Positions 1-64,000 of a DNA stretch of 64,000 bases are shown piece by piece. The position numbers and the translations under genes were made by a program. Position 1 is the first letter of the stretch; each line of letters starts with the position of its first letter. Source of the stretch: Amycolatopsis lexingtonensis (GTDB taxonomy: Bacteria > Actinomycetota > Actinomycetes > Mycobacteriales > Pseudonocardiaceae). The notes beneath the pieces were generated by a model. That model was not told the origin of the DNA. It did not search any database and saw nothing but the letters and a program-made list of their open reading frames with translations. The stretch lies in contig NZ_JADBEG010000001.1 in assembly GCF_014873755.1 (NCBI RefSeq), positions 808,501-872,500 of the forward strand, in the 5' to 3' direction.

Positions 1-2
1 AG

Positions 3-374
3 CTCAGCCTCCCCGCCGCGGACGCCGAGATGACGCCGCCGGCCGGGGTGCTGCTGGTCGCCACCCTGCACGCCGAGCCGGTCGGGTGCGGCGCGCTGAA
101 GTTCCACGGCGACGCGCCCGCCGAGGTCAAGCGGATGTGGGTGGCGCCGTCGGCGCGCGGTCTCGGGCTGGGGCGGCGGCTGCTCGCCGAGCTGGAGGCG
201 CACGCCGCCGCCCGTGGCGTCCGGACGCTGCGGCTGGAGACCAACCGGGTGCTCGCCGAGGCGATCGGGCTGTACCGCGCGGCCGGCTACCGGGAGGTCG
301 CGCCGTTCAACGACGAGCGCTACGCCGATCACTGGTTCGAGAAGCACCTCGCCGGCCCCCGTACCCTGGATTAG
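3..374 (+). CDS. GNAT N-acetyltransferase, 5'-truncated by window edge
   Basis: The reading frame is open to the left edge, so the N terminus is missing; the ATG at position 30 is probably internal. The visible part holds the acetyl-CoA motif of GNAT enzymes (RGLGLGRRLL) followed by the helix LYRAAGY typical of the fold's C-terminal half. The family moves an acetyl group from acetyl-CoA to an amine; the substrate cannot be told from sequence. The stop codon overlaps the GTG of the sirtuin gene by one base (TAGTG), so the two are probably co-translated, an acetylase next to a deacylase. Confidence 0.85.
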   Translation, partial: LSLPAADAEMTPPAGVLLVATLHAEPVGCGALKFHGDAPAEVKRMWVAPSARGLGLGRRLLAELEAHAAARGVRTLRLETNRVLAEAIGLYRAAGYREVAPFNDERYADHWFEKHLAGPRTLD

Positions 375-1273
375 TGCGGACCCGCCCCACCCTCTCCTGG
401 ACGTCGGCCGACGCGCCGCTGCCGCGGACGGCCGGCCTCGACGAGCTCACCGGCGTCGTCGCGCGCGGCCGCGTCGCCGTGCTGAGCGGCGCCGGGCTGT
501 CCACCGAGTCCGGGATCCCCGACTACCGCGGCGAGACCGGCAGCCTGCGCCGGCACACGCCGATGACCTACGACGAGTTCGTCACCAGCGCCGAAGGGCG
601 GCAGCGGTACTGGGCGCGCAGCCACCTCGGCTGGCGCACGATCGCCCGCGCCGACCCCAACGACGGCCACCGCGCGGTGACCGCGTTGCGCGAAGGCGGG
701 TACGTCGACGGCGTCATCACCCAGAACGTCGACGGCCTGCACCAGGCGGCGGGCACGGCGGACGCGATCGAGCTGCACGGCAGCCTCGACCGCGTGATCT
801 GCCTCGGCTGCCGCCGCACGAGCCCGCGCGCGGAGCTGGACCGCCGTCTCCGCGCGGCGAACGCCGACTTCGACGGCGCGGCCACCCGCATCAACCCCGA
901 CGGCGACGTCGAACTGCCCGACGACGTCGTGCGCCGCTTCACGACCGTGCCGTGTGCGGACTGCGTGTCCGGTGTGCTCAAGCCGGACGTGGTGTTCTTC
1001 GGCGAGAACGTCCCGCGCCCGCGCGTCGAGGAGTGCTACCGCCTGGTCGACGACGCCGAGGCGCTGCTGGTGCTCGGCTCGTCCCTGACGGTGATGTCCG
1101 GCCTCCGCTTCGTCCGCCACGCGGCAAAGGCGGGCAAGCCCGTGGTGATCGTCAACCAGGGTGAAACGCGCGGCGACCGCTACGCCTCCGTGCGGGTCGA
1201 CCGCCCGCTCGGCGGGGCGCTCACCGAGCTGGCCGCCCGGCTGGGCTGCGGGGATCGCGGCCGAACCGCCTGA
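374..1273 (+). CDS. Sir2-family NAD-dependent protein deacylase
   Basis: A 299-residue sirtuin. NAD-binding motif GAGLSTESGIPDYRG is at residues 39-53, then TQNVDGLH, the catalytic His in ELHG, and two zinc Cys pairs (CLGC and CADC). The STESGIPDYR variant resembles SIRT4-like class II sirtuins. Sirtuins remove acyl groups from lysines using NAD+ in the cytosol. The start is taken as the GTG overlapping the upstream GNAT stop, because longer frames have no family similarity. Its 3' end overlaps the convergent DinB-like gene by 53 bp. The acetylase-deacylase pairing suggests a reversible modification couple, but that is inference. Confidence 0.93.
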   Translation: MRTRPTLSWTSADAPLPRTAGLDELTGVVARGRVAVLSGAGLSTESGIPDYRGETGSLRRHTPMTYDEFVTSAEGRQRYWARSHLGWRTIARADPNDGHRAVTALREGGYVDGVITQNVDGLHQAAGTADAIELHGSLDRVICLGCRRTSPRAELDRRLRAANADFDGAATRINPDGDVELPDDVVRRFTTVPCADCVSGVLKPDVVFFGENVPRPRVEECYRLVDDAEALLVLGSSLTVMSGLRFVRHAAKAGKPVVIVNQGETRGDRYASVRVDRPLGGALTELAARLGCGDRGRTA

Positions 1274-1811
1274 GCACCCGGTCCTGGCGCGCTTCGCCGG
1301 ACTCTCCCGGCAGCGGCGCGGCGAAGACCCGCGGGTTCAGCTCGAGCCCCGCGAAGATGGCGTCGTGGTCGTCGTCGAGCCACGCGACGAGACCGGGGTC
1401 GAGGGTTTCGTCGCGGCCGAGGGCACGGGCGAGGTCCCAGGTGTGCACGGTGCTGTCGGCCGTGCGGACCGCCAGGGCCCGCCGCCCGGTCAGCTCGCCC
1501 AGCGGGTAGTCGACGACCCGGTCCAGCGCGCCGGGCGCGGCGAACGCTTCCGCGCACACCCGCACGGAATCGGTGAACGCCGTGACGGGGTCGTCCCCGA
1601 GCGCGTCGGTGTCGCGGGCGGCCAGGAACTGGGCGCGGGTGGCGCCGCCGAGGAGCCCGACGTAGTTGAGGTTGCCGCGGGTCATGTGGTTCACCAGCGC
1701 GCGCACGTCCCACTCCGAGCACGGCGTCGGCGCGCCCCACGCACCGGCCGGGACCGCGCGGAGGTGGTGCTCGAAACCCTTGCCGGCGAGCAGGAACCGA
1801 TCCATGAGCAT
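1221..1811 (-). CDS. TIGR03086-type metal-binding protein (DinB / maleylpyruvate isomerase fold)
   Basis: About 196 residues from the ATG of MLMDRF. It shows the four-helix pattern of the mycothiol-dependent maleylpyruvate isomerase N-terminal / DinB superfamily: helix with APTPCSEWDVRALVNHM, then HTWDLARALG, which supply the usual metal-binding histidines. Members are often mycothiol-linked transferases or isomerases; the reaction here is unknown. A longer frame to 1931 is open but its N terminus is Arg/Pro-rich and unlike the family. The 3' end overlaps the sirtuin gene tail-to-tail. Confidence 0.85.
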   Translation of the reverse strand: MLMDRFLLAGKGFEHHLRAVPAGAWGAPTPCSEWDVRALVNHMTRGNLNYVGLLGGATRAQFLAARDTDALGDDPVTAFTDSVRVCAEAFAAPGALDRVVDYPLGELTGRRALAVRTADSTVHTWDLARALGRDETLDPGLVAWLDDDHDAIFAGLELNPRVFAAPLPGESGEARQDRVLRRFGRDPRSPAGRPAR

Positions 1812-1871
1812 GGGCGCCAGTCTGGCCCGGGCACCGCGGGCGGCGCTCGCGGGTTTCGGACGAGGTGGACG

Positions 1872-1913
1872 AGCCCGGTCCGGGTGGGTGGGGGAACCCG
1901 CCCGGACCGGGCT
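1872..1913. promoter_or_regulatory. 13-bp inverted repeat upstream of the DinB-like gene
   Basis: Arms 1872-1884 and 1901-1913 are perfect complements (AGCCCGGTCCGGG and its mirror), with a 16-base loop that can extend the stem. It lies 61-102 bp upstream of the start at 1811, inside the 259-bp gap 1812-2070. It could be an operator or a 5' leader hairpin. I saw no gene in the rest of that gap. Confidence 0.45.
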
Positions 1914-2070
1914 CTGGCGACGGACCTCCACAGCCGGTCGTCGCCTGCAAGACGCGGCGGCCGCCCAGCGCGTTACAGTGCCGTTCGCACTGATCCGACC
2001 ACAGCCACGGCCGAACAGCTTTCGTGGCGACGGATACGTGCCGCTCGGGGGCGGCCTGCTTTTGGCCGGA

Positions 2071-2529
2071 TCAGCGCGGGGCCTGCAACCCGTTCCACGA
2101 CCAATGCGGCATGGCCAGCTCCGCGGGCACCTCGTCGGCCGGGCCGGGGTAGGTGAGCACCTCGGCCACCGCCCATTCCATGTACGCCCGCAGCGCGGCG
2201 CGGAATTCGGGATCGGCGGGCAGGCCGGCGTCGTCCGCGGCCTGGACGAAGCAGCTCACGAACCGGCGGCCGAGGTCGCTCATGTCGCCGTTGCCGGCGT
2301 GCATCCGCAGCATCGCGGAGTGGTCGCTGCACTCCTGCGAGAACCGCGGCGGGCCGCCCAGCACCTCGGCCCAGTAGTGAGCCAGCCGTTGGACGTGCTG
2401 CGGGTGCTGACCCGGGTGCGAGAACGGGTGGTTCAGCTCCGGGTCGGCCAGGCAGCGTTCGTGGTGGGCGGCGGCCAGCGCGAGGAACGCGGGGTCACCG
2501 CCGGCGAATTCGTAGAGCGTGGGGCGCAC
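2071..2529 (-). CDS. Group II truncated haemoglobin-like globin
   Basis: 152 residues, GTG start. Opens TLYEFAGGDPAFLALAAAHH, followed by HPFSHPGQHPQHVQRLAHYWAEVLGGP and LRMHAGNGD, the pattern of actinobacterial group II truncated globins; the His of RMHAG is the likely proximal haem ligand. Such globins bind O2 or NO and usually take part in oxidative or nitrosative stress. It lies 32 bp behind the thioredoxin-reductase-like gene on the same strand, so the flavoprotein could be its reductase (inference). Confidence 0.87.
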   Translation of the reverse strand: MRPTLYEFAGGDPAFLALAAAHHERCLADPELNHPFSHPGQHPQHVQRLAHYWAEVLGGPPRFSQECSDHSAMLRMHAGNGDMSDLGRRFVSCFVQAADDAGLPADPEFRAALRAYMEWAVAEVLTYPGPADEVPAELAMPHWSWNGLQAPR

Positions 2530-2561
2530 CCGCCGAGCCTGGCACGCGGCGCCCCCGGAAG

Positions 2562-3500
2562 CTAGCGCGCGCCGGCGGCCGCGCGTTCCGCGGCGGGGGA
2601 GAAGCCGCCGTAGGCCTCGACCGCCCGCTCGACGTCCTCGGTGACGAGGTCGTGGTTGAGCGCGCCCGCGGCGGCCGCGCCCTGGGCCGCGGCGATGATC
2701 ACGGTCGCCCGCGCGTCGACGACGTTCCCGGCCGCCCACACCCCCGGCACGCTGGTCTTCCCGCTGGGGTCGACCGCGCCTTCGGTGTAGCCGAGCCCGC
2801 GCAGGAGTTCGTCGTGCGGGACGGTCACGGTGCGGAGGAACAGCGCCGTCCGCGGCACGAACCGGTCGCCCAGCTCGATCCCGGTCAGCCGCCCGCCTTC
2901 CCGCCGCACCGCGGTGACGACGCCGTCGACCACGCGGATGCCGCGCGCGTCGAGCCGTTCGCGGTCCGCTTCGGACGGTGGTGCGGTGTGGGCGAAGTAG
3001 ACGACGTCGGGGGACCACTGGCGCACCAGCAGCGCGTGCTCGACGCTCATCGGTTCGGTGCCGAGCACGCCGAGTGGCTGGTCGCGCACCTCGTAGCCGT
3101 GGCAGTAGGGGCAGGTCACCGCGTCGGTGCCCCAGCTTTCCCGCAGCCCGGGCAGGTCCGGCAGGTCGTCGTGGACGCCGGTGGCGACCAGGACGCGCCG
3201 GGCGGTCAGCTCCCGCCCGCTCGCCAGCCGCGCGGTGAAGCCGCGCTCGAGCCGCGTGACGCTGTCTTCGAGGAAGTCGACGCCGTAGCCGGCGAGCTCC
3301 GCGCGGCCGATTTCGAGCAGCTCGGACGGCGGCAGGCCGTCGCGCGAAAGGAAGCCGTGCATGTGCTCGGCCGGGGCGTTGCGCGGGGCCCGGGCGTCGA
3401 CGACGGCGACCCGCCGCCGCGCGCGGCCCAGCATCAGGGCGGCGTTCAGGCCGGCGGCCCCGCCGCCCACCACCAGGACGTCATAGCTGTTTTCGGTCAT
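2562..3500 (-). CDS. FAD/NAD(P)-dependent thioredoxin-reductase-like oxidoreductase
   Basis: 312 residues from the ATG of MTENSYD. FAD-binding GGGAAG is at residues 12-17, the redox pair CPYC at 130-133 followed by HGYE, and the C-terminal FAD motif VWAAGNV. The CPYCHGYE form is closer to the GliT/HlmI dithiol oxidase branch than to classical TrxB (CATC). It may reduce or oxidise a small dithiol or pass electrons to the globin encoded next. An upstream in-frame ATG at 3536 would add a basic tail and overlap the divergent promoter, so it was rejected. Confidence 0.88.
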   Translation of the reverse strand: MTENSYDVLVVGGGAAGLNAALMLGRARRRVAVVDARAPRNAPAEHMHGFLSRDGLPPSELLEIGRAELAGYGVDFLEDSVTRLERGFTARLASGRELTARRVLVATGVHDDLPDLPGLRESWGTDAVTCPYCHGYEVRDQPLGVLGTEPMSVEHALLVRQWSPDVVYFAHTAPPSEADRERLDARGIRVVDGVVTAVRREGGRLTGIELGDRFVPRTALFLRTVTVPHDELLRGLGYTEGAVDPSGKTSVPGVWAAGNVVDARATVIIAAAQGAAAAGALNHDLVTEDVERAVEAYGGFSPAAERAAAGAR

Positions 3501-3525
3501 GCCGCCACGATGAACCCGGACTCGC

Positions 3526-3553
3526 GAAACCGACAACTAATGTTGCCGTTTCC
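3526..3553. promoter_or_regulatory. Candidate operator between oxidoreductase and XRE-cupin genes
   Basis: Imperfect inverted repeat: CGACAAC (3531-3537) and GTTGCCG (3542-3548) around TAAT, with partly matching GAAAC/GTTTC flanks. It sits mid-way in the 77-bp divergent gap 3501-3577. The adjacent XRE-cupin protein is the natural candidate to bind here and control both directions. Binding is inferred. Confidence 0.45.
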
Positions 3554-3577
3554 GGGACAAGCGGGTTTCCTGGAGGC

Positions 3578-4162
3578 ATGACGGACGCGATCACCCAGGC
3601 CCTCTCCGAGGTCGGCCCCCGGCTCAAGCGGGTCCGCACCCAGCGGCGGGTCACGCTGGCCGACCTCTCGACGGCGACCGGCATTTCGAAGAGCACGCTG
3701 TCCCGGCTGGAGTCCGGCCAGCGGAAGCCGAGCCTGGAGCTGCTGCTGCCGATCGCGCAGGCGCACCAGGTCCCGCTCGACGAGCTGGTGGGTGCCCCGG
3801 AGGTCGGCGACCCCCGCGTCCGGCTCACCGCCCGCCGCATCCCGCGCCACAACGGCGCGGCGATGACCGTCCTGCCGCTGACCCGCCAGCCCGGCGCGCC
3901 CCAGGCGTTCAAGATGATCCTGGAACCGGAGACGGGCGAGCCCGATCCCCAGGTCCACGAGGGCTACGAGTGGCTGTACGTCCTATCGGGACGGTTGCGG
4001 CTGGTCCTGGCCGACCGCGACATGATCCTGGGGCCCGGCGAGGCGGCGGAGTTCGACACGCGCTTGCCGCACTGGTTCGGCGCGGTCGAGCGGCCGGCGG
4101 AGATCCTCAGCCTGTTCGGCAAGCAGGGGGAGCGGCTCCACCTGCGGGCTAAGTCCCGTTAG
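3578..4162 (+). CDS. XRE-family HTH regulator with C-terminal cupin
   Basis: 194 residues. HTH_3 helix-turn-helix near residues 15-70 (VTLADLSTATGISKSTLSRLESGQ), then a cupin barrel at about 110-190 (HEGYEWLYVLSGRLRLVL, LGPGEAAEFD, LPHWFGA). The cupin usually binds the inducing ligand. A strong GGAGG precedes the ATG. Divergent from the oxidoreductase-globin operon, it probably regulates that operon and itself. Its stop overlaps the convergent GNAT stop by 4 bp. Confidence 0.9.
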   Translation: MTDAITQALSEVGPRLKRVRTQRRVTLADLSTATGISKSTLSRLESGQRKPSLELLLPIAQAHQVPLDELVGAPEVGDPRVRLTARRIPRHNGAAMTVLPLTRQPGAPQAFKMILEPETGEPDPQVHEGYEWLYVLSGRLRLVLADRDMILGPGEAAEFDTRLPHWFGAVERPAEILSLFGKQGERLHLRAKSR

Positions 4163-4647
4163 CCCAGCTCGCGCTGCATCAGCAGGGTGTCGAGCCAGCG
4201 GTCCTGCTTGAACCCGACGCGCCGCAGCAAGCCCGCGTCGGTGAAGCCGGCCGCGAGGTGGAGGTTCCGCGAGGCCGGGCTGCCGGAGTCGACGATCACC
4301 GCGATCGCCTGCCGCGCGCCCGCTTCGCCGCACCGCTTCAGCAGTTCGCCGAGCAGCCGGCGCCCGTGGCCGCGGCCGGTGGTGGTCGGCGCGAGGTAGA
4401 TCGTCGTCTCCACGGTGTGCCGGTACGCCGGTTTCGGCCGCCACGGCGCCGCGAGCGCGTAGCCGAGGACTTCGCCTTCGTCGGCGAGGACGAGGAAGGG
4501 CCACGCGCTTTCGCGGATCTTCGCGCGCCACTGGTCCGCGGTCGGCGGCGTGGTCTCGAACGTGACGACGGAATCAGTCGCGTACGGCGCGAAGACGGCG
4601 GCGATGCCCTCGGCGTCGGCCGCCGTTGCTTCCTCTATAGTGGACAT
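4159..4647 (-). CDS. GNAT N-acetyltransferase (phosphinothricin/MddA-like)
   Basis: About 162 residues. It reads EEATAADAEGIAAVFAPYATDSVVTFETTPPT, then YLAPTTTGRGHGRRLL (acetyl-CoA loop) and GFTDAGLLRRVGFKQDRWLDTLLMQREL, closely following the phosphinothricin / methionine sulfone N-acetyltransferase subfamily (pat/bar/MddA type). It would acetylate small amino-acid-like amines. The start is ATG at 4647 or 4659. The gene is divergent from a second XRE-cupin regulator, and both starts lie within a shared inverted repeat. Confidence 0.88.
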   Translation of the reverse strand: MSTIEEATAADAEGIAAVFAPYATDSVVTFETTPPTADQWRAKIRESAWPFLVLADEGEVLGYALAAPWRPKPAYRHTVETTIYLAPTTTGRGHGRRLLGELLKRCGEAGARQAIAVIVDSGSPASRNLHLAAGFTDAGLLRRVGFKQDRWLDTLLMQRELG

Positions 4648-4664
4648 GATGGCTATCATAGAGG
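4632..4664. promoter_or_regulatory. Inverted repeat spanning both divergent start codons
   Basis: CCTCTAT (4632-4638) and ATAGAGG (4658-4664) are mirror arms separated by 19 bp, with partial symmetry inside. The GNAT starts (4647/4659, minus) and the XRE-cupin ATG (4666, plus) fall within or beside it. An A/T-rich palindrome in such GC-rich DNA, overlapping both starts, fits an autoregulatory operator and probably leaderless transcripts. Inference. Confidence 0.5.
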
Positions 4665-4665
4665 A

Positions 4666-5235
4666 ATGATTGATCCGGTCCTCCTCGGCCGCCGCCTGCA
4701 CGAACTCCGCGCCGACCGCGGGTTGCCGCTGAGTGCGCTGGCCGGGACGGCGGGGGTCAGCGTCAGCATGCTGTCGGCCATCGAACGCGGCGAGAAGACG
4801 CCGACGGTCGTGGTGCTGTCCCGGATCGCCGACGGGCTCGGCTTGTCGCTGTCCCGCCTGCTGGCCGACCTCGAAACCGACCGCGTGCTCGTCCGCCGCG
4901 CCGCCGAGCAGGAGCACATCGCCGAACCGGGCGGCTGGCACCGCACGGTGCTCACCCCGGTCGTCCCCGGCGTCAACTTCGAATGGATCCGCACGACGTT
5001 GCCGCCGCACTGCGACGCGGGCGCGTTCCCCGCCTACGCCCCGGGTTCCCACGAGTTCGTCGCCGTCGAATCGGGGGTGCTGCACCTGGGCGTCGGCGAG
5101 GCGGAGTACGTCCTGAACGCGGGCGATTCGCTCTACTTTCCCGCCGACGCCCCGCATTCGTACGCGAACCGCGACGCGGATCCGTGCGATTACCACGTCG
5201 CGGCGCTGATCATGCGGCCACGCGGAAACCGGTGA
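4666..5235 (+). CDS. XRE-family HTH regulator with C-terminal cupin (second copy)
   Basis: 189 residues. HTH at about 7-62 (LPLSALAGTAGVSVSMLSAIERGEKTP) and cupin at about 105-180 (GSHEFVAVESGVLHLGVGE, LNAGDSLYFPADAPHSY). It has the same architecture as the gene at 3578 but clearly different sequence. No ribosome site is visible upstream, so translation is probably leaderless. It is likely to repress the divergent acetyltransferase and itself. Confidence 0.9.
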   Translation: MIDPVLLGRRLHELRADRGLPLSALAGTAGVSVSMLSAIERGEKTPTVVVLSRIADGLGLSLSRLLADLETDRVLVRRAAEQEHIAEPGGWHRTVLTPVVPGVNFEWIRTTLPPHCDAGAFPAYAPGSHEFVAVESGVLHLGVGEAEYVLNAGDSLYFPADAPHSYANRDADPCDYHVAALIMRPRGNR

Positions 5236-5281
5236 ATTCCCCGTTTCGCCGGTTTCGCGCGCGCCGCGCTGTTACCGTCCG

Positions 5282-5536
5282 GTGGTGCGGATTTGGTGCT
5301 GCGGAGTCGTCCTGGGTGCGGTTGTGCTGCTCGCCGCCTGCGCCGGCGGCGGATCGGGCACCGGGCGGCTGATCCCGCCGACGCCGACCACCGATTTCCC
5401 CGTCACGACGGAACTCCCGGTGACGACCACGGCGCCGACGCCGACAACGACACAGACGAGGGCGCACACGGCGACAGCCACCACTAAGCACACGACCACC
5501 CCGCGCCGCACCACCACCAAGCGGCGCACGCGCTGA
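5282..5536 (+). CDS. Small Thr/Pro-rich lipoprotein
   Basis: 84 residues, GTG start (5282 or 5285). The signal peptide ends in lipobox LAAC, followed by a linker rich in Thr and Pro and a basic tail (RRTTTKRRTR). No folded domain is visible. It is probably a cell-envelope lipoprotein of unknown role. Codon use is native. Confidence 0.65.
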   Translation: MVRIWCCGVVLGAVVLLAACAGGGSGTGRLIPPTPTTDFPVTTELPVTTTAPTPTTTQTRAHTATATTKHTTTPRRTTTKRRTR

Positions 5537-5537
5537 G

Positions 5538-5753
5538 TCAGCGGCCGCGCAAGCGGGGCCGGGTCAGGCCGATCGCGGCCAGGACGATCAACGCGACCGC
5601 CGCCACCGCCGCGATCACCGACAGGACGGGCGCGCGGGTTTCCGCCCTCGTCAGCGTCAAGACACTGGACAGGAGCAGGACCGCCCCCACGCCCAGGTTC
5701 AGCCAGCACAACGGGGTGGTGCTCGGGATGAAGTGCCAACGCCGTTCGGCCAT
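5538..5753 (-). CDS. Small two-helix membrane protein
   Basis: 71 residues with two hydrophobic segments (about 17-35 and 43-62) and an Arg-rich C terminus. The ATG is preceded by a near-perfect AAGGAGG four bases away, which makes the gene credible despite its size. Function unknown. It is convergent with the lipoprotein gene, one base apart. Confidence 0.7.
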   Translation of the reverse strand: MAERRWHFIPSTTPLCWLNLGVGAVLLLSSVLTLTRAETRAPVLSVIAAVAAVALIVLAAIGLTRPRLRGR

Positions 5754-5899
5754 CGAACCTCCTTGATCGATCCGTACTCCGGATTTGCCCCGATCGGGTG
5801 AGGCTCAAACCGGCGGGAATCCGCCGTGACCCCGAGCTATCGCGAGCCTGCCGGCTTGCGCGGACCGCCGTCGATCCACTGGGCGCATGAACGTGACCC

Positions 5900-6120
5900 G
5901 CCGGCCCGCCGTGGTGTCCGAAGTGGACTTATCGTGACGTTCCTCGTCGTGCTGGCCCACTTCGGCACCTGCACCTACCTCACGCCGCTGCTGCGCGACG
6001 TCGTCCGGCCGTGATGACCTGAGGCGGGGCGGCCGCCGTCCTCGCCGCGCTCGTGGTTCCCCGCCGGGTGTTCCGCTCGCCGGAACGCCAGGCTGTCCCG
6101 GCCGCCGAGTCCGGTGCGAC
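5900..6120 (+). pseudogene. Remnant of an MFS transporter
   Basis: The 376-bp gap 5754-6129 has no intact gene. One frame encodes [20 protein letters not shown] then PLLRDVVRP before a stop at about 6014, which matches the start of a transmembrane helix and following loop in DHA1-type MFS drug exporters. After the stop, a shifted frame reads [14 protein letters not shown], like the end of an MFS helix. The fragments are too short and interrupted to be a protein. I read this as the decayed end of an efflux gene. Confidence 0.5.
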
Positions 6121-6129
6121 CGTCGGACC

Positions 6130-7029
6130 ATGGCTCCCGTGATGGCGGCGATCGTCGGCCCCGGCAACATCGGCACCGATTTGCTGGCGAAGCTGCGACG
6201 CAGTGAAGTGATCGAAGTCGGTTACGTGGTCGGCGTGGTCGAGTCCGACGGTCTCGAACGCGCCCGCGCGCAGGGGATCGCGGCGTCCGCGGAAGGCGTC
6301 GACTGGCTGCTGCGCCAGGACCCGTTGCCCGACTTGGTGTTCGAGGCGACGTCGGCGAAGGCGCACGCGGCGAACGCCCCGCGCTACGAGGCGGCGGGCA
6401 TCCAGGCGATCGACCTCACCCCGGCGCACCTCGGCCCGATGGTGTGCCCGCCGGTCAACCTCGGCGCCCACCTCGACGCCCCGAACGTCTCGATGATCAC
6501 GTGTGGCGGCCAGGCCACCATCCCGATGGTGCACGCCGTCTCCCGGGTGGCGACGGTTCCGTACGCGGAGATCGTCGCCTCGGTGGCTTCGCGCGGCGCG
6601 GGTCCCGGCACCCGCGCGAACATCGACGAGTTCACGCGCACGACGTCGCAGGCGGTGGCCGAGATCGGCGGGGCGGGGCGCGGCAAGGCGATCATCATCC
6701 TCAACCCGGTCGAGCCGCCGATGATCATGCGGGACACGGTGTTCTGCGCGATCGGCCTCGACGCCGACCGCGACGCGATCACCGCGTCCATCCACGAAAT
6801 GGTGGCCGAGGTGCAGCAGTACGTCCCCGGCTACACCCTGCGCGCCGATCCGCAGTTCGACGACGCGCGCGAGGACTGGGACGGCCACGCGCGCGTCGGC
6901 ATCTTCCTCGAGGTCCGCGGGAACGGCGACTACCTCCCGGAGTACGCCGGGAACCTGGACATCATGACCGCCGCGGCCGCGCGCGTCGGCGAGCTGATGG
7001 CGCGCGCGAAGCAGGAGGTGCCCGCATGA
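6130..7029 (+). CDS. mhpF: Acetaldehyde dehydrogenase (acetylating)
   Basis: 299 residues. Rossmann motif GPGNIGTDL at residues 10-18, ICC-type catalytic loop with Cys125 ([12 protein letters not shown]), and the DmpF/MhpF/BphJ signature through its length. It oxidises acetaldehyde to acetyl-CoA with NAD+ and CoA, receiving acetaldehyde by channelling from its aldolase partner, whose gene overlaps by ATGA at 7026. The start is ATG 6130 or the internal ATG 6142. The pair forms the last two steps of meta-cleavage or steroid-ring degradation. Confidence 0.95.
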
Positions 7030-8051
7030 CCCGGCCGGAATTGCGCCACGACGTCCGGATCGTCGACACGACGTTGCGCGACGGCAGTCACGCGATGGCC
7101 CACCGCTTCACCGAGCAGCAGGTGCGTGACACCGTGCGCGCGCTGGACCGCGCGGGCGTCGAGGTGATCGAGGTGACCCACGGCGACGGCCTCGGCGGCT
7201 CGTCGTTCACCTACGGCTTTTCCGCCGTCGACGAACTGAAGTTGATCGCCGCGGCGCGCGAAGAGGCGAAGCAGGCGAAGATCGCCGTCCTGCTCGTGCC
7301 GGGCATCGGGACGGCGGAAGACCTGCAGCGCGCGTTCGACGCGGGCGCGGAGATGGTGCGGGTGGCGACGCACTGCACTGAGGCCGACGTCTCGCCGCAG
7401 CACTTCGGCCTGGCGCGCGAACTCGGCATGGAAACGGCCGGGTTCCTGATGATGGCGCACCGGACGCCGCCGGAAGATCTGGCGAAGCAGGCCCGGATCA
7501 TGGTGGACGCGGGCTGCCAGGCGGCGTACGTGACGGACTCGGCAGGTGCGCTGCTGATGCACGAAGCGCGGGCGCGGTTCGAGGCACTGGTCGCGGAGGT
7601 CGGCGATACGGCGTGGGTCGGCTACCACGGGCACCAGAACCTCTCGCTCGGCGTCGCGAACTCGGTCCTGGCCTACGAAGCGGGCGTCCGCTACATCGAC
7701 GGCTCGCTGTGCGCCCTCGGCGCGGGCGCGGGCAATTCGCCGACGGAGGTCCTCGCGGCGGTGTTCGACCGCATGGGGATCGGCACGGGCCTCGACGTCG
7801 GCGGTCTCCTCGACGCGGCCGAGGAGGTCGTCCGCCCGTACCTGCAGCGCTGGCCGAAGATGGACCGCAACGCGATCGTCCAGGGCTGGGCGGGGGTCTA
7901 TTCGAGCTTCCTGCTGCACGCCGAGCGCGCGGCGGAGCGCTACGGCGTCCCGGCCCAGGCGATCCTGCGCCGCTGCGGCGAACTCGCCCTCGTCGGCGGC
8001 CAGGAGGACATGATCATCGACGTCGCGGTGCAATTGGCCGCGGAAGGGTAG
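7026..8051 (+). CDS. mhpE: 4-hydroxy-2-oxovalerate aldolase
   Basis: 341 residues, DmpG/HsaF family. [13 protein letters not shown] near the N terminus supplies the metal and catalytic residues, [14 protein letters not shown] the metal-binding histidines, and the C-terminal communication domain (about 265-341) contacts the dehydrogenase. It cleaves 4-hydroxy-2-oxovalerate to pyruvate and acetaldehyde. It is translationally coupled to the dehydrogenase. No hydratase, hydrolase or dioxygenase gene is adjacent, so the upstream steps must be encoded elsewhere. Confidence 0.95.
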
Positions 8052-8061
8052 CAACCGGACC

Positions 8062-8074
8062 CGGGCTTCGCCCG
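8062..8074 (+). terminator. Possible terminator hairpin after the aldolase gene
   Basis: Short GC hairpin CGGGC-TTC-GCCCG, 11 bp after the aldolase stop. It has no T-run, as is common in actinomycetes. Weak evidence. Confidence 0.35.
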
Positions 8075-8149
8075 TGGTGCAGGGGTGACGACCGAAGCTC
8101 CCGACGAGACGTTCTTGCCCGAGTCGGTGCGCCGCCGGCGATCCTGGGC

Positions 8150-8314
8150 GTGTTCGCGTTCCTGATCGACTTCGCGTTGCACCTCACGGCGACCATCGTG
8201 GTCGCCGTGCGGCTCGGCCTGTCCTTCTGGCCCGGCCTGACCGGCCGGCCGCCGACGCGGGGGCGGCTGGCGGGGATGTGGCCGTTGACGGCGATGATGG
8301 CGCTGCCGGGCTAA
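8150..8314 (+). CDS. Possible small membrane protein or membrane-protein remnant
   Basis: A 54-codon GTG frame encodes a hydrophobic start (VFAFLIDFALHLTATIVVAV) and a short polar tail. There is no good ribosome site, and the frame is open upstream through DNA that reads better in another frame (VTTEAPDETFLPES from 8084), so this may be a frameshifted remnant of a longer membrane protein. It overlaps the iminopeptidase stop by 4 bp. Nothing else was seen in 8052-8310. Confidence 0.3.
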   Translation: MFAFLIDFALHLTATIVVAVRLGLSFWPGLTGRPPTRGRLAGMWPLTAMMALPG

Positions 8315-9234
8315 CGCGCGAAGCGGTCCAAGGCCGCCAGTTTCCAGGCGCGCTTGGTGTCGCTCGCGCGGTGCCCGGACCGGTCGTCGACGAGCAGTTC
8401 GGCGCCCGGCCAGGCCCGCGCGAGCTCCCACGCGGTCGTCACCGGGCAGCTGAGGTCGAGCCGGCCGTGGATCAGTACCCCGGGGATCCCGGCGAGCTTT
8501 CCCGCGTCGCGGATCACTGCGCCTTCCTCGAGCCAGCCGGCGTTCGCGTAGTAGTGCGTGGTGAGCCGGACGAACGCGAGCGCGGCGGCGTCGAGCGGTC
8601 CACTGTGGACTTCGGCGCCCGGCTCGAGGGACAGCACCGTTTCCTCCCAGTCGATCCACGCGAGGGCGGCGCGCTCCCGTTCGCCGGGGTCGGCCATCAG
8701 CCGCGCGTAACCGCGTACGACGTCGTCGTCCCCGACGCCGTCGCGGAAGCGCTGCCACGCCTCGGGGAAGAACCGGCCGGCGCCGCGGTAGAGCCAGTCG
8801 ATCTCCGAGCGCCGCGTGGTGCTGATCGCGCTGAGGACGATCTCCGACACCCGGTGCGGGAAGCGTTCGGCGTACACCAGCGCGAGCGTCGTGCCCCACG
8901 AACCGCCGGTCAGCAGCCAGCGTTCGACACCCAGGTGCTCCCTCAGCCGTTCGAGGTCGGCGACGAGGTGCTCGGTGGTGTTGTGCCGCAGGCTCGTGGC
9001 CGGGTCGCTCGCGTGCGGCAGGCTCCGGCCGCACCCGCGCTGGTCGACCAGCACGACGCGGTAGCGGGCCGGGTCGAACGTCCGCCGCATCCCCGGCGTG
9101 CAGCCCTGGCCGGGCCCGCCGTGCAGCACCAGCGCTGGCTTGCCGGCCGGGTTCCCGCAGGTCTCCCAGTAGACGCGCTGCCCGTCGCCGACGTCGAGCA
9201 GTCCGTGGTCGTAGGGCTCGATTGGCGGGTACAC
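8311..9234 (-). CDS. pip: Proline iminopeptidase
   Basis: 307 residues, alpha/beta hydrolase family S33. It begins YPPIEPYDHGLLDVGDG, the usual N terminus of the family, so GTG 9234 is chosen over longer frames. HGGPGQG (about 38-44) is the oxyanion loop, GGSWGTT holds Ser112, GRLDLSCP the Asp and SGH the His. It releases N-terminal proline from peptides in the cytosol. It lies 49 bp downstream of the monooxygenase gene on the same strand. Confidence 0.93.
   Translation of the reverse strand: MYPPIEPYDHGLLDVGDGQRVYWETCGNPAGKPALVLHGGPGQGCTPGMRRTFDPARYRVVLVDQRGCGRSLPHASDPATSLRHNTTEHLVADLERLREHLGVERWLLTGGSWGTTLALVYAERFPHRVSEIVLSAISTTRRSEIDWLYRGAGRFFPEAWQRFRDGVGDDDVVRGYARLMADPGERERAALAWIDWEETVLSLEPGAEVHSGPLDAAALAFVRLTTHYYANAGWLEEGAVIRDAGKLAGIPGVLIHGRLDLSCPVTTAWELARAWPGAELLVDDRSGHRASDTKRAWKLAALDRFAR
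8598..8610. repeat. GTCCA-N3-TGGAC interrupted palindrome, perfect copy 1
   Basis: Spacer CTG; inside the proline iminopeptidase gene, read on the minus strand as GTC CAC AGT GGA C. One of five perfect copies in the window. Confidence 0.6.
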
Positions 9235-9283
9235 CGCCCCATTGTCGCGGGCGCGCCGGAGGTGCCCCGGCGCGCCCCCGGCG

Positions 9284-10801
9284 TCAGGCCGGCTCGCCGA
9301 ACCACTTCCGCAGCGCGGCGTCAAGCCCGGCGATCCCGCCGTCCTCGGCCGCCCAGGCGATGAACCCGTCCGGCCGGAGCAGCACCCCGGTGAGGACCGG
9401 CTCGCTGTCGCACTTCGCGGTCAGCACGGTGACGCGGTCGCCCCAGCCGGCCGCCGCCTGCCGCAGACCGGCGTCCTCGGCGAGGTCGAGCAGGAGGGCC
9501 TTGCCGTCCTGGAGGTGCTCGCCCAGCCGGGTTCCATCGGCGAAGGCGAAGTCCGGCGCGGCGCGGCCGGTGAGGTCGTGCTCGCCGTCGAGCGGGTACC
9601 GGTGCAGCACCCCGGAGAGCTTCTTGGCCAGGTAGGTCGCGCCGTCGTCGGTGCGCAGCAGATCGCCGACGACCTGGCGCAGCGCCTTCGTCCGGACGTC
9701 GCTGCGCATCAGCGCGACCTGCGCCCGCGTCCATTCGAGCACCCACTCGCCGATCGGGTGCCGTTCTGTCGTGTAGGTGTCGAGCAGGCCCTCGGGCGCC
9801 CAGCCGTGGACGGTCGCGGCGAGCTTCCAGCCGAGGTTGACCGCATCGCCGATGCCCAGGTTCAGCCCCTGCCCGCCGAAGGGGGAGTGGACGTGCGCGG
9901 CGTCGCCGGCCAGCAGGACGCGGCCGAGGCGGTAGGTGCTCGCCTGGCGCGCGTTGTCGGTGAAGCGCGTCGCGCTGTGCACCTTGAGCACCCGGACGTC
10001 GGCGCCGGACACCCGCCGGAAGCTGTCCTCGAGCTCCTGCGCGGTGACCGGGGCTTCGCGGTCCGCGGGCGGCCCGTCGAACTCGACGGTGAGCATCCGC
10101 CCGGGCGTCGGCCCGTGGACGTAGAGCCCGCCGGTGCCGTGCTGCCAGCCCCCGGGCAGCTTGTCGACCCCGCTGAGCTCGGCCATCGCCTGCCGCCCGG
10201 TGACGGCGGGGTCGGTCCCGGGGAACTCGAACCCGGCCAGCTTCCGGACCGGGCTGCGACCCCCGTCGCAGCCGACGAGCCAGCTCGCCCGGACGGTTTC
10301 GCCGTCGTTCAGCCGCACGTTGACGCCGTCGTCGCCGGCCTCGAACCCGGTCAGCTCGACGCCGCGCCGGATCTCGACCCCCAGTTCGAGAGCGCGCGCG
10401 GCGAGAATCGCCTCGACGGCCTGCTGCTGGATGACGACAACGCGCGACGCGGGCCCGACGTCCCGGAAGTCGGGATCTTCGAAGTCGACCCCGTTCGAGG
10501 CGACCATGATGCCCGCGAAGTGCCCCACGGGCATGGCCGGTTTCGGTCCGCCCCCACCCCGCGACTTGAGGAACTCCTCGATCCGCGCGGCGTTCTGCCG
10601 CACGTTCTCGTCCATGGCGGGCAGCAGCCCCCGCCGGTAGAAGGCTTCGGCCGTCGTCAGGTTCACCGACCCGGCCTTGATCGTCAGATCCGGCTCGGGC
10701 AGCCGTTCGACGACGAGCACGTCCACGCCCGCCAGCCGCAGTTCACAGGCCAGCATCAAGCCGACCGGTCCGCCCCCGGAGATCACCACATCCCTGTTCA
10801 T
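9284..10801 (-). CDS. FAD-dependent aromatic monooxygenase (PgaE/RdmE/Rox-like)
   Basis: 505 residues. GGGPVG at residues 9-14 binds the FAD ADP part, CDGGRSP at 178-184 is the DG motif, and GDAAHVHSPFGGQG from 299 the GD motif; the C-terminal 110 residues form the thioredoxin-like domain of class A polyketide hydroxylases. It would hydroxylate an aromatic substrate using NADPH and O2. This family includes antibiotic-modifying enzymes, and the divergent TetR gene suggests induction by a small aromatic compound. Confidence 0.92.
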   Translation of the reverse strand: MNRDVVISGGGPVGLMLACELRLAGVDVLVVERLPEPDLTIKAGSVNLTTAEAFYRRGLLPAMDENVRQNAARIEEFLKSRGGGGPKPAMPVGHFAGIMVASNGVDFEDPDFRDVGPASRVVVIQQQAVEAILAARALELGVEIRRGVELTGFEAGDDGVNVRLNDGETVRASWLVGCDGGRSPVRKLAGFEFPGTDPAVTGRQAMAELSGVDKLPGGWQHGTGGLYVHGPTPGRMLTVEFDGPPADREAPVTAQELEDSFRRVSGADVRVLKVHSATRFTDNARQASTYRLGRVLLAGDAAHVHSPFGGQGLNLGIGDAVNLGWKLAATVHGWAPEGLLDTYTTERHPIGEWVLEWTRAQVALMRSDVRTKALRQVVGDLLRTDDGATYLAKKLSGVLHRYPLDGEHDLTGRAAPDFAFADGTRLGEHLQDGKALLLDLAEDAGLRQAAAGWGDRVTVLTAKCDSEPVLTGVLLRPDGFIAWAAEDGGIAGLDAALRKWFGEPA

Positions 10802-10819
10802 GGCTCCGATGATGCCCCG

Positions 10820-10843
10820 AAACTTTTACCGAGTCAAACTTTA
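10820..10843. promoter_or_regulatory. Direct repeat in the monooxygenase-TetR divergent promoter
   Basis: AAACTTTT (10820-10827) and AAACTTTA (10836-10843) repeat 16 bp apart in otherwise GC-rich DNA. Between them, the minus strand has TTGACT (10837-10832), a good -35 for the monooxygenase. This is the likely TetR operator; binding is inferred. Confidence 0.5.
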
Positions 10844-10852
10844 TGCTGGGTC

Positions 10853-10858
10853 TATACT
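10853..10858 (+). promoter_or_regulatory. -10 element of the TetR gene
   Basis: TATACT ends 8 bases before the ATG at 10867, so the transcript would be nearly leaderless. No convincing -35 is seen at 16-18 bp. Confidence 0.45.
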
Positions 10859-10866
10859 CTCGGCTC

Positions 10867-11490
10867 ATGGCGGATCACGGACTGCGCGAGCGCAAGAAGC
10901 AGGCAACACGCCAGCTGATCTCGAACGTGGCCACCGGCCTCTTCATCCAGCGCGGCTTCGACCAGGTGACGGTGGCGGAGATCGCCGAAGCGGCGGGCGT
11001 GTCGAAGATGACGGTGTTCAACTACTTCCCCCGCAAGGAGGACCTGTTCCTCGACCGCCACGCGGAGCGCCTGGCGGAGTTGACGGCGGTGCTCACCTCC
11101 CGCCCGGCGGGGGTGTCGCCGTGCGCGGCTCTGCGCTCGCACCAGCACGCACTGCTGGCTTCGGGGCATCCCCTGTCCGGCGCCATCGCCGGCGGCCCGG
11201 GCTTCTGGTGGGTGCTGACCTCGAGCCCGGCGCTGATGGCGCGGTGGTACGAGCAGGAGCGGGAGATCGCTTCGGCGTTCACGGAGGTGTTCGTCGCGGA
11301 GACGGGCGACGCTTTCCGCTCCCGGATGGTGGCGGGATTGCTGACGACGGCGATCGCGACGATCTTTTCGCACGCGATGGAGCGGATCATCGCGGGGGAG
11401 GACGCGGACGTGGTGCGGCGGGAGCAGGTGGCGTTCATCGACGAGGCGTTCGACCTGGTGGAGAAAGGCGTCGGTGATTTCCCGGGCTAG
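10867..11490 (+). CDS. TetR-family regulator
   Basis: 207 residues from MADHGLRERKKQ. The N-terminal HTH (residues about 10-55) reads TRQLISNVATGLFIQRGFDQ, VTVAEIAEAAGVSKMTVFNYF and PRKEDLFL. The ligand domain is of the common actinobacterial type. Divergent from the FAD monooxygenase across a 65-bp gap with direct repeats, it probably represses that gene and itself. An ATG at 10843 is possible but lies upstream of the -10 box, so it was not chosen. Confidence 0.92.
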   Translation: MADHGLRERKKQATRQLISNVATGLFIQRGFDQVTVAEIAEAAGVSKMTVFNYFPRKEDLFLDRHAERLAELTAVLTSRPAGVSPCAALRSHQHALLASGHPLSGAIAGGPGFWWVLTSSPALMARWYEQEREIASAFTEVFVAETGDAFRSRMVAGLLTTAIATIFSHAMERIIAGEDADVVRREQVAFIDEAFDLVEKGVGDFPG

Positions 11491-11548
11491 TACCGGCACA
11501 CTGTCCTGACGCGCGGAGCGAGCGTCGCGCCGGCGTACGGGAGGTTCC

Positions 11549-14500
11549 GTGTCCGTCGACAACACCGTCACCGGGACGGTCGGTGCGGTGGTGCAGGCGA
11601 ACACGATCCGGGGCGGCGTGCACTGGCACGTCGACGCGCCGATCGAACTCCCGAAACCGCGGCAGCTTCCCGCCTCGACACGCGATTTCGTCGGGCGCGC
11701 GGCCCAGCTGGACGAGCTGAACAATGTGCTCGTCGAAGACGATCGGCCGGGAACCGTCATCGTCTCCGCGATCGACGGTGCGGCCGGCATCGGCAAAACC
11801 ACCTTGGCCCTCACCTGGGCACACCAGGCGGCCGACCGCTTTCCGGACGGCCAGTTGTACGTCAACCTGCGCGGTTTCGAGCCCACCGCGGCGCCGATGC
11901 CGCCGGAAGAGGCGCTCCGGGGTTTCCTCACCGCGTTTCGCATTCCCGCGGACACCATTCCCGCGGATCTGCAGGCGTTGTCGGCGCTCTACCGCAGCCT
12001 GCTGGCCGGGCGGCGGCTCTTGGTCGTGCTGGACAACGCCCGGGACAGCGAACAGGTGAGACCCTTGTTGCCGGGCAGTGACTCGTGCGCGGTCATCGTC
12101 ACCAGCCGCAACCGGCTCACCGAACTGGTGGTGCGGGACAGCGCGCGGCTCGTCACCCTCGACATGCTCTCCCCGGACGATGCACGCGAGCTCCTCGCGC
12201 GGCAGCTCGGCGACGGGCGGGTGGCCGCCGAACCGGAGGCGGTCACCTCCCTGGTCCGGTCCTGCGCCGGATTGCCGCTGGCGCTGACCATCGCCGCCGC
12301 GCGCGGCGCCGCGGACCCGCGGTTCCCGCTGACCGTCCTCGCCGACGAACTGCAGGACGAGCAGAGCAGGCTCGACAGCCTGGAGACCGGAGACCCGCGA
12401 ACCGATCTCGAATCGGTGTTCTCGTGGTCGTACCGGTCCCTGCCGCCGCCGGCGGCCGGGTTGTTCCGCTGCCTGGGTGTCCATGCGGGAGCCGACCTCG
12501 GTCTCGAAGCGATCCGGACCCTGACGGACGTGTCGGCCGTGCAGGCGAGGGCGCTGGTTTCGAAGCTGGTGCGGGCGAACCTCGCGGAGCAATACCTGCC
12601 GGGCCGGTACCGGATGCACGACCTGCTGCGCCTCTACGCCAGGCGTCTGGCTGTCCCGGATGATTCCGCTGCCTTGGCACGGATGTACGCGTGGTATCGC
12701 GACCGCGTGGTCGCCGCGGTTTCGTGGCTCCACCCGGGGTTGGCGGGCGATCGCTGTTTCCCCACCTGCAGCGAAGCCGTCTCCTGGCTCGAAACGGAGT
12801 GCGGCAACCTGGTTGCGATCATCCTGGACGAGCGACATTCCGAATTCGCGGTCGAACTGGCTTGTCTGCTCGTCCCTTTCTTTCACGAGCGTCGCAACTT
12901 CGACGACTGGTCCCGGACCTTGGTCGCGGCTTTACGCAAGGCCGAAGTTGACCGGAAGGGCATGGTCGGCGTCCATGTGAGCTTCCTGGAAGCTGTGTCG
13001 CACACGCATATCAACCTCGGGGACGAGCGACTTGGGGCAGTGTCGGCCGACGACGTGGAGGCCCTCGTGTGGGTCGCGAGGACACACCTCGCGTCAGCGC
13101 GCGGTAGTCAGGCGAAGGAAGCCGCGACAACGGCTTTGATCCGGGGACGGGAGAGGGACGATCTGCGCGCTGAAGGCTGGGCCCTGACGGTACTCGCCGA
13201 CGTATGCACCTATCAGCTGCTGTTCGACGAGACGGCCGATGCCCTCGAACAGGCGTTGGCGATCTGGCGGCGGCTCTCGGATCGCTGGTTCGAAGCTGAG
13301 GCGCTGATGCGGAGGGCCAAGGCTGACCGCAAGTGCAGCCAGATCACCCACGCACTCGAATGTCTCGATCGTGCGTATTCGATCTATGATTCCTTCGGCG
13401 ACTTGGCTGGTAAGGCACAGGCCACCTGCCTTCGTGGCAGCATCGTGGGTCAGTTCGGCGATGCGAGGCAGGCTTACGAATGTCAGGTGCGTGCGCACCG
13501 CTTCGCGGTCGACGCGAAAGATCTCCGTTTGGAAGTTCAGGTTCTCGAAGAACTGTGCCTTGCGGCGCGGCGTGGTGGGAAGATCGCGGCGTTCCAGGAA
13601 CACCACGACCGGTGGGCGGCGGTCGCCGACGCGCTCGGAGACCCCGAAGGTCCGGTGATCGCGTCGACGGAACTCGGTGAGGTGTACTCCAGGCTCGGCG
13701 ACCACGCGCGCGCGATTTCCTTGCTGTGCGAACAACGTCAGCGAGCCTGCGGTCTTCGCGTCGAAGTCGAAGGACGGACGGTCGGCGCTCTCGGGCGCGC
13801 CTACGGTCGACAGGGTCGCTTTGCCGAGGCACTTCGCTGCTTTTCGGAAATTGAAGAGCTGTTCGCGGAACACAGTGAACTCCTCGAGGTCGCACTGCAG
13901 GGGCCCATGGACGTCTACTGGCAAGCCGGCCGCCTCGTCGACGCCATCGTTTGCGCAAGGCGTCGTATTGTGCTGAGCCAGGGCAGGAGTGATCCCGGGC
14001 GCGAATGCTGGGCCTGGGACGACTTGGGTCTCACTCTTGCTGATTGCGGACGATATCAGGAGGCGATCGCGGTGCACACCCGTGCGCTGGATCTCAGGTC
14101 GGCGATGGGCGTGGATTCCTATCGACGAGGCTGGGGATTCGTCCACATCGCATGGGTACACTTCGACGCGGGACGATTCGATGATGCTCTGTTGAACTTC
14201 GGCGAAGCACTCTCGGTCCGCCAAAATACGGGAAACCGATTCGGCGTCCACCAGATATTAGGGATGATCGCCGAGGTTCACATCGCGCGGCTCGAATTCG
14301 ACGCCGCACGGCCTCTTGTCGAACAGGTCATGCGATTACCATCGGTGGTGACCGAGCCTGCAGTAGAGGCTTTGCGGGGATTGCTTCGAAGCTATTCCGC
14401 CAGCTACGGGTTCGAGGAGTTCGAGGCTTGCTATCGGCGTGTCCTGCCGGTGGCGCGGTTCCTCGGAGACTCGTATGTGGAATTTGTGATCCGACGACTC

Positions 14501-15592
14501 GCCGCCAAGGCCAGGCTCAGGGCGGGGCGAAGTGCGGAAGCCCTCGAATTGCTCCGTTGCGGTCTCGACCTCGCTGAGGCAGTGACGGACTTCGCCGCCG
14601 CGGCGGAGCTTCGCGCCGAGCTCGTCGTCGCATTGACCGGCCTTCGGCGATTCGCCGAAGCCGAATCTGAGGTGGTGCAGGCGATCCGAGCGGCGCAACT
14701 GGTGGAGAGTGAAGCCGATCATGCGAGGTTCCTGAGCCTTTGCGGGCAGATCTACCGGAAACAGGGCCGATACGACGAGGCGCGAAAAGCCTTCGTCGCC
14801 GGCGTGGCCATCTGTGACCGCAACGGCCATCCGGCGAAGGCGGAACTCTTGGCCGGGCTGGCCGAGACTTGTCTCGACGCCGGCGATCCGGGAGGTGCGG
14901 TCGATGCACAGCGTTCGTGCCTCGAGCTGGACCGTGCGGCGGGTGATGACCGCAGGGTCGCCGTCACCCTTGCCAAGCTGGCCGAAGCTCACGGTGCGGC
15001 TGTCGAACGCCGGGCAGCCGGACAATGCCTGGACGAGAGCGTCACCTTGGCGCGTCAGCTGGAGGACCCGCGTGCCGCGGCTACCGCGTTCGGTGTGTGC
15101 GCGCGGGCCGCGCAAACCTTGGGGATGTTCGACCAAGCCGAGCGGCACCTTGTCGAGCAGGGGCAACGCAGCAGTGCTGTCTTCGATCTGGCGACCGAGG
15201 CGAAGTCGTTCGCGGACCGCGCCGAACACCATCGCCGGGCCGGTCGGCACGCGGCGGCGCGTGAGCTTCATCAGCGGAGCCTGGCGTTGCGGCAGGAGCT
15301 CGGAGATCCACTCGGCATCGCCGATCAGCTTCGGAACCTGGGCCTGGTCTCCGTCGAACTCGGCCTGCTCGACGAAGCGGCCGGCTTCCTGACCGAGAGC
15401 TACGCCATGGCCAGGGACCTCGGTGATACCGCACGCCTCGCGGACGCCTGTCGGGAATTCGTGGCCTTGCACACTCGCCGAGGCGACGCTCGGCAAGGCG
15501 GCCAACTGCTCGCTCGATGTCGATCGCTGTACCAGCGGCTGGGTGACCGGGTGGAACTGGGAAGGCTGCCGGCTCGCGTCGGTGAATCGTGA
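11549..15592 (+). CDS. STAND ATPase: NB-ARC domain with very long TPR array
   Basis: 1347 residues. Residues 1-28 hold a short conserved head (VTGTVGAVVQANTIRGGVHW) seen in many actinobacterial NB-ARC/TPR proteins. NB-ARC follows: P-loop GAAGIGKT 77-84, Walker B LLVVLD 157-162, sensor VIVTSRNRL 182-190, GLPLAL 241-246 and MHD 356-358. From about 440 to the end it is tetratricopeptide-like repeats, roughly 900 residues. It lacks the AfsR/SARP DNA-binding domain. STAND proteins oligomerise on ligand binding; roles include regulation and phage defence. GGGAGG precedes the GTG. The TPR part has unusual codons, including three TTA (residues 462, 904, 930), and visibly lower GC. Confidence 0.9.
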   Translation: MSVDNTVTGTVGAVVQANTIRGGVHWHVDAPIELPKPRQLPASTRDFVGRAAQLDELNNVLVEDDRPGTVIVSAIDGAAGIGKTTLALTWAHQAADRFPDGQLYVNLRGFEPTAAPMPPEEALRGFLTAFRIPADTIPADLQALSALYRSLLAGRRLLVVLDNARDSEQVRPLLPGSDSCAVIVTSRNRLTELVVRDSARLVTLDMLSPDDARELLARQLGDGRVAAEPEAVTSLVRSCAGLPLALTIAAARGAADPRFPLTVLADELQDEQSRLDSLETGDPRTDLESVFSWSYRSLPPPAAGLFRCLGVHAGADLGLEAIRTLTDVSAVQARALVSKLVRANLAEQYLPGRYRMHDLLRLYARRLAVPDDSAALARMYAWYRDRVVAAVSWLHPGLAGDRCFPTCSEAVSWLETECGNLVAIILDERHSEFAVELACLLVPFFHERRNFDDWSRTLVAALRKAEVDRKGMVGVHVSFLEAVSHTHINLGDERLGAVSADDVEALVWVARTHLASARGSQAKEAATTALIRGRERDDLRAEGWALTVLADVCTYQLLFDETADALEQALAIWRRLSDRWFEAEALMRRAKADRKCSQITHALECLDRAYSIYDSFGDLAGKAQATCLRGSIVGQFGDARQAYECQVRAHRFAVDAKDLRLEVQVLEELCLAARRGGKIAAFQEHHDRWAAVADALGDPEGPVIASTELGEVYSRLGDHARAISLLCEQRQRACGLRVEVEGRTVGALGRAYGRQGRFAEALRCFSEIEELFAEHSELLEVALQGPMDVYWQAGRLVDAIVCARRRIVLSQGRSDPGRECWAWDDLGLTLADCGRYQEAIAVHTRALDLRSAMGVDSYRRGWGFVHIAWVHFDAGRFDDALLNFGEALSVRQNTGNRFGVHQILGMIAEVHIARLEFDAARPLVEQVMRLPSVVTEPAVEALRGLLRSYSASYGFEEFEACYRRVLPVARFLGDSYVEFVIRRLAAKARLRAGRSAEALELLRCGLDLAEAVTDFAAAAELRAELVVALTGLRRFAEAESEVVQAIRAAQLVESEADHARFLSLCGQIYRKQGRYDEARKAFVAGVAICDRNGHPAKAELLAGLAETCLDAGDPGGAVDAQRSCLELDRAAGDDRRVAVTLAKLAEAHGAAVERRAAGQCLDESVTLARQLEDPRAAATAFGVCARAAQTLGMFDQAERHLVEQGQRSSAVFDLATEAKSFADRAEHHRRAGRHAAARELHQRSLALRQELGDPLGIADQLRNLGLVSVELGLLDEAAGFLTESYAMARDLGDTARLADACREFVALHTRRGDARQGGQLLARCRSLYQRLGDRVELGRLPARVGES

Positions 15593-15606
15593 TCACGCCT
15601 GCCGAT

Positions 15607-16482
15607 TCAGCGTAGCGATTCCTTCGCGCCCCGGGCCACTGCGTCCGCGACGGTTGCCAGGGCAGGGGAGTCCAGCTTCCACTGCTGCCAGTGCAGCGGT
15701 ACGTCCTGTGGCCGGTCCGGGGCCAGGTCGACCAACGCGTCGCCGCGGGGGGTGGCCTGGAGTTCCGGCACCATGCCCCAGCCCAAGCCCGCGGCTACGG
15801 CGTCGACGAAGGACTCCGAGGCCGGGATGTGGTGGCGGACCAGCGTGAAGCTGCGGCGGCGGGTCAGGCTGCGGAGGAAGCGGTCCTGGAGGTCGTCCTT
15901 GCGGTCGAACACGATCACCGGGGCGTTGGGGAGGGCGGCGGGCAGGGGAGCGTCCGACAGCCAGCGCTCGATGAACGCCGGTGACGCCATCGCCCGGTAG
16001 CGCATGCGGCCCAGGCGGGTCGACGTGCAGCCCTGGATCGGCTGCGGTGAGGCCGTTACCGCGGCCATCACCAGGCCTTCGCGGAGGAGGGCCGCGGTGT
16101 GGTCCTGGTCCTCGCGCTGGAGGTCGAAGCAGATGCCGTCGGGGACTTGGGCGAGGGCCGGGAGGAACCAGGTGGCCAGGGAGTCGGCGTTCACCGCGAT
16201 CGAGAGGGTGCGGACGGACGTGCCGAGACCCAGTTCGGTGAGGGCGTCGTGCTCCAGCTGGGCCAGGGAGCGGGCGAAGCGGATCAGGACCTGGCCGGAC
16301 GACGTCAGCTGGATCGGCTTCGTGCGCAGCAGCAGGACCCGGCCGGTGTGTTGCTCCAGAGACTTGATGCGCTGGCTGACCGCCGACGGCGTCACGTGCA
16401 GGACCGCCGCCGCGGCGTCGAAGCTTTGCTCGTCCACTACGGCCAGCAGCGTGCGGACCTGGTCGAGCGGGAGGTCTGACAT
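15607..16482 (-). CDS. lysG: LysR-family regulator LysG/ArgP
   Basis: 291 residues. N-terminal winged HTH (residues 1-60: LDQVRTLLAVVDEQSFDAAA, VTPSAVSQRIKSLEQ) and a LysR substrate domain typical of the ArgP/LysG branch. LysG senses basic amino acids and activates lysE. The divergent lysE gene 69 bp away confirms the assignment. The start is ATG 16482; the open frame beyond belongs to the antisense of lysE. It converges with the STAND gene, 14 bp apart. Confidence 0.94.
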   Translation of the reverse strand: MSDLPLDQVRTLLAVVDEQSFDAAAAVLHVTPSAVSQRIKSLEQHTGRVLLLRTKPIQLTSSGQVLIRFARSLAQLEHDALTELGLGTSVRTLSIAVNADSLATWFLPALAQVPDGICFDLQREDQDHTAALLREGLVMAAVTASPQPIQGCTSTRLGRMRYRAMASPAFIERWLSDAPLPAALPNAPVIVFDRKDDLQDRFLRSLTRRRSFTLVRHHIPASESFVDAVAAGLGWGMVPELQATPRGDALVDLAPDRPQDVPLHWQQWKLDSPALATVADAVARGAKESLR

Positions 16483-16531
16483 CACGAGCACTAATGTTAC
16501 GTAAGAATCTTTAGCTGGAGTAATCCAGGAG

Positions 16532-16546
16532 GACGGTCGTACCGTC
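16532..16546. promoter_or_regulatory. Inverted repeat beside the lysE start
   Basis: GACGGT-CGT-ACCGTC, directly after the AGGAGG ribosome site and 5 bases before the GTG at 16552. Further upstream, CTAA...TTAG arms (about 16491-16515) could be the LysG T-N11-A type site. The inner repeat could fold over the ribosome site. Inference. Confidence 0.4.
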
Positions 16547-16551
16547 AGGGT

Positions 16552-17154
16552 GTGTTCACACTTCTCCTCGCCGGGTTCGGGACCGGGCTCTCCCTCATCG
16601 TCGCCATCGGGTCGCAGAACGCCTTTCTCCTGCAGCAAGGCCTGCGCGGCGGTGCCGTGGCGCCGCTCGTCGTCATTTGCGCCGTCTCCGATCTGGTGCT
16701 GATCGGGCTCGGGGTGAGCGGGATCGGGGCCGTGCTCGAGCGGTGGCCCACCGCCATCGGGGTCATTGCCGTCGGGGGTGGGGTGTTCCTGCTCGGCTAC
16801 GGCTTTCTCGCGGCGCGGCGGGCGTTCCGGCCGTCGGTGATGACGGTGGGGGACGACACGACGCCGCTGCGGAAAGCCGTGCTGGCGTGTGTGGCCTTCA
16901 CCTGGCTCAATCCGCACGTCTACCTCGACACCGTCCTGCTGCTCGGCTCGGTCGCGGTCGCGCACGGCGATGGGCGGTGGCTGTTCGGGGTGGGCGCGGG
17001 GATCGCCAGTGCCGTCTGGTTCAGCGCGCTCGGGTTCGGCGCCAAACGGCTGGCCGGGGTGTTCGCCAAGCCCGTCGCGTGGCGCGTGCTCGACGTCGTG
17101 ATCGCCGTGACCATGACCGGGCTCGGCGTGAGCATGGTGCTCAGCCGCGTCTAG
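16552..17154 (+). CDS. lysE: LysE/ArgO basic amino acid exporter
   Basis: 200 residues with about six membrane helices. The family signature GLSLIVAIGSQNAFLLQQGL is at residues 12-31 and TWLNPHVYLDTVLLLGS lies in the middle. LysE exports lysine and arginine when cytosolic levels rise, for example during growth on peptides. LysG next door would activate it. The stop is immediately adjacent to the convergent methyltransferase stop. Confidence 0.95.
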   Translation: MFTLLLAGFGTGLSLIVAIGSQNAFLLQQGLRGGAVAPLVVICAVSDLVLIGLGVSGIGAVLERWPTAIGVIAVGGGVFLLGYGFLAARRAFRPSVMTVGDDTTPLRKAVLACVAFTWLNPHVYLDTVLLLGSVAVAHGDGRWLFGVGAGIASAVWFSALGFGAKRLAGVFAKPVAWRVLDVVIAVTMTGLGVSMVLSRV

Positions 17155-17643
17155 TTACCAGAGTTGGCCGCGTTCGGACGCCGGCGGACGTTCGAGGTCC
17201 AGGAGGAACTCCTTTCGCTTCAAGCCGCCCGCGTACCCCGTCAGCTTGCCGTTCTTGCCGACCACCCGGTGGCACGCGACGAGGATGCTCAGCGGGTTGC
17301 GGCCCACCGCCGCGCCGACCTCGTGGGGCAGGCCGCCGACGGCCTGGGCCAGGTCGCCGTACGTCGCCGTGTGGCCGTACGGGATCCGGGCGATCTCGGC
17401 CCAGACCGCGCGGTCGAAGGCGGGGCCCTCCGCCCGGGTGGGGACGTCGAAGGTCGTGCGCTGGCCGGCGAAGTACTCCTTCAGCTGGCGGGCGGCTTCG
17501 GGGAACGCCGTGTCGTCGCGTGGGCCGAACGTCGTGCGGTCCGGGCGGGTCCAGTGGTTCGGGAAGTACAGGCCCGTCACGACCTCGCCGGTGCCGACGA
17601 GGGTCAGGGGGCCGATCGGGGAATCGACTTCGAGGTGCTTCAT
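17155..17643 (-). CDS. ogt: Methylated-DNA-protein cysteine methyltransferase (Ogt-like)
   Basis: 162 residues. Acceptor Cys124 lies in ACHRVVG; the family normally has PCHRV, so Pro is replaced by Ala. The DNA-binding helix and Asn/Arg hinge are present (AVGRNPLSILVACHR; IPYGHTATYGDLAQAVGG). It removes alkyl groups from O6-alkylguanine once per molecule. It is last in a minus-strand run of six genes and its ATG overlaps the previous stop (TGATG). Confidence 0.93.
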   Translation of the reverse strand: MKHLEVDSPIGPLTLVGTGEVVTGLYFPNHWTRPDRTTFGPRDDTAFPEAARQLKEYFAGQRTTFDVPTRAEGPAFDRAVWAEIARIPYGHTATYGDLAQAVGGLPHEVGAAVGRNPLSILVACHRVVGKNGKLTGYAGGLKRKEFLLDLERPPASERGQLW

Positions 17644-18020
17644 CAGGTCTCCCAGGTTGTGCCGTCCGGCCGGGTGCCGCGCAGGCCGGGCAGTGCGAAG
17701 TCCGCCAGTGCGGCGGTGGTAACTGTCCGGTGTGGACTCCAGGACGTCGAGAGCCGCAGCCGCCGCGCCATGCCGGCCCAGCCCGCCGGGGTCGCGCTGA
17801 CGACCCAGATGTCCGGGTCCGGGGCGGCGAAGCGACGGGCTTGGCGCAGCCACGACGCCGCCGTTTCCGGCCAGGTCACCGTCGCCAGCACCAGGCCGCC
17901 CCACGCCGCGGCGATCCGCTCGCCGTCGGCGCGGGAGACGGGGTCGGCCGCGGTGCCGAGCACGATGTGGCGGGCGGGGCCGATCAAGCGCACGAGCGCC
18001 GCCAGTTCGCGGGGTGTCAT
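17643..18020 (-). CDS. Hypothetical protein within the alkylation-repair run
   Basis: 125 residues, ATG 18020. An alpha/beta-like pattern is visible (IGPARHIVLGTAADPVSRAD, GGLVLATVTWP, DIWVVSATPAGWAG) but I recognise no family. It overlaps the upstream oxygenase stop (ATGA) and the downstream Ogt start (TGATG), so it is co-translated with both. Its position between an oxidative nucleic-acid demethylase-like gene and an alkyltransferase suggests an accessory role in DNA damage repair. Confidence 0.75.
   Translation of the reverse strand: MTPRELAALVRLIGPARHIVLGTAADPVSRADGERIAAAWGGLVLATVTWPETAASWLRQARRFAAPDPDIWVVSATPAGWAGMARRLRLSTSWSPHRTVTTAALADFALPGLRGTRPDGTTWET
17725..17737. repeat. GTCCG-GTG-TGGAC, one-mismatch copy of the palindrome
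   Basis: One mismatch to GTCCA-N3-TGGAC; inside the small hypothetical gene. Confidence 0.4.
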
Positions 18021-18730
18021 GCCGCGTCGTGGAAGACCAGGCCGAGGGTGTGACGGCGGCCCGAGCGGACCGCCAAGACGCCGTGGCGGACCGTGGCCGC
18101 CGACCAGCCGCGGGCCGAGCGGACCGGACGGTCGCGGGTGGTGAACACCAGGCCGTGGCCCTGCGGGATGAGTGTCGCCGTGCCGCGGGACTGGGCTCGC
18201 GGGCGCTGCTCCACCAGGAGGAACTCCCCGCCGGTGTGGTCGGTGCCCGGCTCGTTCAGGTTGATCACCACCTGCAGCGGGAACACCTTGTCGCCGTACA
18301 GGTCCCGGTGCAGCGCGTTCCAGCCGCCCGTCTCGTAGCGCAGCAGGATCGGCGTCGGACGCCGCTGCCCAGCCGCGTGGCAGACCGCCAGCCACTCGTC
18401 CAATGTGGACGGCCACTCGGCTTCCCGGCCCAGCCGTGCGGACCAGTCCCGGGCGATCGGGAGCAGCCGCGGATAGAGCGCCTGCCGCAGCCGCTGGACC
18501 GGCTCCGGGAACGGCGCGGCGAAGTAGTGGTAGTCGCCGTTGTCCCCGAAGCGGTGACGGCGCAGGTTCACCGTCGCCCGGAAATGTGCCGGTTCGTCCC
18601 AGAGCGACACCAGTTCCGCGCACTCCGCCGGCGTGAGCAGCTGAGGCAGCAGCGCGCAGCCGTAGTCGTCGACCTCCGCCGCCACCGCGGCCCAGTCGGC
18701 TGAGGCGACGCGTTTCTCGAAAGTGCTCAT
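18017..18730 (-). CDS. 2OG-Fe(II) oxygenase of the nucleic-acid damage type (PF09859-like)
   Basis: 237 residues. The double-stranded beta-helix iron triad is visible as His141 and Asp143 (HRDLYG) and His216 (RHGV), with RRHTLGLVFHDA near the C terminus as the 2-oxoglutarate-binding Arg region. Length and the LPQLLTPAECAELVSLW start match the Oxygenase-NA family, predicted to remove methyl lesions oxidatively from DNA. Placement between two alkylguanine methyltransferase genes supports this. Substrate is inferred. Confidence 0.85.
   Translation of the reverse strand: MSTFEKRVASADWAAVAAEVDDYGCALLPQLLTPAECAELVSLWDEPAHFRATVNLRRHRFGDNGDYHYFAAPFPEPVQRLRQALYPRLLPIARDWSARLGREAEWPSTLDEWLAVCHAAGQRRPTPILLRYETGGWNALHRDLYGDKVFPLQVVINLNEPGTDHTGGEFLLVEQRPRAQSRGTATLIPQGHGLVFTTRDRPVRSARGWSAATVRHGVLAVRSGRRHTLGLVFHDAA
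18398..18410. repeat. GTCCA-N3-TGGAC interrupted palindrome, perfect copy 2
   Basis: Spacer ATG; inside the 2OG oxygenase gene, read as TCC ACA TTG GAC (S-T-L-D) with two rare codons. Confidence 0.6.
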
Positions 18731-18773
18731 ACCTGGTAGACGCTGCGGCGGGGTGAAACGTGAGATCGGAAGT

Positions 18774-19367
18774 TCAAGCCGCTTCCATCGTGAGCAGCAG
18801 CCGCTTCGCTTCCTCGCCGCCGGCGTACTGGCCGTACGAGCCGTCCGAGCGGACCACCCGGTGGCACGGCACCACCACCGGCAGCGGGTTCAGCGCGCAC
18901 GCCGTGCCGACCGCGCGGACCGCCTTCGGGCTGCCCGCGGCCGCGGCGACCTCGGCGTAGCTTTCCGTGTGGCCGTACGAGATCTCCGGCAGGTGCTCCA
19001 GCACGGACAGGCGGAACCCGCGAGCCAGCCGGAAGTCGAGCGCGACGTCGAAGGTGTGCCGCCCGCCGGTGAAGTATTCGTCGAGCTGGCGGACGACCGG
19101 GTCGAGGCGGGCCGGGGCGCGGAGGATGCGGGGACTGATGATCGAGGCCAGCTCGGCCAGCACCGCGTCGTGGTCCTGGCGGTCGAACGCCACCTTGACC
19201 AGGCCCTGCTTCGTCGCGGCCAGCAGCAGCGAGCCGACCGGGGTGTCGAGGGTGCGGTAGGCGACGTCCAGCAGGCCTTCGCGGTCGGCGGCGGCGGCGA
19301 GCTTCTCGTGCATCGGGTTCGGGTCGAGCTCGTAGAGCTCCGGAGCAGTGAAGAAGATGTCCGTCAT
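18774..19367 (-). CDS. Methylated-DNA-protein cysteine methyltransferase, second copy
   Basis: 197 residues, longer than the other copy by an N-terminal segment of about 35. Acceptor Cys168 is in canonical VPCHRVV, with ISYGHTESYAEVAAAAG and AVGTACALNPLP before it. It overlaps the sigma-factor gene by ATGA, so the two are co-translated. Sequence is only distantly related to the copy at 17155, so this is not a recent duplication. The pairing may give different lesion or substrate preference. Confidence 0.93.
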   Translation of the reverse strand: MTDIFFTAPELYELDPNPMHEKLAAAADREGLLDVAYRTLDTPVGSLLLAATKQGLVKVAFDRQDHDAVLAELASIISPRILRAPARLDPVVRQLDEYFTGGRHTFDVALDFRLARGFRLSVLEHLPEISYGHTESYAEVAAAAGSPKAVRAVGTACALNPLPVVVPCHRVVRSDGSYGQYAGGEEAKRLLLTMEAA

Positions 19368-19834
19368 GAGTGCGCTCCTTCCAAGGGGTACGTGGCGCGC
19401 AGCGCCTTGACGCCGTCGGCGGCGGCCCGGCGCGCGGCGTCCGTCGTACCGCCGGTGATCTCCGCGATCTCGCGGTACGGCAGCCCGGCCAGGTAGTGGT
19501 AGGCGACGGCGAGGCGTTGCTTGTCCGGCAATCTCGCCAGCGCGTCCCACAGGTCGCCGCCGAACGTCTCCGCGCGGCCCGGCCGGTCCGGGATGTCGCC
19601 GACCGGGAGCGGGCGGCGGGCTTGCGCGCGGGTGACGTCGACGGCCTTGCGGTGCGCGATCGTGACGAGCCACGCCTGGACGTTCGCGTCCGTCGGCAGC
19701 TCCGGGTACGCCTTGAGCGCCGACAGGAAGGTCTCCGACCAGGCGTCTTCGGCGTCGGCGGGGCCGAGCACGGCCCGGCAGACGCGGAGCACCATCGGCC
19801 CGTGCTCGGCCACGATCTGCTCGAACGGTTTCAC
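19364..19834 (-). CDS. ECF-type RNA polymerase sigma factor
   Basis: 156 residues from the GTG at 19834, which has AAGG seven bases upstream; longer frames start in the next gene. Region 2 is seen as EHGPMVLRVCRAVLGPADAE then DAWSETFLSALKAYPEL and VQAWLVTIAHRKAVDVTR; region 4 as ALARLPDKQRLAVAYHYLAG and LPYREIAEITGGTTDAARRA. No anti-sigma gene is adjacent; instead it is translationally coupled to an alkyltransferase. It may direct transcription of this repair run, possibly controlled by methylation. Inference. Confidence 0.88.
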   Translation of the reverse strand: MKPFEQIVAEHGPMVLRVCRAVLGPADAEDAWSETFLSALKAYPELPTDANVQAWLVTIAHRKAVDVTRAQARRPLPVGDIPDRPGRAETFGGDLWDALARLPDKQRLAVAYHYLAGLPYREIAEITGGTTDAARRAAADGVKALRATYPLEGAHS

Positions 19835-19875
19835 GATCACACCTTGAAGACGTCCGGGGGCGCCGGAACGTGAGG

Positions 19876-20640
19876 TCACACCTTCGGGGTACCGCTGACG
19901 ACGGTCGCGCCCAGCTCGTCGGCGGAGTGCACGGCCGGCGTCAGCCCGGCCGCCGTGAAGACGTCAGCCAGCACGGCTGCCTGCCGTTCGCTCGATTCCA
20001 CCACCACCGTGCCGCCCGGCGCCAGCCACGCCGGGGCGCCGACAGCGACCCGGCGGGCGAGGTCGAGGCCGTCCGAGCCCCCGTCGAGAGCGACGCGCGG
20101 TTCGTGCAGGCGCGCTTCGGGCGGCATGGTCGCGACGGCGTCCGAAGGCACGTAGGGCACGTTCGCCAGCAGGACGTCGACCCGGCCGCGCAGCGACGGC
20201 GGCAGGGCGTCGTAGAGATCACCCTGGTGGACGTGCGCGCCGGGCAGGTTCTCCCGGGCACAGGCGACGGCGGCGGGCTCGACGTCCGCCGCGTGCAGCT
20301 CACGCGGCCGCCGCGCCGCCGTGAACGCGGCGCCGAGCGCCCCGGAGCCGCAGCACAGGTCGAGCACCACCGGGTCCGGCGGCGCGAGCGAGACGGCGAC
20401 GTCGACCAGGAACTCCGTGCGGTGCCGCGGCACGAACACCCCGGGCCGCACGCGGACGCGCAGGCCGTGGAACTCCGCCCAGCCGAGCAGGTGTTCCAGC
20501 GGCAGCCCGGCGACCCGGCGCGCCACGAGCGACTCGAGCTCGGCGGCCGTCGTGGCGGCGTCGACGAGCAGCGCGGCCTCGTCCTCGGCGAACACACAGC
20601 CGGCGGCGCGCAAGCGGGAGATGACGGAAGAAGTGTCCAC
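19876..20640 (-). CDS. PrmC/HemK-related protein N5-glutamine methyltransferase
   Basis: 254 residues. SAM-binding VLDLCCGSGALGAAF is in the middle, and LLANVPYVPSDA stands where PrmC has NPPY, with Val in place of the first Pro, the pattern of the TIGR03704 subfamily. PrmC enzymes methylate the GGQ glutamine of release factors; this paralogue's target is unknown. It is the first gene of the minus-strand run that continues with the sigma factor 41 bp downstream. Confidence 0.88.
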   Translation of the reverse strand: MDTSSVISRLRAAGCVFAEDEAALLVDAATTAAELESLVARRVAGLPLEHLLGWAEFHGLRVRVRPGVFVPRHRTEFLVDVAVSLAPPDPVVLDLCCGSGALGAAFTAARRPRELHAADVEPAAVACARENLPGAHVHQGDLYDALPPSLRGRVDVLLANVPYVPSDAVATMPPEARLHEPRVALDGGSDGLDLARRVAVGAPAWLAPGGTVVVESSERQAAVLADVFTAAGLTPAVHSADELGATVVSGTPKV

Positions 20641-20652
20641 CGGGGACGGACC

Positions 20653-21144
20653 CTACCGGACCTCCACCGCGTCCCCGGCGTTCAGGCCGTCGAAGAAGGC
20701 CGCCGCGTCGGTGGGGGTGAGGTGGACGCAGCCGTGCGAAGGCGCGTCGAGCGGTCCTGCGTGGAAGGCGATCCCGCCGGCCGCGAAGAACACCGAGTAG
20801 GGCATGTCGGTGCCGTAGTCGCCGCTGCGGTGCTCGCGGTCCTTCCACACGACGTGGAACGACCCGGACGGGGTCGCCTGATCGGGCGGGCCGAACCCGG
20901 CCGGGACCGGGCCGCGCACCACGTGGCCGTCCCGCAGCAGCCAGGCCAGCCGCTGTGCGAGGCTCACGCACGCCCCGGTCGTGACGGCGCAAGGCGGCGA
21001 AGGCGGCGGCGTCGGAGTGGGGGTGGGCGTCCGCACCAGCGGCGCCGGCTCCGCGATCGGGCTCGGCGTCGTCTCGCGGGGCGCCGAACACGCCGCCGTG
21101 ACCAGCGTCAACCCCAGCAGGGTCAGCACCCCGGTGCCGCGCAT
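20653..21144 (-). CDS. L,D-transpeptidase (YkuD) lipoprotein
   Basis: 163 residues. Signal peptide with lipobox TAAC, a Pro/Thr linker (about 25-50), then a compact YkuD domain ending in SHGCVHL with catalytic Cys139 and the upstream His of IAFHAG. It would form 3-3 cross-links or attach proteins to peptidoglycan outside the membrane. It is shorter than most L,D-transpeptidases and has no Ig-like domain. It is divergent from the ESX-associated hydrolase genes. Confidence 0.9.
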   Translation of the reverse strand: MRGTGVLTLLGLTLVTAACSAPRETTPSPIAEPAPLVRTPTPTPTPPPSPPCAVTTGACVSLAQRLAWLLRDGHVVRGPVPAGFGPPDQATPSGSFHVVWKDREHRSGDYGTDMPYSVFFAAGGIAFHAGPLDAPSHGCVHLTPTDAAAFFDGLNAGDAVEVR

Positions 21145-21282
21145 CCGCCATCCCCTCGTCGAAGGTCCTCCCGGGAGCAGTACGGGTGAACGGCCCCGAA
21201 GGTTGCGCCGGGCGTGCACGCGGGTTGTCCCAGCGTGCAGCGCGGCTACCGCGGCGGGTACCCGGGCGGTCAAGGTCGAACC

Positions 21283-22005
21283 ATGACCAAGCTGAGCGCC
21301 GAGCAGATCGCCCGGCACGCCTACGCGGCCGGGTTCCGGGGCCAGGGCCTCACCACCGCGGTGGCGGTCGCGCTGGCCGAGTCCGGCGGGCGGACCACCG
21401 CGCACAACGCCACGCCGCCGGACAACTCCTACGGCCTGTGGCAGATCAACATGCTGGGCGCGCTGGGCCCGGAGCGGCGCCACCAGTACCACCTGAAGTC
21501 GAACGACCAGCTGTTCGACCCGGCCACCAACGCCCGTGTCGCGAACAGCATCTCGAGCGACGGTCGCGACTTCACGCCCTGGTCGACGTACACGAACGGC
21601 GCCTACAAGGACCACCTCGCGGCCGCGCGCAAGGCCGCGCAGGACGTCACCGCGCACCACGGCAAGCCGCACGCGCAGAGCGGCGGCGGGGCGCTGAAAG
21701 TGGACGACGAGGTGCTGCACGGCTACGTCCGGCGGACCCGGCACGTCGCCGACGCGCTGGACGGCGCGACCGGGCAGCTGCGCGACGTCCGGGACATCGC
21801 GGAGGACAGCTTCGGCCGGATCGGCAAGGAGTCCGGGTTCGCCGGCGCGCTGGCCGGCTTCGGGCTGGCGTTGCAGCGGCAGGTCAAGGGCGTCGGCACG
21901 CACGCCGACGGGCTGGCCACGGCCGCGCAGCACGCCGCCAAGACCTACCGCGACCACGAGACGGCCACCGCGGCCGCGCTGAACGACCACGCCCGACGGA
22001 GCTGA
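21283..22005 (+). CDS. ESX-associated lysozyme/transglycosylase-like protein
   Basis: 240 residues from MTKLSAEQIA. Residues 1-120 are a lysozyme-like domain with the likely catalytic Glu33 (ALAESGGRTTAHN) and SYGLWQIN. Residues 140-240 are a helical EspC-like segment (VDDEVLHGYVRRTRHVADAL and onwards) as in type VII secretion substrates. There is no Sec signal peptide. It probably cuts peptidoglycan glycan strands outside the cell after ESX export. The next gene starts one base later. Confidence 0.83.
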   Translation: MTKLSAEQIARHAYAAGFRGQGLTTAVAVALAESGGRTTAHNATPPDNSYGLWQINMLGALGPERRHQYHLKSNDQLFDPATNARVANSISSDGRDFTPWSTYTNGAYKDHLAAARKAAQDVTAHHGKPHAQSGGGALKVDDEVLHGYVRRTRHVADALDGATGQLRDVRDIAEDSFGRIGKESGFAGALAGFGLALQRQVKGVGTHADGLATAAQHAAKTYRDHETATAAALNDHARRS

Positions 22006-22006
22006 C

Positions 22007-23005
22007 ATGGACACCGCCGCACTCGCGCGGTCCTTCGCGAAGGACCTGATCGCGCACCGGAACAAGCTCGCCGGCAAGGCCGAGGACGCCGTCCGCGCCG
22101 AATACGCCCTGCACCAGGTGGCCACCGCGCTGGACGACCAGCACGACGCGTACCACAAGGAGAGCACCGCGGTCCTCGGCCACTGGCACGGCCACGGCGC
22201 CGACGGGTTCCGCCACACCAGCGCGAAACTGACGAAGGAACTGAAGATCACGGGCGCGGCCGGCGCCGCGGCGGAGAAGATCGTCGCGCACGTGGCGTCC
22301 ACAGTGGACAGTGGGCACACTGCCGTGCAGCGGCTGGTCGACGAATACACCGTCAAGGCGAAGCAGGTCCTGGACGCGGGCGTCGCCACCGGGACGCAGG
22401 CCGCGCTGATGCGGGCCGTCGGGCACGTCGCGGACCTGGCGCCGCACTACACGCGGCAGTCCGCGTCGACGCTGCGGCACGTCCACGCCGAACTCGAGGC
22501 CGCGGCGAAGAAGCTGAACGAGCTGCGGAAGGACCTCACCCACGACGGCGTGGGGGACAAGACGACGCACGCGAGCCATATTTCCGGGCGGGGCAAGGAA
22601 ATCGTGCACGCCGCGCGTAAGGAGCTCGGCACGCGCGAGAACCCGCCGGGCAGTAACCGCAACCCGTACGGGCCGACCGCCGCGTGGTGCTCGTCGTTCG
22701 CCACCGCGATGTGGCGCAAGGCCGGCGTGAAGATCCCGGTGCTGCCGTTCAGCGGCGACGTCTACCACTGGGGACAGGCCAACGGGCACGCGTACGGCAA
22801 GCACTCGCTGCACGAGGCGCGGCCGGGCGACGTGCTGATCTTCGGCACCGGGCCGCAGAACACGTCGACGAGCACGCACATCGGCATCGTCGAGAAGGTC
22901 GAGGGGAACAAGGTCACGATGATCGAGGGCAACTCCGGGGACGCCGTCCGCCGGAACACGCACACGCTCTCGGCGTCGACGTTCTACGGAGGGGTTCACC
23001 CGTGA
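22007..23005 (+). CDS. WXG-like protein with C-terminal CHAP amidase domain
   Basis: 332 residues. The N-terminal 190 residues are helical with a WHG turn (LGHWHGHGADGFR, Trp60) like WXG100/LXG export domains. The C-terminal 130 form a CHAP/NlpC-type hydrolase: Cys228 (AAWCSSFATAMW), His291 (THIGIVEK) and Asn309 (IEGNSG). It would cleave peptide cross-links. No signal peptide is present, so export by ESX is expected. Together with the preceding lysozyme-like protein it makes a glycan-plus-peptide cutting pair. Confidence 0.88.
   Translation: MDTAALARSFAKDLIAHRNKLAGKAEDAVRAEYALHQVATALDDQHDAYHKESTAVLGHWHGHGADGFRHTSAKLTKELKITGAAGAAAEKIVAHVASTVDSGHTAVQRLVDEYTVKAKQVLDAGVATGTQAALMRAVGHVADLAPHYTRQSASTLRHVHAELEAAAKKLNELRKDLTHDGVGDKTTHASHISGRGKEIVHAARKELGTRENPPGSNRNPYGPTAAWCSSFATAMWRKAGVKIPVLPFSGDVYHWGQANGHAYGKHSLHEARPGDVLIFGTGPQNTSTSTHIGIVEKVEGNKVTMIEGNSGDAVRRNTHTLSASTFYGGVHP
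22297..22309. repeat. GTCCA-N3-TGGAC interrupted palindrome, perfect copy 3
   Basis: Spacer CAG; inside the CHAP gene, read as TCC ACA GTG GAC (S-T-V-D) with rare codon ACA. Confidence 0.6.
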
Positions 23006-23256
23006 TCACCGGAAAAGCCGCCGACCGCACGGTCGCCGTGGAGGTCGCGCCCGGCGGGGCGCTGCAGGAGCTGACCCTGGAAGCCGCGGCGCTGCGGCTG
23101 GAACCGGACGAGCTGGCGCGCCGCATCCTGCTGCTGACGGCGGCGTCGTCCGCGCGAGCGACGGCTTCGTTGTGGCACAGCGTGGACGGGCTCGGGTTGC
23201 CCGCCGCGGACGAGGCCGCGGAAGCGACGACGCCGGAGAGCTGGCGGGCGCAATGA
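23002..23256 (+). CDS. Small YbaB/EbfC-like ESX-locus protein
   Basis: 84 residues, GTG start overlapping the CHAP stop (GTGA). VAVEVAPGGALQELTLEAAALRLEPDELARRIL follows the beta-beta-helix pattern of actinobacterial YbaB/EbfC-family proteins, which are common in ESX loci. A nucleoid or chaperone role is possible. Its C terminus is short and acidic. Family assignment is from pattern only. Confidence 0.7.
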   Translation: MITGKAADRTVAVEVAPGGALQELTLEAAALRLEPDELARRILLLTAASSARATASLWHSVDGLGLPAADEAAEATTPESWRAQ

Positions 23257-23672
23257 GCGGGGAACGGACGACGGTGGAGCTGATCGAGGACGCCTTCGCG
23301 GAGCCGGGCCCGGGGTACGGCGCACGGCTGGCGGCGATCCGGGCCGAGGCGGCGGGGGACGGGGTGTCGCTGGCGGTGGACCTGCACGGGGCGCTGGTGG
23401 AGCTGCGGTTCGAGCGGTGGGCGTTGAACCGGGCGCCGGGGGAGCTGGCGGGGTTGATCCGGCGGCTGGCCGGTGAAGCGGGGGTGGAGGCTTTGCTGAA
23501 GGGGCGGGAGTTGCTGGGGGAGCTGCTGCCGGAGGACATGCCGCCTGGGGTGGTCGGGCCGCGGATCGGGGTGCGGCCGGTGGAGGAGCCGGGGTTCGTG
23601 GCGGGACCGGTTATCCGGCCGCGACCGGATCCCGAGGAGGACTTCACGCCGGTCACCTGGGCGACGACCTGA
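23253..23672 (+). CDS. YbaB/EbfC-like protein, ESX locus
   Basis: 139 residues, ATG overlapping the previous stop (ATGA). VSLAVDLHGALVELRFERWA with APGELAGLIRRLAGEAG repeats the pattern of the preceding small gene, so the two may form a heteromer. The C-terminal 40 residues are Pro-rich and probably unstructured. Last gene of the plus-strand ESX accessory run. Confidence 0.7.
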   Translation: MSGERTTVELIEDAFAEPGPGYGARLAAIRAEAAGDGVSLAVDLHGALVELRFERWALNRAPGELAGLIRRLAGEAGVEALLKGRELLGELLPEDMPPGVVGPRIGVRPVEEPGFVAGPVIRPRPDPEEDFTPVTWATT

Positions 23673-23680
23673 CTCCCCGA

Positions 23681-23733
23681 GTCTTGAATGACTCATTCAG
23701 GGCTCCGGAAGACCTGAATGAGTCATTCAAGAC
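23681..23733. repeat. TGAATGA-type 21-bp perfect hairpin, copy 1
   Basis: Arms 23681-23701 and 23713-23733 are exact reverse complements with an 11-base loop. Each arm is itself a palindrome around TGAATGA-C-TCATTCA. It lies in the 80-bp convergent gap between the YbaB-like gene and espG. An identical-arm copy is at 54518. Likely a bidirectional terminator or mobile palindromic element. Confidence 0.85.
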
Positions 23734-23752
23734 GGCCGGTCGCGGCGAGGGG

Positions 23753-24526
23753 TCAGGCGGCCGCGTCGAGCATGCGGGTCAGGCGGTCGGTGAGCCAGCT
23801 GACGTCCGCCGGGGTCACCATCACCCACGGCTCGCCGCCCGCGTCCTCCGGGGTCACCGCGTAGCGGCCCGCCGCCGTGTCGAACCAGGCCAGCACCGGC
23901 GTCCGGCCCGCCGGACCGGTCACGCCCAGCTGACCCGCCGCGTAGCGCTCCGACGTCGCCAGCGTCGCGAGCGGACGGACCGCGCGCCCGGTGATCCCCG
24001 CCGTGCCGAGAGCCCGTTCGAACGCGTCGTACCCGGCACGCGCGTACGCGTCCATCGCTTCCCCGTACACCGCCCGGGGGAGACGTAGCTGGTCGCCCGG
24101 TCCCGGTGGCTGCTCACCCAGCATCCGCACCACCGCGGGCACCACGCCGGCCGGGCGCACCGGCTCGAGCACCAGGTCACGCTCGTCCAGGACCGCGAGT
24201 ACGCCCGCCGCGTCGCGGACCGCCGCCAGCAGCCGCCACGGTGCCTCCCCGAGCACCAGCGCGTCGACGCTCAGCGACGGCGAACCCAGCACCGTGAACA
24301 GGTCCGCCAGCTCCGGGGCGACGTCGTCGCCGTCGGTGAGACCGGCTTCGGCGAGGCCCGCGAAGACGCGGACGCCCAGCTCGTCGCGCTCGGCGTGGGT
24401 GCGGCCGTGCGCGGCCACGTCGAACGGGTGCGGTGGCGGCCCGCCCGGGCCCAGGTCCTCCCAGAGGAGATCGAATTCGAGATGCGACAGGACTACCCCC
24501 GCCGTCGTCGTGGTGCGGCGCGCCAC
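23753..24526 (-). CDS. espG: ESX secretion-associated EspG-family chaperone
   Basis: 257 residues, GTG start. VVLSHLEFDLLWEDLG at the N terminus and the regular alternation of strands and helices (LSVDALVLGEAPWRLLAAVR, GVLAVLDERDLVLEPVRPAG) match EspG family proteins (PF14011). EspG binds PE/PPE heterodimers in the cytosol and delivers them to the ESX channel. The PPE-like gene at 26835 is its probable client. Confidence 0.8.
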   Translation of the reverse strand: MARRTTTTAGVVLSHLEFDLLWEDLGPGGPPPHPFDVAAHGRTHAERDELGVRVFAGLAEAGLTDGDDVAPELADLFTVLGSPSLSVDALVLGEAPWRLLAAVRDAAGVLAVLDERDLVLEPVRPAGVVPAVVRMLGEQPPGPGDQLRLPRAVYGEAMDAYARAGYDAFERALGTAGITGRAVRPLATLATSERYAAGQLGVTGPAGRTPVLAWFDTAAGRYAVTPEDAGGEPWVMVTPADVSWLTDRLTRMLDAAA

Positions 24527-24574
24527 GGTCCCCCTTCCCGTCGTGGGCGGCCGGCGTCGGGCACGATGGTGCCG

Positions 24575-25369
24575 ATGGCCGAGCCGTACCCGGTGGACGT
24601 ACCCGCGAGCGGGTTCCTCGTCGTCCGCGCTTCGGGCGCGGCGGCGGCGCGGGCGGCGATCCTGGGCGGTGCCGCCGGTGCCCCCGAAGACATCCAGCTG
24701 GTGCTGCGCTGCCCGGTGCCGCGGGCGGTCGCCGAGTCCGGCGCGAAGCTGACGTTCGCCGACGCGACCCTGCACCTGCTGCCTTCGGAACGCGGGGTCG
24801 TCATGCTGACGGTCGCGGCGGCGAAGCTGTCGATCTCGTTCGCCGAGCTGCGGCCGCTGATGTTCCGGCCGGTCGAGGTCGACGCGCCGCTGCGGGCGCT
24901 GTTCGCGAGCGCGGTGGCGCACGTGCTGGCGGCCGGGCCGCGGCTCGACCCGCACGGGCTGGCCCACCACCTGCTGGGCCTGGCCGAACTGGTGCTGCGC
25001 AGCGCGCTGCGCGTCGAGCTCGACCGCGTCGACGCGCTCGCCGCCCGGCGGCGCGAGGCGCTGGAGTACATGCGCTCGCACCTGGCCGACCCGTCGCTGA
25101 CCGCGGACAAGATCGCCGAAGCGCTGTACATCTCCCGGCGCCGGCTGTACCAGCTGTTCGACGACGGCCAAGGCGTCTCCGAACGGCTCAAGAGCCTGCG
25201 GATCGACCGTGCGAAGGCCGTGCTCGCCGACCCGGCGAAGGCGGGCCGCGGGATCGCGGAAGTCGCGCGGGACTGCGGGTTCACCAGCGCCCCGCACTTC
25301 TCGCGGACGTTCCGCCGGGCGACCGGGCAGACCCCGCGCGAATACCGGGAGCGGGCCCTGCGGGGGTGA
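24575..25369 (+). CDS. AraC-family transcriptional regulator
   Basis: 264 residues (ATG 24575; 24566 is also possible). The N-terminal 140 residues are an AraC-binding-like domain, the C-terminal 100 a double HTH: DPSLTADKIAEALYISRRRL then IAEVARDCGFTSAPHFSRTF and the closing TGQTPREYR. Embedded in the ESX block and divergent from espG, it may control it. Its last 89 bases overlap the convergent gene at 25281. Confidence 0.9.
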   Translation: MAEPYPVDVPASGFLVVRASGAAAARAAILGGAAGAPEDIQLVLRCPVPRAVAESGAKLTFADATLHLLPSERGVVMLTVAAAKLSISFAELRPLMFRPVEVDAPLRALFASAVAHVLAAGPRLDPHGLAHHLLGLAELVLRSALRVELDRVDALAARRREALEYMRSHLADPSLTADKIAEALYISRRRLYQLFDDGQGVSERLKSLRIDRAKAVLADPAKAGRGIAEVARDCGFTSAPHFSRTFRRATGQTPREYRERALRG

Positions 25370-25877
25370 GGTCGACGCCGGCCACGAGCGTCCCGGCCAG
25401 CCCGGCGACCTCCAGCCAGCCCCGGCCGCCGGGGGAGTGCAGGGTGAACACCGCCGCGCGCGGGCGGTCCGGGTCGAGCACGAGGGCCTGCAGCTGCGCG
25501 CCGGACAGGCCGATCCGCTCGACGATCACCACCGGGTAGCCGCGGGCGGTCCGCGCGCTGCTCACCTCGCGCAGGCCCGGGGTCGTGTCGGCGACGAAGT
25601 GCCGCAGGTCCGCGGCTTCTTCGAGCGGGACGTCCACCGGGACGACGCCGGCGATCAGCAGCGCCGGGTCCGCGTCGCGGTGCTCGACCAGCGCCAGCAG
25701 GCCAGCCCGCTGCTCGTGGGCGATTTCCGCGGACTGCACGGCGGCCGCTTCGAGGCCGAGGTCGCGGGCGGCGTCGGGGCCGCGCAGGCGCGCCATGAGC
25801 GCGTGCAGCTCGGCCGTGGTGCGCTCGACCGAGTCCAGGTTCACCGGGGTGATGCCCGGTACGGCGGGCAGTTTCAC
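25281..25877 (-). CDS. Hypothetical ESX-locus protein
   Basis: 198 residues, GTG start overlapping the previous stop (GTGA). The central part looks like an alpha/beta domain (ADPALLIAGVVPVDVPLEEA, GYPVVIVERIGLSG, RAAVFTLHSP). The C-terminal 30 residues are encoded antisense to the AraC gene and are low-complexity. No family recognised. Coupled position suggests a partner of the WXG proteins, perhaps similar to EspG-like or immunity factors. Confidence 0.65.
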   Translation of the reverse strand: MKLPAVPGITPVNLDSVERTTAELHALMARLRGPDAARDLGLEAAAVQSAEIAHEQRAGLLALVEHRDADPALLIAGVVPVDVPLEEAADLRHFVADTTPGLREVSSARTARGYPVVIVERIGLSGAQLQALVLDPDRPRAAVFTLHSPGGRGWLEVAGLAGTLVAGVDLTPAGPAPGIRAGSARSPGGTSARSAGRW

Positions 25878-26566
25878 CGGCCACCCAGCGCGGCGGCGAA
25901 CGCGGACACCGCACCCGGCGGCGGCGTCACGGGGGTGCCGGGCGTGCGCGCGACGGTCACGCCCAGCTCGCGCCCGGCGGCCGAGAACGACTCCAGCTGT
26001 GTGGCCAGGCCGCGGAAATCCGGCGCGGCCGGCAGGGGAGCGCCGTCCCCGAGGGCCCGCAGCTGTCCGGCGACCCGGGCGGCGGCCGTGGCGTGGGCGC
26101 GTTCGAGGTCGCGGGCTTCGGCGAGCACGCGGTCGAGGTCCTGCTGCCGGTGCGAGAGCCGGGCACGGGCCGCCGTGAGGTTTCCGGCGCCTGAGGGCGA
26201 GAACTGCGCTTCGGTTTCGGCGCGCTCGACGTCGTCTTCGGCGTCGACCACGGCCCGGCGCGCGGTACCGGCCCGGGCGTCGAGTTCTTCGGCGCGGCGG
26301 TGGTGGGCGAGCAGGGTCCCGGCCCAGTCGTCCAGCACCGCGGCGGCCGCGTCCATGGCGTCCGGCGTGGTGGTGAGCCCGGTCGCGGCCCGGCCCGCGC
26401 GCTCGGCCTGTGCCCGCGCCGAAGGCCCGGCCCACTCGGGGGTTTCGCCGGGCGGCCGGATTTCCCGCAGCCGGGTGGCCGTTTCGGTGCACCGGCGGGC
26501 CGCTTCGGCGACGGCGTCGGGGTTGCCCGGCACCGGGTCGAACCCGAGGCCGCGGAAGTCGGTCAT
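25874..26566 (-). CDS. WXG100-superfamily-like helical protein
   Basis: 230 residues from MTDFRGLGFDPVPGNPDAVA. The start GFDPVPG and TPEWAGPSARAQAERA (a WAG turn) are typical of the N-terminal export domains of large actinobacterial ESX substrates. The rest is almost entirely helical coiled coil (LDARAGTARRAVVDAEDDVE; LSHRQQDLDRVLAEARDLER). There is no toxin domain at the C terminus. It overlaps the next gene by GTGA. Confidence 0.75.
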   Translation of the reverse strand: MTDFRGLGFDPVPGNPDAVAEAARRCTETATRLREIRPPGETPEWAGPSARAQAERAGRAATGLTTTPDAMDAAAAVLDDWAGTLLAHHRRAEELDARAGTARRAVVDAEDDVERAETEAQFSPSGAGNLTAARARLSHRQQDLDRVLAEARDLERAHATAAARVAGQLRALGDGAPLPAAPDFRGLATQLESFSAAGRELGVTVARTPGTPVTPPPGAVSAFAAALGGR

Positions 26567-26838
26567 CGGCCCAGCTCCTCGGCCGCGTCCGCGTCGGTGG
26601 TGCGGTAGGCCTTCGCCGCGGCACGGACAGCCTCCGCCGAAGCGGCGAAATCCTCGTGCACGCCCCGGATCCGGCCCGCCCACTCGGCGGCGAGCCCGGC
26701 GAGCGCGCCGGACACCGCGGGCGGTCCGATGTCGCTGACGTCGAGGTCCGGCACGGCGGCCGCGTACTCCGCGGCCGTGTCGGACAGCTGCCGCGCGAGC
26801 GCGTCGAGGGCGGCCGGGTCGGCGTGGAAGCCGGTCAT
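26563..26838 (-). CDS. WXG100/EsxA-like small secreted protein
   Basis: 91 residues, two predicted helices around a WAG turn (AEWAGRIRGVHEDFA), within the size of WXG100 proteins. It starts with a 4-bp overlap to the PPE-like gene and ends with a 4-bp overlap to the next. It probably pairs with another helical protein of this run for ESX export. Confidence 0.8.
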   Translation of the reverse strand: MTGFHADPAALDALARQLSDTAAEYAAAVPDLDVSDIGPPAVSGALAGLAAEWAGRIRGVHEDFAASAEAVRAAAKAYRTTDADAAEELGR

Positions 26839-28007
26839 TCGCCGAACACCGGCGGGTAGGCGGGCGGGAGGTCGTCGAGCAGGTCGTACCCGGCCGCGTA
26901 CTTGTCGCGGTGCTCGGTGTCTTCCTCGCGCCGCGCGCCCTGGCCCGGCGGGTACATGCCGTACCCGCCCGCGGTGCCGCGGCCGCCCGCCGAGCCGGGG
27001 CCGAATCCGGAGGTCCCGGCGCCGCCGAGGCGGCCGGCCCCGGCTTGCCCGCCTTCGCCGAGCGCCCCGGCGCCGATCAGGCCGGTGAAGCCCGGTCCGG
27101 CGGCGCCGGTCGAGCCCGGTCCGGCGGCCCCGGTCGTCGAGGAACCGCCCGGCCCGAGCACGCCGTCCAGCGCGCCCGGCAGGCCGGCCCCGGTGAGCGC
27201 CGCGGGCAGGGCGGACGCCGTCGACGTCGCGTCACCCGGCGAGGAGCCGGGCACCCGCGGGTCGGCGGGCGGGTCGTCGAATCCGGGGCCGTGGTCCGGG
27301 TCCCGCGGGGTCACCGGGACGCGCTGGACGACGTCACCCGTCGCGCTGACCTGCGGTGCCGTGTCGAACGTCGGCAGGCGGTGCCGGACGTCGTGGCTCG
27401 CGCTCTCGTACTGTTCCATCACGCGGACGGCTTCGGCCTTGGCGTCGTCGGCCTGTTTCTTGGTCGGGAGCTTGTCGTCGAGCAGGTCGTTCAGCAGGTA
27501 CCGGCCTTCGGGCCCGTCGAGCCGCTTGACCGCGTAGCCCTGCTGGAACCAGTGTTCGGCCCAGTAGTGCACGGGCTCCGGCATCTTCGCCCGCGCTTCG
27601 CCGATCGCCGAGGTGTAGGCGTCGAGGCCGTCGCCGATCTCGCGGGCGTTCGAACTCGCCGTGCTCGCCCAGCCGGTCAGCTTGCCGATCGAGTCCGCGG
27701 CCTGGACCGCGGACGGGCCGCGCCACGACAGCAGCAGGTTCTGCACCAGCTTGTGGACCTCGGCCGTCTCCGCGTCGAGGCCCTTGGCCAGCTCGGCCCA
27801 CCGGTGCGCCTGCTCGCCGAGCTTCGGCGGGTCCGCCGACTGGATCATGTCCCACAGCTCGCGGTGGTCGTAGCTGTCCCAGTGGATCCGGCCGAACGAC
27901 GCTTCGCGGGCGTTGACTTCCTTCTCCCGGCGGACGCGGCGAGCCTTCCGCTTCTCGCGCGCGGTCGGCTGGTGGTGCGTGGAGTGGAACTCAGGCATCG
28001 CGCTCAC
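26835..28007 (-). CDS. PPE-domain-like ESX substrate with Gly/Ala-rich C terminus
   Basis: 390 residues. A basic head (REKRKARRVRREKEVNAREA) is followed by a PPE/WXG-like helical domain (about 40-210: WAELAKGLDAETAEVHKLVQ, LLSWRGPSAVQAADSI). Residues 230-350 are Pro/Gly/Ala-rich low complexity, then a charged end with DKYAAGYDLLDDLPPAYPPV, a C-terminal motif also common in Amycolatopsis homologues as I recall them. Likely exported and dependent on EspG. Confidence 0.8.
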   Translation of the reverse strand: MSAMPEFHSTHHQPTAREKRKARRVRREKEVNAREASFGRIHWDSYDHRELWDMIQSADPPKLGEQAHRWAELAKGLDAETAEVHKLVQNLLLSWRGPSAVQAADSIGKLTGWASTASSNAREIGDGLDAYTSAIGEARAKMPEPVHYWAEHWFQQGYAVKRLDGPEGRYLLNDLLDDKLPTKKQADDAKAEAVRVMEQYESASHDVRHRLPTFDTAPQVSATGDVVQRVPVTPRDPDHGPGFDDPPADPRVPGSSPGDATSTASALPAALTGAGLPGALDGVLGPGGSSTTGAAGPGSTGAAGPGFTGLIGAGALGEGGQAGAGRLGGAGTSGFGPGSAGGRGTAGGYGMYPPGQGARREEDTEHRDKYAAGYDLLDDLPPAYPPVFGE

Positions 28008-28455
28008 CCGCCCGGAGGATCTCGGCGGCTTCGTCGTCGTTGCGGCGGTGGATCGTGGCGACGCCGTCGAGCGCCTCCCGCAGCGACGCCAGCTCGTCGA
28101 GGTAGGACCGCAGCGTGGCCTGCACGCCGCCGGGGTCGGAGCCGCCCCGCAGCCCGAACGAGCGGCGCATCCAGTGCGCCACCGGGCCGTGGCCGTCGGT
28201 CAGCGGGGTGCTCAGCTCGGCGGCCGCGGCCAGGTGCGCGGACAGCGCGCGGGAGCGCTCGTCGATCGCCGCCTTCGCCTGTTCCACCTGGTCGTAGTCC
28301 AGCGTGATGAGGCCGGCGTCCGCGACCAGCGCGGCCGACCCGCCGCCTTCGGGCTTCGCCACGTCCGCCGCGGTCTCCCGCGGCTCGTCCGCCGTGAGCC
28401 GGTCCTCTTTGCGCAGCTGCTTCCGCGCGTCGGCTTCGTCCCGCACCGTCGCCAT
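27991..28455 (-). CDS. ESX-locus helical protein
   Basis: 154 residues from MATVRDEADA, predicted mostly helical (LITLDYDQVEQAKAAIDERS, LSAHLAAAAEL, YLDELASLREALDGVATIHR). It resembles small actinobacterial proteins encoded just before PPE-like genes. It overlaps the PPE-like gene by 17 bp. It is the first gene of the minus-strand ESX run. Confidence 0.75.
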   Translation of the reverse strand: MATVRDEADARKQLRKEDRLTADEPRETAADVAKPEGGGSAALVADAGLITLDYDQVEQAKAAIDERSRALSAHLAAAAELSTPLTDGHGPVAHWMRRSFGLRGGSDPGGVQATLRSYLDELASLREALDGVATIHRRNDDEAAEILRAGERDA

Positions 28456-28580
28456 GGACGTCCTTCCCTCGCCACCCAGGCGTCCATCCTGGCCAATGCG
28501 CGCCGCGAAGAGAAGTGGGCCCGCCGCGGCTGCACGGGTGGACACGAAGACTGCACAGGCGGATAGGGCAGGATGTCCGG

Positions 28581-28823
28581 ATGATCCCGCGTCGCGTGTC
28601 CGGAGCCGTTCTCGCCGCCTTCGCCGGGCTCGTCGTGCTCACCGGGCCGGCCGCCGCCCAGACCGGGCCCGAGACCAGCCCGGCGGCCCCGACGTCCGCG
28701 CCGCCCGCCGGCCTCGCCGCCGTCGGCATCCCGACCTGGGTGTGGGCGCTGGTCTCGATCGTCGGCCTGCTCGCGGTGATCGTCGTCGGCATCCGCCAGC
28801 TCCGGGGCCGTCCGAAGGACTAG
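28581..28823 (+). CDS. Small exported single-pass membrane protein
   Basis: 80 residues: signal peptide (VSGAVLAAFAGLVVLTGPAAAQ), Pro/Ala-rich linker, then one membrane helix (about 50-70) and a basic end RQLRGRPKD. No domain recognised. Its TAG stop shares the CTAG with the convergent permease stop. Confidence 0.65.
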   Translation: MIPRRVSGAVLAAFAGLVVLTGPAAAQTGPETSPAAPTSAPPAGLAAVGIPTWVWALVSIVGLLAVIVVGIRQLRGRPKD

Positions 28824-30187
28824 TCCCGCGGCACCGTCACGACCCAGCGTTCGGGACGGCGGCGCAGGTACCCCCACCAGTACAGCGCCGACACGACCAG
28901 CACGCCCGCGGTGATGCCGAGGTCGAGCGCGCTCTGCTCGACCAGGACGTAGGCCAGCGCCCCGGCCGCGAGCACCGGCACCACCGGCCAGGCCGGCATC
29001 CGCCAGACGTGCGGTTTCCGGTGCGCCGCCCGGCGAGCGCCCAGTGCGGCGGCCGCGACGCTGAGGTAGAGCGCGACGACGGCGACCCCGGTGACGCCGC
29101 TGAGCGTGTCCACCGGCACGAAGCAGAGAACTGCCTCGGACAGCCCGACCACGAGGGTCGCGACCCACGGCGCGCCGAACCGCTCGCTGACCACGCTCAT
29201 CGCGCGGTTCACCGGCGTCGGCCACGCCTGGTCGCGCGCGGAGGCGTAGAGCACGCGCGAGTTCTGGATGACCATGACGATCACCGCGTTGACGATCGCC
29301 GCCGCGATGCAGAGGCTGACCGCGGCACCGACGGCCGGGCTGCTCCAGCCGGTGACCAGCGCGGTGAGGTCGACCCCGGCGAGCGCGGCGGCGTCCGGCA
29401 CGGCGAGGGTGATCGCCACGACCGGCACCAGGATGACGACGGCGCTGATGCCGAGCGTCCAGAACACCGTCCTGGCCACCGTCCGGCGCGGCTCGCGCAT
29501 CTCCTCGGCGAGGTACACGGCGGTGCTGAAGCCCTGCACCACGAACAGCGCGACGGCCAGCCCGGTGACGACGGCGATCAGCCCGATCCCGCTGGTGCCG
29601 AGGCTCGGTTTCACCAGCACGGCCGGGCTCTGCGTGGTGTGCGTGAAGCCGAGCAGGGACACGGCGAAGATCGCGACGATTTCGATGACGAGGAAGACGC
29701 CGGTGATCCACGCGTTGGACCGCAGGTTCAGCAGGCCCATCACGGTCGACGCGAGCATCACGAGCGCGCCCGCGACCGACGGGCTGACGTCGACTGCGGC
29801 GGCGAGGTAGTCGGCCACGCCGATCGCGATGATCGGCGGCACGACGAGGATCACGATGAACGACAGCATGAAGGTCAGCCAGCCGGCGAACCGGTTCGCC
29901 ACGGTCGTCACCATCGCGTACTCGCCGCCGGCGCTCGGCACCAGCGTGCCGAGTTCGGAGTAGCAGAAGGCGATCCCGACGCAGAGCAGCACTGCGAGGG
30001 CGATGGCGAGCGCGGTGCCGGTGCCGAGGTCGGCGAACAGCGGCGGCACGAGGACGAACAGCGACGAAGCCGGGGTCACGCAGCTGAGCGTCAGCAGCGT
30101 GCCGCCGCCGACGCCGATGGAGCGGGTGAGCGTCTTCTTCGCCTTGACGGCGGCGACGGCGTCGGGCGGGGCGGGAGTGCGGGGCAT
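28820..30187 (-). CDS. APC-family amino acid permease
   Basis: 455 residues, about 12 membrane helices. The start IGVGGGTLLTLSCVTPASSL and the ELGTLVPSAGGEYA motif mark the APC superfamily. It imports an amino acid or amine. Divergent from an Lrp/AsnC regulator and close to a class III aminotransferase, it may supply the amine that the aminotransferase degrades, such as beta-alanine, GABA or putrescine. GACGACTAAATC in its upstream region matches sites near the aminotransferase. Confidence 0.9.
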   Translation of the reverse strand: MPRTPAPPDAVAAVKAKKTLTRSIGVGGGTLLTLSCVTPASSLFVLVPPLFADLGTGTALAIALAVLLCVGIAFCYSELGTLVPSAGGEYAMVTTVANRFAGWLTFMLSFIVILVVPPIIAIGVADYLAAAVDVSPSVAGALVMLASTVMGLLNLRSNAWITGVFLVIEIVAIFAVSLLGFTHTTQSPAVLVKPSLGTSGIGLIAVVTGLAVALFVVQGFSTAVYLAEEMREPRRTVARTVFWTLGISAVVILVPVVAITLAVPDAAALAGVDLTALVTGWSSPAVGAAVSLCIAAAIVNAVIVMVIQNSRVLYASARDQAWPTPVNRAMSVVSERFGAPWVATLVVGLSEAVLCFVPVDTLSGVTGVAVVALYLSVAAAALGARRAAHRKPHVWRMPAWPVVPVLAAGALAYVLVEQSALDLGITAGVLVVSALYWWGYLRRRPERWVVTVPRD

Positions 30188-30231
30188 CGGCGTTCCCTCC
30201 GGCCGGGGGCAAGGTGCGACGGATGGAACAG

Positions 30232-30244
30232 CACCGATTCGGTG
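30232..30244. promoter_or_regulatory. CACCGA-T-TCGGTG inverted repeat upstream of the permease
   Basis: Perfect 6-bp arms with a single central base, 45 bp upstream of the permease ATG. Possible operator for Lrp or part of the core promoter. Confidence 0.4.
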
Positions 30245-30260
30245 TTGTCAACGCCACTTT

Positions 30261-30272
30261 GACGACTAAATC
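30261..30272. promoter_or_regulatory. GACGACTAAATC, putative Lrp-type site 1
   Basis: One of three near-identical 12-mers (others at 30856 and 30919) found only around the permease, lrp and aminotransferase genes. Likely the regulon's operator. Confidence 0.55.
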
Positions 30273-30368
30273 CGTTGTCCTGGCAGCTATGAGGCTTCGT
30301 ATTCGGTGACGGGACGTGACGGCGTGGCGCGGTTGCCCGGCGTCGCCCGCGTCGGGGATGATCCGGGC

Positions 30369-30857
30369 GTGAGCAGCCAGGACACCCCCAGCCGGCCCGC
30401 GCCGCCGGTGCTCGACGACATCTCCCGGCAGATCATCGCGCAGCTGCAGGAGGACGGGCGGCGGGCGTACGCGACGATCGGCAAGGCGGTCGGCCTGTCG
30501 GAAGCGGCGGTCCGGCAACGGGTCCAGCGGCTGTCGGACTCGGGCGTCATCCAGATCGTCGCCGTCTCGGATCCCTTGCAGGTCGGGCTGTTCCGGCAGG
30601 CGATGATCGCGATCACCGTGGACGGCCCGCTGGAGCCGGTCGGCGACGCACTGGCCGAAATGGACGAAATCGCGTACGTGATCCTCTGCGCCGGGCGCTA
30701 CGACCTGCTGTGCGAAGCCGTCTGCGCGGACGACGAGGCGCTGCTGCAGCTGATCTCGACGCGGATCCGCGCGCTGCCCGGCGTCCGGCACGCGGAGGCG
30801 ATGGTCTACCTCAAGCTGCGGAAGCAGACCTACCAGTGGGGCACTCGCGGAGCGTGA
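30369..30857 (+). CDS. Lrp/AsnC-family regulator
   Basis: 162 residues from GTG 30369. HTH: LDDISRQIIAQLQEDGRRAY and ATIGKAVGLSEAAVRQRVQRL (about 20-60), then the RAM ligand domain (VLCAGRYDLLCEAVCADDEA; LPGVRHAEAMVYLKL). It sits between the divergent permease and the downstream aminotransferase, which it presumably controls in response to the amine or amino acid. A second copy of the 12-mer overlaps its stop codon. Confidence 0.93.
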   Translation: MSSQDTPSRPAPPVLDDISRQIIAQLQEDGRRAYATIGKAVGLSEAAVRQRVQRLSDSGVIQIVAVSDPLQVGLFRQAMIAITVDGPLEPVGDALAEMDEIAYVILCAGRYDLLCEAVCADDEALLQLISTRIRALPGVRHAEAMVYLKLRKQTYQWGTRGA

Positions 30858-30867
30858 CGACTGAATC
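30856..30867. promoter_or_regulatory. GACGACTGAATC, putative Lrp-type site 2
   Basis: Overlaps the lrp stop codon; 63 bp centre-to-centre from site 3, which places the two on the same face of the helix for a 10.5-bp repeat. Confidence 0.55.
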
Positions 30868-30918
30868 CGAAGGTCTGTCCCTTGTGGAACTTCTGGATTA
30901 GTTGTTCGAGTTCGGCTG

Positions 30919-30962
30919 GACGACTGAATCGCTTGCATTGACGCTTCGGGGCGTGCGATAAC
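30919..30962 (+). promoter_or_regulatory. Putative Lrp-type site 3 and aminotransferase promoter
   Basis: GACGACTGAATC (30919-30930) lies directly upstream of TTGCAT (30933-30938), 18 bp, then GATAAC (30957-30962). The ATG follows 6 bases later, so the message would be leaderless. A site just upstream of -35 fits activation. Confidence 0.5.
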
Positions 30963-30968
30963 CGAGGC

Positions 30969-32360
30969 ATGACCACAACCGCCGACCGTGCCACCGTCGA
31001 CGCTTCGAGCCTCGCCCAGGCCGCCCGCAGCAACCTCTGGCTGCACTTCACCCGCCACTCCACCTACGACGAGACCGACGTCCCGGTGATCGTGCGCGGC
31101 GAAGGCCCGTACATCTGGGACGCCCGGGGCAAGCGCTACCTCGACGGGCTGGCCGGCCTGTTCGCGGTCCAGGTCGGCCACGGCCGCGAGGAGCTCGCCG
31201 AAGCCGCCGCGCGGCAGACGAAGCAGCTCGCGTACTTCCCGCTGTGGGGCCACGCCCACCCGGCGGCGATCGAGCTGGCCACCCGGCTGGCCGCGGCGTC
31301 CCCCGGCGACCTGAACCGCGTGTTCTTCACGGTGAGCGGCGGCGAATCGGTCGAAACGGCGTGGAAACTGGCGAAGCAGTACTTCAAGCTCGTCGGGAAA
31401 CCGGGCAAGCACAAGGTGATCAGCCGCGCGCTGGCCTACCACGGGACGTCGCAGGGCGCGCTGTCGATCACCGGCATCCCCGGCGCGAAGGCGGACTTCG
31501 AGCCGCTGGTGCCGAGCACCCTGCGCGTGCCCAACACGAACTTCTACCGCGCGCCCGAGCACGCCGACGACTACGAGGCCTACGGTCGCTGGGCGGCGGA
31601 CCAGATCGAGCAGGCGATCGAGTTCGAAGGCGCGGACACCGTCGCGGCGGTGTTCCTCGAGCCCGTGCAGAACACGGGTGGGTGTTTCGTGCCGCCGCCG
31701 GGGTACTTCGCGCGGGTGCGGGAGATCTGCGACAAGTACGACGTGCTGCTGGTGTCCGACGAGGTGATCTGCGCGTTCGGCCGGGTCGGGTACGACTTCG
31801 CGGCGAAGCGCTACGGGTACCAGCCGGACATCATCACGACCGCGAAGGGCCTGACGTCCGGGTACGCACCGCTGGGCGCGGTGCTGGCCTCGGAGCGGCT
31901 GATGGAACCGTTCACCCGCGGCGAGACGACTTTCATGCACGGCTCGACGTACGGCGGGCACCCGGTGTCCTGCGCGGTGGCGCTGGCGAACCTCGATTTG
32001 ATCGAGCGTGAGGGGTTGTACGAGCACGTGCTGACGCGCGAGTCGGCGTTTCGGTCCACTTTGGACAAGTTGACTGATTTGCCGATCGTGGGGGATGTTC
32101 GGGGGGCCGGGTTCTTTTACGGGATCGAGCTGGTGAAGGACAAGGCGACGAAGGAGACGTTCAGCGCGGCTGAGTCGGAGCGGGTGCTGCGCGGGTTCCT
32201 TTCGGAGGCGTTGTTCGAGGCCGGGTTGTACTGCCGGGCTGATGATCGGGCTGAGCCGGTGGTGCAGTTGTCGCCGCCGTTGATTTGTGATCAGGCGCAG
32301 TTCGATGAGATGGAGCAGATCCTGCGGGACACGCTGAGCCGGGCTTGGCAGTTGCTGTAG
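30969..32360 (+). CDS. Class III PLP aminotransferase (omega-amino acid type)
   Basis: 463 residues. PLP lysine Lys293 in TTAKGLTSGYAPLGAV, preceded by LLVSDEVICAFGRVG with the cofactor Asp; FTVSGGESVETAWKLAKQY near residue 120 is typical of the beta-alanine/putrescine-pyruvate group. It would move the terminal amine of an omega-amino acid or diamine to pyruvate. Codon use in the last third is less GC-biased than neighbours. Regulated with the permease by the Lrp protein (inferred). Confidence 0.93.
   Translation: MTTTADRATVDASSLAQAARSNLWLHFTRHSTYDETDVPVIVRGEGPYIWDARGKRYLDGLAGLFAVQVGHGREELAEAAARQTKQLAYFPLWGHAHPAAIELATRLAAASPGDLNRVFFTVSGGESVETAWKLAKQYFKLVGKPGKHKVISRALAYHGTSQGALSITGIPGAKADFEPLVPSTLRVPNTNFYRAPEHADDYEAYGRWAADQIEQAIEFEGADTVAAVFLEPVQNTGGCFVPPPGYFARVREICDKYDVLLVSDEVICAFGRVGYDFAAKRYGYQPDIITTAKGLTSGYAPLGAVLASERLMEPFTRGETTFMHGSTYGGHPVSCAVALANLDLIEREGLYEHVLTRESAFRSTLDKLTDLPIVGDVRGAGFFYGIELVKDKATKETFSAAESERVLRGFLSEALFEAGLYCRADDRAEPVVQLSPPLICDQAQFDEMEQILRDTLSRAWQLL
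32054..32066. repeat. GTCCA-N3-TGGAC interrupted palindrome, perfect copy 4
   Basis: Spacer CTT; inside the aminotransferase gene, read as TCC ACT TTG GAC (S-T-L-D) with two rare codons. Confidence 0.6.
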
Positions 32361-32534
32361 GCGTGGTTCCGGTCCTCCCGGGCAGCGGCGGTGGCCCGAT
32401 CGGGCGGGGAAGCCGCGCTTTCCGCCCGGCGCCGCGGTTCCTGAGTACCGTGGATCGCAGGGGGCCGGGGGAGTGGCCGGTGACCGGGTCGCCCGTGTTG
32501 GTGCGGCCGGCCGCGCTCCCGGGAGGAGACCCCG

Positions 32535-33743
32535 ATGACCGCCACCACGGACGCCCCGCGCTTGCCGTTCGAACGGCCGAACGTCCTGGAGATCGCGCCG
32601 CTGTTCTCGGTGTTGCGGCGAGAGGGGCCGGTGGTGGGGGTGACCACTCCGGCGGGGGATCCGGCCTGGCTGGTCACCGGGTTCGAAGAGGTGCGCGCGG
32701 TGTTCACCGATCCGCGGTTCGGGCGGTCGCACCCGGCGCCGGAAACCGCGTCGACGTTGTCGGACGCCGCCATTCTCAGCCGGCCGCAAGGGGACCACGA
32801 GACCGAGCACGTCGAGCACGCGCGGATGCGGAAGCTGCTCGTGCCCGCCTTCTCCGCCAACCGGATCCGGCGGCTCGCCGGGCACGTCCAGGAGCTGGCC
32901 GACGGCTGCTTCGACGCGATGGAACGGGCCCGCGCCGATGGCGGGCCGGTCGATCTGCACGAGCACCTGTCGTTCCCGCTGCCGGTGCTGGTGATCTGCG
33001 AACTGCTCGGCGTCCCGTACGAAGACCGCGAGACGTTCCGGGTGCTGTCCGACCGGATGGGCCGGATGGACATCGGCACCGGGGCGGAAGCCGCGCTGGA
33101 CGAGTTCGCCGGTTACATGGGGCGGCTCGCCGAGGCCAAGCGGCGCGAACCCGGTGAGGACGTCGTTTCGGACCTGGTGCGCGCGCAGGCCGACGATCCC
33201 GCGTTCGGCGACGACGACCTCGCCCGGCTCGCCGCCGGCCTGCTGTTCGCCGGGCACGAGACGACGTCGAACCGGATCGACCTCGGCGCGCTCTACCTGC
33301 TCACCGACCTCGCCCGCCGCGACGCGCTGGCCGCCGATCCCGAGGGGCGCGTGCACGGCGTCGTCGAAGAGATCCTGCGGCTGTCCGCGCCGAGCGGGCT
33401 CGGGGTCCTGCGGTACGCGCACGACGACGTCGAGCTCGGCGGTGTGCGGATCGCCCGCGGCGACGCCGTCGTCCTGGCGATCGCGGCGGCCAACCGGGAC
33501 GAGAAGGTGTTCCCGGACCCCGGCGCGTTCGACCCCGGCCGCAAGCCGAACTCGCACGTCGCGTTCGCCTACGGCGGCTGGTTCTGCATCGGCGCGAGCC
33601 TCGCCCGCACCGAACTGCGCGTCGTGTTCGGCTCGCTGTTCCGCCGGTTCCCCGGCCTGCGGCTGGCCGTCGACGTCGATGAACTCCGGATCCGGACGAA
33701 CCGTGTCACCGGGGGAGTGGACCGCGTGCCGGTCCTCTGGTAG
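32535..33743 (+). CDS. Cytochrome P450
   Basis: 402 residues. I-helix AGHETTSN (about 239-246), ExxR in EEILRLS, and haem loop [18 protein letters not shown] with ligand Cys351. The loop departs from FGxGxHxC: Ala for the first Gly and Trp where His or Arg usually contacts haem propionate. GGGAGGAG precedes the ATG. The 174-bp gap before it (32361-32534) shows no gene. No ferredoxin is adjacent, so redox partners come from elsewhere. Probably the first gene of an operon with the next two. Confidence 0.93.
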
Positions 33744-33772
33744 ACAACGGCTGCCGTGGCAGGAGGAAACGC

Positions 33773-34162
33773 GTGACGCTGTGGGACAAGCTCGGGATGG
33801 ACGACAAGCTCGTCAAGGTGCTGAAGGAAATCCCGGTGGGACCGGACGCGGGGGACTTCGGCCCCGCCTACGTCACGATCCACCAGCTCGCCGTCGAGCT
33901 GGACCAGCGCTTTCCCGAGGTGCGCCAGCAGCTGGACGTCCCGCTCGGCGGCGGCGCGACCCGGCACGCGGGGCTGGTCGAGCTGCTCGGCAAGGAACTG
34001 GTCGACAAGATCAAGCGCTACGGCGACGTCTACCCGATCGAAGCCGCCCAGCTGTCGGCGGTCCGCTTCCGCGAGCTGCGGCTGCGCGGCCCGGGCGGCC
34101 GCGACCTCGTCGGCGCGGCGAAGACCGACCTGCCGCTGATCCGCCTGCGCCCGCGGGACTGA
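33773..34162 (+). CDS. Hypothetical protein downstream of the P450
   Basis: 129 residues, GTG start with AGGAGG six bases upstream, 29 bp after the P450. Predicted mixed helix: LVKVLKEIPVGPDAGDFGPA, YVTIHQLAVELDQRFPEVRQ, LGKELVDKIKRYGDVYPIEA. I recognise no family. It carries no signal peptide or membrane segment. The operon suggests it works with the P450 or the LuxR-type regulator. Confidence 0.8.
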   Translation: MTLWDKLGMDDKLVKVLKEIPVGPDAGDFGPAYVTIHQLAVELDQRFPEVRQQLDVPLGGGATRHAGLVELLGKELVDKIKRYGDVYPIEAAQLSAVRFRELRLRGPGGRDLVGAAKTDLPLIRLRPRD

Positions 34163-34165
34163 GCC

Positions 34166-34804
34166 GTGCTCGCGCCACCGGTCCGGGTCCTGGTGGCCGA
34201 GCGTGACGAGACGGTCCGCGCCCGCCTGGCCGCCCTGCTCGCCGAGGCGGACGGCGTCGAGGTGATCGCCGCGGTCGGTGACGCGACGGCGGCCCGGACG
34301 ACCCTCCGCCGCCGGCTGCCGGACGTGGTGCTGCTCGACCTGCGCCTCGGCCCGCTCGGGCCGGTCGCCCGCCGCCCGGCGGTGCTGGTGCTGGCGACGT
34401 TCGATTCCGACACGGCGATCCTGCGGGCGCTGCGGGACGGTGCGGCGGGGTTCGTGCTGCGGTCGGCACGGCGGAACGAGCTGCTGAAGGTGGTCCGCCT
34501 GGCCGCGGACGGCCACGTCGTCCTGTCCCCGGACGCCTCCCGCCGCTGGGTTTCGGCGGCGACCCGGCTGTCGGGCCCGCGAGACGAACGGCTGGCCCAG
34601 GTCGATCGGCTGTCGTCGCGGGAGCGCGAGGTGCTGATCGGGGTCGGGTCGGCGCTGACCAACGCGGAGATCGCGGCGAAGCTGGGGCTGCCGGAACCGG
34701 TGGTGCGGGAGTGCGTGACCCGGGTGGTGCGGAAGCTCGGGTGCGCGCACCGCACGCAGGCCGGGCTGGTGGCCTACGAACGGGGATTGTGCCGGCCGGG
34801 CTGA
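34166..34804 (+). CDS. NarL/FixJ-type response regulator (LuxR HTH)
   Basis: 212 residues, GTG start 3 bases after the preceding stop. Receiver domain with phospho-acceptor Asp in VVLLDLRLGP and the Lys-position region changed (VLRSARRNELL); LuxR HTH at about 150-205 (LSSREREVLIGVGSALTNAE, IAAKLGLPEPVVRECVTRVV). No histidine kinase is adjacent, so it is an orphan and may respond to something other than phosphorylation. Confidence 0.88.
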   Translation: MLAPPVRVLVAERDETVRARLAALLAEADGVEVIAAVGDATAARTTLRRRLPDVVLLDLRLGPLGPVARRPAVLVLATFDSDTAILRALRDGAAGFVLRSARRNELLKVVRLAADGHVVLSPDASRRWVSAATRLSGPRDERLAQVDRLSSREREVLIGVGSALTNAEIAAKLGLPEPVVRECVTRVVRKLGCAHRTQAGLVAYERGLCRPG

Positions 34805-34845
34805 CTCGCCTGACTCGGGCCCGGCGAACGGCGGCGCGGGTAGCG

Positions 34846-34894
34846 CCCCAATGTGGCGTTGGGTGCGTCAGACGCACCCAACGCCACATTGGGG
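34846..34894. repeat. 49-nt near-perfect palindrome (24-bp arms)
   Basis: Arms 34846-34869 and 34871-34894 are exact reverse complements around a single central A; each begins CCCCAATGTGGCGTTGGGTG. It sits in the convergent gap between the LuxR-type regulator and the S53 peptidase. Its sequence differs from the TGAATGA hairpins. A terminator, or a dispersed palindromic element. Confidence 0.85.
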
Positions 34895-34931
34895 TGTTGG
34901 GGACCGGGGTGGCGCGGAACGCGAGGGTGGG

Positions 34932-36068
34932 TTAGAAGCCGTCTAGGCCGATCGGGGTTCCGACGCCTGTCGGGGCGTCATAGCCCGGGCCCGCGACACA
35001 CAGGTAGTCGCCGCCGCACTTCTTCCCCGCGCCCGCCGGGTCGTTGTGGCCCGTCGTGATGTCCGTGAACCGGGACGCGTTCGCGTACAAGCCCGACGGC
35101 GCCGGAACGTGCCCCGACCGGCCGATCAGCCCCGCGATGAACGGCGCCGACGCGCTGGTGCCGTTCACCGGGAGCCAGCCGCCCGCGTCCGCGTAGTGGA
35201 TCGCGATCTCGTCCGCCGCGGCGGCGACGTCGGCCACCGTTCGCTTGCCGCAGTGGGTGTCCTTCTGCCACGACGGCTTCGCGATGTACGCCGAGCAGCC
35301 GCTGCCGCCGTACTGCCAAGCCGATTCCGTCCAGCCGCGGGCCGTCGACGGGTCGCGGGCCAGTGACGTCCCGCCGACCGCGATCGTCGTCGCCAGGACC
35401 GCCGGGTAGCTCGCCGCCGTGAAGCCCGCGTCACCCGAGGACGCCACCACCGCCACGCCCGGGTGCTGGTAGTGGCTCGCGAACGCCAGCGGCGCACCGC
35501 CTTCACGGGCGCCGTAGCTGTTCGACACCACCGAAGCGCCCAGGCGGACCGCCGTGTCCTCCGTCTCCGCCAAGTCGGCGAAGCCCGGCGAGTTCCCTTC
35601 GACGACCACCAGCCGGCACGACGGGCACGCCGCCGACACCATCGAGACGTCCAAAGTGGACTCCAACGCCCAGCCGAAGGACGCCTCGGGCAGCGGTGCG
35701 GAAAGCCCCTGCTGGTTGACCTTGCGGAAGCAGCCGTTGGCCGTCGTGCACGGCGGGAGGCCGTACTGCGCCCGGTACGCCGCGAGGTCGGCATCCAGGT
35801 TCGGGGCGTCGTAGGCGATCGAGATACCGACGACCGTTTCCGGGCCCGGAGTGGCCGGGAGACCGTACGCTGACGCCAGGTCGTCGGCACCCCAGCCGGC
35901 CGGCCCGTCGGCCAGGGCGCGGACCGCACCCGGGGTGTACGTGGTGAGGCAGCGCGCCACCCCGGGCTGCTCGGGACAAGCCGCGCGCGGTGCCGGAGCG
36001 GCGGTCGCGGCCGGAGCGAACGCGACGACCAGGACGGCGCTCAGCACGCCGATCAGTGATCTGTACAC
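34932..36068 (-). CDS. Secreted S53 (sedolisin/kumamolisin-type) serine-carboxyl peptidase
   Basis: 378 residues, GTG start. Signal peptide to about residue 24. The sedolisin catalytic set is in place: Glu136 and Asp140 (ALESTLD), oxyanion Asp213 (SSGDAG) and nucleophile Ser305 (NGTSASAP). A Ca-site-like DYLCVAGPGYDAPTG ends the chain. It lacks the large pro-domain that usually precedes S53 catalytic domains, having only about 45 residues. It starts 14 bp after the large secreted protein gene, which could provide the missing chaperone function. Confidence 0.9.
   Translation of the reverse strand: MYRSLIGVLSAVLVVAFAPAATAAPAPRAACPEQPGVARCLTTYTPGAVRALADGPAGWGADDLASAYGLPATPGPETVVGISIAYDAPNLDADLAAYRAQYGLPPCTTANGCFRKVNQQGLSAPLPEASFGWALESTLDVSMVSAACPSCRLVVVEGNSPGFADLAETEDTAVRLGASVVSNSYGAREGGAPLAFASHYQHPGVAVVASSGDAGFTAASYPAVLATTIAVGGTSLARDPSTARGWTESAWQYGGSGCSAYIAKPSWQKDTHCGKRTVADVAAAADEIAIHYADAGGWLPVNGTSASAPFIAGLIGRSGHVPAPSGLYANASRFTDITTGHNDPAGAGKKCGGDYLCVAGPGYDAPTGVGTPIGLDGF
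35649..35661. repeat. GTCCA-N3-TGGAC interrupted palindrome, perfect copy 5
   Basis: Spacer AAG; inside the S53 peptidase gene, where the minus strand reads TCC ACT TTG GAC, encoding the catalytic ESTLD segment. Confidence 0.6.
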
Positions 36069-36082
36069 AGTGGACTCCCCTG

Positions 36083-38200
36083 TCAGACGGCGTAGACGTG
36101 GTAGGCGGCGGTGATCGTCTCGGCCACGGTCGCCCCGGCGGCGTCGGACGCCGTCACGCGCAGCGAGACGTCTGTGCCGCGGAAGGCCTCCGTGACCGCG
36201 GCGAAGTCCGCGTGGAAGACCCCGCCGCCGCGGGCGGTGACCGGCGCATCGAGCCAGGTCGTGCCGTCGAGCGAGTACTGCACGGTCGCCGCCGTGACCG
36301 GCGAAGCCGTGCTCTGCTGCAGGTGCCCCACGCTCAGGTCGAGGCTCTGCGGCCCGGACACCGTGGAGCCGTCGGGCCGCAGCCCGCCGACGGCGTACCC
36401 GAGGGTCAGCATCGGCTCGACCGCGCACGACCGGTCGACGCCACCCCGCAGCCGCAGGCAGACCAGCGCCGCCGGGAGCTGCGCGCCCTCGACGTGCTGG
36501 GACTTCCACGTCCACTCGGTGTGGGTCGCGGTGCTCTGGTGGTACATCGGCCCGGTGCGCCCGGCGTCGACCGTCAGCCCGAGGGTCGACGGCCCGGCCG
36601 CCACCGGCTGCTCCAGGGTGAGCTCGGTGTTCCCGACCGGGCTGCCCTCGGCGATCGTGGTGCCGTCCTGCGTCAGCGCGTAGTGCCCGGTGATGGTGTC
36701 CCTAGCCTCGCCGTAAAAGCCCAGACCGGTGTGCCCCGGCTGGTTGTCGCTGAACGGCGTGATCGACAGCCGCAGCAGGTCTCCGGCCCTCGTCGCGGCC
36801 GGCGCCACCGGCGCGCTGCCGTCGTCCAGCGGCAGCAGTGCGACCTCGCCCGCCGGGTGCAGCGGGAACTTGTTCCATTCCTCGGTGACCGCCGACCCGC
36901 CCCGGTAGGCGTGGAACGGCTCGTACTGGCCGCCGGCCCAGCCGGGGAACGGCCCGGGCAGCACGTACTTCGAGAACCCGCCGAACCAGCGCAGGTCCGG
37001 CGCCGCCGAGACGTACTCGACCTGCTTGCGCGGCAGCTGGATCGGGTGCGAGACGCGGCCGCTGACGTCCTCGAACGAGAACATCCCGCTGCGCTGCCGC
37101 AACCCCAGCGACGAGTACTCGCTGAAGTAGGTCGACTCGACCGCGGCGACGTCCTTCGCCGTGATCACGTACCGCTGCTGCGGAATCGTGCCGGTGCTGG
37201 CCTTCTGCAGCACGTATTCGTACGGCGTGCCCGGTCCCGGCGGGGACACCAGCCTGCTGTACGGGTACGTCTGCAGCGCGCCCGTCTTCACCGGGACGGC
37301 CGTCGGCGACACCGCGATCGGCACCCCGGGCCCGGCGTCGAAGTCGACGAGCAGGGCCGGCCCTGTCTTGGCCGCGCGGCGGAACAGGAACCCGGTGTCG
37401 TCGAGCAGTGCCGGCCGCGGCGTCACCCACGTCAGCTTGCTCGACGCGCGGGAAGCGTCGACGCGGACGGTCTTGTCCGCTTTGACCGCGAACTCGGGCT
37501 GCGCGCTGAACCGCACCTCCGTCGGGTTGCCGTCGGCGTCGGCCGTCCAGAACAGGCCGAGCGCGCTGTAGTTGCCGTCCGGGGCGCTGAACTTCGCCGT
37601 GCCGCCCGAGAAGTAGTTGACGCTCTCGTTCGGGTCGAGCAGGTTCCCGTCGTCGGTGTTGTAGAGGAACGCGACGCCGGTGTCGGCCGGCCGGCCGGCG
37701 ATGTCGGTGGCGTCGACCGAGACCGTGCGCATCACCGAGCGCGGCTGGACGGCCGGGCGGGCCCCGGGGAGGGCGAAGCTCGCGCCGCCGGCAAAGAGTC
37801 CTTGCCCGCCGAAGTGCCCGCGCGCGTTGTCCTCTTTGAACTGCTTCGCCAGCGCGGGCCCGAACGTCGCCGGGTCGGCGGGCAGCGGCGCGCCGGCCAG
37901 CAGCGCGCCGACGTCGAACAGGCTCAGGTCCAGCCCGCGCCCGAGGTAGGGGAGCGCGGTGCCGGGGACCTCGTAGTCGCGGTCGCCGAGCCGCAGGTGC
38001 ACGAGCGTCCGCGCCATGCCCTTCCCGGCGGCCGGCCGGACGTCGAACAGGGACCGGCCGTCGGCGGTGGTCCGGACGCTGACGCGCTCGCCGGTGATCA
38101 AGGTGGCGGACGTCGAGGGTGCCGCGGCGCCGGCCGGTGGGGGAGCGAGTCCCACGAGCCCGGCGAGCGCGACCCCCAGGACGGACAAAGTTCTTCGCAC
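36083..38200 (-). CDS. Large secreted protein resembling non-catalytic regions of subtilases
   Basis: 705 residues from GTG 38200, which has GGAGG seven bases before it. Signal peptide, then TLITGERVSVRTTADGRSLF and a segment like the N-terminal pro-region of large actinobacterial S8 subtilases, then beta-rich domains (carboxypeptidase-like and C-terminal YSLDGTTWLDAPV Ig-like). No D/H/S subtilase triad motifs are seen. Encoded in one operon with the S53 peptidase, it may be its partner, chaperone or substrate-binding subunit. Function inferred only. Confidence 0.8.
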   Translation of the reverse strand: MRRTLSVLGVALAGLVGLAPPPAGAAAPSTSATLITGERVSVRTTADGRSLFDVRPAAGKGMARTLVHLRLGDRDYEVPGTALPYLGRGLDLSLFDVGALLAGAPLPADPATFGPALAKQFKEDNARGHFGGQGLFAGGASFALPGARPAVQPRSVMRTVSVDATDIAGRPADTGVAFLYNTDDGNLLDPNESVNYFSGGTAKFSAPDGNYSALGLFWTADADGNPTEVRFSAQPEFAVKADKTVRVDASRASSKLTWVTPRPALLDDTGFLFRRAAKTGPALLVDFDAGPGVPIAVSPTAVPVKTGALQTYPYSRLVSPPGPGTPYEYVLQKASTGTIPQQRYVITAKDVAAVESTYFSEYSSLGLRQRSGMFSFEDVSGRVSHPIQLPRKQVEYVSAAPDLRWFGGFSKYVLPGPFPGWAGGQYEPFHAYRGGSAVTEEWNKFPLHPAGEVALLPLDDGSAPVAPAATRAGDLLRLSITPFSDNQPGHTGLGFYGEARDTITGHYALTQDGTTIAEGSPVGNTELTLEQPVAAGPSTLGLTVDAGRTGPMYHQSTATHTEWTWKSQHVEGAQLPAALVCLRLRGGVDRSCAVEPMLTLGYAVGGLRPDGSTVSGPQSLDLSVGHLQQSTASPVTAATVQYSLDGTTWLDAPVTARGGGVFHADFAAVTEAFRGTDVSLRVTASDAAGATVAETITAAYHVYAV

Positions 38201-38252
38201 TGGCACCTCCGTGTGGTGGTTGATCACCACTACCGACGAGCCAGTGGTCCGG

Positions 38253-38307
38253 GTCGTTGAGACCGGTTCTCGATCTTGGCGTGAATTACCTCGATCGGCT
38301 CAACGAC
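38253..38307 (-). terminator. Hairpin after the GntR gene
   Basis: GTCGTTGAG (38253-38261) pairs with CTCAACGAC (38299-38307), extended by CCG/CGG, with a 30-odd base loop. It lies just past the gntR stop and before the secreted-protein gene. Plausible factor-independent terminator; no T-run. Confidence 0.4.
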
Positions 38308-38313
38308 GCACAG

Positions 38314-39039
38314 TCAGGACCGGACCGCCGGCACCGGCCGTGCGACGCCGAAACCGCCGTACGGGCCCGCTTTCGCGCGCTTGCGGACCTCGTCGAAGTG
38401 CCGGTGCACCGCTTCGGCGGCGGCGTCGGCGTCGCGCAGCACGAGCGCGTCGACGATCGCCTGGTGCCGTTTCGCGGTGGCGGTCGGGGACGCGGCCGGT
38501 CCGCCGAGCTCGCTTTCGGCGATCCGGTAGACGTCCCAGAACAACCCGGTGAGCTCGCGGGCGAGGTCGAACCCGGCCTCGGCGCAGATCAGGTCGTGGA
38601 ACTCGCGGTCGGCCTCGGCGGCGTCCGGGCCCTTGCGCTTCATCCGCGTGACGCACGCCTGCAGTTCGTCGACCAGCTCGGGCCGGTGGTCGGTGGCGAC
38701 GCGGCGGGTCAGCTCGGTCTCGAGCATCTCCCGCACCTCCAGGAGGTCGCGCAGCCGCCCGACGTCGGTGGCGCCGCGCGCGCGGGTGCGGAACAGCAGC
38801 CACGTCTGCAGTGACTCCGATCCGGCCGATCCGACGAACGTGCCGTAGCCGTGGCGGATCTCGACGATGCCGAGCGCCTGCAGGGCCTTGATCGCCTCGC
38901 GGATCGAGTTGCGGCTGACGCCGATGTCCTCCATCAGGCTCAGCTCGGTGGGCATGGGCGCCCCCGGCGGGAGCTCCCGCTCGACGATCAGGTCGATGAT
39001 GCGCTTGGTGATCTCTTCGCTGCGCTGCGGACGGGCCAC
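38314..39039 (-). CDS. GntR/FadR-family regulator of the sialoglycan operon
   Basis: 241 residues from GTG 39039. Winged HTH at about 5-70 (ITKRIIDLIVERELPPGAPM, PTELSLMEDIGVSRNSIREA) and an FCD ligand domain (EVREMLETELTRRVA; ADREFHDLICAEAG; AIVDALVLRDADAAAEAVHR). FCD domains bind organic acids via a metal. Divergent from the ABC-importer operon with a strong palindrome between, it is the likely local repressor, with sialic acid or a derivative as inducer (inference). Confidence 0.92.
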   Translation of the reverse strand: MARPQRSEEITKRIIDLIVERELPPGAPMPTELSLMEDIGVSRNSIREAIKALQALGIVEIRHGYGTFVGSAGSESLQTWLLFRTRARGATDVGRLRDLLEVREMLETELTRRVATDHRPELVDELQACVTRMKRKGPDAAEADREFHDLICAEAGFDLARELTGLFWDVYRIAESELGGPAASPTATAKRHQAIVDALVLRDADAAAEAVHRHFDEVRKRAKAGPYGGFGVARPVPAVRS

Positions 39040-39066
39040 TGCTGTCCTCCCCGGATGCGTCGTGAG

Positions 39067-39089
39067 AGGACATCCTACGTCATACGTCC
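39067..39089. promoter_or_regulatory. Possible second GntR site
   Basis: Contains ACGTC twice (TACGTC, ATACGTCC) matching half-sites of the palindrome at 39137; 28 bp upstream of the gntR start, so suited to autoregulation. Confidence 0.4.
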
Positions 39090-39096
39090 AGGCCTC

Positions 39097-39125
39097 TTGA
39101 CCGGCACGCGAACCCATCCTAGGCT
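39097..39125 (+). promoter_or_regulatory. Promoter of the ABC-importer operon
   Basis: TTGACC (39097-39102), 17-bp spacer, TAGGCT (39120-39125). Transcription would begin near 39132, immediately before the palindromic operator. Confidence 0.5.
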
Positions 39126-39136
39126 CACGCCGGTCA

Positions 39137-39155
39137 TAGGACGTCCCACGTCCTA
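39137..39155. promoter_or_regulatory. GntR-type operator TAGGACGT-CCC-ACGTCCTA
   Basis: Perfect 8-bp arms with a 3-bp spacer, just downstream of the predicted transcription start and 26 bp before the importer ATG. Placement fits repression by blocking RNA polymerase. Confidence 0.65.
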
Positions 39156-39181
39156 CCGTTCGAGGCCCGCAGGAGACAGCG

Positions 39182-40777
39182 ATGTCCCAGAGCCCGTCGC
39201 TCAGCCGCCGCCAGTTGCTGCGCTACAGCACCTTCGCCGGGGCGGCCTTGGCGTTCCCCACCGTGCTCGCCGCGTGCGGCGGCCCGGCGTCCACCAACAA
39301 GACCGGTGCTTCGGCGGGCTCGCTGACCGCCGTCATCGGCTACGGCAACAACCAGACGTGGGACCCGCTGCAGACCGCGTCCGCGTTCTCGATGGCCGCG
39401 ATCCTGCACTGCTACGAGTCGCTTGTGGAGGGTGACCCGGTCACCCGCGCGCCGTTCCCGGGGCTGGCCAAGGCACTGCCCGGCGCCACCGGCACCAGCC
39501 TGAAGTTCGACCTGAGAGACGGCGCCCAGTGGCACGACGGGCAGCCGGTCACCGCCGACGACGTCGTCTTCACCTACGCGCGGGCGCTCGACGAGAAGGA
39601 GAACGTGCTGATCCACAGCTTCTTCTCCACCTGGCTGAAGGAAGTCCGCAAGACCGGCGACCGCTCGGTCGAGTTCGTGCTGAAGTTCCCGTTCCCGTAC
39701 GCCCTGCAGCGGATCCAGTGCTGCAAGATCATGCCGAAGCACGTCTTCGAGGGGAAGTGGGACGACGCCAAGGGCGGCAAGGTCGTCGGCTCCGGCCCGT
39801 ACCGGGTCGTCGAGCAGGCCCCGCTCAGCCACACCAGTTTCGAGAAGTTCGCCGCCTACAACGGTCCCCGGCCGGCCGCGTACGACAAGATGCTGTGGAA
39901 GTCTATTGTGGACGCGGCCCCGCGCGTCGCCGCGATCTCGGGCGCGAAGCCGGACGCGCAGATCGCCGAGAACATCCCGGCCGCCAACGCCGACCAGCTC
40001 CGCAAGGCCGGCCGCACGGTCGAGTTCGCCGACGGCGGCAACAACCTCTTCCTGCTCTTCAACACCGCGCACGCGCCGTTCGACAAGAACCTCGTCCGGC
40101 AGGCGCTGCACTACGCGATAGACAAGAAGAAGATGGTCGAGATCGGGCTGAAGGGCGCCGGGACGCCGGCGACGTCGTTCATCAACCCGAAGCTCCCGTC
40201 TTCGCAACCGGCGGCGCACGACTTCGCGTACAACCCCGAGAAGGCGAAAGAGCTGCTGCGGCAGGCGGGCGTCAGCGACCTCGCGGTGACGCTGTCCACG
40301 ACGAACACTTCGCTGGTCGCCGACTGCGTCAAGGTGATCAAGGAGGGCTGGGACGCGATCGGCGTCCGGACCACTTTGGACTCCCAGGACACCAAGGCGC
40401 TGTTCTCCAAGCTCGACGCGGGCACCGACTTCCAGGTCGTCGCGACGACCAACAACCCGCTGCAGTTCGGCAACGACCCCGACCTGCTGATCCGCTACTA
40501 CTACGACGCCAAGTCGATCCTCACGGCCAAGTACGCCCGCTTCACCGGTCCCGACGCGCAATCCCTGCAAGCGCTGCAGGACCAGGCCGCGGCGGAACCC
40601 GACGAAGGCAAGCGGACCGCGCTCACCAAGCAGCTCCTCGACCGGATCTCCGAGCAGGCCGTGCTCTACCCGGTCGTGTTCACCCAGCTCGGCACGGCGT
40701 GGGACCCGAAGGCGATCAGCGGCGTGCGCGCCCAGGGCTACCCGGGCATCTACCTCAACCAGGCCAAGCCGGTCTAG
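39182..40777 (+). CDS. ABC importer solute-binding lipoprotein (SBP_bac_5)
   Basis: 531 residues. Twin-arginine leader SRRQLLRYSTFAGAA ending in lipobox LAAC, so probably Tat-exported and lipid-anchored. The SBP family 5 fold follows (LRDGAQWHDGQPVTADDVVF, YALQRIQCCKIMPKHVF, NLVRQALHYAIDKKKMVEIG). This family binds oligopeptides but also glycosides and oligosaccharides. Position at the head of a sialidase operon suggests a glycan ligand. Contains two one-mismatch copies of the GTCCA palindrome (39901, 40369). Confidence 0.94.
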   Translation: MSQSPSLSRRQLLRYSTFAGAALAFPTVLAACGGPASTNKTGASAGSLTAVIGYGNNQTWDPLQTASAFSMAAILHCYESLVEGDPVTRAPFPGLAKALPGATGTSLKFDLRDGAQWHDGQPVTADDVVFTYARALDEKENVLIHSFFSTWLKEVRKTGDRSVEFVLKFPFPYALQRIQCCKIMPKHVFEGKWDDAKGGKVVGSGPYRVVEQAPLSHTSFEKFAAYNGPRPAAYDKMLWKSIVDAAPRVAAISGAKPDAQIAENIPAANADQLRKAGRTVEFADGGNNLFLLFNTAHAPFDKNLVRQALHYAIDKKKMVEIGLKGAGTPATSFINPKLPSSQPAAHDFAYNPEKAKELLRQAGVSDLAVTLSTTNTSLVADCVKVIKEGWDAIGVRTTLDSQDTKALFSKLDAGTDFQVVATTNNPLQFGNDPDLLIRYYYDAKSILTAKYARFTGPDAQSLQALQDQAAAEPDEGKRTALTKQLLDRISEQAVLYPVVFTQLGTAWDPKAISGVRAQGYPGIYLNQAKPV

Positions 40778-40789
40778 GAGGGGACACCC

Positions 40790-41749
40790 GTGGCCGTCGT
40801 CGTGCGGATGCTGCTGAGCCGCATCCTCGCCCTCATCCCGCTGCTGCTCGGCGTGATCCTGTTCGTCTTCGTCGTGATGCGGTTCGCGCCGGTCGACCCG
40901 GCGCTGGCCGCGTTCGACGGCGCGAACGCCACCGCCGAGCAGCTCCAGCAGTTCCGGCTCGAGAACGGGCTGCTGGACCCGCTGCCGCTGCAGTACGTCC
41001 ACTTCGTCTGGCACCTGGTGCAAGGCGACTTCGGCACCAGCGTGATCACCAAGCAGCCGGTCGGCGAGACCATCGCCACCGCGCTGCCGCTGACCGTCCA
41101 GCTCACCCTGCTCGGCCTGGTCATCGCGCTGGTGACGGCGCTCGTGCTCGGCGTGACGTCGGCGCTGTTCCGCGACCGCTGGCCGGACAAGGTGATCCGC
41201 GTGGTCACCCTGGCCGGGGTCGCCGCGCCGGCGTTCTGGGTGGCGCTGCTGCTGGTGCAGTGGCTCGCCGTCGGCCAGGGCCTGTTCCCGACCAGCGGCT
41301 ACGTCAGCCCGGCCGACTCCTTCGGCGGCTGGCTGAATTCGCTGGCGCTGCCCGCGATCTCCCTCGCGCTGCCGGTGGCCGCCCAGCTGACCCGGGTGAT
41401 CCGGACGTCCATGGTCGAGGAACTGGACAAGGACTACGTCCGCACCGCGCGCGGCGGCGGCCTGCCGCCGGTGGTGGTTATCGGGCGCAACGTGCTGCGC
41501 AACGCGCTCGTCACCCCGCTCACCGTGCTCGGCCTGCGGGTCGGCTACCTGCTGGGCGGCGCCGTCGTCATCGAGACGATGTTCGCGCTGCCGGGGATGG
41601 GGCAGAACATGATCCAGGCCGTCACCGACGGCGACACCGCCAAGGTGCAGGGCTTCGTGATCACGATCGCGATCGGGTTCGTCCTGGTCAACCTGATCGT
41701 CGACGTCCTGTACCTGATCGCGAACCCGCGCCTGCGGAGCCACGCGTGA
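40790..41749 (+). CDS. ABC importer permease (DppB-type)
   Basis: 319 residues, GTG start, 12 bp after the binding protein. Six membrane helices; the EAA loop is seen around DYVRTARGGGLPPVVVIGRN, and FALPGMGQ near the C terminus is typical of DppB/OppB. Forms the channel with the permease half of the next protein. Stop overlaps the next GTG by 4 bp. Confidence 0.94.
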   Translation: MAVVVRMLLSRILALIPLLLGVILFVFVVMRFAPVDPALAAFDGANATAEQLQQFRLENGLLDPLPLQYVHFVWHLVQGDFGTSVITKQPVGETIATALPLTVQLTLLGLVIALVTALVLGVTSALFRDRWPDKVIRVVTLAGVAAPAFWVALLLVQWLAVGQGLFPTSGYVSPADSFGGWLNSLALPAISLALPVAAQLTRVIRTSMVEELDKDYVRTARGGGLPPVVVIGRNVLRNALVTPLTVLGLRVGYLLGGAVVIETMFALPGMGQNMIQAVTDGDTAKVQGFVITIAIGFVLVNLIVDVLYLIANPRLRSHA

Positions 41750-43650
41750 AGCGGCTGCGCGGGGGCTGGCCCGCACTCGCGATCCTCGGCGTCCTCCTGC
41801 TGGTCGCCGTGCTCGGCACGCTCGTCGCCACGCACAGCCCGGACGCGCTGAGCACCGACACCGGCGGCCCGAGCGGCGCGCACTGGTTCGGCACCGACAC
41901 CTCCGGCCGCGACATCTTCTCCCGGCTGGTCGCCGGCACGCGCTGGTCGCTCGCCATCGGCCTGGGGGCGGTGGCGCTCGCGCTCGTGTCGGGGGCGGTG
42001 ATCGGGGCGTTCGCGGCGACCTCGCACCGCCGGGTGGACGCGGTGATCATGCGCGTCCTGGACGTCATCATGGCGTTCCCGGGCATCGCGCTGGCGGCCG
42101 TCCTGGTCGCGGTGTTCGGCCACGGGATACTCGTGCTGATCCTGGCCATCGGGTTCCTCAACATGCCACCGGTCGCCCGCGTGATCCGGGCGAACGTGCT
42201 GGCCCAGTACGGCGAGGACTACGTCGCGGCCGAACGCGTCATCGGGGCGAAGCGGTTCTTCGTGCTGACCCGGCACGTGGCGATCAACTGCGCCGCGCCG
42301 GTGCTCGTCTACTGCACGGTCACGGTGGCCGACGCGATCGTGTTCGAGGCGTCGCTGTCGTTCATCGGCGCCGGCATCCAGCCGCCGGACCCGTCGTGGG
42401 GCTCGGTGCTCGCCGACGGCAAGGACCTGGTGCTGACCGGCGGCTGGTGGGCGACGCTGTTCCCCGGCCTGCTGATCCTGATCACCGTGCTGGCGCTCAA
42501 CATCCTGTCCGAGCGCATCTCGGACGCCTGGGCCGCGCCCTCGGCCCGCGCGGTCAAGGCGGCCGAAGTCGCGAAGGCCGTCGAAGCCCGCGACGACGCC
42601 GATACCGCGCCCGTGCTGCCGATCGCCGGCCTGCGCGAAGCGGGGGAGCGGCTCGCCCGCACCGCCCGGTCCCTCGACCACCGCGAAACGGTCCTGGAAG
42701 TCGACCGGCTCCGGATCGCCTTCCCCGGCCGCCACGAAGGTGTCGACGTCGTCGACGGCGTCTCGTTCAGCGTCCGCGCCGGCGAGGTCCTCGGCCTGAT
42801 CGGCGAATCCGGCTGCGGCAAGACGCTCACGGCGTTGTCGATCCTCGGCCTCCAGCCGGCGGCGGCGCGGGTGTCCGGCCAGATCCGCTTCGCGCAGCGC
42901 GACCTGCTCGCCGTGCGGGCGGGCGAACGACGGCGGTACCTCGGCCACGACATCGCGATGATCTACCAGGACGCGCTCAGCTCGCTCAACCCGGCGATGA
43001 CCATCCGCGCCCAGCTCAAGCAGTTCACCCGCCGCGGCGGCACGCGCACCCCGGCCGAGCTGCTGGAACTGGTCAACCTGGACCCGGAACGGACCCTGCG
43101 GGCGTACCCGCACGAGCTGTCCGGCGGCCAGCGCCAGCGGGTGCTGATCGCGATGGCGCTTTCGCGCGACCCGAAGCTGATCGTCGCCGACGAACCGACC
43201 ACCGCGCTCGACGTCACCGTGCAGGCGCAGATCATGGCGCTGCTGCTGCGGCTGCAGGAGGAACTCGGCTTCGCGCTCATCCTCGTTTCGCACGACCTGG
43301 CGCTGGTGTCCGAGATCGCCGACCGCGTCGTCGTCATGTACGGCGGGCAGGTCGCCGAGCTGGGCGCCACCGCCGAGGTCGTCGGCTCGCCCCGGCACCA
43401 CTACACGCGCGGCCTGCTCAGCGCGGTGCTGTCGCTGGAGGAGAACGAAGCCCGGCTCACGCAGATCAAGGGCGTCGTCCCGGCCCCGGCGGAGTTCCCG
43501 GCCGGCTGCCGGTTCGCCGACCGCTGCCCGGCCGCGCGGGCCAAGTGCCACGAAGAGCCGCCGGTCCGCTTCGGGGAGCCGGTGGCCCACCTCGTCGCCT
43601 GCCACTTCCCGGCGGTCGACACCGCGCGCGAGAAGGAGGCGACGGCGTGA
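41746..43650 (+). CDS. ABC importer fusion: DppC-type permease plus DppD-type ATPase
   Basis: 634 residues. Residues 1-265 are a DppC/OppC permease (HWFGTDTSGRDIFSRLVAGT; EDYVAAERVIGAKRFFVLTR), a 45-residue linker, then from about 315 a full ATPase: Walker A GESGCGKT, IYQDALSSLNP, signature LSGGQRQR, Walker B LIVADEP and the C-terminal oligopeptide-ATPase Cys motif (CRFADRCP). These are normally separate genes. The fusion fixes one ATPase per permease half. Translationally coupled on both sides. Confidence 0.94.
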   Translation: MKRLRGGWPALAILGVLLLVAVLGTLVATHSPDALSTDTGGPSGAHWFGTDTSGRDIFSRLVAGTRWSLAIGLGAVALALVSGAVIGAFAATSHRRVDAVIMRVLDVIMAFPGIALAAVLVAVFGHGILVLILAIGFLNMPPVARVIRANVLAQYGEDYVAAERVIGAKRFFVLTRHVAINCAAPVLVYCTVTVADAIVFEASLSFIGAGIQPPDPSWGSVLADGKDLVLTGGWWATLFPGLLILITVLALNILSERISDAWAAPSARAVKAAEVAKAVEARDDADTAPVLPIAGLREAGERLARTARSLDHRETVLEVDRLRIAFPGRHEGVDVVDGVSFSVRAGEVLGLIGESGCGKTLTALSILGLQPAAARVSGQIRFAQRDLLAVRAGERRRYLGHDIAMIYQDALSSLNPAMTIRAQLKQFTRRGGTRTPAELLELVNLDPERTLRAYPHELSGGQRQRVLIAMALSRDPKLIVADEPTTALDVTVQAQIMALLLRLQEELGFALILVSHDLALVSEIADRVVVMYGGQVAELGATAEVVGSPRHHYTRGLLSAVLSLEENEARLTQIKGVVPAPAEFPAGCRFADRCPAARAKCHEEPPVRFGEPVAHLVACHFPAVDTAREKEATA

Positions 43651-44585
43651 ACCTCCTGGAGGTCGACGGCGTCCACGTCGTCCACAAGATCCGCGGCCGC
43701 GGCCTGTTCGGCCACCAGCACGTCTACGCCCTGACCGACGCCCACCTCGTGGTGAACCCGGGCGAGACGGTCGGCGTCGTCGGCGAGTCCGGTTGCGGGA
43801 AGTCGACGCTGGCCAAGGTGATCGTCGGGCTCCAGCGGCCGACCGCCGGGACCGTCCGGTTCCGCGGGAAGCCGTTGGAGTCCGGGCGCGAGGTCGGCAT
43901 GGTGTTCCAGGACCCGGCCACCGCGCTGAACCGGCGGCTCGCCGTCGCCAAGATCATCCGCGACCCCCTCGACGTCCACCGCGTCGGCACGCCGGCCGAG
44001 CGCGACGCGCGCGTCCGCGAGCTGATGGGGCTGGTCGGCCTGCCGTCCAGCGTCGCCGACGCCGTGCCGGGGCAGCTGTCCGGCGGCCAGCGGCAGCGCG
44101 TCGCCATCGCGCGTGCCCTGGCGCTGCGGCCGGCGCTGCTGGTGGCCGACGAACCGACGTCCGCGCTCGACGTCTCGGTCCGCGCCCAGATCCTCAACCT
44201 GCTGCTCGACCTGCGCGAACAGCTGGACCTGGCGATGGTGTTCGTCTCCCACGACATCCAGACCGTGGCGAAGATGAGCGACCGGATCGTCACGATGTAC
44301 CTCGGCCGGATCGTCGAGGAAGCGCCGGTCGGGGCCGAGGCCCGCCACCCCTACACGCGGGCGCTGTTCTCCGCGACGCCCAGCCTGCTGCACCCGGTCG
44401 AGCCGATCGTGCTCACCGGCCCGGTGCCGTCGGCGACCCGCCCGCCCAGCGGGTGCCCGTTCCGCACCCGCTGCCCGAAGGCCACCGACGAGTGCGCAGC
44501 CGAGCTGCCGCCGCTCGCCGCGGCCGACGGTGGCCACACCTACCGCTGCATCCATCCCGAGACCCCTACCGGAGTGAGCGCCTGA
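43647..44585 (+). CDS. ABC importer ATPase (DppF/OppF-type)
   Basis: 312 residues, GTG start overlapping the previous stop. Walker A GESGCGKS, Q-loop MVFQDPATALNRR, signature LSGGQRQR, Walker B LLVADEP, H-loop VSHD, and C-terminal CPFRTRCPKATDEC of the oligopeptide ATPase family (Fe-S or structural Cys). Partners the fused ATPase to complete the importer. Confidence 0.94.
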   Translation: MNLLEVDGVHVVHKIRGRGLFGHQHVYALTDAHLVVNPGETVGVVGESGCGKSTLAKVIVGLQRPTAGTVRFRGKPLESGREVGMVFQDPATALNRRLAVAKIIRDPLDVHRVGTPAERDARVRELMGLVGLPSSVADAVPGQLSGGQRQRVAIARALALRPALLVADEPTSALDVSVRAQILNLLLDLREQLDLAMVFVSHDIQTVAKMSDRIVTMYLGRIVEEAPVGAEARHPYTRALFSATPSLLHPVEPIVLTGPVPSATRPPSGCPFRTRCPKATDECAAELPPLAAADGGHTYRCIHPETPTGVSA

Positions 44586-45508
44586 TGCCGAAGTTCGCCG
44601 GAATCGTCCCGCCGCTGTGCACGCCGTTCACCGACGACTTCAGCGTGGACACCGAGTCGCTGCGGCGCCACGTCGAGGTCCAGCTCGACGCCGGCGTCCA
44701 CGGCGTCTTCGTCCTCGGCTCCTCCAGCGAGGTCGCCTTCCTGCCCGACGCGCAGCGCCGCGTCGTCGTCGAGACGACGGTCGACCAGGTCGCCGGCCGC
44801 GTCCCGGTGCTCGCCGGCTGTATCGACATGACGACGTTGCGGGTCGCCGAGCACATCCGCGCCGCCGAAGCCGCCGGGGCCGACGCCGTCGTGGTCACCG
44901 CGCCCTACTACACGCGCACGCACGTCGCCGAGATCGACCGGCACTTCCGCTTGCTGCACGAACGCACGGCGCTGCCGATCGTCGCCTACGACATCCCGGT
45001 CGCGGTGCACACGAAGCTCGACGGCGGCCTGGTGCTCGACCTCGCCGCCGACGGCGTCATCGCCGGGCTCAAGGACTCCAGCGGCGACGAAGCCGCGTTC
45101 CGGGCCGTGCTGCTCGGCAAGCGCGACCGCGGTCTCGACGACTTCGCCGTGTTCACCGGGTCCGAGCTGGTGGTGGACGCGGCGCTGGCGATGGGCGCGG
45201 ACGGCGCCGTCCCCGGGCTCGGCAACGTCGACCCGGTCGGGTACGTGCTGATCCACGACCACTTCAAGTCCGGCAATCTCGCCGCGGCCCGCCGCGAGCA
45301 GGAACGCCTGATGAAGCTGTTCTCGATCACGTCGGTGGCGCCGCCGAGCCGGATGGGCCGCGGCTCGGCCGGGCTCGGCGCGTTCAAGGCCGCGATGAAG
45401 CTGCGCGGGTTCATCGACAACGCCGTCATGGCGCCGCCGCAGCTGCCCTTGAACGACGAAGAGCTGTTGCGGATCAAGGAGAAGCTCGTCGAAGCGGGCT
45501 TGCTCTGA
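44585..45508 (+). CDS. DapA/NanA-family aldolase, probable N-acetylneuraminate lyase
   Basis: 307 residues, class I Schiff-base TIM barrel. Lys163 (AGLKDSSGD) is the imine lysine and Tyr135 (IVAYDIP) the catalytic tyrosine. The carboxylate loop is GSSSEV in place of GTTGE. The family includes dihydrodipicolinate synthase, KDG aldolase and sialic acid lyase; the sialidase operon makes the last the best guess: sialic acid to N-acetylmannosamine and pyruvate. nanE/nanK are not present here. Confidence 0.85.
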   Translation: MPKFAGIVPPLCTPFTDDFSVDTESLRRHVEVQLDAGVHGVFVLGSSSEVAFLPDAQRRVVVETTVDQVAGRVPVLAGCIDMTTLRVAEHIRAAEAAGADAVVVTAPYYTRTHVAEIDRHFRLLHERTALPIVAYDIPVAVHTKLDGGLVLDLAADGVIAGLKDSSGDEAAFRAVLLGKRDRGLDDFAVFTGSELVVDAALAMGADGAVPGLGNVDPVGYVLIHDHFKSGNLAAARREQERLMKLFSITSVAPPSRMGRGSAGLGAFKAAMKLRGFIDNAVMAPPQLPLNDEELLRIKEKLVEAGLL

Positions 45509-47469
45509 TGATCCGCTACGGTGCCGACTACAACCCGGAGCACTGGCCCGCCGACGTCCGCCGCGAGGACCTGGAGCTGATGGCCGAAGCGGGCGTCACG
45601 ATGGTGACCGCGGGGATCTACTCGTGGGCCGCCGTCGAGCCGCGGCCGGGGGAGTACGACTTCGGCTGGTTCGACGACGTGCTGGCCGGGCTGGCCGGCG
45701 CCGGGATCGGGGGGTGCCTGGCGACGATGACCGCGTCCCCGCCGCCGTGGCTGTCCCGGCTGCACCCGGAGATCCTGCCGGTGCGCGCCGACGGCGTCCG
45801 GCTGTCGCCCGGCGCGCGGCAGCAGTTCTGCCCGTCCAGCCCGGTGTACCGCTCGCACGCTTCGCGGCTCGTGACCGAGCTGGCCACCCGGTACGCGGGC
45901 CACCCCGCGCTGGCGATGTGGCACGTGGGCAACGAGTTCGGCTGCCACATCCGGGCGTGCTACTGCGACGAGTCCGCCACGGACTTCCGGCGCTGGCTGG
46001 AGGAGCGCTACGGCACGATAGAGGCGCTCAACGACGCGTGGACGACGACGTTCTGGTCCCAGCGCTACTCTTCGTGGGACGAGATCCTGCCGCCGCGCGT
46101 GGCCCCGACGTTCCCGAACCCCGCGCAGCAGCTGGACTTCCACCGGTTCTCCTCCGACGCGCTGCTCGAGTGCTTCCGGACCGAGCAGCGCGTGCTGCGG
46201 CGGGTCACCCCGGACGTCCCGATCACGACCAACTTCGTCGGCCTGGTGCAGAAAGCCCTGGACTGGCACACGTGGACCCCGCACGAGGACGTCGTCAGTC
46301 TCGACTCGTACCCGGACCCCTACGACCCGCGCGCCCACGTCGAAGCCGCGTTCGCCTACGACCTGGTCCGGTCCACGAAGGACCAGCCGTGGCTGCTGCT
46401 GGAACAGGCGCCGAGCGCGGTGAACTGGCGGTCCCGCAACAGTCCCAAGCCGCCGGGCGCGATGCGGCTCGGCAGCTGGCAGGCGATCGCGCAGGGCGCC
46501 GACGCCGTCCTGTTCTTCCAGTGGCGGCAGACCAGCGGTGGCGCGGAGAAGTTCCACTCGGCGATGGTTCCCCACGGCGGCCGGGACACCCGGACGTTCC
46601 GCGAGACTTCCGCGCTGGGAAGGGAACTGGCCCGCGTGCCGGAGCTGGCCGGGACGCGCGTGCGGGCGGACGTCGCGCTGCTGCACGACTGGCCGAGCTG
46701 GTGGGGCCTGGAACTCGACTCGCACCCGGCGTCGCTGGAGCAGCTGGAGACACACCTCGCGCACTACGCGCCGTTGTTCGACGCCAACATCACCTGCGAC
46801 GTCGTCCATCCGTCGCGTGATCTTTCGCGGTACAAGCTGGTCGTCGTACCGAACCTGTACCTGCTGGAGCGGCCGGTCGCGGACAACCTCCGCGCGTACG
46901 TCGCCCGCGGCGGGCACCTGCTGGTGTCGTACTTTTCCGGAATCGTGGACGGCTGCGACCGCGCGTACCTCGGCGGGCACCCGGCGCCGCTGCGGGACGT
47001 CCTCGGCCTGCGGGTCGACGAGTTCTGGCCCCTGGACGGAACGGTCGCGCTCGAATTCTCCGACGGGACAACGGATTCCGGCACGATCTGGTCGGAGTGG
47101 ATCGAACTCGAAGGCGCCGCGGCGGTCGCCACCTTCGCCGCCGGTGACCTCGCCGGGCGGCCCGCGATCACGCGGCACGCCTTCGGGAACGGCGTCGCGT
47201 GGTACGCCGGCACCCGGCCCGAGCTGGGCCCGGTGCTGAGCCGCGTGTGCGCGGAAGCCGGGGTGACACCGGTGATCACGGCTCCGGCGGGCGTCCAAGC
47301 GGTCGTCCGGCACGGCGAGGAAAGCGCTTACCTGTTCCTGCTCAACCACGGCACCGAGCCGGTCACCGTCGACCTGCCGCACGCCGCGCCGGACCTGCTC
47401 ACCGACCCGTCGCGGCCGGTGCGCGAGGTCCGGCTCGCCCCGCGAGGTGTCGCCGTCCTGAAGGGATGA
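45508..47469 (+). CDS. GH42 beta-galactosidase
   Basis: 653 residues, no signal peptide, so cytosolic. Acid/base Glu143 (WHVGNEFG) and nucleophile Glu299 (LLLEQAPS); zinc-site Cys 108, 146, 151, 153. Domain order is TIM barrel (1-390), trimerisation (400-600) and beta domain, as in family 42. It would split galactose from the desialylated glycan after import. ATG overlaps the aldolase stop (TGATG). Confidence 0.94.
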   Translation: MIRYGADYNPEHWPADVRREDLELMAEAGVTMVTAGIYSWAAVEPRPGEYDFGWFDDVLAGLAGAGIGGCLATMTASPPPWLSRLHPEILPVRADGVRLSPGARQQFCPSSPVYRSHASRLVTELATRYAGHPALAMWHVGNEFGCHIRACYCDESATDFRRWLEERYGTIEALNDAWTTTFWSQRYSSWDEILPPRVAPTFPNPAQQLDFHRFSSDALLECFRTEQRVLRRVTPDVPITTNFVGLVQKALDWHTWTPHEDVVSLDSYPDPYDPRAHVEAAFAYDLVRSTKDQPWLLLEQAPSAVNWRSRNSPKPPGAMRLGSWQAIAQGADAVLFFQWRQTSGGAEKFHSAMVPHGGRDTRTFRETSALGRELARVPELAGTRVRADVALLHDWPSWWGLELDSHPASLEQLETHLAHYAPLFDANITCDVVHPSRDLSRYKLVVVPNLYLLERPVADNLRAYVARGGHLLVSYFSGIVDGCDRAYLGGHPAPLRDVLGLRVDEFWPLDGTVALEFSDGTTDSGTIWSEWIELEGAAAVATFAAGDLAGRPAITRHAFGNGVAWYAGTRPELGPVLSRVCAEAGVTPVITAPAGVQAVVRHGEESAYLFLLNHGTEPVTVDLPHAAPDLLTDPSRPVREVRLAPRGVAVLKG

Positions 47470-47471
47470 CA

Positions 47472-49295
47472 ATGAGAACACTGGGGAGCTGGGCCGCTTT
47501 GCTGGCCCTGGCGGGCTCGCTGCTCGCGGTGAGCCCGGCGCAGGCCGAGCCGATGTTCGAGCAGCAGGTGCTGTTCAAGGCGGCGCAGGACCCGGGGTAC
47601 AGCTGCTTCCGGATCCCGGCGATCGTGCGGTCCGCGCACGGCACGCTGCTCGCGTTCGCCGAGGGCCGCATCGACAACTGCGGCGACACCGGCGACATCG
47701 ACCTCGTGCTCAAGCGGTCCACCGACGGCGGCAAGACGTGGTCGCCGCTGCAGGTGGTCAACCGCGGCGGCGGGGACACCCACGGCAACCCGGTGCCCAT
47801 TGTGGACAGCCGCACCGGCCGGATCGTGCTGATCACGACGTACAACAAGGGACGTGACGACGACAAGGGCTGCGATGTGCCCTGCCCGCGCACCCCGCAT
47901 TCCCAGTACAGCGACGACGACGGCCTGACCTGGTCGACGCCCGTCGACATCAGCGCGCAGGCGAAGCTGCCGGACTGGGACTCGTGGTACGCGTCCGGTC
48001 CGGTGCACGGGATCCAGCTGACGCGTGGCCGCCACGCGGGCCGGCTCGTGTTCGGCGTCAACGCGGAAACCAGCGACGGCACGCATTCGATCGAGAACCA
48101 CGCGGGGCTCGTCTACAGCGACGACGGCGGGCGCAGCTGGCACGTCGGCGCGGTGAACAGCTACCCCCACCCGGTCGGCGGTACGTACACCCAGAAGCCG
48201 TCCGAGGTCACCGTCGCCGAGCTGGCCGACGGGTCGATCTACGCCGGCGGCCGCGAGCAGGGCGGCACCGATATCGGCAACCGCGACTACGCCATCAGCC
48301 GCGACGGTGGTGAGACGTTCTCCAGGTCCTTCACCACCATCCCCGACCTGGTGACGCCGATGGTGCAGGGCGCGGTGCTGCGGGTCGGCAACCGCCTGCT
48401 GTTCTCGTCGCCGTCGGACACCGACCGGCGGCGGTGGATGATGCTCCGGTCGTCGTACGACGGCGGCCGGACGTGGGAGAACGCCGAGCAGGGCACGCGG
48501 ATCACCACGGACTGGTCGGGCTACTCGGACCTGGTGCAGATCGCCGGTGCGCGGATCGGGCTCCTGTACGAAGGCGGCGCGGTCGACGCCCGGGACGAGA
48601 TCCGCTTCGCGCGGTTCGACGAGTCGTACCTGGGGTGGCACAACTCGGCGGGACCGTCCACACCGGACGTTTCCGGCCACGCCGACGCGCGGGTGCTCGG
48701 CGGTGCTTCCCTTGCTGCGGGGCGCTTCGGTGGCGCCGTTTCCCTGGACGGCGTCGACGACTACGTCCGTGTTCCCTACGACCCGGCGCAACCCCCGGGC
48801 GACGGCGACCTGACGTGGACGGGCTGGTTCCGCTACGGCGCCTCGAAGGGCAACCAGGTGCTGTTCTGGCTCGGCGGGATGGGCGGCACCGCCCCGCAGC
48901 TGTGGCTGCGCGGCGAACCGGCGAACCACCGGCTGCTCGCGATGATGACCACGGCCGCCGGAAGCGCATCGATCACGACCGCGCAGGCGTACGACGACCA
49001 GGCGTGGCACCACATCGCGCTGGAGCGCACCGGCGGGAAGCTGCTGCTGTGGGTCGACGGTGTGCAGGTCGCTTCCGGTGCCGCCGTGACGGGTTCGGTG
49101 AGCCAGACGGTGTCGTTCCAGCTGCAGCTCGGCCAGCGGCTGGACAACCAGTTCCGCTGGAACGGCTCGTTCGACGAGGTCGGGTTCTACCGCCGGGCGT
49201 TGACGGCCGCCGAGCTGGACGCGATCCGGCTTGGGAACGCACCCGTTCCGGCGGGCCAGGTACTGCGGCTGCCGTTCGACCGGCTCCGCGGCTGA
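47472..49295 (+). CDS. Secreted GH33 sialidase with C-terminal LamG-type domain
   Basis: 607 residues. Signal peptide to about 25; CFRIPAIV is the FRIP arginine motif; five Asp-boxes (STDGGKTW, SDDDGLTW, SDDGGRSW, SRDGGETF, SYDGGRTW) make the six-bladed propeller to about 385. A LamG/concanavalin-like domain (about 395-600: GGAVSLDGVDDYVRVPYD; AWHHIALERTGGKLLLWVDG) probably binds glycan. ATG 47472 has AAGGG six bases upstream; ATG 47466 overlaps the GH42 stop. It releases terminal sialic acid outside the cell, feeding the importer. Confidence 0.94.
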   Translation: MRTLGSWAALLALAGSLLAVSPAQAEPMFEQQVLFKAAQDPGYSCFRIPAIVRSAHGTLLAFAEGRIDNCGDTGDIDLVLKRSTDGGKTWSPLQVVNRGGGDTHGNPVPIVDSRTGRIVLITTYNKGRDDDKGCDVPCPRTPHSQYSDDDGLTWSTPVDISAQAKLPDWDSWYASGPVHGIQLTRGRHAGRLVFGVNAETSDGTHSIENHAGLVYSDDGGRSWHVGAVNSYPHPVGGTYTQKPSEVTVAELADGSIYAGGREQGGTDIGNRDYAISRDGGETFSRSFTTIPDLVTPMVQGAVLRVGNRLLFSSPSDTDRRRWMMLRSSYDGGRTWENAEQGTRITTDWSGYSDLVQIAGARIGLLYEGGAVDARDEIRFARFDESYLGWHNSAGPSTPDVSGHADARVLGGASLAAGRFGGAVSLDGVDDYVRVPYDPAQPPGDGDLTWTGWFRYGASKGNQVLFWLGGMGGTAPQLWLRGEPANHRLLAMMTTAAGSASITTAQAYDDQAWHHIALERTGGKLLLWVDGVQVASGAAVTGSVSQTVSFQLQLGQRLDNQFRWNGSFDEVGFYRRALTAAELDAIRLGNAPVPAGQVLRLPFDRLRG

Positions 49296-49304
49296 AGCCG
49301 CTGG

Positions 49305-50645
49305 TCAGAGCGTCCGGCAGGTGACGGCCGGGCGGCCGGCGTCGCTGCTCTGGGCCAGGGCGATGAAGCCGAACGTCGTCGTCGCGTTGGCGTTGAGTTT
49401 GGCGTTCCACGCCGCGTTGTCGACCGTGACGGTGGAGCCGTCCACGGTGTAGTCGCCGTTCCACAAGCCGGTGATGTGGTGGCCGTCCGGGAGGGACCAG
49501 CGGACGCTCCAGCCGGAGAGGTCCTCGCGGTGGTCGTTGCGGACGGTCACCTGCACCTGGTAGCCGCCCGGCCAGGAGTTCGTCACCTCGTAGCTGGCCG
49601 CGCAGCCGAGGTCGGCGGCGGTGGTCGGGGTGGGCGGCGGCGGTGAGGTGACCGGCGCGGCGACCACCGGTGCCGAGTCGGGCACCAGGGCCGTCCCGAT
49701 CAGCACCCCCGCCGCCAGCAGGACGGCGCCGGCCGCGACGGCCAGCACCAGTCGGCGCCGAGGCCGGCGGACGCGCAGCAGCCGCGTGCCCGTGCGCGGC
49801 CGGGGGCGCGGGGGCGGTAGCGGGCGGCCGTCGGTGACCGCCTCGAACAGCTGCTGGACCTCCGCCATCGACGGCCGCGCGGCCGGGTCGCGCTGGAGCA
49901 TACGGGTGAGGACCTCGGCGAGCGGGCCGTCGTGCCGGGGCGGCGTGACGTCTTCGCGGGCGACGCGCAGGAGGAGGGCGATCGCGTTGTCGTCGGTGCC
50001 GAACGGGGGCGTGCCTTCCAGCGCGCGGTAGAGCGTCGAGCCGAGGGAGAAGACGTCGGCGGGGAAGCCTGCCTCGCGGCCGTTGGCGACCTCGGGGGAG
50101 AGATAAGCGGGGGTGCCCGCGATGAACCCGCCGCCGGTCACGGTGCCTTCGCCGGTCGCCCGGGAGATGCCGAAGTCGGCGATCTTGGCGACGCCGTCCT
50201 CGCCGATGAGGACGTTCCCGGGCGTGACGTCCCGGTGCACGATGCCCTCGGCGTGCGCCGCGGCGAGCGCCGACGCGGTCTGCCTGCCGATGCGCGCGAC
50301 GTCTTCGGCGGGCAGGCACTCGCGGTCGAGCAGGATCTCGGCCAGGCTCCGCGACGGCAGGTACTCCATGACCAGGTACGGCTCGCCGTCCTGCTCGACG
50401 ACGTCGTGCACGGTGATGGCGTGCGGGTGCCGCAGGCGGGCGGTGAGCCGTGCTTCGCGCAGCGCGCGCTCGGCCGCCTGCTCCCCGGCGGCCTCCCCGA
50501 TGGCGGCGTCGTAGTCCAGCTGCTTGACCGCGACGACCCGGTCGAGCCGCTCGTCACGAGCCCGCCAGACGACGCCCATGGCGCCTTGGCCGATCCTCAT
50601 CGTCAGCCGGTAGCGCCCGGCGATCAGCTCTCCTGCGTCGGTCAC
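49305..50645 (-). CDS. Membrane Ser/Thr protein kinase with extracellular CBM2 module
   Basis: 446 residues from GTG 50645 behind GGGAGG. Kinase domain 10-270: ATP Lys41, HRDVTPGN with Asp139 and Asn144, DFG 157-159. One membrane helix (299-320), a Pro/Thr stalk, then residues 348-446 fit carbohydrate-binding family 2: starts at a Cys, NSWPGGYQVQVTVRN, LSGWSVRWSLPDG, LWNGDYTVDGSTVTV, ends near a Cys. CBM2 normally binds cellulose or chitin in secreted hydrolases. As a kinase ectodomain it would sense polysaccharide or cell wall. Converges with the sialidase gene, 9 bp apart. Confidence 0.92.
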   Translation of the reverse strand: MTDAGELIAGRYRLTMRIGQGAMGVVWRARDERLDRVVAVKQLDYDAAIGEAAGEQAAERALREARLTARLRHPHAITVHDVVEQDGEPYLVMEYLPSRSLAEILLDRECLPAEDVARIGRQTASALAAAHAEGIVHRDVTPGNVLIGEDGVAKIADFGISRATGEGTVTGGGFIAGTPAYLSPEVANGREAGFPADVFSLGSTLYRALEGTPPFGTDDNAIALLLRVAREDVTPPRHDGPLAEVLTRMLQRDPAARPSMAEVQQLFEAVTDGRPLPPPRPRPRTGTRLLRVRRPRRRLVLAVAAGAVLLAAGVLIGTALVPDSAPVVAAPVTSPPPPTPTTAADLGCAASYEVTNSWPGGYQVQVTVRNDHREDLSGWSVRWSLPDGHHITGLWNGDYTVDGSTVTVDNAAWNAKLNANATTTFGFIALAQSSDAGRPAVTCRTL

Positions 50646-50957
50646 GACGACCTCCCGGCCTTCCCCGGAACACACGGATGCGGGGAACGATCGGTTCGAG
50701 CTTATCGAGGTGCGGGAGGTGCCGCCGAGGAGCGGGCCCGGTTGCCGGATGCGGGCTGCCGCGGCCTTCCGGCCGATGCGCCGGTCGCGGCCAGTCGGCT
50801 GTGGCGCCGATGAACGGGCCTGGTTGCGGCGGGCGGGCGGCCCGGCATCGGCTGCCCGACCCGCTCGCCGGGATGCGGGCCCCGACGTGCGCACCCCGGC
50901 GCCGACCAGCGACTCCCGCGGCCCACCCACCGCCGAAGCAGCGGGCAGGCCGCGGTC

Positions 50958-51419
50958 TCACGCGCCCGGCCGGTGCAGCTGGTCCCAAGCCGGCACGTAC
51001 GGCGTGAACCTCAGCTTCATCCCGGCCTCCGCCGGCAGTTTGTCCGCCTTCCGCGCGTTGCAGCTGCGGGCCGCGCCGCCGCACGCCGCGACCGTGTTCA
51101 GCCACGACGTGCGCTCGCCGCCGCGGCTCAGCGGGACCACGTGGTCGATCGTCGTGGCGCGGGCGCCGCAGTACGCGCAGCGGTGGCCGTCGCGGGTGAG
51201 GACGCCGCGGCGGGACCAGCGCGGCGGCTGCGTATATCGCCACTTCATCACCACGTACCGCAGCAACCGCACGATCTTCGGGCGCGGGAACAAGCCGTAC
51301 GCGAGACCGTCTTCGGCCTCGTGGATCTCCGCGACGTGCCGCACCAGCATGCGGATCGCGTGCGGCACCGAAACCGTCTGGAGCGGTTCGTAACCGGCGT
51401 TCAGGACGAGCACCTTCAC
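50958..51419 (-). CDS. HNH endonuclease family protein
   Basis: 153 residues, GTG start. It begins VLVLNAGYEPLQTVSVPHAI as in a widespread actinobacterial HNH family; the nuclease core is CAYCG (zinc), TTIDHVVPLSRGG with the catalytic His, and a second Cys/Asn region (ACGGAARSCNARKADK). The biological role of this stand-alone family is unknown. Its ribosome site AGAGG lies within a 17-bp hairpin (51427-51466). Confidence 0.9.
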   Translation of the reverse strand: MKVLVLNAGYEPLQTVSVPHAIRMLVRHVAEIHEAEDGLAYGLFPRPKIVRLLRYVVMKWRYTQPPRWSRRGVLTRDGHRCAYCGARATTIDHVVPLSRGGERTSWLNTVAACGGAARSCNARKADKLPAEAGMKLRFTPYVPAWDQLHRPGA

Positions 51420-51426
51420 AACACAC

Positions 51427-51466
51427 CTCTTTCCTCTCGGCGAAAATCGTCGCCGAGGGGAAAGAG
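51427..51466 (-). promoter_or_regulatory. 17-bp hairpin covering the HNH ribosome-binding site
   Basis: Arms 51427-51443 and 51450-51466 pair with one G-T wobble around a 6-base loop. The HNH ribosome site (51430-51426, AGAGG) is part of the stem. It follows the esterase stop by 17 bp, so it may end esterase transcripts, or hold HNH translation off, or both. Confidence 0.6.
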
Positions 51467-51482
51467 CCGCGTCAATCGTGTT

Positions 51483-52409
51483 TCACCGCAGGGGATGCGC
51501 GCGGAAGAACCGCCAGATGACCGGCGTCGCGTCGATCACCGTCGGCGTGGCCGAGTCGTTGTTCGGCTGCGTGCTCGGCCAGACGTGCCCGGCGCCTTCG
51601 ACGCGGTAGTGCTCGAGCGCGCAGCCGAGCCACTTCTGCGCCACGACCCCGGGCACCGGCGTCCACGACACCGGCTCCGGGCGGCAACCGTCCCTTGTGG
51701 ACCAAGCCGCCAGCCAGTCCGGGATGGCAGGCAGGCCCTTGGCCGGGTTGCCGGCGTACGGGATCGTGGTGTCGGCGGTGCCGTGGAAGTCCAGCACCGG
51801 CACCGGGCGGCTCGGGTCGCACGCGCCGCCCTGCGGGTAGAACGCGCCCGACACCGGGGCGAACGCCGCGATCCGGCCCGCCAGGCGGCACGCCAGCACC
51901 CCGACGAACCCGCCGCCGTTGGACTTGCCCGCCGCGTAGATGCGCCCGGCGTCGACGCACAGCGTGCGCTGCAGCGAGTTCAGCAGGTCGCTGGTGAACA
52001 GGACGTCGTCGGCGGCGGCCGAGTAGGGCGCCCCGGTCCAAGCCGACTCGCCGTCCGTGCCGATCAGGCCCTGGGGGTACACCGAGATCGCGTCCAGCGC
52101 CGAGAAACCGGACAGCTCCTCCTGGTACTGGGACGTCCGCTTGTGCCCGTGGAACGACAGCACGAGCGGGTACGGCCGGTGGGCGTCGTAGCGGGCGGGC
52201 AGGTGGACGGTGTACTCGCGGTCCAGGCCGCCCGAGACGACGTGCCGGGTCGTCGTCGCCCCGGGCGGGATGCCGGGGGTGCGCCCGCAGCCGGTGGTGC
52301 GGACCGGGTGGTCGGCGACGCCCGCCGCGGCGGTGGGGGCGGCGAAGGCGGTGGTCAGGGCACAGGCCGCGGCGAACGCGGCGGCCCACCGGGGAAGGCG
52401 TCCGGGCAC
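51483..52409 (-). CDS. Secreted PHB-depolymerase-like / CE1 esterase
   Basis: 308 residues, GTG start behind AAGGAGG. Signal peptide to about residue 29. Alpha/beta hydrolase with oxyanion FHGHK, nucleophile Ser163 (GKSNGGG), HGTADTTIPYAGN with the Asp, and GAGHVWP with the His. Members cleave polyhydroxyalkanoate oligomers or feruloyl/acetyl esters on plant xylan. Substrate cannot be decided here; nearby carbohydrate genes slightly favour the second. Confidence 0.9.
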   Translation of the reverse strand: MPGRLPRWAAAFAAACALTTAFAAPTAAAGVADHPVRTTGCGRTPGIPPGATTTRHVVSGGLDREYTVHLPARYDAHRPYPLVLSFHGHKRTSQYQEELSGFSALDAISVYPQGLIGTDGESAWTGAPYSAAADDVLFTSDLLNSLQRTLCVDAGRIYAAGKSNGGGFVGVLACRLAGRIAAFAPVSGAFYPQGGACDPSRPVPVLDFHGTADTTIPYAGNPAKGLPAIPDWLAAWSTRDGCRPEPVSWTPVPGVVAQKWLGCALEHYRVEGAGHVWPSTQPNNDSATPTVIDATPVIWRFFRAHPLR

Positions 52410-52550
52410 TCGATCCTCCTTGATCGGCAGCGGGGCGTGGCCAGCATCACACCAGGTCGCGGGCCCTCCTACATTGCGTTCATAAAGTGCGCGGCCGGGC
52501 TCGGTAGGATCGACCCACCCTTCGGCCGAGAAAACCGGAAAGGACCGGAA

Positions 52551-54446
<1,896 letters not shown>

Positions 54447-54517
54447 CACCGGGGCCCGGGCGGGCCGCACCCGCCCGGGCCGTCAGGGTGCCGCATTGCC
54501 GGATCGGCGCGGCCGAC

Positions 54518-54570
54518 GTCTTGAATGAGTCATTCAGGTCCTCGGAGGTCCTGAATGACTCATTCAAGAC
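54518..54570. repeat. TGAATGA-type 21-bp perfect hairpin, copy 2
   Basis: Arms 54518-54538 and 54550-54570 are exact reverse complements with an 11-base loop, and equal the arms at 23681 except for the central C/G of the inner palindrome. Again in a convergent gap (htpG and GH76). Confidence 0.85.
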
Positions 54571-54581
54571 ACCGCAGGCGG

Positions 54582-56015
54582 TCACGGTGCCGCGTTCATC
54601 AGGTCCAGCGCGCTCTGCTGCCGGGCGGCGTCGGCCTGGTCGAACGGGCCCGCCCACAGCAGCCCGTACGCCTCGGCGCTGTTGCGGTCGTTCGCGTACG
54701 CCGAGTTCGCCTGGCGCTGCAGATAACCCGTGTACGGCCGATCCGCAAGGGCCGCGTTCAGCACCGCCAGGTCGCGGACGTACACCCCCTTGAACGTCGG
54801 GCCGTCCGCGCCGCCGCCACCCGCCGTCTCGCCCGGGTCGCGGAGGATGCCGCCCGGGTTGAGGGAGCCGTTCGTCGTCGACGCGTTCGCCATCGTGCGG
54901 GCTTTCGTCAGCAGCGCGGCGTCGCCGGTCGCGCGGTACAGCTCGGTCAACGCCGCCAGCGGCACGCCCTGGTTGTAACTCCAGACCGCCTGGCCGTTGT
55001 TCGCGCAGGCCGACGTCAGGCCGTCGTTGACCAGGTTCGAGCCGTTGATCATCCCGGAGCCCGCGAACCACGACCACCCCGCGCGGGCGCGCGCCAGGTA
55101 CACCGTGTCGCCCGGGATCCGGTTGTGCAGGGCCGCGTTCAGCTGGACGTACAGCGAGTTCGGGATCGCGTTCTTGTAGCCGCGGCTCGTGCTCCACCAG
55201 ACCCCGCCGCCGCAGACGCCGTCCCAGTAGGCGTACATGTGGTCCGCGTCGGCGCGGGCGGTGTTGAGGTACTTGCCGTCGCCGGTCAGGTCGTAGGCGT
55301 CGACCCACGCGAGGCCCCACCACCCGGTGTCGTCCAGGTAGTCGTTGCGGAACTGGCCGCCCTGTGCCGCGAGGTTCTTCGTGTACGTCGTGTCGATCGC
55401 GTACCGGTAGCTGCCCATGCCGCTGATCCGGACGTTGTCGATGATCGCGGTCAGGGCGTTGGCCGAGTTCCACCAGCCGGTGGTGTCGAACAGGCCGGTG
55501 CCGAGGTTGTACCGCTCCATCAGCGCGGTGGCGGCCGCGGTGCGGCGGTCCCACGCGTTCCACGTCGGGCGCGCCCAGCCGGTGCAGGCGATGCTCCCCG
55601 AACCGGCGGGCTGCCCGCAGGCGCGCAGCAGGCCGACGCCCTTGTTCGCCCAGTCGTCGGCGTTGTACATCAGGGTCCGCCAGCCGGTCGCGCCCGCCGG
55701 TGTCGCGGTGTCACCGAGCTTGCTGCCGCTCGCCCACGTCCGGCCGGCGTCGAACGAGCGGTCCAGCCAGACGTGGTCGCCGGCCGCACCGCCGGTGATC
55801 GCCGCCCAGCCCATGTCGTCGGCGTCGTCGAGGTGCAGCGAGAGCCGGCGTCCGCCGATGCTCGCCGAAGCGCCTTCGCGATCGCCGGGGGAGAGGGCGG
55901 GATCCCGGGCGTCGCAGTACTTGTCGCAGATCGTGGCCAGGGGAGCGACCGGCGACGGGGTCGGTGCCGGGGTGGCGGCCAGGACGAGGGTGAGCAGGGG
56001 AGCCAGGATGTGCAT
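54582..56015 (-). CDS. Secreted GH76 alpha-1,6-mannanase
   Basis: 477 residues. Short signal peptide (LLTLVLAATPAPTP). The GH76 catalytic pair is in DYLDDTGWWGLAW; supporting motifs are WWNSANALTAIIDN, GVWWSTSRGYKNAIPN and NQGVPLAALTELYRATGD. An N-terminal stretch (about 25-110: GGRRLSLHLDDADDMGWAAI) precedes it. Cleaves alpha-1,6-mannan backbones as in fungal cell wall or mycobacterial-type mannans. Monocistronic. Confidence 0.93.
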   Translation of the reverse strand: MHILAPLLTLVLAATPAPTPSPVAPLATICDKYCDARDPALSPGDREGASASIGGRRLSLHLDDADDMGWAAITGGAAGDHVWLDRSFDAGRTWASGSKLGDTATPAGATGWRTLMYNADDWANKGVGLLRACGQPAGSGSIACTGWARPTWNAWDRRTAAATALMERYNLGTGLFDTTGWWNSANALTAIIDNVRISGMGSYRYAIDTTYTKNLAAQGGQFRNDYLDDTGWWGLAWVDAYDLTGDGKYLNTARADADHMYAYWDGVCGGGVWWSTSRGYKNAIPNSLYVQLNAALHNRIPGDTVYLARARAGWSWFAGSGMINGSNLVNDGLTSACANNGQAVWSYNQGVPLAALTELYRATGDAALLTKARTMANASTTNGSLNPGGILRDPGETAGGGGADGPTFKGVYVRDLAVLNAALADRPYTGYLQRQANSAYANDRNSAEAYGLLWAGPFDQADAARQQSALDLMNAAP

Positions 56016-56108
56016 CGGTCACCTTCCGCGCTGAAGGGCGATGCTTTCCTTTGTAACAGGGAAAACCGGTTGGTCCAGTCCTTTGCGGGACAGGTTCCGG
56101 ACAGGAAT

Positions 56109-56723
56109 TCACGCCCGCCGGGAGCCGAGCAGGAGCAGGCACAGCACCGCGATCCCGGTGACGAGCCCGGCCACCAGCAGCATGGGGTCCAAGGTCGGCG
56201 ACGCGGCCGCGGTCGCCTGCTGGACGGCGGGCTGCTCCGGTGCGGGGGCGGCGGCGGTCGTGGTGACGGACGGCGAGGTGGTTCCCACCGAGGCCGCCGC
56301 CGCGCCGGACGTCGGGGTGGTCGCGGTGGTCCGGGCCGGCGCGGGCTTCGTCGCCACCGGCGTGCTCGCCGGCTTCGGCGGGGCCGTCGTGGCCGCGGGC
56401 AGGACCGTAACCGACGCCCGCATGTCCGGGTGCACCGAGCAGTAGTAGGCGTAGGTGCCCGGCTGCCGGAACGTGTAGCTCCAGCTTTGGCCCGCCGACA
56501 GCCGCGGGCTCCGGAACGCCACCGGCGCGCTCGTCGTGACGACGTCGTGCGGTGCGTCGTCGTGCTGCGTCCAGGTGACCGTGTCACCGACCCGGACGGT
56601 CAGCGAGGCGGGGGAGTAGGCGTAGCCCTGCATCATCACCTGCTGCGTCGCCGCGACCGCGGTGGCCGGGGCGGTCAAGAACAGCAGCAGGCCGGCGAGG
56701 ACCAGCGCGGCGGTCCGCCTCAT
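56109..56723 (-). CDS. Exported cupredoxin with C-terminal membrane anchor
   Basis: 204 residues. Signal peptide to about 25, plastocyanin-like domain with copper ligands His59 (APHDVV), Cys95, His98 and Met101 (YYCSVHPDM). Then a Thr/Pro/Ala linker and a C-terminal helix (MLLVAGLVTGIAVLCLLLLG) with basic tail. A type 1 copper electron carrier or copper buffer on the outer face of the membrane. Overlaps the YceI-like gene by ATGA. Confidence 0.92.
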   Translation of the reverse strand: MRRTAALVLAGLLLFLTAPATAVAATQQVMMQGYAYSPASLTVRVGDTVTWTQHDDAPHDVVTTSAPVAFRSPRLSAGQSWSYTFRQPGTYAYYCSVHPDMRASVTVLPAATTAPPKPASTPVATKPAPARTTATTPTSGAAAASVGTTSPSVTTTAAAPAPEQPAVQQATAAASPTLDPMLLVAGLVTGIAVLCLLLLGSRRA

Positions 56724-57175
56724 CGGACGAACTCGATCGCGATCTCGACGCGCAGCCGGCGGCGGGCGAGCAGCCGCGTGATCCGGCGCGCCCGGCGCGG
56801 CATGCGCTGGGACGGGAGCACGTGCCCGGCGGCCCAGACGACGACGCCGTCTTCGTCGCGGTGCCGGACGTCGCCGCGCAGGCTGACCTCGCGGCCGGCG
56901 ACGTGGCCCTCGACCACGAAGGGGTCCTCCGCGACTTCGTCGGCGGAGAAGGTGAGTTCGCCGCCGCGGAACACCCGGCCCAGTAACGGGATCCCGGTCC
57001 GCACCGAGCCGTCGAAGGTGACCGTGAGCGCCGAACCGGGGGTCCAGTGTCCCGCGGTCGCGGTGAGCCGGCCGCGGACGAGCGGCGGACGCGGGGAGAT
57101 CTCGATGACGCACCGGTCGCGGCGCAGGGTGTAGCCCGTCCCGGGCGGGGCGGGCAGGACGGCAGTGTCGGTCAT
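56720..57175 (-). CDS. YceI-like lipocalin-fold protein
   Basis: 151 residues from MTDTAVLP. Beta-rich pattern (LTVTFDGSVRTGIPLLGRVF; GGELTFSADEV; EVSLRGDVRHRDED) similar to YceI proteins, which bind isoprenoids such as quinones. No signal peptide. A basic C terminus (RRARRITRLLARRRLRVEI) is unusual. Lies between two cupredoxin genes, so an electron-donor quinone role is conceivable. Family call is moderate. Confidence 0.7.
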   Translation of the reverse strand: MTDTAVLPAPPGTGYTLRRDRCVIEISPRPPLVRGRLTATAGHWTPGSALTVTFDGSVRTGIPLLGRVFRGGELTFSADEVAEDPFVVEGHVAGREVSLRGDVRHRDEDGVVVWAAGHVLPSQRMPRRARRITRLLARRRLRVEIAIEFVR

Positions 57176-57238
57176 GGGGGAGTTCCTCCGGGAAGGGGGG
57201 GGCGGGTGGCCCGGCGCGAACCGGGCCACCCGCCGCGG

Positions 57239-58198
57239 TCAGCAGCTCGCCTGGTTCAGCAGCGGCGTGAGCACGGATTCGAGCCACACCGTGTGCGTCT
57301 TGACGTACTGGTCGAGGTTCAGCAGGTCGGTCACCTGCTGGCCCAGCGACGTCTCCAGGTGCGCGCTCTTGATGTGCGCGACGATCGGCGCGAGCGTGTC
57401 GGTGAGTACCTTCCCGCCCGATCCGTCGAACGCCGGGGCGAGCACGGTTTCCAGCCACACCGTGTGCGTCTTGATGTACTGGTCCAGGCTCAGGATGTCC
57501 TGCACCTGCTGCCCGGGAGAGGTCTCCAGGTGCGCGCTCTTGACGTGGTCGAGGATCGGCTGCAGGACCGCCTTCGGCACGCAGGAGCCGCCGGCCGGGG
57601 TGGACGGCATCGGCATCGAGTGGCTCGGCGCCGAGGTCGGGGCGGACGTCGGGGCCGAGGTCGGCGGGGCACTGGTCGGTGCCGAGCCGGTCACGGTGAC
57701 GGTCGCCTTCATGTCCGGGTGGATCGCGCAGTAGTAGGAGTAGGTCCCGGCTTGGGTGAAGGTGTGGCTGAAGGTCTGCCCCGTCTGCAGCGTCGGGGAC
57801 GTGAACTTCTCCGGGCCGTCGGTGACCACGATGTTGTGCGGGGCGGTGTCGTGGTTGGTCCACGTCACCGTGTCGCCGACGGCGATGGTCAGGCTCGCCG
57901 GGGAGAACTTGTACCCCATCGCTTCGACGGATTTCGCCGAGCCCGTGGCGGCGGCCGGCGCGGCCTGTTCCTGGGCGAGGCCCTGGTACAGCGGCACGGC
58001 GAGCGGGCTCTGCTTCGCCAGCGCCGCGAGGTCGACGTCCGCGGCTTGCGCCGGGGCCGCCTGCTCACTCGAGCCGCCGCGGAGCGTGGCGATGCTGAAC
58101 AACGCGACCGCCAGGGCGAGGATCGCCACGGCGACCGGCCAGTGCCGTCGGCGCCGCACCTCCTCCGGTTGCCCGGGGGAGACGTGGGGGTTGTCCAT
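57239..58198 (-). CDS. Membrane-anchored cupredoxin with duplicated His-containing C-terminal repeat
   Basis: 319 residues. One N-terminal helix (20-38), then a plastocyanin-like domain (88-170) with His121, Cys157, His160, Met163 as copper ligands. A Ser/Pro linker leads to two 41-residue repeats (214-254 and 271-312), each with HxKSAHLETS, GQQV, LDQY and KTHTVWLE; three His per repeat are conserved. The repeats look helical. I do not recognise them; a second metal site is plausible. Central gene of the copper cluster. Confidence 0.9.
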   Translation of the reverse strand: MDNPHVSPGQPEEVRRRRHWPVAVAILALAVALFSIATLRGGSSEQAAPAQAADVDLAALAKQSPLAVPLYQGLAQEQAAPAAATGSAKSVEAMGYKFSPASLTIAVGDTVTWTNHDTAPHNIVVTDGPEKFTSPTLQTGQTFSHTFTQAGTYSYYCAIHPDMKATVTVTGSAPTSAPPTSAPTSAPTSAPSHSMPMPSTPAGGSCVPKAVLQPILDHVKSAHLETSPGQQVQDILSLDQYIKTHTVWLETVLAPAFDGSGGKVLTDTLAPIVAHIKSAHLETSLGQQVTDLLNLDQYVKTHTVWLESVLTPLLNQASC

Positions 58199-58225
58199 TG
58201 AGGACTCCTTTCGCAGGGTGTGCGA

Positions 58226-59140
58226 TCAGCGGCCGGGGCTGGCCGTGACGAGGAAGCTCGCCGCGAGGAGAACCACGATGACGAGCGTGGTTTCGGCGGC
58301 GACGGAGTGGACGAACGGGCGGACGGTGCCGGCGTCCCCGCGCAGGACGACGGCGAAATCGAGGCGGCGGCCGACCCAGCTGCGGCTGGCTTGCGCGGCG
58401 AGGAGCACGACCGCGAGCACGCCGAGCTTGATCAGGAGGGTCTGTCCGTAGGCGGTGCCGAACACCCGGCCGATGCCGCCGAGGGTCTGCCACGCGAGCA
58501 CCACGCCCGCGGCGACCACCACGGCGACCGAGACCATCGCCAGTTTCGAATAGCGCGGGATCACCGTGGCGAGCTCTTCGGGATCGCGGCGGGCGAGGAC
58601 GCCGAACAGCAGCACGGCCAAGCCGCCGATCCACGCGGAAGCGCCCGCGAGGTGGGCGAAATCCGCGATCTGCGACAGCCACGGCCGGGTGCTCTCGGCC
58701 GCGTGGCCGGTGAGACCGGTGGTGCGAAGCAGTCCGAGCACGATCGCGCCGGCCGCGGCGCGCCAGGGCAACGCCGTCGCCGCGTCGCGGCCGCGCTGCA
58801 GCAGCCAGGCCAGCACGACCCCGCCGAGCAGCCACAGCAGGGCCCTGGCGAACCAGATCCGCCCGAACTGGCTGCCGAGGGCCTCACCGAGCAGGTCCAG
58901 CGCCAGGAAGTCCGCGGCTGGGCGTTGCGCCGCCCACGCGGCTTGCAGGCCGAGCCCGGCGAGGGTGCCCAGCAGGCCGAGGAGCCAGCCCGTCACCAGC
59001 ACCGACCGGGCGCCGCGGTGCCCGGCGCCGGCCGGCCAGAGCACGGCGAGGAACAGCAGCCCGCCGGCGAACAGCGTCAGGCCGGCGTAGTCGGTGGTGC
59101 GGGCGAGCACGTACCACGCCTTGACGGGATCCACGCTCAC
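58226..59140 (-). CDS. CopD-family copper resistance membrane protein
   Basis: 304 residues, eight or so membrane helices. Conserved HAAESTRPWLSQIADFAHLA and GASAWIGGL mark the CopD domain (PF05425), thought to move copper across the membrane with CopC. GTG start overlaps the upstream stop (GTGA). It lies 27 bp before the cupredoxin gene on the same strand. Confidence 0.92.
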   Translation of the reverse strand: MSVDPVKAWYVLARTTDYAGLTLFAGGLLFLAVLWPAGAGHRGARSVLVTGWLLGLLGTLAGLGLQAAWAAQRPAADFLALDLLGEALGSQFGRIWFARALLWLLGGVVLAWLLQRGRDAATALPWRAAAGAIVLGLLRTTGLTGHAAESTRPWLSQIADFAHLAGASAWIGGLAVLLFGVLARRDPEELATVIPRYSKLAMVSVAVVVAAGVVLAWQTLGGIGRVFGTAYGQTLLIKLGVLAVVLLAAQASRSWVGRRLDFAVVLRGDAGTVRPFVHSVAAETTLVIVVLLAASFLVTASPGR

Positions 59141-59748
59141 CGTCCACTCGGGACGGTCGAGGCCGGGATCCCGACCGCGGCGGCGGGCACCATGGCGGGT
59201 TCGAGAGCGCCGTCGGGCGTCCGGCAGTACCCCAGGACGAGCGCGCCGACGCCGTCCGGGCCGGTGACGCCGAGGCCGGTGGTGACGGCGCCCAGCACCG
59301 GCAGGCCGCCGACGGTGTCCAGGACCTGTTGCGCCGCACCGGGTTGGCACGCGGGGACGCCGGTGCCCGGTGGCGGTTCCGTTCGCGGTGGCGGGGTCGT
59401 CCCCGGTGGCGGTGCCGGGGTGCCGGGGTCGAGGGGCGGTGTCACCACGACGTCGCCGGGCGGGGTGGGCATCGGCATCGCCGGCTGATCGCCCGCCGGG
59501 ACCACCGGGTCCGCGGGGAGCGGGGAAACCGGGACGTCCGATGGCGGCAAGGCCGAGGGTAATGGTGTGGCGCCCGGGGTTTCGACCGTGGCCTGGTGTC
59601 CGCCGTCCGCGATCGGCGGTGGGGTGGCCGCGTCGGCGGCGCCGCCGGGGTGCAGTCCGATGCCGGACGCGTAGCCGACGACGACCACGACCGCGCCGGC
59701 CAGGCTCGCGGCGATGACGTGGTCGCGGCGCACTGCGAGACCTCGCAC
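59137..59748 (-). CDS. Anchored Pro-rich exported protein of the copper cluster
   Basis: 203 residues from GTG 59748 behind GGGAGG. One N-terminal helix (about 12-30, AASLAGAVVVVVGYASG), a long Pro-rich stretch (40-130), then a small domain with PACQPGAAQQVLDTVGGLPV and VLGYCRTPDG. Its two Cys could pair or bind metal. Family unknown. First gene of the minus-strand copper operon. Confidence 0.75.
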   Translation of the reverse strand: MRGLAVRRDHVIAASLAGAVVVVVGYASGIGLHPGGAADAATPPPIADGGHQATVETPGATPLPSALPPSDVPVSPLPADPVVPAGDQPAMPMPTPPGDVVVTPPLDPGTPAPPPGTTPPPRTEPPPGTGVPACQPGAAQQVLDTVGGLPVLGAVTTGLGVTGPDGVGALVLGYCRTPDGALEPAMVPAAAVGIPASTVPSGR

Positions 59749-60149
59749 GTTCGGTCCTCCCAAGAGCAGGAATCCGTTCGCCCGGAATGGAATGCGCCGG
59801 AATGCCGGAGCGGCCGGGGAACACGGGAATGTGGAGAGCAGAAAACCAGCAGCCCGGTTTCGAGGAGTGTTCTTCACGTGAAGCGCAGGTTAAGTTGGCC
59901 GGCCATTCGGCGGCCCGGCTCGGTGAGATGCTGCGCCGAACGCTCCGGAAACTGGACCAAACGGGTGACCGGGGTGGCTAACCCGTGGAGCAACCGTCCG
60001 TTTCGCCCAGTTCGCGGGAGCGGGTCCGCCGAGGCGGTGAGAATTGCTTAACGCAGTCGTTTCACGGTTCACCGTTGTGCGGCCGGACGAGATCACTACC
60101 GTTCCGTGACGCCCGCCTGTTCCGCGAATCCCGAGAACGCGAGGAAATC
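59749..60149. other. 401-bp divergent control region of the copper cluster
   Basis: No gene. It is less GC-rich than its surroundings, with A/T-containing stretches around 59820-59900 and 60050-60120. It must hold the promoters for the minus-strand cupredoxin/CopD operon and for copC. I found no clear CsoR-type palindrome. Confidence 0.6.
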
Positions 60150-60686
60150 ATGTCTTTCCGGTGGTCTTTTCCCGTCCGCGTCGCCGCCGCGCTGGCCGCC
60201 GCCGGCAGCGCCGTCCTGCTGTGCGCGCCCGCCGCGGCCGCGCACAGCGTGCTGATCTCCAGTTCGCCGGCGAAGGACGCGGCGGTCACCGCGTCGCCGG
60301 CCGAAGTGGTGCTCGAGTTCAACGAGCCGGTGGAGAACCGGTTCACCGAGCTCGCCGTGCTCGGGCCCGACGGCGCGTCGCACTGGGAGGGCGGCCCGGT
60401 GTCCGTTGTGGACGGTCGGGTTTCCGCGCCGCTGCGCCCGCTCGGCCCGGCCGGGGGCTACACGATCCGCTACCGCGTCACCTCCGGGGACGGCCACCCG
60501 GTGTCCGGCGCGATCCCGTTCCGGCTGACGGTGGCGGGGCCGGCGACGGCGGCGGCGGCCGCCACCATGGCGGCGAGCCCGGCCGTCGACACTTCCGTGC
60601 CCTGGTGGCCCTGGGTCACCGGCGGCGCCGTCCTGCTCGGCACCGGGTTCGCCGTGGCCCGGCGCGTGGCGCGCGCGAACACCTGA
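60150..60686 (+). CDS. copC: CopC-type periplasmic copper-binding protein with C-terminal anchor
   Basis: 178 residues from MSFRWSF, GAGG upstream. After the signal peptide (1-31) the mature chain begins HSVLISSSPAKDA, giving the N-terminal His of the CopC Cu(II) site; DGHPVSGAIPF supplies the other His. EVVLEFNEPVE and a C-terminal helix (WPWVTGGAVLLGTGFAVA) complete it. Binds copper outside the membrane and hands it to CopD. Contains a one-mismatch GTCCA palindrome at 60401. Confidence 0.94.
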   Translation: MSFRWSFPVRVAAALAAAGSAVLLCAPAAAAHSVLISSSPAKDAAVTASPAEVVLEFNEPVENRFTELAVLGPDGASHWEGGPVSVVDGRVSAPLRPLGPAGGYTIRYRVTSGDGHPVSGAIPFRLTVAGPATAAAAATMAASPAVDTSVPWWPWVTGGAVLLGTGFAVARRVARANT

Positions 60687-60732
60687 GCCACGGCGGTGTG
60701 TGCGCTCGCCGGCCGGCGGGTATCCACCCGCC

Positions 60733-61071
60733 ATGACTCATCTCGACGACACCCGGGCCGCGCAGCTCGACGAGTTCGTGCTCGCGCGGCTGGAGGAAGA
60801 CGAGGAACGCGTCCGGGCCGGCGAGCTGCCCCTGCTCGACGAGGCCGAGCGGCGGGGCAGGCTGCGGATCATGTACGCCGACGACGGCGACGGCCTGCTG
60901 CTCGCCGGCGGCCCGGTCGAAGCGATGGAGGACCGGCACCCCGTGCCGTTCGCCGAGAAGGCCGAATTCCTGCGCCGCGAGATCCGCGACGCCCACGACG
61001 ACACGTCGGTGAAGCTGATCGCGTCGGTGTACGAAGCGCACCCCGATTGGCAGGACGACTGGCGCCCCTGA
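60733..61071 (+). CDS. DUF6221-like protein
   Basis: 112 residues. The head LDEFVLARLEEDEERVRAGE and the tail SVYEAHPDWQDDWRP match the actinobacterial DUF6221 pattern, usually small cytosolic proteins of unknown role. No ribosome site is visible, so leaderless translation is possible. Confidence 0.75.
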   Translation: MTHLDDTRAAQLDEFVLARLEEDEERVRAGELPLLDEAERRGRLRIMYADDGDGLLLAGGPVEAMEDRHPVPFAEKAEFLRREIRDAHDDTSVKLIASVYEAHPDWQDDWRP

Positions 61072-61108
61072 GCGTTTCGCCCGCCGTCACAACGGGAATG
61101 CGTCAGGC

Positions 61109-62401
61109 ATGTCCGGAACCGTGCTCGACGAAGTGACGGCGATCCGCGAGTCGGCCGCACCGCTGCGCAGCCCGCAGGACCTCGACCCGCTGGTCCGGCG
61201 GATCGGCCACGCGCGGATCGTGCTGCTGGGCGAAGCGACCCACGGCACCGCCGAGTTCTACCGGTGGCGCGCCGAGCTCACCCGGCGGCTGCTCGCCGAA
61301 CGGGACTTCTCGTTCGTCGCCGTCGAAGGGGACTGGCCGGAGTGTCATCGGGTGCACTGCTGCGCCGTCGGGGCGCCGGGCGCGCCCAACGACCCCGGGC
61401 AGGTGCTCTGGGGCTTCCGGCGGTGGCCGACCTGGTTGTGGGCCAACGAAGAAGTGGCCGAGTTCGCGGCCTGGCTGCGGTCCTTCAACGCCACCGGCGA
61501 CGGGCCGCCGTGCGGGTTCCACGGCCTCGACGTCTACAGCCTCGGGGAATCGCTGCGCGGTGTCCTCGGCTACGTCCGCGCCCACGCGCCCGGGCACGTC
61601 GAGGCGGCGCTGCGGGCGTTCCGCTGCTTCGAACCGTTCGGCGAAGATCCGCGCGGCTACGGGGTTTCCGCCGAACTGGTGCCGGAGAACTGCCGCGAGG
61701 AAGTCGTGCGGCTGCTGACCGAGCTGCGGTCCGCCGCGCCCGCCGACAGCGTGCCGGGGCTCGGCCCGGCCTTCGTCGCCGAGCAGAACGCCGAAGTCGT
61801 CGCGGGCGCGGAACGCTACTACCGGGAAATGGTCCGGGGTGGCGCGCGGTCCTGGAACACGCGGGACACGCACATGAGCGACACCCTCGACCGGCTGCTG
61901 CGCGCCTACGGCCCGCACTCGAAAGCCGTGGTGTGGGCGCACAACTCGCACGTCGGCGACGCGCGCGCGACCGACATGGCCGCGGCCGGGATGCTCAACC
62001 TCGGCCAGCTGGTCCGGGAACGGCACGCGGCCGACGGCGTGGTCACGGTCGGCTTCGGCACCTTCCGCGGTTCGGTGCTCGCGGCCGACCACTGGGGCGG
62101 GGCGGTGCGCCGGATGCCGGTCGAGCCGGCGCGCCCGGGCAGTCTCGAAGGCCTCCTGCACGACGCCGTGCCGGGGGAGGAGAGCCTGCACGTCTTCGCC
62201 GAAGACACCGCGTGGGCGGAGGAGCTGCGCGAGCACCGGGCGATCGGCGTCGTCCACCGCGGCGGCGGGTACGTCCCGACCGTGCCCTCGGCCCGCTACG
62301 ACGCGTTCGTGCACTGCGACGAGACGACCGCGAGCACGCCGTTGCACCAGTGGGAGCCGGAAGCGGGTGAAGAGGCGCAGACTTACCCGAGCGGGGTCTG
62401 A
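61109..62401 (+). CDS. Erythromycin-esterase-like protein (PF05139)
   Basis: 430 residues. LLGEATHGTAEFY, VAVEGDWPECHRVH, GLDVYSL and VVWAHNSHVGDAR carry the conserved Glu/His residues of the EreA/B and succinoglycan-biosynthesis family. True macrolide esterases belong here, but most actinobacterial members have unknown substrates. The adjoining phosphoribosyltransferase gene is a recurring partner and in some genomes fused to it, arguing against a resistance-only role. Confidence 0.9.
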   Translation: MSGTVLDEVTAIRESAAPLRSPQDLDPLVRRIGHARIVLLGEATHGTAEFYRWRAELTRRLLAERDFSFVAVEGDWPECHRVHCCAVGAPGAPNDPGQVLWGFRRWPTWLWANEEVAEFAAWLRSFNATGDGPPCGFHGLDVYSLGESLRGVLGYVRAHAPGHVEAALRAFRCFEPFGEDPRGYGVSAELVPENCREEVVRLLTELRSAAPADSVPGLGPAFVAEQNAEVVAGAERYYREMVRGGARSWNTRDTHMSDTLDRLLRAYGPHSKAVVWAHNSHVGDARATDMAAAGMLNLGQLVRERHAADGVVTVGFGTFRGSVLAADHWGGAVRRMPVEPARPGSLEGLLHDAVPGEESLHVFAEDTAWAEELREHRAIGVVHRGGGYVPTVPSARYDAFVHCDETTASTPLHQWEPEAGEEAQTYPSGV

Positions 62402-62417
62402 CGCGGAGGGAGCGCCC

Positions 62418-63053
62418 ATGGCCGGCCGGGTGTTCGCCGACCGCGACGACGGCGGGCGGCGGCTGGCGGGCGAGCTGCGCCGCCGGAACTGGGTGGACCC
62501 GCTGGTGCTGGGGCTCGCCCGCGGCGGCGTCCCGGTGGCCGCGGTGGTCGCCCGCCTCCTCGGGGCGGAGCTGGACGTCGTGGTGGCGCGCAAGATCGGC
62601 GCGCCGGGGCGGCGCGAATACGGGGTCGGCGCGGTGACCCCGGACGGCCCCGCGCACTACGACGAAGCCATCCTGCGCGCGCTGAACCTGACCACCGCCC
62701 GGCTGGCGCGGGCGGAGGACCGGGAGCGGGCGGAAGCGCGACGGCGGCTCGAGCGTTACCGCGCTGGCCGGCCCGCGGTTCGCCTGGCCGGGCGCGACGT
62801 CGTCCTCGTCGATGACGGGCTGGCCACCGGCGTCACCGCAACGGCGGCACTGCGCGAACTCCGCGCGGAGCACCCCCGGACGGTGGTGTTCGCGGCCCCG
62901 GTGGCCGCCCCCGGCGCGGCCTCGCGGCTGCTGGAGGAAGCCGACGACGTCGTCTGCGTCGCCGAACCGCCGAGCTTTCGCGCGGTCGGCCAGTGGTACG
63001 CGGATTTCCATCAGATCGGGGACGAAGACGTGCTGGACCTGCTCGAACGGTGA
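62418..63053 (+). CDS. Phosphoribosyltransferase-fold protein
   Basis: 211 residues, GGAGGG upstream. PRPP loop VVLVDDGLATGVTATAAL and N-terminal LVLGLARGGVPVAAVVAR (pyrophosphate loop) define type I phosphoribosyltransferases; AEPPSFRAVGQWYADFHQI is typical of this branch. Substrate unknown. 16 bp behind the esterase-like gene, probably one operon. Confidence 0.9.
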   Translation: MAGRVFADRDDGGRRLAGELRRRNWVDPLVLGLARGGVPVAAVVARLLGAELDVVVARKIGAPGRREYGVGAVTPDGPAHYDEAILRALNLTTARLARAEDRERAEARRRLERYRAGRPAVRLAGRDVVLVDDGLATGVTATAALRELRAEHPRTVVFAAPVAAPGAASRLLEEADDVVCVAEPPSFRAVGQWYADFHQIGDEDVLDLLER

Positions 63054-63142
63054 CGCGCTGCTCCGCCCGGGGCAGGCCGGATTGACCGACTGGGTGACGG
63101 GGTATCACCCGGCAGGGGCTCCGACGGGATGGGCAGGACGCG

Positions 63143-63565
63143 ATGATCGAACGGGACGGACTCGGTGCGGCGGCGCGCGGGCTCCGGCAGTACCTGCTGG
63201 CCGTCGCGGCCAAGCTGGACGTGCCCGCCTGGTTCTGCGAGGTGACCGTGCCCGCGAGTGGCTACCTGGCCCTCGACCGGCGCCTCGACCGCTTCCCGGA
63301 CCACGAAGCCGCATTGCTGTGGGACGAGCGCGACGGCTGGTCGGCGGCGGTCGAGTCGGCGACGGGCGACGAAGTCATCGCGCTCGCCTACCTGGGCGTG
63401 GACGTCCTGCCGTCCCCGGACGAGGTCGTGGCGTTCGTGAACGACCTGTACGGCGAGGGCTACCCGGGCCGGCCCGACCCACCGGACTTCCGCACCCCGG
63501 GCGCCCCGGACGGCTTCGACGACCGGCTGGCCGCCTACGCCGCCGACCCCGTCGGCCAAGCCTGA
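63143..63565 (+). CDS. DUF6292-like protein
   Basis: 140 residues. GLRQYLLAVAAKLDVPAWFC, SGYLALDRRL, ALLWDERDGWSAAVES and DEVIALAYLGVDVLPSPDEV follow a pattern I associate with DUF6292, common in Pseudonocardiaceae. Function unknown. Converges with the VOC gene one base away. Confidence 0.75.
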   Translation: MIERDGLGAAARGLRQYLLAVAAKLDVPAWFCEVTVPASGYLALDRRLDRFPDHEAALLWDERDGWSAAVESATGDEVIALAYLGVDVLPSPDEVVAFVNDLYGEGYPGRPDPPDFRTPGAPDGFDDRLAAYAADPVGQA

Positions 63566-63566
63566 G

Positions 63567-63929
63567 TCAGCGCGGCGGGAGCACGCAGAACTCGTTGCCC
63601 TCCGGGTCCGCCAGCACGATCCACGGGTCGTCGGGCGGGTCGTCGAGAACCTTCGCGCCCAGCATCACCAGGCGTTCCACCTCCGCCCGCTGGTCGAGCC
63701 CCTCCGGCGCCAGGTCGAGGTGCAGCCGGTTCTTGCCGGATTTCCCCTCCGGTACCGGCTGGAAGAGCAGCGCGGGGCCGTCGGCGAAGTCCAGCTGCCG
63801 GTAGTTCAGGCCGTGCGAGTCGGTCCACGTGCGGGTTTCGCCGTGGCCGATGGCCTTCGCCCAGAACTCGGCGAGCAGGTCGGGCTGATCGCAGTCGACC
63901 GCGACGGCCAGGATGCGGGCGGCCGTCAC
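63567..63929 (-). CDS. VOC-superfamily (glyoxalase/bleomycin-resistance-like) protein
   Basis: 120 residues, GTG start. Paired beta-alpha-beta units: VDCDQPDLLAEFWAKAIG, NRLHLDLAPEGLD (metal His and Glu positions) and WIVLADPEGNEFCVLP. Cytosolic; roles in this group range from detoxification to none known. GTG overlaps the stop of the next minus-strand gene. Confidence 0.88.
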   Translation of the reverse strand: MTAARILAVAVDCDQPDLLAEFWAKAIGHGETRTWTDSHGLNYRQLDFADGPALLFQPVPEGKSGKNRLHLDLAPEGLDQRAEVERLVMLGAKVLDDPPDDPWIVLADPEGNEFCVLPPR

Positions 63930-64000
63930 GACACGATCCGGTTGATCGTCGCGGCGACCAGTTCGGGTTCGGCGACCGTCACGGTCAGGCCCGGGTGCAG
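63926..64000 (-). CDS. C-terminal end of an unidentified protein, cut by window edge
   Basis: An open frame runs in from the right edge and ends LVAATINRIVS with TGA at 63926, overlapping the VOC start by 4 bp (GTGA). Only 24 residues are visible, too few to identify. Confidence 0.6.
   Translation of the reverse strand: MHPGLTVTVAEPELVAATINRIVS

Follow-up and report, generated by a model that had tools for sequence, protein, structure and literature searches.

Why does one short interrupted palindrome recur inside the genes of Amycolatopsis lexingtonensis, and what reads it? In the window (the whole stretch of 64,000 nucleotides that was analysed), the perfect motif GTCCANNNTGGAC occurs five times against 0.08 expected, and none of 100 shuffles reached five. 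Sites with at most one mismatch number 20 against 2.18 expected (shuffle maximum, 6), including 15 one-mismatch copies. The five perfect copies described in the earlier note (8598, 18398, 22297, 32054 and 35649) were all confirmed, and the eight one-mismatch copies that it named are all present among the 15. The perfect copies do lie inside genes (called by a purpose-made script) and on both strands, two on the plus and three on the minus strand. Perfect and one-mismatch sites include the following:

5916..5928, unstranded: one-mismatch site GTCCGAAGTGGAC
8598..8610, unstranded: perfect site GTCCACTGTGGAC in gene 8311-9234 (-); not kept in A. pretoriensis
17725..17737, unstranded: one-mismatch site GTCCGGTGTGGAC
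18398..18410, unstranded: perfect GTCCANNNTGGAC site GTCCAATGTGGAC in gene 18017-18730 (-); kept in A. pretoriensis
22297..22309, unstranded: perfect site GTCCACAGTGGAC in gene 22007-23005 (+); kept in A. pretoriensis and CA-128772
32054..32066, unstranded: perfect GTCCANNNTGGAC site GTCCACTTTGGAC in aminotransferase-like gene 30969-32360 (+); kept in 4/8 other aligned Amycolatopsis
35649..35661, unstranded: perfect GTCCANNNTGGAC site GTCCAAAGTGGAC in gene 34932-35960 (-); arms kept in A. pretoriensis and CA-128772
36063..36075, unstranded: one-mismatch site GTACACAGTGGAC
39901..39913, unstranded: one-mismatch site GTCTATTGTGGAC; full GTCCATCGTGGAC in A. pretoriensis
40369..40381, unstranded: one-mismatch site GACCACTTTGGAC
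47795..47807, unstranded: one-mismatch site GCCCATTGTGGAC
51690..51702, unstranded: one-mismatch site GTCCCTTGTGGAC
58193..58205, unstranded: one-mismatch site GTCCATTGAGGAC
60401..60413, unstranded: one-mismatch site GTCCGTTGTGGAC

The dispersed palindromic motif is real across the genome, where GTCCANNNTGGAC was counted 471 times compared with 4 for the reversed control. A sharper form, GTCCACWGTGGAC, has one extra arm base per side and a W centre; it has 229 perfect genomic copies, and weaker forms are commoner. Perfect arms with a G/C centre were absent from a 1.2-Mb sample (0 versus 1.55 expected) and few elsewhere in the genome. Arm spacing is exact: a spacer of 3 gave 52 matches, compared with 0-10 for every other spacer from 0 to 15, in a sample that includes the window. 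The excess is independent of codon use and protein sequence. In 60 stretches of 20 kb across the genome (the 1.2-Mb sample; 20 repeats per null), 29 copies of GTCCACWGTGGAC were found, compared with 0.0 when codons were permuted within genes and 0.1 when synonymous codons were shuffled, and the one- and two-mismatch forms were likewise above these nulls.

Coding sites are usually read as NNG-TCC-ACW-GTG-GAC, and 21 of 27 Ser-Thr-Val-Asp tetrapeptides are encoded in this way (0.09 expected), which indicates that a DNA signal shapes protein sequence. The earlier note had proposed selection at the DNA level, to be judged by whether codon-aware shuffling reproduces the count; it did not (29 versus 0.0-0.1), and the proposal is strongly supported by these nulls and by the Ser-Thr-Val-Asp codon choice. 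Its statement that the motif forces rare codons held for four of the five perfect copies, with ACA, ACT and TTG, but at 8598 the reading frame differs (V-H-S-G). Conservation pointed the same way, with arm identity of 586/640 versus 2751/3584 for flank bases, in 64 non-independent orthologue pairs that represent few independent sites and in which protein constraint contributes too. Sites fell within genes in 39 of 47 cases, and since the intergenic share (8/47) is close to the noncoding share (12%), no regulon stands out. We found no common flanks around 35 compared sites and therefore rejected dispersal by copying; a REP/MITE-type repeat was also set aside, given the unshared flanks of these sites and the 39/47 within genes. 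Rfam gave no match inside the window, and the open-licence papers in which the 13-mers occur were, judging by their titles, all on other subjects.

The 85 mapped sites are spread across the chromosome, genic and intergenic alike. Their distances from oriC departed from uniformity when all were included (KS p = 0.0016), and fitted a uniform spread when sites in NRPS clusters were set aside (KS p = 0.33, n = 74), so there is no clear macrodomain. More than 4 Mb from oriC, 34 of the 85 sites were found versus 21.7 expected, 11 of the 34 coming from NRPS clusters. For reference to oriC, dnaA lies at C1:7.32 Mb. The origin falls within a site-free gap of 706 kb (P = 0.004, considering this gap on its own), and other parts of the chromosome have gaps of 565 and 553 kb. 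The mapping that the earlier note had called for thus led us to reject an origin or terminus pattern. Site clusters were also considered as a pointer to the reader protein, and this was rejected because the densest are NRPS genes.

A candidate reader is a PadR-family winged-helix protein of 166 aa, encoded outside the window (G000:C1:6077202-6077696), since the 13-mer matches the predicted operator in the padR promoter. The G000 protein itself carries the PadR domain (PF03551; 33.9 bits versus a cut-off of 27). In a profile search, PF10400 was absent from it and present in the PadRs of four genomes with few motif copies. The PadR fold was found in the structure model of a close homologue, P0005 (pLDDT 85.1, pTM 0.71), which matched Rv1176c (TM 0.75) and Rv0047c (TM 0.73); B. 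subtilis PadR with DNA gave the best E of the hits, 1e-7, but an rmsd of ∼18. In G000, padR lies just ahead of prfB, ftsE, ftsX and smpB, and it precedes prfB-ftsE-ftsX(-smpB) in 7 of 10 loci read. A search for PadR on plasmids gave no match. In open-licence literature no paper combined PadR, ftsE and prfB, and none of those listed concerned the motif or the locus.

Among 28 padR genes orthologous to that of Amycolatopsis, 25 have a promoter site of at least 10 bits, an operator by sequence match, compared with a background of 1.8e-4 per bp or ∼0.04 such sites per 220 bp; the three promoters with no site at this threshold belong to two Asanoa and G620. Many genomes of the window's family have two promoter sites 21-23 bp apart at near-constant positions. 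The G000 promoter has three, at -113, -66 and -44 from the start codon, an arrangement common only to close Amycolatopsis. Operators in the family depart from a perfect palindrome in their outer bases, and the outer two are the most variable, as in genomic one-mismatch sites (26/49). We also read 20 low-copy regions from 17 genomes, namely 13 of the 18 other matching genomes in a 395-genome survey (G452, G273, G140, G473 and G323 were left out) and four from a 397-genome survey. A perfect 13-mer was upstream of a padR in 4 of the 20, about 20-65 bp from script-called starts, and one region had two perfect sites 33 bp apart upstream of padR; in the other 16, padR was not seen beside the site.

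The array and the gene co-occur. Motif arrays are present in Amycolatopsis and some relatives, part of its order, with 0 to 640 copies within one family. Of the 66 genomes that have five copies or more among 397 surveyed, 65 contain PadR (E ≤ 1e-60). The exception, G072, has eight copies and an assembly that is 82% complete, in which PadR was not found. PadR is also present in 19 of 20 genomes of the window's family with 0-4 copies and in many f15-family genomes with 0-2, and therefore is not sufficient for an array; G651, G508 and Haloechinothrix even have good padR operators without one. Within the window's family, larger genomes carry more copies (Spearman 0.84, n = 79), also when its own genus is excluded (0.78, n = 65), both statistics ignoring descent. 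In zero-copy G071 (140 kb) and G651 (100 kb), searched for motif 'dialects', no iterated palindrome stood out, and the pooled Streptomyces loci were orthologous copies, not readable for this purpose.

As the 13-mer matches the control sites of a padR beside cell-division genes, PadR probably reads the whole chromosome. This assignment, made from sequence comparison, is well supported, and we consider it probable that GTCCACWGTGGAC is a PadR recognition site and that the chromosome carries an array of such predicted sites kept by weak selection. Of the several possible roles listed in the earlier note, a site for a dedicated DNA-binding protein is the best fit, and DnaA titration is not supported. 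The actinobacterial DnaA box has GTCCAC as its core, and TGTCCACA is somewhat enriched (45 versus 26.3 expected). However, low-affinity DnaA titration is highly improbable, because TTGTCCACA is not enriched (19 versus 15.3), motif sites lack the TT flank of the DnaA box and an exact head-to-head dyad is required. The half-sites GTCCACA (224 versus 172 expected) and GTCCACT (205 versus 124), each with 29 copies within full dyads, show a modest excess compared with the hundreds-fold excess of the full dyad. Moreover, the motif is missing from nearly all other actinobacteria drawn (0-2 copies in 395 genomes), although these have DnaA. Molecular drive, in which biased DNA uptake or repair spread the word with no binding role per site, would account for the range of array size within one family and, through decay of driven copies, for the one- and two-mismatch excess, but we regard it as very doubtful since it leaves the palindrome and the padR operator match unexplained. 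One site per 23 kb is also sparse for an uptake word.

A different protein, either a paralogue of PadR or a member of another family, could share this specificity and read the sites, with the padR promoter match reflecting shared operator ancestry. The orthologues without any array are consistent with this, as is the T-R-S-Q-x-Y-R-E-L helix, which an alignment showed to be common to other PadRs, but no other candidate came up, short of a genome-wide search, and the near-complete co-occurrence of PadR with arrays favours PadR and makes a different reader quite unlikely. A structural role for PadR is a real possibility, if on the unlikely side: it would bridge or mark the nucleoid at hundreds of sites, its proximity to ftsE and ftsX would provide the link to division, and titration would be a by-product. 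Sites all round the chromosome, genic and intergenic alike, agree with this, whereas the lack of a clear macrodomain does not.

Under the preferred reading, PadR as the reader of a weakly selected array, motif copies would have arisen in place by point mutation, mostly inside genes, and would be kept by weak DNA-level selection, which is nevertheless sufficient to bias the codons and amino acids used. PadR probably controls its own gene through the three promoter sites and would occupy the chromosomal sites in the cell. As to purpose, we prefer to see the array as a reservoir of PadR: with the protein retained on the chromosome, its free fraction, and hence padR output and perhaps prfB-ftsEX-smpB output, may track DNA amount; PadR may additionally organise the nucleoid. 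In its full form this proposal is tentative and rather unlikely: PadR would be a reader of chromosome content, titrated by intragenic sites that write Ser-Thr-Val-Asp into unrelated proteins, with the free fraction setting padR-prfB-ftsE-ftsX-smpB and tying DNA amount to release factor 2 and FtsEX. Along 10.7 Mb of chromosome, the choice of codons and amino acids is biased by a strongly over-represented DNA word, which is probably read by a conserved, unstudied regulator adjoining ftsEX. If this is correct, one more protein family would be added to the small set of proteins known to read sites chromosome-wide, and the link between DNA content and division in filamentous actinobacteria could be tested directly. 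Sister genera with PadR but without the array provide a natural experiment.

Known PadR members are local regulators. The protein resembles the family (PF03551; B. subtilis PadR, Vibrio AphA, Mycobacterium Rv1176c and Rv0047c) in domain profile, fold and palindromic sites in its own promoter, but differs in that the operator word is found at hundreds of places, most of them within genes. The matS/MatP, Noc and SlmA systems also pair short dispersed palindromes with one reader protein tied to division or segregation. In contrast to these, the array involves an unrelated protein family and many more sites; the 85 mapped sites lack the terminus confinement of matS and, unlike those of Noc and SlmA, are not scarce near the terminus (the excess beyond 4 Mb from oriC). 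HIP1 of cyanobacteria is an over-represented 8-bp palindrome whose abundance varies strongly between relatives and which is tied to DNA methyltransferases (PMC4390886). The present motif is similarly over-represented, largely in coding DNA and strongly variable among relatives, but is 13 bp long with a W centre, is far less dense and is tied to a PadR operator. Most E. coli PhoB sites are intragenic, and they were reported to be mostly not conserved and without detectable regulation (PMC10294691); most sites here are also inside genes, but unlike for PhoB the word is itself strongly over-represented.

The earlier note had described an interrupted palindrome of 13 nt (GTCCANNNTGGAC, the 13-mer) as over-represented in the window, and our counts bore this out: five perfect copies were present against 0.08 expected, and we counted 15 one-mismatch copies where at least eight had been claimed. 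The A. lexingtonensis genome (G000; one contig, C1, of 10.74 Mb, with the window at C1:808501-872500) held 471 copies and four of a backwards-read control pattern; for a sharper form with a W centre (GTCCACWGTGGAC), the totals were 229 and, for the reversed control, 1. A one-base change of spacer length abolished the excess, and no flanking consensus beyond the motif was found among 35 sites. Codon-aware nulls, a check proposed in the earlier note, were generated by codon permutation and synonymous shuffle on 60 segments of G000, each 20 kb long (1.2 Mb in total). Perfect sites numbered 29 (0.0 by permutation, 0.1 by shuffle), one-mismatch sites 49 (1.0, 3.7), two-mismatch sites 154 (20, 33) and three-mismatch sites 299 (250, 265). 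The excess thus drops stepwise with each added mismatch, as for a weakly selected binding site; in 26 of the 49 one-mismatch sites the mismatch fell on one of the two outer bases.

In this 1.2-Mb sample (88% coding), GTCCANNNTGGAC had 47 sites, 39 within genes and 8 intergenic, and 34/39 genic sites, counting both strands, read NNG-TCC-ACW-GTG-GAC. Ser-Thr-Val-Asp occurred 27 times and each of the 23 alternative residue orders 0–9 times; TCC-ACW-GTG-GAC encoded 21 of the 27, compared with 0.09 predicted from codon use. Therefore, it is the DNA word that gives rise to the tetrapeptide and not vice versa, and this codon choice and the nulls together demonstrate selection at the DNA level. Among the matches listed, the 13-mer was densest in long NRPS genes (G000:C1:2733488-2762275 and 2270815-2292558), where Ser-Thr-Val-Asp recurs. 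The window also has a 1347-aa reading frame (11549-15592, + strand), NTPase-like and repeat-like as judged by eye and absent from the script's gene calls.

All ten arm bases were retained in A. pretoriensis at 4/5 window sites. Nine Amycolatopsis genomes supplied 64 pairs, not all independent of one another; across these, identity was 92% in the arms and 77% in the flanks, with all ten arm bases retained in 42/64 pairs (36/44 where pair identity was ≥80%). Sites were lost or altered in more distant species, indicating site turnover. The earlier note had also proposed mapping relative to oriC and ter. In G000, dnaA lies at 7.32 Mb, coinciding with a GC-skew turn, and the opposite turn is near 2.0 Mb. 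Among the matches listed (100 of 101), 85 distinct sites selected by a flanking base gave a map neither terminus-only nor terminus-free: 34/85 lay >4 Mb from oriC (21.7 expected; KS P = 0.0016), with P = 0.33 once 11 NRPS-cluster sites were removed. The widest gap between these selected sites, 706 kb (G000:C1:7044428-7750110), contains dnaA/oriC, and sites are possibly depleted near the origin.

The NNN form was present in 59/59 same-genus genomes (106–608 copies each), and the W form never exceeded two copies in any other member of a phylum sample (396 genomes). In an order sample (397 genomes), 66 had at least five copies: 59/79 Pseudonocardiaceae (range 0 to 640) and seven from four other families (f5, f9, f12 and f14). 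Within Pseudonocardiaceae, larger genomes had more copies (Spearman 0.84, n = 79, ignoring kinship). Copy numbers in 28 named genomes were:

Amycolatopsis, eight genomes: 43–227 (minimum, A. thermalba)
Kutzneria buriramensis: 113
Lentzea xinjiangensis: 68
Phytohabitans flavus: 18
Actinophytocola MAGs, two: 5 and 14
Remaining fifteen, including Pseudonocardia eucalypti, Haloechinothrix and three Streptomyces: 0 or 1

Since in low-copy genomes the 13-mer could simply be a conventional operator, 20 regions around the site were read in 17 of these. A PadR-family gene lay just downstream in four (G372, G223, G284 and G330), its product carrying PF03551 and PF10400; none was seen beside the site in the other 16. 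Searching with these four PadRs gave one clear best match per array genome, in G000 at C1:6077202-6077696 (147.9 bits; runner-up 79.5). A structure model of a close homologue resembles PadR proteins. The G000 padR promoter has three predicted sites:

-113: GTCCACAGTGGAC
-66: AGCCACAATGGAC
-44: GACCACTGTGGAC

With a weight matrix built on genomic sites (threshold ≥10 bits), 25/28 padR orthologue promoters had a site (∼0.04 expected per promoter), the exceptions being two Asanoa and G620. The -66 and -44 sites are imperfect palindromes, as in the family's promoters, and may be weaker than genomic sites, which would suit a reservoir circuit. PadR (E ≤ 1e-60) was encoded in 65/66 genomes with at least five copies (exception, G072), yet also in 19/20 Pseudonocardiaceae with 0–4 copies and many f15 genomes; from this distribution, it looks necessary for the array of dispersed copies but insufficient.

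In G000, padR, prfB (TIGR00020), ftsE (TIGR02673), ftsX (NF038346) and smpB (TIGR00086) lie in a row on one strand. With gene names elsewhere assigned by eye, padR-prfB-ftsE-ftsX order was found in 7/10 loci of 20 kb, six with smpB; one further locus left padR's place unsettled and two had a different PadR. This second, high-scoring type, which was the best match in G063 (L210) and P. eucalypti (L211), does not lie beside prfB. The L210 promoter has TTCCACAGTGGAA-type sites, possibly a variant operator, and that of L211 has none.

We favour a reservoir role, in which PadR would sit on chromosomal 13-mers. These would act in bulk, because individual sites turn over and lie anywhere within genes, and free PadR and its operon would thereby track DNA content. 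The closest rival is a structural chromosome role of PadR. MatP, Noc and SlmA share neither protein family nor map with the proposed PadR array. As a reservoir, the array would work like other dispersed-site systems; the nearest published parallels found are HIP1 (PMC4390886) and intragenic PhoB sites (PMC10294691). No report of the 13-mer or padR locus was found in open-licence papers.

Other palindromes were seen in the 1.2-Mb sample. A ∼55-bp repeat family with twin TGAATGASTCATTCA cores (81 cores, 81/81 intergenic; e.g. L031:12409-12453), with similar copies dispersed in A. pretoriensis and A. vastitatis, is either REP/MITE-like or terminators. A second family has a TGCGTCNGACGCA centre and CCCAATGTGG arms (21/21 intergenic; e.g. 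L039:10171), a third has TGAACG-N3-CGTTCA cores (21/22 intergenic; e.g. L032:12247), and TTTCACGTGAAA dyads were intergenic in 9/9 cases.
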